Shown here piece by piece: positions 1 to 64,000 of a DNA stretch of 64,000 nt (within the stretch, counting starts at the first letter, position 1; each line of letters starts with the position of its first letter). Where the stretch lies: assembly GCA_009746045.1 (NCBI GenBank), contig RPFO01000034.1:3146181-3210180 (forward strand), given 5' to 3'. Position numbers and translations under genes: made by a program. Source of the DNA: Mesostigma viride. Its lineage: Eukaryota > Streptophyta > Mesostigmatophyceae > Mesostigmatales > Mesostigmataceae. The notes beneath the pieces were generated by a model. That model was not told where the DNA came from and searched no databases. It saw nothing but the letters and a program-made list of their open reading frames with translations.

Positions 1-2502
1 ATTCATTCATTCATTCATTCATTCATTCATTCATTCATTCATTCATTCATTCATTCATTCATTCATTCATTCATTCATTCATTCATTCATTCATTCATTC
101 ATTCATTCATTCATTCATTCATTCATTCATTCATTCATTCATTCATTCATTCATTCATTCATTCATTCATTCATTCATTCATTCATTCATTCATTCATTC
201 ATTCATTCATTCATTCATTCATTCATTCATTCATTCATTCATTCATTCATTCATTCATTCATTCATTCATTCATTCATTCATTCATTCATTCATTCATTC
301 ATTCATTCATTCATTCATTCATTCATTCATTCATTCATTCATTCATTCATTCATTCATTCATTCATTCATTCATTCATTCATTCATTCATTCATTCATTC
401 ATTCATTCATTCATTCATTCATTCATTCATTCATTCATTCATTCATTCATTCATTCATTCATTCATTCATTCATTCATTCATTCATTCATTCATTCATTC
501 ATTCATTCATTCATTCATTCATTCATTCATTCATTCATTCATTCATTCATTCATTCATTCATTCATTCATTCATTCATTCATTCATTCATTCATTCATTC
601 ATTCATTCATTCATTCATTCATTCATTCATTCATTCATTCATTCATTCATTCATTCATTCATTCATTCATTCATTCATTCATTCATTCATTCATTCATTC
701 ATTCATTCATTCATTCATTCATTCATTCATTCATTCATTCATTCATTCATTCATTCATTCATTCATTCATTCATTCATTCATTCATTCATTCATTCATTC
801 ATTCATTCATTCATTCATTCATTCATTCATTCATTCATTCATTCATTCATTCATTCATTCATTCATTCATTCATTCATTCATTCATTCATTCATTCATTC
901 ATTCATTCATTCATTCATTCATTCATTCATTCATTCATTCATTCATTCATTCATTCATTCATTCATTCATTCATTCATTCATTCATTCATTCATTCATTC
1001 ATTCATTCATTCATTCATTCATTCATTCATTCATTCATTCATTCATTCATTCATTCATTCATTCATTCATTCATTCATTCATTCATTCATTCATTCATTC
1101 ATTCATTCATTCATTCATTCATTCATTCATTCATTCATTCATTCATTCATTCATTCATTCATTCATTCATTCATTCATTCATTCATTCATTCATTCATTC
1201 ATTCATTCATTCATTCATTCATTCATTCATTCATTCATTCATTCATTCATTCATTCATTCATTCATTCATTCATTCATTCATTCATTCATTCATTCATTC
1301 ATTCATTCATTCATTCATTCATTCATTCATTCATTCATTCATTCATTCATTCATTCATTCATTCATTCATTCATTCATTCATTCATTCATTCATTCATTC
1401 ATTCATTCATTCATTCATTCATTCATTCATTCATTCATTCATTCATTCATTCATTCATTCATTCATTCATTCATTCATTCATTCATTCATTCATTCATTC
1501 ATTCATTCATTCATTCATTCATTCATTCATTCATTCATTCATTCATTCATTCATTCATTCATTCATTCATTCATTCATTCATTCATTCATTCATTCATTC
1601 ATTCATTCATTCATTCATTCATTCATTCATTCATTCATTCATTCATTCATTCATTCATTCATTCATTCATTCATTCATTCATTCATTCATTCATTCATTC
1701 ATTCATTCATTCATTCATTCATTCATTCATTCATTCATTCATTCATTCATTCATTCATTCATTCATTCATTCATTCATTCATTCATTCATTCATTCATTC
1801 ATTCATTCATTCATTCATTCATTCATTCATTCATTCATTCATTCATTCATTCATTCATTCATTCATTCATTCATTCATTCATTCATTCATTCATTCATTC
1901 ATTCATTCATTCATTCATTCATTCATTCATTCATTCATTCATTCATTCATTCATTCATTCATTCATTCATTCATTCATTCATTCATTCATTCATTCATTC
2001 ATTCATTCATTCATTCATTCATTCATTCATTCATTCATTCATTCATTCATTCATTCATTCATTCATTCATTCATTCATTCATTCATTCATTCATTCATTC
2101 ATTCATTCATTCATTCATTCATTCATTCATTCATTCATTCATTCATTCATTCATTCATTCATTCATTCATTCATTCATTCATTCATTCATTCATTCATTC
2201 ATTCATTCATTCATTCATTCATTCATTCATTCATTCATTCATTCATTCATTCATTCATTCATTCATTCATTCATTCATTCATTCATTCATTCATTCATTC
2301 ATTCATTCATTCATTCATTCATTCATTCATTCATTCATTCATTCATTCATTCATTCATTCATTCATTCATTCATTCATTCATTCATTCATTCATTCATTC
2401 ATTCATTCATTCATTCATTCATTCATTCATTCATTCATTCATTCATTCATTCATTCATTCATTCATTCATTCATTCATTCATTCATTCGTTCATTCATTC
2501 AT
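1..2502. repeat. (ATTC)n tetranucleotide array
   Basis: A perfect ATTC tandem array runs from the window edge to about 2488 (about 622 copies), followed by one variant unit and a short tail. It is truncated by the window start, so its full length is unknown. It lies downstream of the 3' end of gene A and contains no gene. Confidence 0.99.
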
Positions 2503-3934
2503 CATTGTCTGCCACCTATCTTTCAGTCTACGTGTCATCTCCATGACATGAGTTATGTCAACAAACATATAATCGATCAGTAAATATAAGAGTGTCCCAT
2601 GCCGGCCGTAGTTGTTTTGTCGTGGTATCTCTTGTTAGCGTTGGCTTTGTTTATTTTTACGTGGGTGCCTTTACTCTGTTGTAAATAATTATACTTTTCT
2701 AAAATATAAGCAGTAGAGTGACCACTAATTTACACAATTGCATGCATGCCATAGGGCGCGACCAAAGGCATGTGGAGTCGTGGATGCTGACACAGAAGAT
2801 GGATCGAGGCTGGGCTCGCCGAAGCCGTCACCAAGATGCTACGCAGATCGAGCTCAATATTCCATATAGTTTGCATATTAGCATGCAATGAGGAGCTGTG
2901 CGCTGATTTGCCTTTTGCAATTGATTTCTCAGATTCTTAGGCATGGACGCCTGGGTCTAGAGCTGCATGGCACCTGGCCCGGCACGCCGATTAGGTGTCC
3001 AGACACATCATTGACATCAGATAGGCTAGCTGACACCATGCATGAGCCGGCCCGCCCAGCTAGCCATGCAAGGGGCATTTTGTCCTCGTATGGCGGGACC
3101 CTGGCCGTGCGCGGCAAGGTGGCCACCAGCCGGCGCCCTGGAGTCTCCGCGATATAGGCTAGGCAAGGATATGCACTATATTCACGGGTTACACGCCCTG
3201 ACAGCGCCTAGCTAGCTAGAGCTCATATCTGTGATCTGGAGGCTGATGATTCACAATTAACCCGGGTTAAAAGGAGCAATGGTGCCCAGGACTTCAATTA
3301 TGAAGGAAACCGACGTCCGGCCATGCAAGTCGGTGGGCGACACGCGCATGCATGTGCATGATCATACACGGTTCATATTTCGTCACAGTTGTCTCACTTG
3401 ATACACGGTAAACATAGCTAGTGGCCAGCCCATGCATCTCCTCCCCACTGAGGACTTGCGCTCATGTAACGCAGTCTACGTGTAAATTAATTAGTGCATG
3501 GCCTGCGCGAGTTGTCTTGTAGTGGTTCAGGCCGTGGCGCTCGCAACCCTGCAACCAGAGGTTAGATAGACCACCATATCATTCCATTCCCATTTCATTG
3601 AGAATTTATGCTCATGTGACGCAGTCATGCGTGATAAATCAACTAACTGCTACTACTTATGCATGTCGCGGAGTACGACACCGGTTGTCGTGCATGCACA
3701 AATTGAAAACCCTACATCTGCATGAAGAATGATGCAAGCCTGGGATAGCGAGGTTTAAATAAACAGGTTGCAGAAGCCAGCAAGCGTCTAGAGCTGTACT
3801 TCCTAAGGAGCCAGAACAAGCCTGCCATGGCTGCATATTAAGCTCCGGCCAGTAAAACAACAACCCCAAGATTCAGGCACTAGTCACATGCACACACATG
3901 CCGGGACAGCGCCACCCGCAATCAAGAAAACAGC
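2503..3934. other. Gene-free 3' flank of gene A
   Basis: I see no convincing coding sequence here. The stretch is rich in TGCATG and CTAGCTAG words and has only short chance reading frames. It should include the 3' UTR and poly(A) site of gene A, but I could not place the site with confidence. Confidence 0.5.
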
Positions 3935-4292
3935 TCATGGACCCATCCTTGCGCGAGTGATGCGGCCCTGGTTGCTTCTGTCTGGAGCAGGCCGCCTGCT
4001 TCCCACCGCAACCGGCGCTCCATCCTCACTATCCACGGCGTTCGAGCCAGCAGGGGCAGCAGCACCAGCGGCGCCGGTACGGGCCTCTGCGACCCGCTGC
4101 TCCTCCTCGGCTCGCTGGCACAACGCGGTGAGCCGAGCCAGCTCACGCTCTCTCTCCTGATGGGCCTCCTGGAGCGCAGTCAGTGCCTCCTTGGCTGCCT
4201 GCAGCCCTGCCGTTGCGACAGTGAATTGTTGCAGTGCGGGGGTGAGCTGGTTCAACAGTTCCCCTGTCCTTCGGACGCCATCCGTCAGCGCG
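3935..4292 (-). CDS. Gene A exon 23: C-terminal coiled coil and stop
   Basis: Encodes a heptad-rich helix ([19 protein letters not shown]) followed by a disordered Ala/Gly/Pro tail with basic residues, ending with a TGA at 3937-3935. The acceptor after TTCAG restores the Ser codon split by exon 22. Confidence 0.82.
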
Positions 4293-7200
4293 CTGAACGA
4301 GTTCCACACCAGCCATCGCAAGGGGACCAGGGATATGGGACAAAGGTTATAATCAAGTCAAATTAAGGGGACAAGGGAAAGGAGCATCATGCAGCAGCCG
4401 GTGAGCTTAGCTCGATAGAGATGGGACAGCCATCCCAGGCCCCAGTGAGTCCAGATTCAGCAGCAATTTATGTCCTAATTGGGCTTCCAGTTTGATTTAA
4501 TGATCATTTCCAGTCGCAGGGCAATCACAACACGACGGCCTGTTCACTAAATAACTGTCACGTGTGCAGACCTCACCTGAGCCTCGGGCAAACCTCCGGT
4601 GATGGCGCGCCGAAGCATGGGTTCACCGCCCCGCGGATCCGTTGGGGAAGGTCCGGGTCTTCAGGCCGCTCGATGCCGCTGCTCTCCCTCTGGTACCTGC
4701 CGTCCCGGCTGATGACACGGGGCAGCCTGGGCGCTTGGCCACGCTGTCGACACGCGGCTGCGACTCTTGTGACGTAGCTTTCCGCGTCCTCCGCTCGGTC
4801 CAGGATGAGCACGGTGCCAAGCGCGGCATGAATGACGTTTCTCATCATGCCAGCCAGGTTACGGTCGCGCAGCATCTCCGCGTTGTTGAGCTCCACCACC
4901 GAGGTCGCGAACCGGGGGTTACCTGGGCAGCGTTGGCACACAGGGTGCGGGCAGCGGCCAGCAACGAGGCCGTACCGGAGACAAGCACAAGTCGAGAAGA
5001 AGAGATGCAGAGAGTGATGCCAGGTTTATGGTATCACGTTGACGACATATACAATATAATGCATAGGGCTCATGGCATGCGGTGGATGATAGGAATCGAT
5101 GCATGAAAAGGGCAGGATGCCAGGAGCATGGCAGATAGCACGTGCCGGCCTTGCCCGCAAGCCACTGCATGATTCATAATGCCTTTCAAAGTCACCGGCT
5201 CTTCCTTACCAGGCAGACTTCTGGTCATACAACAAGAATTCTCCCCCAAATTTATGTCAACTTGACGGCTACCGCGGTAGCATTGGCAGCAGCAGTACTT
5301 ATCAGCGCCACGCAGCGCCCCAACGGGTATTTGCCCAACATGTTTTATCCCAGGCAGCTAGGTTGTGAGGAAGCACAGATAAAACCCACTGGCTCCAGAG
5401 AAAGCCTCTGACATCTCTCAAAACTGTGTGATGAGAACACAGATGGCAAATGGTTTTGAGGCGTCCAAGGCACCTTGCCTACCCCTGCCTCCGTTGCCTA
5501 CACCCCACGACACTTTGCCTTCACCCTGCCTCTGGCTGGCAAGCTGCTGGGAGTAAATTGCATGGGAAGCTTGATATTAAGGGCAAGATAACAAGGGGGA
5601 ACGCACCCTAGAAAAATGCATGGGAAGCTTGATATTAAGGGCGAGATAACAAGGGGGAACGCACCCTAGAAAAATGCATGGGAAGCTTGATATTAAGGGC
5701 GAGATAACAAGGGGGAACGCACCCTAGAAAAATGCATGGGAAGCTTGATATTAAGGGCGAGATAACAAGGGGGAACGCACCCTAGAAAAATGCATGGGAA
5801 GCTTGATATTAAGGGTGAGATAACAAGGGGGGATGCACCCTAGAAAAATGGAGGAGGCAGCCCTGCATGATTGCAGCACTCAGCATGCACATTAGTCTTT
5901 GCCACCCTTACTAGTAGTATAAGATAGCAGCATGTTAGGAAAAAAAGAATCAAAGTGACTGTTATCAATCTCAGCAACGCTGTCGATCCAAACACAAACA
6001 AGGTGCTCGTCGATTTTGCACCCAATTACAAGCATGCCAACTACACAGCTTGCTAGCTAAGTGCTAGCTAATCGCCGAATCGCTTGCTCGAGCCCAGCAC
6101 ATGCTCGCTAATCGTAGCTTCCACAAGGGCACGATGAATGATGATGCTCATTACCTAGTAGCAGGAACACCACATCGAACATCAGCCCCAGCGTCGGCTG
6201 TAAAGCCAGCAAGGCGTAATAACCATTGTGCCGTCATTCACACACACACACATCGCGCAGGTTCGACACGTAATAAGGCAGCAAACGCCAGTCACAGATA
6301 GAGCGAATCGGCATGGCTGATCGGGCGGTAAAGGAAGCCATCATGGTCTTAATTCCTCCCCACCGCCATGACTCCCCACTAGCACTACTACCCGACTCGT
6401 GCTGGATCTCGACCCATACAGACCTGTAATTTGCGGCGGTGACAGCATCAACCTCTCGTGCGGCAGTTGCTCCTCATGGTTGTGCTGCCACGCTTCATCG
6501 ATCACGCACACAGGCAGGCGCAGTTTCCGTAATCTTTGTCGGTCCTCCAGCGTGGCGGACGGCGTGAGCACGACCAGCCGCATGTTCCTGGGCGACAGGC
6601 TGCACAAATGTGTTTGAGGAAGACTTGGAGTAAAGTGATAAATACTCTTTAAAAAAAGTGTTTCAGAGCACGTTCAGCACATGTACGCGCCATCAAAGGC
6701 ACAACAGGTAAGACGGCCCAGATCAACCTGAGTTGCAGGGGACAAGGAAGGGACAGGCAAGGCAGTAACCAGGAGGTAGCCAGGGTTTGCTAAGGCGTTA
6801 TAAAACCGATAGCCGCCAGCTGGCGATAAAACCCCAAACGGGTCTTCAGTGCAAAAGTTCGCGTGGGCGGCGTGGCAAGAAGAAGGGCAGTCTGTGCTGG
6901 TAGCATTTCTCATAATAGGCAGTGGACAAAAATGTATTTCGGTTGAGACGAAGGGAGGGAGGGAGGGAGGGAGGGAGGGAGGGAGGGAGGGAGGGAGGGA
7001 GGGAGGAGGGAGGGAGGGAGGGAGGGAGGGAGGGAGGGAGGGAGGGAGGGAGGGAGGGAGGGAGGGAGGGAGGGAGGGAGGGAGGGAGGGAGGGAGGGAG
7101 GGAGGGAGGGAGGGAGGGAGGGAGGGAGGGAGGGAGGGAGGGAGGGAGGGAGGGAGAGGGAGGGAGGGAGGGAGGGAGGGAGGGAGGGAGGTAGGTAGGT

Positions 7201-10200
7201 AGGTAGGTAGGTAGGTAGGTAGGTAGGTAGGTAGGTAGGTAGGTAGGTAGGTAGGTAGGGAGGTAGGTAGGGAGGTAGGTAGGTAGGTAGGGAGGGCAAG
7301 TGGGCAAGTGGGCGGGCGGGCGGGCAAGTGGGCAGGCGGGCGGGTGGGGGTGGGTGGGTGGGGGTGGGGGTGGGGTGGGGTGGGTGGGGTGGGTGGGTGG
7401 GTGGGTGGGTGGGTGGGTGGGTGGGTGGGTGGGTGGGTGGGTGGGTGGGTGGGTGGGTGGGTGGGTGGGTGGGTGGGTGGGTGGGTGGGTGGTGGGTGGG
7501 TGGGTGGGTGGGTGGGTGGGTGGGGTGGGGGTGGGGGGGTTAGAGAGTGAGAGAGTGAGAGAGTAAGAGAGTGAGAGAGTGAGAGAGTGAGAGAGTGAGA
7601 GAGTGAGAGAGTGAGAGAGTGAGAGAGTGAGAGAGTGAGAGAGTGAGAGAGTGAGAGAGTGAGAGAGTGAGAGAGTGAGAGAGTGAGAGAGTGAGAGAGT
7701 GAGAGAGTGAGAGAGTGAGAGAGTGAGAGAGTGAGAGAGTGAGAGAGTGAGAGAGCGAGGGAGAGAGGGAGACAGAGACAGAGTCTACCAAAAGAAAAGC
7801 ACACCCACCATGGAAAAAGCTAATCATTATGGCAACAAGTACCCACCAGGACAAGGGTGAGCCACGACCCAAGGGACCACCCATCCACCAGAAGCGTCAA
7901 CCCTCAAGAAAGATCACCCACCAAGACAGGAGCTTTGCATCGCCTGCGTCGCGCACTGCTGTGAGCATCAGCAGCGTCCCGTAGGCGCTCCCTCTGGCCC
8001 TGGCATTGATCACCGCCCGCCGCTGTTCTTCGCTCAGCCCATCCCTGACCGGCCGGCTGCGCAGCTCGGCCTCGAGCTCTTTCGCCTCTCTTTGCTCTCT
8101 TTCGTGCGCTTGCTGGACCAACGCGAGTGCCTGCTGGAGCACGCCGACGCAATCTGGACTCTGCGCGGATGGCAGCGGCTGGCATGTAGCGAACATCTTG
8201 CGTGCGTCGGTCATCGGGCGTGAGCACATGTGGTGTGCCTGCCTGTGATTGTCTTCAGCGGCCTTGTGGTCCTGCCATTCACCCGCCACAAGGCCACCGG
8301 GTTGTCACAAACGAAGTCATGGCCAGGCTTTGTTAGGCAGCAGTATTGCATGTGCGGAGAATTTTGGGTCGCATCTGTGCTTCTACTGGTCCTAATAGTG
8401 ACCCGCAAGTGTCAAGGTCACCTAGGTACCTGACAAGGGGGGACGTTGTGGATAAATGATATACTGGAAATTTGTGCAACAGAGGAACCTCCACGTAACC
8501 TAAACATGTAATTAATTTTGCATCACCTATCGACTTAGATGTAAGTATTCATCCATCAGCAATCAAGTTGGATGTAAGTATTCGTACATCACCTATCAGG
8601 TTCAATCTAAGTATTCATTCTTTGCTTATAAAGTGAGACACAGGTTTTTCTCGCCAGTGTCTATTCACTACCTTCTTAGGAACCTCTCCAAGTGCCTATT
8701 GCTTCTCTGCTCGTACAACTAGACGAGACTTGGACACCATGCTGCGGAACGCTGGGGGAGCCAGGCAAGAATCGCAATCACGGTGCTTCACGCACGGAAC
8801 ACAATAGCACTAAGTGCTCGCTGCGATAAAACTTGTGCTTGCAGTCTTGAAAAGGCGCCTGGCGGTTTTGGCCTGTGCATGCGATACTGAGCTACACCCA
8901 ACTATAAAACTCGTATGGTTCAAAGGAGAATACCAGACAATCCTCTGTAGACGCTCTTGTGCGGAGACTAATGTGGCGCTTGAAGCACGAGCCACTCTTG
9001 CCTTTCCCTTTGGCTCCCTACCCATCCTTTTCCATGCAGGCCTGTAACAAGAACGAGCCATTTGTGAAAGTTCCTCGGTACTCGCGCGCGTAAGGAAGGC
9101 AAGGACGCTGGCAAGGTCTGGTGGGCAGTTGTTTTGGCCCGGTAAGCACAAGCATCGCCGCATAACAATCCAAACTTTACCGCGACTGCCTTCTGATAGA
9201 TTTCAGCGTGCGGTGTTATGCGATCCCGGAAAGCCATGACATCCCGTTTGCAGCGCTGCAGGTTTTCAGACAGCCCATGCTGGTTGATGAAGGAAAATGC
9301 CAGCCGTAGAGGCTCCAACACCCCAGCGTTAGACACAGGCGCCAGCTGCAGCACGTAGTCGCCATCTACCCGCCCCGCTCGCGCACGGAGGTGTTGCGCC
9401 GGGATGGTAACAACTCCATCACGCTCACGCGTGATCTCAAATCTGGGGTGGCCGTCGGCCAGTGTCGCGTATTCTGGTTCCTGCAAGCCGCCACCTGGCT
9501 GGGCATCCCTGGGAAGCACGGACAGCTCCAGGGTCCCTGAGTACTCGGTCACGCGGTTGCCAAACCTGAAATAGCGCACAGAAAGGCCAGCCACCAACAG
9601 CTGAGGTAAGTATTGCTTGCTGGGGAGAGATCTTTACAGCATGTTTTTTAACTGGTATAACACGTCACTCAGTTCTTAAATTGGCCAATATTTGCAGCCA
9701 TAGTAGGATCCAATGGAATCCATCATCGCTCATCGGCTATCCATTGTGGGGTCCATGCAGTCCTCATCGCTCATCAGCTATCCATTGTGGGGTCCATGCA
9801 GTCCTCATCGCTCATCGGCTATCCATTGTGGGGTCCATGCAGTCCTCATCGCTCATCGGCTATCCATTGTAGGGTCCATGCAGTCCTCATCGCTCATCGG
9901 CTATCCATTGTGGGGTCCATGCAGTCCTCATCGCTCATCGGCTATCCATTGTGGGGTCCATGCAGTCCTCATCGCTCATCGGCTATCCATTGTAGGGTCC
10001 ATGCAGTCCTCATCGCTCATCGGCTATCCATTGTGGGGTGCATGCAGTCCTCATCGCTCATCGGCTATCCATTGTGGGGTCCATGCAGTCCTCATCGCTC
10101 ATCGGCTATCCATTGTGGGGTCCATGCAGTCCTCATCGCTCATCGGCTATCCATTGTGGGGTCCATGCAGTCCTCATCGCTCATCGGCTATCCATTGTGG

Positions 10201-12983
10201 GGTCCATGCAGTCCTCATCGCTCATCGGCTATCCATTGTAGGGTCCATGCAGTCCTCATCGCTCATCGGCTATCCATTGTGGAGTCCATGCAGTCCTCAC
10301 CACTCATCTATTAGCCACGTCTGCGGTGGGTTAGGCACCAAGATCTGCACTGGTCTAAAACCGGTATCTTCCTGGCTCGCGAATTTCATAGAAAATACAG
10401 GTTCAAACACCTGGGTCCAACGTTTCCCATTTCCCCCATATGCTCGAATCCTCCCACCACGCAGAGAGCTGCTACCTTGATCATGCCCTGATATTGCCAG
10501 GAGGCGCCGTGAGGCAGGAGCGCTGACTCGCAAGCGGTCAGGTGAGCGAGTGAAAAGGCCGGCCAAGGATTTAGCATCTCCACAGGCAACGAAGCACAAG
10601 CGAAGGATGTAGGCAGAAACAGACAAGGGGAGGGAGCAGGATGTGGCAGCCCCCAACGTGGTATGCAGCGGAGCCACGAGACCAGTCAAAGGCGATGTAC
10701 TCGGACGGAATAAGTGGCACCACTACAGGGAGGAGCAGATGCAGTGCTACCCATCCCAAACACAGGAAGAGCTCACTAATATAAAGCAAGGCCTCACGGT
10801 GGACGCAGTGAAGATCGATGCAAGCATCAGCAAGCTTGCTGCAGCCGTTACAGCCCGTCCAACCCATAATGCAATTGACTTCTATCTCCCCCCCATTACT
10901 GCGGCACAGCCTCACGTTTACCTATCAGTGCAGTGGACATCCAGCTCCCTGAACAGCTGGGTGCGTGCCAGGTTGTCGAAGCAGCCAGGCTGCCAGCGGG
11001 GCGCCACCAGAGTAGACGCAGGACCTGGACAAGGGACATGAGGCGACCCACAAGCCCGCGAGCAACCAAGGAAGAACGTAGGCGGCATCGGCAGGCATGA
11101 GGCATTTGGCTTTGAGTGCAACAGCTAGCACGGTCACTGATTCACGCAGTTTTATCCGCCAAGATGATGGCAGCTACCAATGGCAGCTTAGCAGCGTCAT
11201 ATTGCATGTCCAGGAAAAGGGAAGCAGCAGTGGGGCGGTTGCAGCCTGGTCAGGTAGCATAACATTCAAGGCAATTGTGCTCCAGTGATGGGGCGTGTTT
11301 CATCTGCATGCACCTACCAGGACGGACTTCAAAAGCGTATAAGCTCTTGACATCCGTGCGCCGGTCCGGTATCCTGTCATCCGTCCATGTGGCGACAACT
11401 TGGTAGCCCCCGGCAGCGGTCAGCTCCAACAGTGGGGTGAAGTAGGCCGTGTCCCTGGGCGCCGCCTCGGCCTGGGGCCTAAGACGGATTTCGTTCCCGG
11501 CTGGGTTCTTCAGGATGACTTTGAGATCCGGAGCATCATCCAGCGTCGCGGCACGGGTCACCCCATCCTCCGCTTGCAGTGCAACCTGGGTAGGCAACGA
11601 GGGCAGCCAGCAGTGCACGGGAGAACGTGATGCATGGGATGGGATGTGGCAATGTGAGATGTGTGCGGCACGCCAAAGGGAAAGGTGGCTGGAGTAAACA
11701 CGCGAGCAACAGGAGGTAGAAAAGCATGGGAGAAGGCAGCCATGCATGGCACAATGGGAGAAGGCAAGCAGGCATGGGTGAGCACACAAAGGCTTGGCAG
11801 GAGACATCTGGAGAGCACATCTCGGAGGACGTGACTGGCTGCGGGTGGCACTTGGTGGCCCCCATTATTTGTCTCTAGTCTCCACGCGGGTGAACCCGAT
11901 GAAGGGTTGTATGATACGGTGCCTGAGGTGGAGCATCTCAGCTGCAGTCATGCGGGACCTAGGTGCAAATAGATATATCTAGCATGCAGGATCTAGGTGC
12001 GAATAGATGTTGTCAAACATGGGAACAGAAGCCTATAATGATTCCTTCCATTGGGGTATCTATTTATGCATCATGTACATAAGGTAACACGTCACTTCCA
12101 CCCCTCAGCGTGGGCCCCGGCTTGCTTGCCCTGCATGAAGGAAACCCTAGACCCCATACATGAGTGAATTGGGATCAACAAAGAATGCGCGAGAAAGCCT
12201 AGCCAAGCAAATACATAAGAAGTGGATTAGGAGGGAGAGGCGGAGGGAGCAATCAGCTTCAACAATTAAATGGGCAGATACACCTGTTCTGCCATCTTCA
12301 AGACTAATACATCGGGCGAGCGTGGCTAGGCTTCGCGAGGGTGCGCTCTTCTAAGGGGGAAGATTCTCTAGTCCAAGGGCCAGCACATAGGCCTCACCAG
12401 TGACCACAGGAGACCATGACGGGTATAAATGAGGTATTACTAACGAATACTTTGCGCTATTGAAATGCATGTTTCACTGTATTTCTTAATTAAATAGATT
12501 ACAGCTCCCCTTTCCAACACTTCAGGGCACATCGTCACAGAAAAAGGCCAGGCTGCTTTCTTCTCTCACCTCAAAGCGGGGAGCAGGGGAGCCAGCCACA
12601 AGAGCGGGGCGTTCTGGTGTGCCAGCATCAGCCATCTGGATGACCAGCCTCTTGACCAGGTCAGGGTTGGGCCTCCAGTTGAAGCCCAAGGAAGTTCCCT
12701 GGAATATTGGGCGCAGGTTTGCACATATTTTTCGGTTAACATTCTCATGTAATATTTCAGCTAGCAGATCAACAATGAAAAGATCCTAGCGGGCTTCCTA
12801 ACTGTAACGTTTGTCCTTCAAGCAAGGATTTGTTTGCTATGCAGCCATTTTAAATACAACATTACCACAGTTACTAAGACCACACACTTCACTGCATATT
12901 CTCCACCGATTTCAATCACCCAGCCTCATACTTGGGCCCCTGCCTCACCCAACCTGCCCCCCCTAGAACAACAACAAACAATC

Positions 12984-13040
<57 letters not shown>

Positions 13041-16000
13041 CAACTATCAGCTTTTCAAGAAAAACGCTCCCAGGCGCTTCACAGAGGTAACCCTGCAGTA
13101 GGCCACACAGCACCAGTTTCAACGGTAGGAGCTAGGGAAGAATGAAAGAAAGCTCAGAAACAAAACGATAGAAAAAATATGACTTCTGATAGAATGCTGC
13201 TGCGATACATATCATAACTTTTTAATGACGACCCCACTGAACCAAAGTTGTATGATATCTTTCTAATAACGATGGACATCTCCAACCATTAAATCACATT
13301 CTTTCCCAACCTTCCTTCCATGCTTGCTGCCTTCCCACCAACTTGCCATGGTTTATCTTGGTCCCCATTACCCCCCCCCCCCCAGTTCCCCACCCCGCTG
13401 CCTTGTCTATTCCTGCCTTTGACCCTCTCCTCTGTCCCCTCTTTGTCCACCTGTCTTTACCCCTTTTCCCTCCTCTATCCCAACCAAGAACCAAACAAAG
13501 GGTGGCTGCCATGTAAAGCTATACCACGCCTTCGCCCCTTCCCTCTCCCCCACCCCCAACAAGGGATCTCCCAATCCACAAGGCTGGACCCCCACAATGC
13601 TCCCAGGTGTCTGGAACTACAACTTCACACGAACATCAGAGCCGCCATGGCAGCGCCGCTACTCTTACATACCTCTGGGCAGCTAATGCCGTGCCCCTCA
13701 ACCTCCGCCCTCACGACCACGCTGGCGTCATCACCTTGCCCGCTTGGCCCATCCCCGACCCGAACCGTGAAGAATGGCGGGAACTGGTAGATCCCATCCT
13801 CACTCACTGTGGCAACCACCACGCCGGGGGGGTCCACAGGCACTGGGGCCACAGCTGGCGTGGCCCCTGCCCTACTGGCCGCCCCCTGCTGCCCCCCTGC
13901 CAGGTGCCGGTGGCTCCGGGTCTCTCGAGGCTCGACCCGTGTGTGCCTTGCGAGAGACAGAAGCAGGTCTTTCTTCCGCAGCTCCAAACTGGGGACCTTG
14001 GCCTCAAGGCACAGCCGCCGAACGTGACGGTCAAACGCCCGAACGCTGTAGCCCCCAGGCAGGGGGCCAACCCTGATCTCCCCCCAGGCCCCGCTGATCT
14101 CCTGCCACGCCATCAGGTGGCTGTCCGGCATGCTGTGAACGCGGATGAAGCTCTTGCTCCCAGCACTGGGGTTGGAGATCTCAACATCCACCTTGGAAGT
14201 GACTGTGGCGAGTCCCTTGCTGGAGATCTCGAACGCATACTCCATTGAAGGCACTGGCCCCGATCCTTGTCCTGCGGACGATGATGGGAGCGGCTCCTGT
14301 TTGTAGAGGTACGCATCTGCATCGCTGCTGAAGCAGAAGTAGACACTGAGCTGGCCGTGGCCCTGACCCGTCACTTTCCGCAGGTACCCCCCTTGCAGGG
14401 TGTCCATGGGCCTGACCTGTTCGGGATGTTGTGTGTGCCCGCCGCCCTCAGGCGCTTCAACCTTATGCGCCTCCTCCTCCTCGTCGTCGACATCTAGGCC
14501 CATCCGATCCACATCTGTGCGCAGCGCCTCTGCCAAGAAGGTGACCGCCTCCTGTCCCTCCTCCCCTGCCCTTCTGGGGACCACCCGCAGCGTGGGGGCA
14601 TCCTGGACGGGCACGCAGTTGTTGTATGCATCCAGCGGCACAAACGCGAGGCGCGATTGCGACAGTGGCTGTCCCAGGACGAGGCTGGGAGGTCCGTTGC
14701 TGGCAACAGCATTAGCAACCAGGTCGGCCTGCAGTTTGCCTTGGGCTTTCTTACTCTTCAGAGGCGTCATGTTGGGGAGGGGCATGATAGACCACTTGGT
14801 GTGGGGACCTGCGCAGATGCGATCAAGGCAAAACGTTGCACCCCCCGCAACGGAAAGGTTTCATGACAGTAATTGCTCTGGTGAGCTGGAATGCCAACAC
14901 AGCGCGATACTGCCAGAAAAATGAGCTGTACAAACAGACACATCAACATGGAGAGCTCCATGGTTTGGCCATCTAGTTCACAGCTACCAGCTTGGCTTGA
15001 TGAGAGTTCATCTCTTTTGGGCATACATGAGCGCGCCCTGGGTCTGGCGACTAATGTTTCAAACATCGCAACTTTGCTGGTCTTACGAACAACCCCAGGC
15101 ATGCTCTCATTGAAGAGAATCGCTACTTGAGATCCACACCGCCCAAGACCAGGCCAGGCCACCAACGTCTTCAAAATGGAGATCTTCTAGGAGAGCCCAC
15201 AGACTGCAGCAGTTTGCCTAGAACATCGCAAGCTCATCCAAGTCTCGTTCCAAGGAGCAGCAAAAAACTGGAACACCACAAGCTCTTCCAGCTCACCCCA
15301 CCTTGCTTTAAATTCGCCCTTTTCCCTCTCCCTTCTCCCTCTCCTTTTCCCTCTCCCTTCTCCCTCTCCTTTTCCCTCTCCCTTTTCCCTCTCCTTTCTC
15401 ACTCCCTCTCCCACCTCCACCGGCCCGCCTGGACAGAATTGATGGTAACTCACCTGGTACGATTTTGACGCGCACTTGGAACTTCTTGAGAAACTCCACC
15501 TCCTGCCCGCTGCCTCGGTCGCTGCCCGACCCCGATCCCTGCCGCGTGCCCATGACCTCCACCTCCACAAGGTGCACATCCGCGGTGGGTGGTAATCCGG
15601 GATCCGGAATGATGCCATGCTTTTTGAACGCCGCTCCAGACACGAACACACTGCCCGCTCTCATGTACTTGTACTTGAACTCCCACCCTGGAGCGTCAGA
15701 CCTCGACTGCCCTGTCCCCCCTGTCTCTGGGGCCTCCCCCTCCAACACCGGCCCCAGCAACTTCTCCCCCGTCTCAGACTCCACCCGCACAGCCAGCTTG
15801 GGTAGTTTGTTCCCCGCAGGAATGCCCCTAAGCTCGTAGCAAACGCACTCGCCCGCCCCCGCCGCCCCGCCACGAGACTCCGCAAGGGAGGCCTCTTGCC
15901 ACGCCATCCCGTTGTCATAGCAAAGGTGCACCCTCGTCGGGCGGCTGCTGGGTAGCACCTGGAGCGCCTTGACCTTGTCGATCATGACATAACTAGCCGC

Positions 16001-19000
16001 ACTCGCCGCCGAACGTCGGCCAAGGGCGTCCTCGCCGGGGGACGGGTCGGGCGCGGCCGCATCCCCCCCGGCGGGTATCTGCAGGGACACCTGGACGTCC
16101 ACCGCCTGGGCTGCAGGTCCCCCCCCTTCGAGGTCACTGAGGAGGCTCTCGCTCTCATTTCCTGCGAGGTCGCCGTCTGCCATGCGGCCGTTACCGCTGC
16201 CGCTGAGGGGTGGCGAGAAATCGAGGTTCATCCTCAAGCCATGGACCGCGATGTCGCCCTCCTCGTCTAGGAAGAGTTCCCCCTGGCACGAGGTGTAGGG
16301 CGGTGAGGGGATGGCATCAAGCTTGCCGTCCGCCCCGAACACGGCGGTCCGCTCGAGGAGCACATCTGGTTGGGTCCCTGCCCCCCCAGTCCCCACCCTC
16401 AAGCGTGTGACGAGCAGCGTCACGCGCGAATGGGGCGGGAAGCATCGTGTCTCGTTGCCTTCCGAGTCGTGGAAACGCACCTTGAAGCGGAGGGTGGTCT
16501 CGCGGTTGACCACCTGCCTGTTACCTTCCAGACCCACAAAGTCATCCCCTTCTTCCCCCGCAGGCTGAGGCACGGCAGGGCCTGGGGAAGGGATTGAACA
16601 AGTGTGGCCGTGGAAGATGGAAAGGACCAACAGGCGAGGAATCGTGCCATCCATTACTCCAGCTCAACGGTATCATACAAACAAACAGTCGAGATGTGTG
16701 GGCAGTGCAGTAGGCAGCATAGAGTAGAGGGTGCAGATAGGTACTCCTGGCATTCCTGGCCTACACGTGGAGCCAAAATTTCAAAGGGAATACTATCACA
16801 AGGCGACAATCTTACCACAGAAAATGTCAGAGAAGCCCGAAACACATGGGGCGCGGGATGCAGCCAGTACATGGCTGTCACTCTGCAGTCTCACCCTGCA
16901 GCATAGCCCGCTATCCAAACCCAGCGTCACACAATCAGGCGAGGGGACTCACCAGGGAACAGCAGCAGCCGCTGCCGCAAAGGGGAAAAGCCCCCCGGTC
17001 CCTCAAGGTTGAACACCACAGTCTGCACAGTGCCCACCGGTGGGATCTTGGCCTTCGGATGGGCCTCCCTGCGCTTCAGCTGCAGCACCGCGCGCAGGGG
17101 CTGCCCTTTCCCGCTGCTGCCCGTCGCCCCCACCACCTCTGCGGCGACCGTACCCAGCCGGTCTTCTGGTGCGGTCGATACCTTCACACGCAACGCAGCC
17201 GGGTCAAACTCGGTGCATGCGTTGCGGCTGGTGTCTGCATTGTCCTCTGGCCCCTTCTCCTTGTCAAAGAAGCTGATGGCCACCTCGAAAAGTTCACCCA
17301 GCCGCACAGTAGGCAGGGTATCCGCTGGGCTGCCAGGGGCCGGCAGGTGTCTAAGGGTGGGGAATCCGGGCTCAAACGCCTTGGGGGGGCCGACTGGGGA
17401 AAAAAAAATTGAACAGGGTTAGAGCCCAACGGGAGACAAAACACCGATGGGTGCAAGCGTTGATGTGCGTTATTGGAAGACATAACCTGTTGTGGTACCT
17501 TGAGCCCAGAGCATGAGTGGCACAGTCATTGCACGATGCCAGCAACTGATCCTGGGGTCCCAATCCTGTCCTTCCACCCCACCCATAACGGACAGATGTG
17601 GGTGCCAAGTCGGGTGCCACTACAGATTACGATCGGTATGTGTGCAACCCTTGCACACATGTCCACACATCTGGCGTGTTGAAAACAAGCAGCAGATTCT
17701 CACAAACTGAATGCAAAAAATACGTTGCGGGCACGCAGCAAGAATGAAAATTCCTGCCCAAGCCATCTGCAATACCCAAAGGACAGTCTCACAGCCACCG
17801 TGAAATGCCTGTGCACAGGGCATGCGTGCTGGCGTGTGCGCGGTCAGTACCCCTCCCAGGTGGGTGTAACTCGAGGCGGCAAGACAAATATTTACAAGGC
17901 CCTGTGTGAGAACATTTAAAGGATCTAGCGACTTGGCTGGTAGACTTGGCGAAACTGCAGACATGAAACTGATTCCAGCACCCAGACAACATTTGTTGAC
18001 CCTGCCCGGATGATGGAGTACGTTCGCACGTACAAGAATCATGTCAGACTGCTCACCGCCACAAAAGTACTCAGGTACACGCACGTTGAACATGCATCTT
18101 GCTTACAACAGCCCTTGTTTGCTCGACAGCAAGAGGCTCGGTCTGACAACAGAAGCCATGCTTTGCCATGATGTGATATAGCTACCTCTGGCAGGCAACC
18201 GGCGTGACAAGACGCTGCGAGGGCTGCGATGCGCTGTCAAGATCGCCAGGCCATGCGTTGGCTATATAGAGCATGGACTTAATCATTCTGAAAAAATAGT
18301 TACAGTGTGTGCAGTGCCCCAGACATCGTCACCAGCGCAGCCCATGTGGTAAATGCCTGGACACGCGTGCTGCCCACCTAAAGTGTCGCAGGTCCCGACC
18401 ACCTGAGCTACACCCTTTCAAAACCACGTGGTGATTCACACCCTCAAGGCGGTTACAACAAGGAGACCCTGTCAAAGATTGTAGTCACTTGATCCGGCTC
18501 ATCCTTAAACATTGGCTCTTTACCCGGGCACAAATGACTCGCACACTATGCAAAACGCGCCTCCTCCCAGGCGTAATTGTATGCCACATCACTGGCCGCA
18601 AGTACCGAACATGCAAGCAAACAGCAACAAGACGCACCGGTTTGGCAGCGAAGCCATGGTCGAGCCGTTGGGAGGGCGACGACTTGATAGTATGATGCGA
18701 TCTCATGATACTTTAGTTTAGTACGATGTGAACATATAGCCGTATATTTTTACGTAAGGACTCACCCACGGCCAGGAATGAGGTCGTGCATGTCGGTTGG
18801 GGGAACTGCTCACACCAGGGCAGCCGAGGCTCCTCCAGTGCATACTCCACCCGGTAGGACCCCGGCTTGTGGACCACGAAACCAGGGAATTCAAAGCCCA
18901 CTGTTAAATTCAACAGGGTCACTGACTCGGGTGGAAAGGCCAACTCCCTGACACGGCTGTCCGCGCCACCGTCCGTGCCAGCCGACAGAAACACCTTGCG

Positions 19001-22000
19001 TATGACCTTGGGCCGGACTTTTTGTGTTTGCCGCTGCAGGCATCGCCCAATACAAGGATCCAAGAAAACAAATCATCCAAGCATGAGTGAATCAAAAGTA
19101 TGGCTCCTAACCGATCCTGTGGGACGCGTGATCCAGGCCAAAGCCACCTCCCATGTAACCAGAGGGCATCCATGTTAATGTCTCTTTCCAAACAGCTCCT
19201 AAATGGCTGGACGCCTGAGGTACTACAAAAAGAGCAAGCTCAATGGCTTTCCTTATGGTCTATGTACAGATATGTGGTGGCAAAGGAAATTCGGGAAAAG
19301 ATAACTGGGCGCTACCTGGCCATCTGGCGCAGCCATAAGAGACCAGGAGGCAGGTAGATTGAGCTTAGGTGTTTTGTCGTTGTTCTGCTGCCATAGCGCT
19401 GTCTGTCATCGATTCAAGTCTCCCATGATACAGGACACCCAGTGGGGAATGAGTGGAGGTTGGCCAGGAGATGCCCCTGATATTTTTCTGCTATATCTTT
19501 GCCAGATCACAGTTGCGCCCTAATAATGCTCGAAAAGCTTAGATTGGCGCCAGGCTGCTGGTAGATGTTTGGCAGAGCTGCAAAATGCGCCATGGCCGCC
19601 TCGGTGTATGCGTTCATCATCCCTCGCCTTCCCCCTCAAACATACACAAACCCCCACACACCGCACCCCAGAATAGACTCACATCTTTAATTGTGGAAGA
19701 TGTCCTGCCACCCTAGAGAGACTTGCCACAGTATTATGTCAAGTACAGTATATCTGCTGGTGGGTTACATACACATGGGCTTCCTAGATAGTAAATTGAA
19801 GATCGTGTCATCGTCACACTTGCAGAGCCCACCATGGGATCAAATCGATGCTGGTTGGTGCTCGAGCCATTCCACGCTCTCCACAGCCGGCAATGTGCTC
19901 ATCCATGCAAGCGGACAAACATACCGGGAAGCACAAGTCCCATTCCTTAGGCACCCTCGTCCCGGCCCCATTCCTGAGCTCCAGCCGGGTGGTGCAGTTG
20001 TCTTGCTCCACCAGGGGCTCGTGGCACACCTGGCCGGCAGGAGGCCACACGACGGTGGCGGTGAGGGTCCTGGGGACTTTGTTGAACTCTTCCATCAGCA
20101 ACCTCTCGACGTCACCGTCCTCCTGGAGATATCTGTGGATGCAAGCAATCAACCACGGCCATCCAAACCCAAGACTGCCAATCAACCCCCTGTGGTTCAT
20201 CTATGCTCTTGTTTTCCATTTTCTTCTCCTTTGTCTTCCCACCCCGTCTCAGCCACCACCACAACCCAGTTTTGCCAGGCTTCACAGCTATCCGTTGTAA
20301 AGATTTGGCGATCAAGGACAAAAATAATGCCTTTTGATGCCAATAAAGCATGTACAAGTTTCGAACCCGACCACATTCCTAAAGATATTTCCTTGCGAAA
20401 CAGCCTAGACAGTTTGTAACGCATAAGACGAGTCATGCCCTACCTGGAGGACACCTCCCACAGGTGGGGTGACGGCACCACACCCTCCGGGCATGCGAAT
20501 ATGGACTGGGGCTCCCGTAGCAGATACATGGTGCACGCAGTGGCTTCCTCATCGCTGCCCCCCCCGCTCTGCGTCCTCGCAATGCTGGCATCTGCCTCGT
20601 TGGCGCCGTTGGCCCGCCGCCCTATGCCACGGCCGCGCCCGCCGCCCGCTTGGTTGGGCGTCGCTGGGGCGAGTTTATCCTGTTTTTTGAAGGCCACGAT
20701 GCTGCCCACAATCTTCATGTAGTCGGGCGAGTTGGCCTTCTTGACTTGGACGACCACCTTCTCCCCCACAATGTAGCTGACCCTGCCATACGTCATCCGT
20801 TGGAAGAGATCACCCTCCAAGCCCTGGGGGGGCTCTCCCCTGAACGGCGTGGTCAGCGCCACCTGGCCATCCCAACAGGCGCACGCAAAAAGGAATGTCG
20901 AGGCAGCAGACAACACCAAGAAGGCAAGGGTGACAATACAGAAGATTAGACTAGGCATGGGTTGAGAATGTCCAAGGTCGAAAGTAAGCAAGACCAAGAA
21001 GGTAAGACCAAGCAAGATGGACAGACTGGGGTTCCGAGGGTGAGGATCTTGGACACTGTGAAAAAGCAGAGCGAGTGGCCTTTCCTGTGGTGTTATGTGA
21101 GGGGAGCTATGGGGATTAGCCCAGGGCCACGGAACACTGAGGACAGCAGAGCGGCCGAGGAAAAGGTCGACGAGAGGTTTTGTGCCCGAGACTTTGTACT
21201 CGGTGCGGGCGAGAAGTTATGCACGGAACCTGCTCGTTTAGGCAGAGACTTCATGGTGAACCCGTGGGGGGTCCAGAGATGTCAGACGTACTCCAACTCC
21301 ACTGTTTCCATCCTTTGCCAGCAACGTCCTGTACCATGTCCTGCTCCTGCCCTGCTCTCAGAGATCTTTCCCGACCACAACGTTTCTTATTAATTTGATA
21401 CAACGCTGTACCAGGAATGGATCTCGAGCTTGTGCACTCCGATGCGCAATCTATTAACAATAACGAACATTTATTCTCCAAGTATCTCTAGCTCTGTCCC
21501 CCGCTGCTACTGTAATGCGATGATGGTAACGGGACGCCATCACAGCATCATGCTGTCATCTGCAGGGTGCATTGTCACAAACGCATGGCATGCCGAGGGC
21601 CCACCAACCGTGCGCAGCACAAGCAGCTGCAGAATGCAACACGCCGCAAGGTCTCTCCTGCATACCAACTGATGCTGTTGCACAAGTAATTGCATCTGAA
21701 GTCGGCACAACATGCCGAGGGTAGTACATCTACTGGGATGGGGCAAGAAACCTGTTCCCACACTAGGAAGTATCGATTGGCAGTATAGGTGACAACATCG
21801 ACCAGCAGCTGCAAGGGGGGGGGGGGCAGAAGTAGAAAATCGTAAGGGCTTCTTTCCTCTGATTGTCTTTGCGAGCACTAACAGCGCTCTTGTGGCCTAC
21901 AAGGGGAGCACACTTATGGGTGACACACGTACGCGCTCTTGTCGCACCACCACCAGGACACACATGCTTACCCTCTTGTCATGCTCCAGGTGGCAGTCGT

Positions 22001-22423
22001 GAAGCCACTGCTCGAAAAGGGACATCACGTTGCGGGACTTGTTCTTCAGGCAGTTAGAGTTCGAGCTACGCTCCAGGCTGGTCTCCAGGGGTGGGTTGAG
22101 GCTCCACTTGGTGTTGTGCACGGCAGGGTTGCTACCGAGGAAGATGGCACCCCGCACACGGTTGAGCTGCTCCAGGGTCGCTGCGTCCTTCACCTTGGAA
22201 CCCATGGGCAACAGGACGCTGCGAAGTATCCATGATGGTGGGAACGGGACAACGTTGTGTATTGAGGTCGAATGAGCAATAAGACTATGTCTGATGCCGA
22301 GAATGAGACAAACAAAGCAGGACCTCAGCAGTCTGGGATGGGTATTAGTATGATGAGGGCAATTATCACAGTCTGTCGAACAACTGGAGATCGTAGACGA
22401 AAACAAAGCCTTCCATGGAATGA

Positions 22424-22508
<85 letters not shown>

Positions 22509-25500
22509 GAGGGAGGGAGGGAGGGAGGGAGGGAGGGAGGGAGGGAGGGAGGGAGGGAGGGAGGGAGGGAGGGAGGGAGGGAGGGAGGGAGGGAGGGAGG
22601 GAGGGAGGGAGGGAGGGAGGGAGGGAGGGAGGGGGAGGGAGGGAGGGAGGGAGGGAGGGAGGGAGGGAGGGAGGGAGGGAGGGAGGGAGGGAGGGAGGGA
22701 GGGAGGAAGAGAGAGAGAGTTAGAGAGAGAGAGAGAGAGGGAGAGAGACAGAGACACAGAGAGACAGAGAGACAGAGAGAGAGAGTTAGAGAGAGAGCTA
22801 GAGAGAGAGAGAGAGGGAGAGAGACAGAGAGACAGAGAGAGAGACAAAGAGAGAGAGCAGCACTGGAGAGTTGCAGGGGTTCAGCCCGCCTCCTCACCTT
22901 TCAGATGTCTGTTGCGAAATGTTTGTTCTCGCTGTTAAGTATATTAATGCCCTTGAAAGTAGTTAAACTGAACATATTTGATAGAAAAAGGAATGATCAA
23001 ACTAGGAAAAGCCAGCAATGGTTTTCGCAATGTCCCCCCTCCCCCACACCCCCCCCTCATATTGCTCATTTGCAATTCAGCAAGTTGCCCCATTCATTAA
23101 ACTCTCAGACCTGAAATAGGCTACTTCAGTTGGTAGGGCAGCATTACCTCAAAGACGCACAGCGTCAAGCGCATTCTTTGTGGCAACTTGCAACCCTGCC
23201 AAGAGCAACAAAAGGTTTTTAAGCTGCCAGTTGTAAAATCTATGAGAGCTCCACCCAGCCAGGAGGCCAGCTAGGAAGGCAACCCACACTAAGCTTCAAG
23301 CAGAAACATTCTACTATTGAGCAGCTTCGCTGCCCTACCAGAAACTCCCAGTGAGTCCAAGTAAGCACCATAAGAAATCTTCTGCTGCAGACCGCCGCAT
23401 CCTCAGACTGTATCTCTCCGAGGCATCACACTGCCAGGCTCACCTGGGCAACGAACCGATTGTTTCAGCGTGCCTCTGCGATAAATAACAGCAAACGGGA
23501 AGCGGTGCCCACACACGTTCACCTGTCTTTGTGGCTCACCTGGGTACAAACTCGTAGGGCATCAACCGCCCCTTGTAGAACACCTCCAGCTGCTGCTCCA
23601 GGGGCCACTTGACCCTCTTCAGGGTGTCCACATGGCAGGAGGGCAGGTACCAGAGGCGCACCTGTGACATAGAGAAGAGAAAGGTGTGAGCTTATGGTGA
23701 ACAGATGCCTATAACAAGCTTGCATCCCTGTAGGAAAGTACCACAGGGGCATCTGGTAGAGTGACATGCGGAAATAGACAATTAAAATGGTATGGTTCTA
23801 AAACCAGTTACTATGGGGACCAGGATGCCAGTTCGCCACCAACGAGGTTCCAGGAACAAATATTCAAAGAAATGATGTCGTGAATTGCGACGTGGCTATA
23901 AGCATTGCAAGATTGGACGTGATCAACGACGAAAGGGGACAAACATTCAGAGCACACAACCAGGAACACAGACACAATCTGACACAGCTCGAGAAACCTG
24001 GCATAATGCTGAAAACCGAGTCCCAAGCACCTGAAATCATGCTTTCAAATCATGAATAAATGATGTAAATGCTGAGATACAGCACATGCTTGTCAACAAG
24101 GATGTCGCCGAGAGACGCTACTTGGTGAGTCAACAAGGCGATATTCAGCACGGCAAACACTTGAACAGTTGTTATGCCAGCTAGAGCTGTCAAAAGGATA
24201 CGGCACATCACGGTCGCAGAATACCTCCATTGCTGGCACGGGGGTGCCATCAGCCTGGGCAGACACTGAATGTCTGCAGGCAACCCGACGGTCACTCTGC
24301 CACCGCTAGTAGCAAATATCAGACCCAAGACACATCACCACGACATGGGACGAATCCATCGTGGTGGTCGCCAAGCAGCATAGCAACGTGTGGGCCTGTA
24401 TGCTGCACACAAATCCTCCCCTGGTGCTCGTGCCTGGTGAAGCAACACAATGTGGGCAGAGGCAACGTAGTCCAAAATGAAGGTGGTACCACCAATACCT
24501 TAATTTGCTCGCCATAGCGCTTGAGAGACCCCTGCTCCTCCAAGGAGCCATCACTCCCCGAGTCGATGGTGAACTCATACGTGTGGTGCACCCCTTTACG
24601 CTTGGCTGCCCACTTGTGCAACAGGCTGTACCGGTCCACGTAACAGCCATTGCCGTCCTCCTCCTTCTCCTCTCCCTTGCTCTCCTCCCCATCTCGGCTG
24701 TCCTTCTCGTCCTCGCCGTCATCATGCTCCAGCTCCTTCATGTCCCGCTCGTGCAAGCAGCGCTCCTCCCGGGCCACCTCCTCCCCGAAGTTCTTCTGCC
24801 CCGCTGCCTTGAAGTAGACAAACGCTGCGGTCAGCTCCACCGGCCCTCCCACGTACGGCCGCTGCCCCAGGCTCAGCATGAAGAAGTACACGTGGCGCAG
24901 CTGCCTGTTGCACCGAGCTCATGGCAGCCATAAGGCAGGACAACCCACATGCAACAAGGGTGGGTGCCAGCAAATAGCAGCAAGCGAGCGTGAGATATTC
25001 CCACTTTGATAAGATATCCCCAGAAAAGTCCAGACCCCAACACAGCTCAGCATCCATTAAGTACTACTGATAGAAGTCAAGAACAGAACTGCAAGAAGCA
25101 GAAAGTGGGTTCCTATTCTCCCAGCATCATTACCAAAAAACCCTCCATGGTCTGCCTAAAAAAGCATGAGCATGTGAAGTTTCCGAATCCGTAACTTAAT
25201 GCAGCTGCACCTCATGAAGTCTAGTCAGTGCAAAGATGGTGCTGTGAATGACACAGGTCCCACGGATACCATTACAACTGTGCGTTACAAAGCGCAGCAT
25301 ACACAAGGCAAACGGTAGCACACATGTCGAGCAAGTAAGACGCCCTTTCGGCCCATTGAAAACATGTTTCCCATCCCTCACCGGCAGAGATACTTGAACC
25401 CAATCGGTGCGCAGCCCTTCGTCCGAGCGCGCGCACGGTCCATGGTCGCCATGATGTGCAAGGCCTGCTCCTCCTTGAGTGAGCTGATGATGAAGATGGT

Positions 25501-28500
25501 GAAGTGGTCATGATTGGCCTCCATGTCCTTGATGTGCTGCACCAGGGGCTTGCAGGCGCTCAGGTGGGACTCCACAAAGCTGCCCACCCAGCTGCCCCGT
25601 GGCCTCTTGGTCACTTCACTCACAAACCAGTCTTCTCCCCGCTCCCTTCTACGCTCAAACTCTTCCTGAACAAACCAACAACCACCATGTACAGCAATGA
25701 ACAAGGATCAAATACAGAAAAAAAAACTCATCACGTACAGCAAACAATTATCACGGCTATGAAAACAAACCAGCGTACCACGCACATGCCCCGCAGGGAT
25801 ACCGGCCACCCAGCCACCCAGCCACCCAGCCACCCAGCCACCCAGCCACCCAGCCACCCAGCCACCCAGCCACCCAGCCACCCAGCCACCCAGCCACCCA
25901 GCCACCCAGCCACCCAGCCACCCAGCCACCCAGCCACCCAGCCACCCAGCCACCCAGCCACCCAGCCGGACAGCCACCCAGCCGCCCAGCCGCCCAGCCG
26001 CCCAGCCGCCCAGCCGCCCAGCCGCCCAGCCGGACAGCCACCCAGCCGCCCAGCCGCCCAGCCGCCCAGCCGCCCAGCCGCCCAGCCACCCAGCCACCCA
26101 GCCACCCAGCCACCCAGCCACCCAGCCACCCAGCCACCCAGCCACCCAGCCACCCAGCCACCCAGCCACCCAGCCACGCCGTGGCAAGTTGGGAAGGCAG
26201 ACACATTGAAACCAGTGAAGAACTAGTAATGAGGGGGTGGGTGGTTCATGCACATATGTGTACAGCACAGCGCTGCGATACCGAAAGACTTGGCTTCTTC
26301 ACCCGGCTCGATATGTCTCCCTAGGGTCGAATCGGCATATTTGGATCGATCACATCCATTTCATGGCTAGACATTAGCCGAGTATCCTCGATGCCGCTGA
26401 TATCGCAAAGGGAAAAAAGAAAAAGAGTCCAGCATGGACCCATCATGTGCATGTGCGCAGTATGTCCCACCAGAACTGGCAGGTACCAACACACAAAGAT
26501 GCACGAACCTACGAAGATGCAAAGGCTCTGTCTTCTATTACGAAGTGGACCATGGCAAACCATTGTAATAGCAATTGACAAGAAAAAGAGTACAACTTTC
26601 CCACAAGGTCTCATAGCTAGCTGCTGCGCTGGCCCCGATGTGCATCAGAGCTCCAACAGCATACCTAGTCACCAAAGTGTCTTCGATTTCGCTAGATCCT
26701 CAACAAACTCAAACACAGTATGAACTGCCTTGAAGACTGCGGGCAAACCCTAGCACTGTTACATCCAAGCCATCACCAAACCTGAGATCTTCCTTTTAGT
26801 TTTTAGAGGATGAAAGGAGGAGTTCGCGTTTATATGTTGTATAAGCCACAAGTCCTTCCCGCTTTGCCCGACACTCACAATCAAAAAGTCCTTAGCTATG
26901 TTGCAAGCAAGACCTATAATTTATGTTCCTTCCCTCCAGGGACCCAGAGCTTTCTAGAACTCCACCCCATGCACAGCTTACATCCGTCAACCCGTGGCAT
27001 GTGTATGGGTGGTGTATAATGACTGCCACTGCTGGTAGGAAAGGCATCCTCAAAGAAGTCGCCATTCTGGAAATATGGCCTCCAGAATATGCCCACCGTG
27101 GACAGCCGCAGCTCGCACACCGCCTCGCCCTTCATCTTGGTGATCATGATCAGATCTTCTCCCAGGTAGAAACCGGCTGCCTTGGAGCCAGTCCCCCGCT
27201 TTGCCAGACGCCCGTCGCAGAAGTACTCCTCCATGAGCTTCCTTCGCTCCTCGAACGCTTTGTGTTCTGCTGTCCCGGGAGTGAAGGGATTGGGATCCTT
27301 CCACGCATCTTGGTCCGGATCTGTAGGCGGTGGCGATGAGGATATGCATAGATGTGCGTCTCAGTAGTCGGATAAAACATGTGTACAGTGCGCAGTCTGC
27401 TCACAACTTCCAGCCCATGAAATGATGTACTAGCTACCACTAAAGCACAATGTGCGGCAAACAGCGTTGTCTTCGATGACAAGTGTGTTCGATGAAAGAC
27501 TGATCACATGCCATGGAACCAGCCATAAGCCTTGAATGGGGGCAGGTGCGAGGGTTGCACGTGCTTTCTTATCGCTTATCCCTAAGCGAGGCACTAAAAG
27601 GTATTCAGTAAGCCCACTTCATGTCTATGGTAGTGTTAAGCAAACCTATTTTGTAAATCCAACCGCACGACATACCTAATAGGCTGTCCTGAAACCGCCA
27701 AGCGAAAAAAAAAAAAAAAAAAGAAGCTCGACCGAAGTAACCATGCGCACCCCCTCTCCTTGCCAACAGAAGGGCCGGCGTGTTAGGCCCCAAGGTAAGG
27801 GTGGACAGCAAGAATTACCCAAATACACCACTGCGAGTGCCCTCAGCAATCTTGCCACTGTGAAAAGGGCTCATCTTCCAGGCTTTGTGGCCAGCTCTAT
27901 ATATACTTGCTGCAACTGCAGCCATAATAAGTCCTCAAACTATTCTCACTAATAATGCGTTTTCATCAAATACAAAAAAAAGCTAGTGTGCAAGATCCTA
28001 TTTCAAGCAAGACGTACTGGGGTCCTCCTCAGGGATGATTCTGTTCACGGGACGGTAGTGATCTGTCGCCCAGTTTGCCAACCGCTTCACATCCATCCCG
28101 ACACCATTGTCGCTGATAACGATGTGGCCTTTGCGGAAGTCGTTGAGGTTGTCGATCTGTTTGCAGGCCAGACAACGGTACGAGTAGGGAAGGGCACATA
28201 GGAGTCATAGATTCATCTAGGATATCTGCAGCGGTACGAGTAGGGAAGGGCACGTAGTAGTCATAGATTCATCTAGGATATCTGCAGCGGTACGAGTAGG
28301 GAAGGGCATGTAGTAGTCATAGATTCATCTAGGATATCTGCAGGAAGTCCGGGTTGATAGAGGCGATAAACGGGCACCTACGGTTACTCTAGATCAGTCC
28401 CTCCTCGTTAGAAGGGGAGGGGAGGGGAGGGGAGGGGAGGGGAGGGGAGGGGAGGGGAGGGGAGGGGAGGGGAGGGGAGGGGAGGGGAGGGGGGAGGGAG

Positions 28501-31500
28501 GGGAGGGGAGGGGAGGGGAGGGGAGGGGAGGGAGGGAGGGGAGGGGAGGGGAGGGGAGGGGAGGGGAGGGAGGGAGGGGAGGGGAGGGGAGGGGAGGGGA
28601 GGGGAGGGGAGGGGAGGGAGGGAGGGGAGGGGAGGGGAGGGAGGGAGGGGAGGGAGGGAGGGGAGGGGAGGGGAGGGAGGGAGGGGAGGGGAGGGGAGGG
28701 GAGGGAGGGAGGGAGGGAGGGGAGGGAGGGGAGGGGAGGGGAGGGAGGGGGGAGGGAGGGGAGGGGAGGGAGGGGAGGGAGGGGAGGGGAGGGAGGGGAG
28801 GGGAGGGGAGGGAGGGGAGGGGAGGGGAGGGAGGGGAGGGAGGGGAGGAGGGGAGGGGAGGGGAGGGGAGGGAGGGGAGGGGAGGGGAGGGGAGGGAGGG
28901 GAGGGGAGGGGAGGGGAGGGAGGGAGGGAGGGGAGGGGAGGGAGGGAGGGGAGGGGAGGGGAGGGAGGGGGAGGGAGGGGAGGGGAGGGAGGGAGGGGAG
29001 GGAGGGGAGGGGAGGGGAGGGGAGGGGAGGGAGGGAGGGGAGGGGAGGGGAGGGAGGGGAGGGGAGGGAGGGGAGGGAGGGGAGGGGAGGGAGGGGAGGG
29101 GAGGGGAGGGGAGGGGAGGGGAGGGGAGGGAGGGAGGGAGGGAGGGAGGGGAGGGAGGGGAGGGGAGGAGGGGAGGGGAGGGGAGGGGAGGGGAGAACAA
29201 GAGTTGGGGTCGTGTAGGCAATCTGTGGAGGTTGAGGCAGTTGACTATCAATAAAAACAAGTATATGAGGTCTATTTTGCTAGTAAAGCATGGATGGGTA
29301 TGACGTATCTGGCAATACCTTGTCAGGGGAGTAAACAGACAGGTTGATCCTCTTTGGCTGGCTGTCGTCCTTGGCGTACAACAGCGCCTGGAACGAGTTG
29401 TCGATGGGCTCCGCCAGCACCAGATGCTCCGCGCGCATGCCGTGGAGGGCTGGTGGGGGGCAGCGTGGAGAAAGTTAATACACCATGAGAGTGGGGGGAG
29501 CACTAACTGGCTGGGTTAAATCGACTTCAGAGGTGCTGAATTTCATTATTATGACCTGATCTGGAGCTATTCTGCCTACCTGGGTGAGGAGAAAAACCAT
29601 GTAGCAACAATCCACATATTTGTGTCCTATTACTGGCGTCAAGAGGAGCAGGGAAAGGGTGAACCTTGTGATATCGACACTAATCTTTGAATAATATCGC
29701 CAGGAAAGAGTGGAGTTGGTGGACAGCCCTTCAAATAGGATGCTGGCCAGGAACCTTGTCGGGGGGGAGAGAATTCTGAGACCCCATGCCACAAAAAACA
29801 GGTGTCACATGCACGATACATCCCTGTTCACATGAAAATCTTGTATACTTGTACTGATATGAGCGGACAAGTTGGGGTTGCAGTTCCAGTAGCACTCCAA
29901 GCATCGGCAAAACACAAGTCCACTCACTACCATAGAGGTACCACTTACTTCTGGTTTCTATACTATAGAGACCACTTACTACCATAGAGGTACCACTTAC
30001 TACTGGTTCCTATACTATAGAGACCACTTACTACTATAGCGGGACCACTGACTACTGGTTTCTATACTATAGAGACCACTCACCATAGAGGTACCACTTA
30101 CTACTGGTTTCTATACTATAGAGAGCACTCACTACCATAGAGGTACCACTTACTACTGGTTCCTATAATATAGAGACCACTTACTACTATAGCGGTACCA
30201 CTGACTACTGGTTCCTATAATATAGAGACCACTTGCTACTATAGCGGTACCACTGACTACTGGTTTCTATACTATAGAGACCACTGTCTACCATAGAGGT
30301 ACCACTTACTACTGGTTCCTATACTACAGAGACCACTTACTACTATACATGCCATATTACTACTCTACTCTACTCTACTCTACTCTACTCTACTCTACTC
30401 TACTCTACTCTACTCTACTCTACTCTACTCTACTCTACTCTACTCTACTCTACTCTACTCTACTCTACTCTACTCTACTCTACTCTACTCTACTCTACTC
30501 TACTCTACTCTACTCTACTCTACTCTACTCTACTCTACTCTACTCTACTCTACTCTACTCTACTCTACTCTACTCTACTCTACTCTACTCTACTCTACTC
30601 TACTCTACTCTACTCTACTCTACTCTACTCTACTCTACTCTACTCTACTCTACTCTACTCTACTCTACTCTACTCTACTCTACTCTACTCTACTCTACTC
30701 TACTCTACTCTACTCTACTCTACTCTACTCTACTCTACTCTACTCTACTCTACTCTACTCTACTCTACTCTACTCTACTCTACTCTACTCTACTCTACTC
30801 TACTCTACTCTACTCTACTCTACTCTACTCTACTCTACTCTACTCTACTCTACTCTACTCTACTCTACTCTACTCTACTCTACTCTACTCTACTCTACTC
30901 TACTCTACTCTACTCTACTCTACTCTACTCTACTCTACTCTACTCTACTCTACTCTACTCTACTCTACTCTACTCTACTCTACTCTACTCTACTCTACTC
31001 TACTCTACTCTACTCTACTCTACTCTACTCTACTCTACTCTACTCTACTCTACTCTACTCTACTCTACTCTACTCTACTCTACTCTACTCTACTCTACTC
31101 TACTCTACTCTACTCTACTCTACTCTACTCTACTCTACTCTACTCTACTCTACTCTACTCTACTCTACTCTACTCTACTCTACTCTACTCTACTCTACTC
31201 TACTCTACTCTACTCTACTCTACTCTACTCTACTCTACTCTACTCTACTCTACTCTACTCTACTCTACTCTACTCTACTCTACTCTACTCTACTCTACTA
31301 TACTATGCCATGCTATACTATACTATACTATACTGTGCCATTAGGCACAGTGCAATTCAAAGTAGCGACAAAATCAACACAGTATGTACCAAAATTCTTC
31401 CACGCCTGACTGAGGCCAAGGGTGTCCTCATGGGAATAAATCATTTGCCAACCTAATCAAACAACACGCATGAGAGAGCAATTCTGATGACAACTCTCGC

Positions 31501-32814
31501 AGGTGAAAAATAGTTTTGTAACGCCTCTATCAATAAAAAGAGCAGGCAAAGGATGTCAGCAGCGCATGTGCACACATACAAAATTCAGCGGCAAGCATGA
31601 AATAGCAAGGAATGGCCTGGCTGTGTTACTGAACTGAATTTGATTTTCTTCCCCAGGCAAGTTCCCTGGGGTGTCACTTACAAAGAAATTCTGGTTTGAT
31701 GGTGCCTTCCGGCTGGGTTGGATGCTGAATCTTTATGCGCTGCATTGGCGCCTCGACTGCAAACCATACGAATAAGGGGGCGGCAGGTGGGGGTGTGGTG
31801 GGGGGTTAGGGGTGGAGGATTCGGGGTGGGGGCGGAGGGGGAGTATAAGTGAGACAAATACAAAAAATTGAATCACACTTGGTCACAAGCTTTTTACCCC
31901 ACAGGTCAGAAGGTCAATGTAAGCGTACATGGTGGGCTGTAAGTCTACTTTTATAAACGGCAAACTCCTCAGGCACACTCCTTGATAACTAGAGCTGGTG
32001 AGCTGCAGTTTCAACATGCCAACGTGGCACTGCCTGCATTTTTGCAACCTGCTGGTGCGCTGGTAAAGATGTTGTGCAATCGGCCCCCTTCCCTCCCCCC
32101 TTTTTCTCTCCAGCCCCGTACTCCTCGCCTTTAAACCCTCAACCCACTCCAACCCCCACCCATGCCTACTCACTTCATGAGCCCGCCAGGCTTTACCATG
32201 CGCTGATGTGCTGTTCTTGGCCACAAGTCAACACCATGGTGGCGTGATGCTGAGGGAGGCAGGTAAACTTATGGATGCGGGGCCAACACCCAGCTCAATA
32301 GCGACAGTTAAACCAGTGAGGAAGAGTGATGAGCACAACAGTGGCTCTAAATGCTTGGGAGCACCTACCTTGGGAAAAGTTTTTACCTTGGGAGTGGCAG
32401 TAAACATGAAAAAATGACAACTGGTAAAATGACAACCTGCCACCCACAAGGACTTTTCTTTTAGGTATCGGTCTTGTCGCAATGATGGTCAAAGCCATCG
32501 CATAATATCAGCGCCACGTACGCAGCCTGAGTGCCTGACGTACTTCGGCATGTGACCTGCTTACCTTCGTCAAACAGAGCGTAGAGCTCCCTTGGTTTGC
32601 TGCGGCCTGGCTGCCATGCAGTCCCATCGGCACAGATAATTCGACATGTTTCTTGTTGCCCGCGCAGCCGGGCAGGAAATCCAGGCAGTTGCGTAATCTG
32701 AGCTTTGACATCTTGGGTAAGGTCGAGCAGTGTTTCGGGGAACAACAAATCTTTTACTTGACCATCGTCTCGATATCGTAATGTGACGTTCACAGGCTCA
32801 TAAGAAGCCTCCAT
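3935..32814 (-). CDS. SMCHD1-like: Gene A: SMCHD1/GMI1-like GHKL ATPase with SMC hinge (23 exons)
   Basis: Exons in transcript order: 32814-32565, 31756-31682, 29449-29319, 28156-28018, 27320-27097, 25665-25382, 24904-24499, 23661-23540, 22218-21972, 20862-20444, 20132-19925, 19033-18766, 17393-16953, 16581-15454, 14808-13673, 12698-12570, 11585-11318, 11024-10922, 9565-9181, 8271-7922, 6599-6424, 4922-4577, 4292-3935. They sum to 7593 nt (2530 aa plus stop), with every GT-AG junction in phase. Residues 1-83 are ubiquitin-like. The ATPase has N-box E122/N126, D168-NGVG and GTGSK at 241-245. Beta-rich Ig-like segments fill the middle, a coiled coil precedes the SMC hinge (about 2238-2411), and a C-terminal coiled coil follows. 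In order and motifs this matches SMCHD1 (human about 2005 aa) and plant GMI1, nuclear proteins of chromatin silencing and repair. The start is the first in-frame ATG before the ubiquitin-like strand. MORC is a poorer fit because it lacks this hinge. Function is inferred from family only. Confidence 0.87.
4577..4922 (-). CDS. Gene A exon 22: SMC hinge, second half
   Basis: Encodes [24 protein letters not shown] and PCFGAPS. These align with GDTIILDNLDAANHY, LLTRDGDRI and VFGAPVP of the SMCHD1 hinge, the strongest family marker in the window. Length 346 nt, equal to B exon 22. Confidence 0.93.
4923..6423. other. Gene A intron 21, mostly unique sequence
   Basis: Between the two hinge exons. It holds the 58-bp minisatellite described separately. 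The rest has no supported gene or RNA. Confidence 0.6.
5559..5848. repeat. 58-bp minisatellite, five copies
   Basis: Five head-to-tail units of 58 bp, each starting TGCATGGGAAGCTTGATATT. The units are almost identical; the first and last carry a few changes. Sits in intron 21 of gene A. Confidence 0.95.
6424..6599 (-). CDS. Gene A exon 21: SMC hinge, first half
   Basis: Encodes [19 protein letters not shown] and VCVIDEAW, matching the CVVTLTTDAARRI strand-helix start of the SMCHD1 hinge. It ends in phase 1 so that the next exon opens with a Gly codon. Confidence 0.87.
6952..7780. repeat. Composite microsatellite: GGGA, GGTA, GGTG and AGAGAGTG arrays
   Basis: Successive arrays abut one another: GGGA (about 6952-7189), GGTA (7190-7292), a mixed GGGC/GGCA bridge, GGTG (about 7350-7535), and an 8-bp AGAGAGTG array (about 7540-7760). 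They fill over half of gene A intron 20. Long open frames across it are artefacts of repeat periodicity. Confidence 0.97.
7922..8271 (-). CDS. Gene A exon 20: coiled coil before the hinge
   Basis: Glu/Gln/Arg/Ala-rich helix with [19 protein letters not shown], ending in [18 protein letters not shown] and GDAKLLS. Length 350 nt, identical to B. I chose the acceptor that aligns with B exon 20. Confidence 0.87.
8272..9180. other. Gene A intron 19, no feature seen
   Basis: About 0.9 kb of mixed sequence between the last beta-segment exon and the coiled-coil exon. A short degenerate repeat around ATGTAAGTATTC (8540-8620) is present; nothing else is supported. Confidence 0.5.
9181..9565 (-). CDS. 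Gene A exon 19: last beta segment and start of coiled coil
   Basis: Encodes [31 protein letters not shown] and [13 protein letters not shown], then a charged helical tail. It marks the transition from Ig-like segments to the coiled coil before the hinge. Confidence 0.88.
9719..10310. repeat. 41-bp minisatellite, about 14 copies
   Basis: Tandem 41-bp units, each containing CTCATCGGCTATCCATTG and GTCCATGCAG. It lies in gene A intron 18. Because 41 is not a multiple of 3 and the unit lacks stops in some registers, it yields spurious long open frames on the plus strand. Confidence 0.96.
10922..11024 (-). CDS. Gene A exon 18
   Basis: A 103-nt exon with [20 protein letters not shown] and a final CTDR. 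Length equals B exon 18 exactly. I recognised it only by comparison with B. Confidence 0.86.
11318..11585 (-). CDS. Gene A exon 17: Ig-like beta segment
   Basis: Contains [40 protein letters not shown] and ends VRPG. It pairs with B exon 17 in phase and motif order. Confidence 0.88.
11586..12569. other. Gene A intron 16, no feature seen
   Basis: About 1 kb with no tandem array and no supported gene. Confidence 0.5.
12570..12698 (-). CDS. Gene A exon 16
   Basis: A 129-nt exon encoding [16 protein letters not shown] and [11 protein letters not shown], phase 0 at both ends. It pairs with the 123-nt exon 16 of B. Confidence 0.85.
12983..13038. repeat. (CAA)n trinucleotide array
   Basis: About 18 perfect CAA units in gene A intron 15. 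Confidence 0.95.
13673..14808 (-). CDS. Gene A exon 15: large segment with acidic linker
   Basis: Contains [29 protein letters not shown], an acidic run (DVDDEEEEA), [16 protein letters not shown] and [13 protein letters not shown]. Nucleotides 14515-14606 match B at 90 of 92 positions. The donor is GTATGT, phase 0. Confidence 0.9.
15318..15415. repeat. TTTTCCCTCTCCC-type polypyrimidine repeat
   Basis: Degenerate short units of CCCTCTCC(T/C)TTT in gene A intron 14, about 40 nt downstream (in gene A's sense) of the exon 14 donor. The plus strand is pyrimidine here, so the gene A transcript carries the purine strand, opposite to most other tracts in this gene. Confidence 0.9.
15454..16581 (-). 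CDS. Gene A exon 14: large Ig-like segment
   Basis: A 1128-nt exon. It contains [50 protein letters not shown] and [15 protein letters not shown]. Nucleotides 16449-16516 match B exon 14 at 67 of 68 positions, far above the surrounding level. The donor is GTGAGT and the exon ends in phase 1. Confidence 0.9.
16953..17393 (-). CDS. Gene A exon 13: Ig-like beta segment
   Basis: Opens with VGPPKAF and contains [19 protein letters not shown] and [14 protein letters not shown], ending RQRLLLFPG. The tail resembles the repeated ILKIRLLPG endings of Ig-like units in SMCHD1. Confidence 0.88.
17394..18765. other. Gene A intron 12, no feature seen
   Basis: About 1.4 kb of unique-looking sequence with only short chance reading frames. 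I see no repeat array, transposon end or RNA gene. Confidence 0.5.
18766..19033 (-). CDS. Gene A exon 12: Ig-like beta segment
   Basis: Contains [18 protein letters not shown] and [17 protein letters not shown]. The alternating hydrophobic pattern suggests an Ig-like fold of the central SMCHD1 region. B has the same motifs. Confidence 0.86.
19925..20132 (-). CDS. Gene A exon 11
   Basis: Contains [16 protein letters not shown] and VCHEPLVEQ, aligning with the EMARLPDRLSVTWPE stretch of SMCHD1. Phase 0 at the donor (GTATGT). Confidence 0.85.
20444..20862 (-). CDS. Gene A exon 10: BAH-like/beta segment with Gly-rich insert
   Basis: Contains LEGDLF and [11 protein letters not shown], then a low-complexity Gly/Arg/Ala insert, then [19 protein letters not shown]. 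The insert differs strongly from that of B, while the flanks are conserved. It aligns by position with the SMCHD1 segment after its WLKDCH motif. The BAH label is a guess. Confidence 0.85.
20863..21971. other. Gene A intron 9, no feature seen
   Basis: About 1.1 kb without array or gene. It is the counterpart of the gene B intron that received the MULE; no trace of that element is visible here. Confidence 0.5.
21972..22218 (-). CDS. Gene A exon 9: transducer C-terminal part
   Basis: Contains [19 protein letters not shown] and ends with [15 protein letters not shown]. The end aligns with the WLKDCHEKYDK motif of SMCHD1 and with gene B. Confidence 0.88.
22421..22860. repeat. (GA)n and (GGGA)n purine tract
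   Basis: A GA dinucleotide array (about 22421-22498), an 11-G run, a GGGA array to about 22706, then degenerate GA-rich sequence. It lies in gene A intron 8 and is pyrimidine on the gene's sense strand. Confidence 0.97.
23540..23661 (-). CDS. Gene A exon 8: [10 protein letters not shown] segment
   Basis: Encodes VRLWYLP and [17 protein letters not shown]. This corresponds to the FWNGRLIPY region of SMCHD1, part of the transducer domain after the ATPase. Confidence 0.88.
24499..24904 (-). CDS. Gene A exon 7: transducer-like segment with acidic linker
   Basis: Begins with [14 protein letters not shown] and GGPVEL, then runs through a long Asp/Glu/Lys-rich linker, then LLHKWAAKR and YGEQIK. 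The frame is open throughout, which shows that the frame break in B exon 7 is not ancestral. Confidence 0.88.
25382..25665 (-). CDS. Gene A exon 6: end of the ATPase core
   Basis: Contains [21 protein letters not shown] and [12 protein letters not shown], the last matching the FTAVVITG strand of SMCHD1. It ends in phase 2 inside an Arg codon. The exon is 27 nt shorter than B exon 6. Confidence 0.88.
25805..26176. repeat. 8-bp CCACCCAG satellite with a variant block
   Basis: About 46 units of GCCACCCA. A central block (about 25965-26090) uses the variant GCCGCCCA, bracketed by two GCCGGACA units. This higher-order pattern suggests a segmental copy within the array. In gene A intron 5. Confidence 0.96.
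26177..27096. other. Rest of gene A intron 5, no feature seen
   Basis: About 0.9 kb beyond the 8-bp satellite up to exon 5. No gene or RNA is supported. Confidence 0.45.
27097..27320 (-). CDS. Gene A exon 5: GHKL G2 box
   Basis: Encodes [20 protein letters not shown]. The GTGSK stretch corresponds to the GVGGK ATP-lid G2 box of SMCHD1. Length is 224 nt, identical to B exon 5. The donor is GTGGGC. Confidence 0.9.
28018..28156 (-). CDS. Gene A exon 4: GHKL G1 box
   Basis: Encodes [10 protein letters not shown], the DxGxG G1 box that contacts adenine in GHKL ATPases, followed by [11 protein letters not shown]. It is 139 nt long, as in B. By hand count it is about 70% identical to B exon 4. Confidence 0.92.
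28177..28343. repeat. 56-bp minisatellite, three copies
   Basis: Three 56-bp units, each starting GGTACGAGTAGGGAAGGGCA and ending near ATCTGCAG. It begins about 20 nt from the acceptor of gene A exon 4, so its first unit overlaps the exon's polypyrimidine and branch region. Confidence 0.95.
28411..29195. repeat. GGGGA/GGGA purine tract, about 0.8 kb
   Basis: A nearly pure run of (GGGGA) and (GGGA) units in gene A intron 3, between the two key ATPase exons. The plus strand has dense G-runs with G-quadruplex potential. The gene A transcript carries the C-rich strand. Confidence 0.97.
29319..29449 (-). CDS. Gene A exon 3: GHKL N-box
   Basis: Encodes [20 protein letters not shown], matching the AELIDNS N-box of SMCHD1. 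The Glu is the predicted general base and the Asn coordinates Mg-ATP. The exon is 131 nt, the same as B exon 3, and the first 112 nt differ from B at only one position. It uses a normal GT donor, unlike B. Confidence 0.92.
29930..30348. repeat. About 52-bp minisatellite, eight degenerate copies
   Basis: Units alternate between CCATAGAGGTACCACTTACT and CTATAGCGGTACCACTGACT variants followed by TACTGGTTTCTATACTATAG. Period is mostly 52 bp, with a 49-bp step. It directly abuts the TACTC array in gene A intron 2. Confidence 0.92.
30361..31295. repeat. (TACTC)187 perfect pentanucleotide array
   Basis: 935 bp made of 187 uninterrupted TACTC units, with degenerate TACTA units after it. It lies in gene A intron 2. 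The pentamer has no stop codon in one plus-strand register, giving a spurious 331-residue frame. Confidence 0.99.
31682..31756 (-). CDS. Gene A exon 2: linker before the ATPase
   Basis: A 75-nt exon with a GTTTGCAG acceptor and GTAAGT donor, phase 1 at both ends. It encodes a linker containing QRIKIQHPT and KPEFL. The same pattern (KRTKILHPT and APEFL) occurs in gene B exon 2, which supports both calls. Confidence 0.75.
32565..32814 (-). CDS. Gene A exon 1: ubiquitin-like N-terminal segment
   Basis: ATG at 32814 opens [19 protein letters not shown] short beta-hairpin, helix and beta pattern follows, ending in ELYALFDEG, resembling the N-terminal ubiquitin-like domain of SMCHD1. The donor is GTAAGC and the exon ends in phase 1. 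Gene B has no counterpart to this exon that I can find. Confidence 0.7.
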
Positions 32815-33120
32815 CTTCAATTTTTATCTCCCAGTTTTAGAACGGCCCTTTATTTGCTGCCCGTTGTTGCCAATGTCGATGCGGTTTCACGTTAAAAGGT
32901 GAATGTCGTGTGATGGCATTGTGTGCTAGGTGTTCAGCTTACGTATAGTCAGCTATATACTGTCGAAGTAGGCTACCCATTAACAGTAGATGCATACTTT
33001 ATCTGCACGCATTCATGAGGTTAGCGTTGAGTTAGGCAAGAGCCTCCATCGCGCTGTGGTAGCCTAATGAAAGCAGCTTTCAGTCCCGCATCCTCATGAC
33101 GCGGTTTGGTTCCGCGCCTC

Positions 33121-33283
33121 CGCGGCATTTTTTTTTTTCGGGTAAATGGGTATATTTATTATCCAATTATGGACCAGAGAGGTGAAATGGGAAATGAGTA
33201 TCAGCGAATCCTGAATGAAGGTGGTCACACACCTCCGTCCGCGGCATTTTTCCGGGTAAATGGGTATTTTTTATTAACCAATG
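33121..33283. repeat. Duplicated GCGGCATTTTT-CGGGTAAATGGGTAT motif
   Basis: GCGGCATT, a T-run, then CGGGTAAATGGGTAT and CCAAT occur twice in the same orientation, about 118 bp apart. A third partial copy (CCTCCGCGGCATTCTTG) is near 33324. Both full copies carry CCAAT-like text, so they could be promoter elements or a small repeat relic. Confidence 0.75.
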
Positions 33284-33357
33284 GGAAGATCGTTAGGGAA
33301 AGGGATACCAAGTAGCGACTAGCCTCCGCGGCATTCTTGTATGCATCGTTCATATCT

Positions 33358-34116
33358 TTACCGGGCACGATGTCGCGCAGTCGCGGGTACTACTCGCTCT
33401 CCAGTCCTCCGGTAGTAGAATTCAACCCGGGTCACTACACCCGGGTCACAAGTAATCGTGCGGTACTGTTCTGCTGCCCACCTACCGTAGTTTAGTTGGG
33501 TGGCCGTTGAGGTGGCCGTTGGGGAAAATGATAATAGGCGCATGATGAGGTCATTCCCGGGTCATTCAATAATGTCCCCTAGCGAATATCGACCCTCGTG
33601 ATTAACTTACTGGATGAGTACAAGAACCCGATATCATTAGTGCGAAATTCGTTCAGTCTCTAAAGGTATAAGTCGCCGGCCATGGCAAGGCGTAGCCGTT
33701 CCTCAAACGACGCCATATCTAAGTCGATGGTCATATTCGTCATGTTGGCCAAGAAGGCCGAAACGGGGCAGACAGAAAACCCCACGTACGACGCGCATTG
33801 TCAGCGGAAGCATTCTTGCAACGTTACGATGTAAGACCCCCGACAGAGCATGCAGAAGGTTGTTTTAGACAAGAAGGCACCTCGGCTGTGACCCACTTTT
33901 GTATAATTATGGTTGGAAAACACTTCTACTCCGTTAATGCGAACGACCACGCATGTTGCGCCCCGTATAGCTCTCGATGGCCATCTGCATTCCGGCAATT
34001 GCGCATGCGCCCTGCAGGCCTTGGGTGCAGGCCCCGGCCGTTGCCACTCTCGGCTGCGCAACTTCTGTAGTAACCAGCATATCGGCGAACCGCTTCACAA
34101 AATTGCTCATTTCCAA
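33358..34116 (-). pseudogene. Unrecognised gene-like debris on the minus strand
   Basis: Three minus-strand frames read like protein in succession: one from 34116 (MSNFVKRFADMLVTTEVAQP, a helical Ala/Gly-rich stretch), one near 33950-33850 (VVVRINGVEVFSNHNYTKVG), and ones near 33750-33660 and 33543-33358 (MASFEERLRLAMAGDLYL; RVEFYYRRTGERVV). Frames are broken by stops and I see no clear splice sites joining them. I do not recognise a family. It may be a decayed insertion, upstream untranslated sequence of gene A, or chance. Confidence 0.25.
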
Positions 34117-34271
34117 ACCACCTCATCTTATCTGCCTGTTGATACTTAAGCTCCTTTAGATGACGTTACAGAATTACAGGCGCGACTCTGACAACTGAAG
34201 GCGTGCAACGCACGACTGCATCATAATTAGCACGTGTCACTCGGCTTTTCTCGGCTCAGATAGACGAAGCA

Positions 34272-63937
<29,666 letters not shown>

Positions 63938-64000
63938 TCAACCAGGAACTCCTGTCCAAGCCCTAAACTTCCTGTCACCCTGTAGACGTGCAAGGATACG

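Follow-up and report, generated by a model that had tools for sequence, protein, structure and literature searches.

A divergently transcribed pair of probable SMCHD1/GMI1-type genes within an expanded family in Mesostigma viride

Introduction

The closest described systems are SMCHD1 of animals and GMI1 of land plants. In human SMCHD1, a ubiquitin-like domain (UBL, residues 25-109) is followed by a strap (110-120) and a GHKL ATPase domain (121-395) that contains E147/N151 and D184; a UBL-less construct shows activity yet no dimerization (PMC6620310). The ATPase is followed by the S5 or transducer domain, a long middle and an SMC hinge, for which dimerization and a clamp model have been described (PMC4628070). 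GMI1 also couples a GHKL ATPase to a C-terminal SMC hinge, a likeness drawn here from its description (PMC5651269). DMS3, another protein with an SMC hinge, belongs to this broad group and is reported to be restricted to angiosperms (PMC4607528), but it is described as having no ATPase motif, unlike the proteins treated below, which carry the GHKL domain and its motifs (PMC5651269). The MORC family shares the GHKL and S5 fold (PMC5651269).

Here we describe two genes, A and B, that fill a window of 64,000 nucleotides (positions 3146181-3210180 of Mesostigma contig C1413; C-numbers label contigs throughout). We read them, at a probability of about three in four, as a divergently transcribed pair of the SMCHD1/GMI1 type that arose by an ancient duplication, within a family that expanded in Mesostigma. 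What we describe is the expansion of a family of a known protein type, in which the N-terminal exon has been swapped. A literature search returned no paper on an SMCHD1-like family in Mesostigma among the matches listed; the term "smc" is absent from the main text of one Mesostigma genome paper (PMC6947507), and "dms3" from that of the other (PMC7027972).

Structure of the gene pair

Gene A lies on the minus strand (32814..3935, a span of 28.9 kb) and gene B on the plus strand (34272..63937, 29.7 kb). The first-pass annotation of the window had described two head-to-head 23-exon paralogs of near-equal span, with 22 corresponding exons, six of them identical in length, and one spacer of about 1.46 kb. 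Rebuilding the genes from the DNA bore this out: exon 1 is the only exon without a counterpart, exons 3 (131 nt), 4 (139), 5 (224), 18 (103), 20 (350), and 22 (346) have the same length in A and B, and the start codons stand 1457 bp apart. The correspondence was found by comparing the open stretches of both window halves, with exon borders placed by hand, and exon-level BLAST E-values down to 1e-128 rule out chance resemblance.

The exons of A, rebuilt from the DNA, occupy 32814-32565, 31756-31682, 29449-29319, 28156-28018, 27320-27097, and 25665-25382 (exons 1-6); 24904-24499, 23661-23540, 22218-21972, 20862-20444, 20132-19925, and 19033-18766 (7-12); 17393-16953, 16581-15454, 14808-13673, 12698-12570, 11585-11318, and 11024-10922 (13-18); and 9565-9181, 8271-7922, 6587-6424, 4922-4577, and 4292-3935 (19-23). 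Those of B, placed by homology to A, occupy 34272-35556, 36271-36333, 37689-37819, 38526-38664, 39571-39794, and 40574-40884 (1-6); 41716-42144, 43150-43277, 43809-44046, 47954-48390, 48653-48866, and 49334-49595 (7-12); 50191-50640, 51377-52528, 53027-54183, 55264-55386, 56022-56295, and 57226-57328 (13-18); and 58728-59103, 59633-59982, 60944-61110, 62460-62805, and 63625-63937, the last including the stop codon (19-23). Donors are GT in 22/22 introns of A and in 21/22 of B, the other being GC (the GC-AG intron after exon 3), and all 44 acceptors are AG; since the sites were chosen by hand, this fit is not independent evidence. Independent agreement comes from P0001, a public Mesostigma viride protein of 2530 aa (Mesvir1 18184, Mv09471) and the best protein match of A, which differs from the hand-built gene only in an exon 21 acceptor placed 12 nt earlier.

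A is a single open frame of 2526 aa without an internal stop, its stop codon lying in exon 23. B as assembled is not one open frame, the frame changing inside exon 7 (429 nt in B vs 406 nt in A). The earlier claim that intron phases agree throughout therefore holds when the parts of B before and after exon 7 are each read in the conserved frame, and fails when B is read straight through, the phases being off after that exon. The public counterpart of B, P0002 (Mesvir1 18185, Mv09472; 4199 aa), is a chimeric model that contains B exons 1-19 and then sequence of other copies: its exon 20 is 96.7% identical to that of the downstream copy E vs 91.7% to that of B, and a stretch after exon 20 is 99.5% identical to the downstream copy C in exon 15.

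Domain organization

The sequences show a GHKL ATPase and a transducer close to the N-terminus and, beyond a very long middle part, an SMC hinge close to the C-terminus. The ATPase is encoded by exons 3-7 in both genes (24499..29449, minus strand, in A; 37689..42144, plus strand, in B). Pfam HATPase_c_3 (PF13589) scores just above its cut-off of 25 bits in A (25.6 bits, E 1.3e-5) and B (25.4 bits, E 1.6e-5), and below it in P0003, a family member on another contig; in A the domain also matches SMCHD1 in the PDB (6mw7). A has motif I (E122/N126), motif II (DNGVGM at 168), and GTGSKAAG at 241; the motifs of B are intact and the same (DNGVGM at 509, GTGSKAAG at 582). The ExxxN of motif I and DNGxG of motif II are also kept in P0003. 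The transducer, encoded by exons 8-9, is recognized by the SMCHD1_S5 model (PF22899, cut-off 27) in A (residues 526-620; 21972..23661, minus strand; 33.9 bits, E 3.6e-8), and falls below the cut-off in B (43150..44046, plus strand; 15.6 bits, E 0.015). PF22899 is not among the Pfam matches listed for P0003 and P0004, the latter being the public model of copy G.

The hinge, encoded by exons 20-22 (4577..8271, minus strand, in A; 59633..62805, plus strand, in B), was recognized with a profile of five Mesostigma hinges, that of B among them. Against the PDB, this profile aligns with the SMCHD1 hinge (6n64, E 2.7e-7) over positions 14-204 of 210, the next match being a sperm protein (E 0.0024, about 50 residues). 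A four-protein Mesostigma profile gives the 6n64 hinge (E 4.4e-7) and the 6mw7 ATPase (E 6e-7), followed by a match at E 0.008. None of the five hinge pieces reaches the Pfam SMC-hinge model singly. NCBIfam yielded a single, chance-level match with P0001 and P0003, and Rfam gave none in the window at gathering scores. In protein searches by shared exact words, where candidates sharing most words were scored, all matches (2-5 per search) were from Mesostigma.

These sequence features make it well supported that A and B are paralogs of one family of the SMCHD1/GMI1 kind, as the earlier annotation had guessed: the GHKL motifs, an S5 domain above cut-off in A and a hinge that aligns along 6n64 all point the same way. 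A is similar in size to animal SMCHD1 (about 2530 vs 2005 aa) and its domains follow one another in the same sequence, preceded by a predicted UBL-like domain. The Mesostigma proteins differ from SMCHD1 in their strongly diverged hinge and middle, in the number of loci (at least 10), and in the B-type copies, where another N-terminal exon replaces the UBL.

The first exon

Exon 1 of A (32565..32814, minus strand) is predicted to encode, in residues 1-83, a ubiquitin-like (beta-grasp) domain that takes the position of the SMCHD1 UBL. From the end of the exon to the motif I glutamate there are 39 residues in A, and from the end of the UBL to the same residue 38 in SMCHD1 (PMC6620310). The predicted fold is ubiquitin-like; SMCHD1 6mw7 is absent from the 50 VIA entries listed for it, which speaks neither for nor against the assignment. 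Exon 1 of B (34272..35556, plus strand; 428 aa) is unrelated to that of A and homologous to exon 1 of P0003 and of copies D and G. Pfam SAP gives E 0.65 in B exon 1 and 0.0013 in D, both under the cut-off, and does not match G or P0003. Searched alone against PDB sequences, exon 1 gave chance-level matches for A (E 1.6) and for B (E 0.6).

In a genome search in which 19/19 candidates were scored, the UBL-like exon (residues 1-85) was matched solely at A (1 of 18 matches). The SAP-like exon 1 is found in both groups of the unrooted N-half tree described below (in B, and in P0003 and G), and the UBL-like exon in A only. Either A kept an ancestral UBL, exon 1 elsewhere having been replaced repeatedly or spread by exchange, or A newly gained its UBL.

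The family and its history

A search of the genome (439.9 Mb, 2243 contigs) found at least 10 family loci, five of them on the contig of the window (A, B, C, D, and E); such counts are lower bounds, 19 of 161 candidates having been scored in one search. ATPase and tail are both present in 4 of the 10 (A, B, P0003, and G). Copy E begins at about 3302444 of C1413 on the plus strand, with exons 15-20 seen and possibly more beyond the fetched part. Copy C, on the same strand with exon 15 at 3318280, is contained in P0002 from about exon 10. P0003 (2785 aa) extends from 3381124 to beyond 3404065 of C1324, and copy G (P0004) from 3076890 to beyond 3094773 of C1106, both on the plus strand. On the minus strand of C1106, P0005 has an SMCHD1-like tail with exons 14-15 at 3055853-3059087. 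Copy F (C1513, about 885548, plus strand) shows parts of exons 14-15 in 3.9 kb; the stop at the first codon of this stretch precedes the exon and so does not show the copy to be broken. A more divergent locus (C1106:9933188-9935600) shares 30% of its residues with A over a stretch of 127 aa and gives E 4e-12 in a BLAST against A alone, and searches of PDB and Pfam with it gave zero matches.

In copy G, the asparagine of motif I is changed to aspartate and the aspartate of motif II to asparagine. Because of these changes, ATP hydrolysis by G is improbable, and the copy may encode an SMCHD1-like protein with a dead ATPase.

Three of the loci deserve a further remark. Copy D (C1413, about 3230838-3234332, or 84655-88152 relative to the window; minus strand) is truncated: it has an intact B-type exon 1, a duplicated exon 3 and exon 4, and later exons were not found in the fetched DNA. 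The public model P0005 (C1106:3055853-3072144) joins an ankyrin-kinase-HECT-RZ-finger gene to SMCHD1-like exons 14-23 across an intron of some 358 nt; the join could reflect a genuine, recent fusion of the two or a faulty annotation. The divergent locus on C1106 encodes an SMCHD1-like ATPase that is a possible true GMI1 orthologue.

The view of A and B as an isolated unit is not supported. In a tree of eight rows over exons 15-20, B pairs with E (100/100), A comes next (86/93), and P0004 pairs with P0005 (100/100); two of its five inner branches are open, leaving C, P0003, and the C1106 pair without a fixed place. Row F fills 43% of the columns of this tree, and row E, read from BLAST ranges, includes a few intron-edge residues. 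Over these exons, A and B are therefore not each other's closest relatives. B and E are 88.6% identical in amino acids there, with a dS of 0.12 and a dN/dS of 0.52. An unrooted tree of the N-terminal half, with four rows, separates A and B from P0003 and G (100/100); its row G joins BLAST pieces, with one between-piece stop set to X and the exon 3 piece, read separately, left out, and row B has one X at the frame break.

Between A and B, amino acid identity is 73% in exons 3-6, 58% in exons 8-13, 61% in 14-15, 54% in 16-20, and 43% in 21-23. The corresponding dN/dS values (NG86; exons 1, 2, and 7 excluded) are 0.28, 0.49, 0.45, 0.45, and 0.41, which are consistent with constraint since the duplication. 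dS is 0.64-0.78 (0.64 in exons 14-15, 0.78 in 16-20), and 1.54 in exons 21-23. A second divergent arrangement, on C1106, has tails from a much younger duplication, since its exon 14 pieces are 96% alike (dS 0.023, dN 0.017).

Alternative readings

The break in B bears on whether both genes are functional. It falls near a run of seven G (41929..41935, plus strand) in the acidic stretch of exon 7. Its likeliest cause, in our view, is an indel of the assembly or a mutation that arose very recently. The frame change is present in the assembly, frameshifts or premature stops mark the 7570 pseudogenes counted in the genome (PMC6947507), and copy D of the same family is already a fragment, so B could be a decaying copy and A the only functional gene. 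Yet the flanks of the break keep their similarity to A, P0003, and G in the correct frames, B is open outside the break, its dN/dS against A is below 1, and a homopolymer is a usual site of assembly indels, the published assembly being PacBio-based (NIES-296, 442 Mb, with Illumina reads and optical maps; PMC6947507); we therefore regard decay as improbable, at odds of about one to three. Slightly less credible still is a genuine extra intron in exon 7, which would leave a shorter loop in the B protein. P0002 evades the break in this way, splicing out 41843-42093 and joining HRE to IESG; GAG followed by GTATGT is, by eye, a good donor, and 251 nt comes close to the shortest intron of each gene (262 nt in B, 284 nt in A). 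The intron would, however, delete the segment YRDRLTQLYKWA, whose counterpart is kept in A, P0003, and G alike, and the chimeric nature of P0002 elsewhere makes its joins weak evidence.

The family assignment itself could be mistaken if A and B were MORC-type ATPases, and the ATPase module of SMCHD1 is structurally close to MORC (PMC6620310). The alignment along the SMCHD1 hinge and the presence of PF22899 in A tell against this, and MORC chains are absent from the PDB sequence matches listed for the Mesostigma proteins. Typical MORC proteins have, to our knowledge, no SMC hinge. We consider a MORC origin very improbable.

The SMCHD1/GMI1-type reading is favored by the exon-by-exon homology of A and B, Pfam scores of A that exceed the cut-off for both SMCHD1_S5 and HATPase_c_3, SMCHD1 structures as the strongest PDB profile matches, catalytic motifs in A, B, and P0003, the UBL-like predicted fold at the right place, the dN/dS constraint, and the CpG peak at the spacer discussed below. 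It is weakened by the frame break and the low S5 score of B, the failure of the single hinges to reach Pfam, and the fact that the CpG peak is not unique. Because the protein-search matches lie within Mesostigma, the likeness to GMI1 claimed here is one of architecture, from which orthology does not follow.

The spacer, and what the pair may do

The 1457 bp between the start codons (32815..34271) are a candidate shared promoter region. CpG observed/expected reaches 1.10 there, more than in any other of the 251 steps across the window (median 0.63); among 820 steps of a wider 224-kb region (median 0.72) the spacer takes 12th place, so the peak is not unique, and the starts of P0003, G, and D likewise lie in or near high CpG. 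Methylation in Mesostigma is reported to be lowest at transcription starts (PMC6947507). Its CpG content looks promoter-like, and the spacer is a plausible promoter region for both genes; it may work as a two-way promoter, and A and B may be co-regulated. Compared with 30 kb of C1106, it gave a sole match of 19 nt (E 0.48). A sigma-70 promoter scan of the window was set aside as not meaningful in a eukaryote.

By analogy with SMCHD1, the hinges would join two chains, ATP binding would close the N-terminal heads, and the resulting clamp would hold or compact chromatin, for silencing or DNA repair. The ubiquitin-like exon 1 of A would aid head dimerization as in SMCHD1, and the different exon 1 of B, possibly DNA-binding (SAP-like), might alter head dimerization or targeting. 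A and B might further be co-expressed and form a heterodimer, the B head closing with the UBL-bearing A head and B exon 1 aiming the clamp at DNA. The UBL-like exon matched at A alone and the CpG-rich spacer common to both genes favor this arrangement, which we nevertheless hold to be distinctly unlikely. If it were true, the SAP-type copies that multiplied around one UBL-type copy would make up a combinatorial clamp set in which a single partner is common to all.

On the lineage leading to land plants, Mesostigma belongs to one of the earliest branches. That it has a clear SMCHD1-like protein, probably with a UBL, suggests an early presence of the animal-style layout in green plants. With its extra copies, its swapped N-terminal exon, and one copy whose ATPase motifs are altered, the family lends itself to a natural test of which clamp parts are exchangeable.

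Repeats in the window

Intron 9 of B contains a Mutator-like transposon (45139..47589, plus strand) that is not part of the gene. It has inverted repeats of 467 nt (97%) and a transposase-like frame with MULE (E 1.3e-4) and SWIM (E 7e-4) matches just under their cut-offs; a script found no target-site duplications, and a 9-base repeat with an offset is visible by eye. Long microsatellite arrays lie in introns of A and B (6952-7771, 22422-22857, 28413-29195, 30360-31304, 44501-44912, and 61452-61724), and window positions 1-2506 form an (ATTC)n tandem array of 627 copies with 99% matches, adjoining a stretch of 7500 N.
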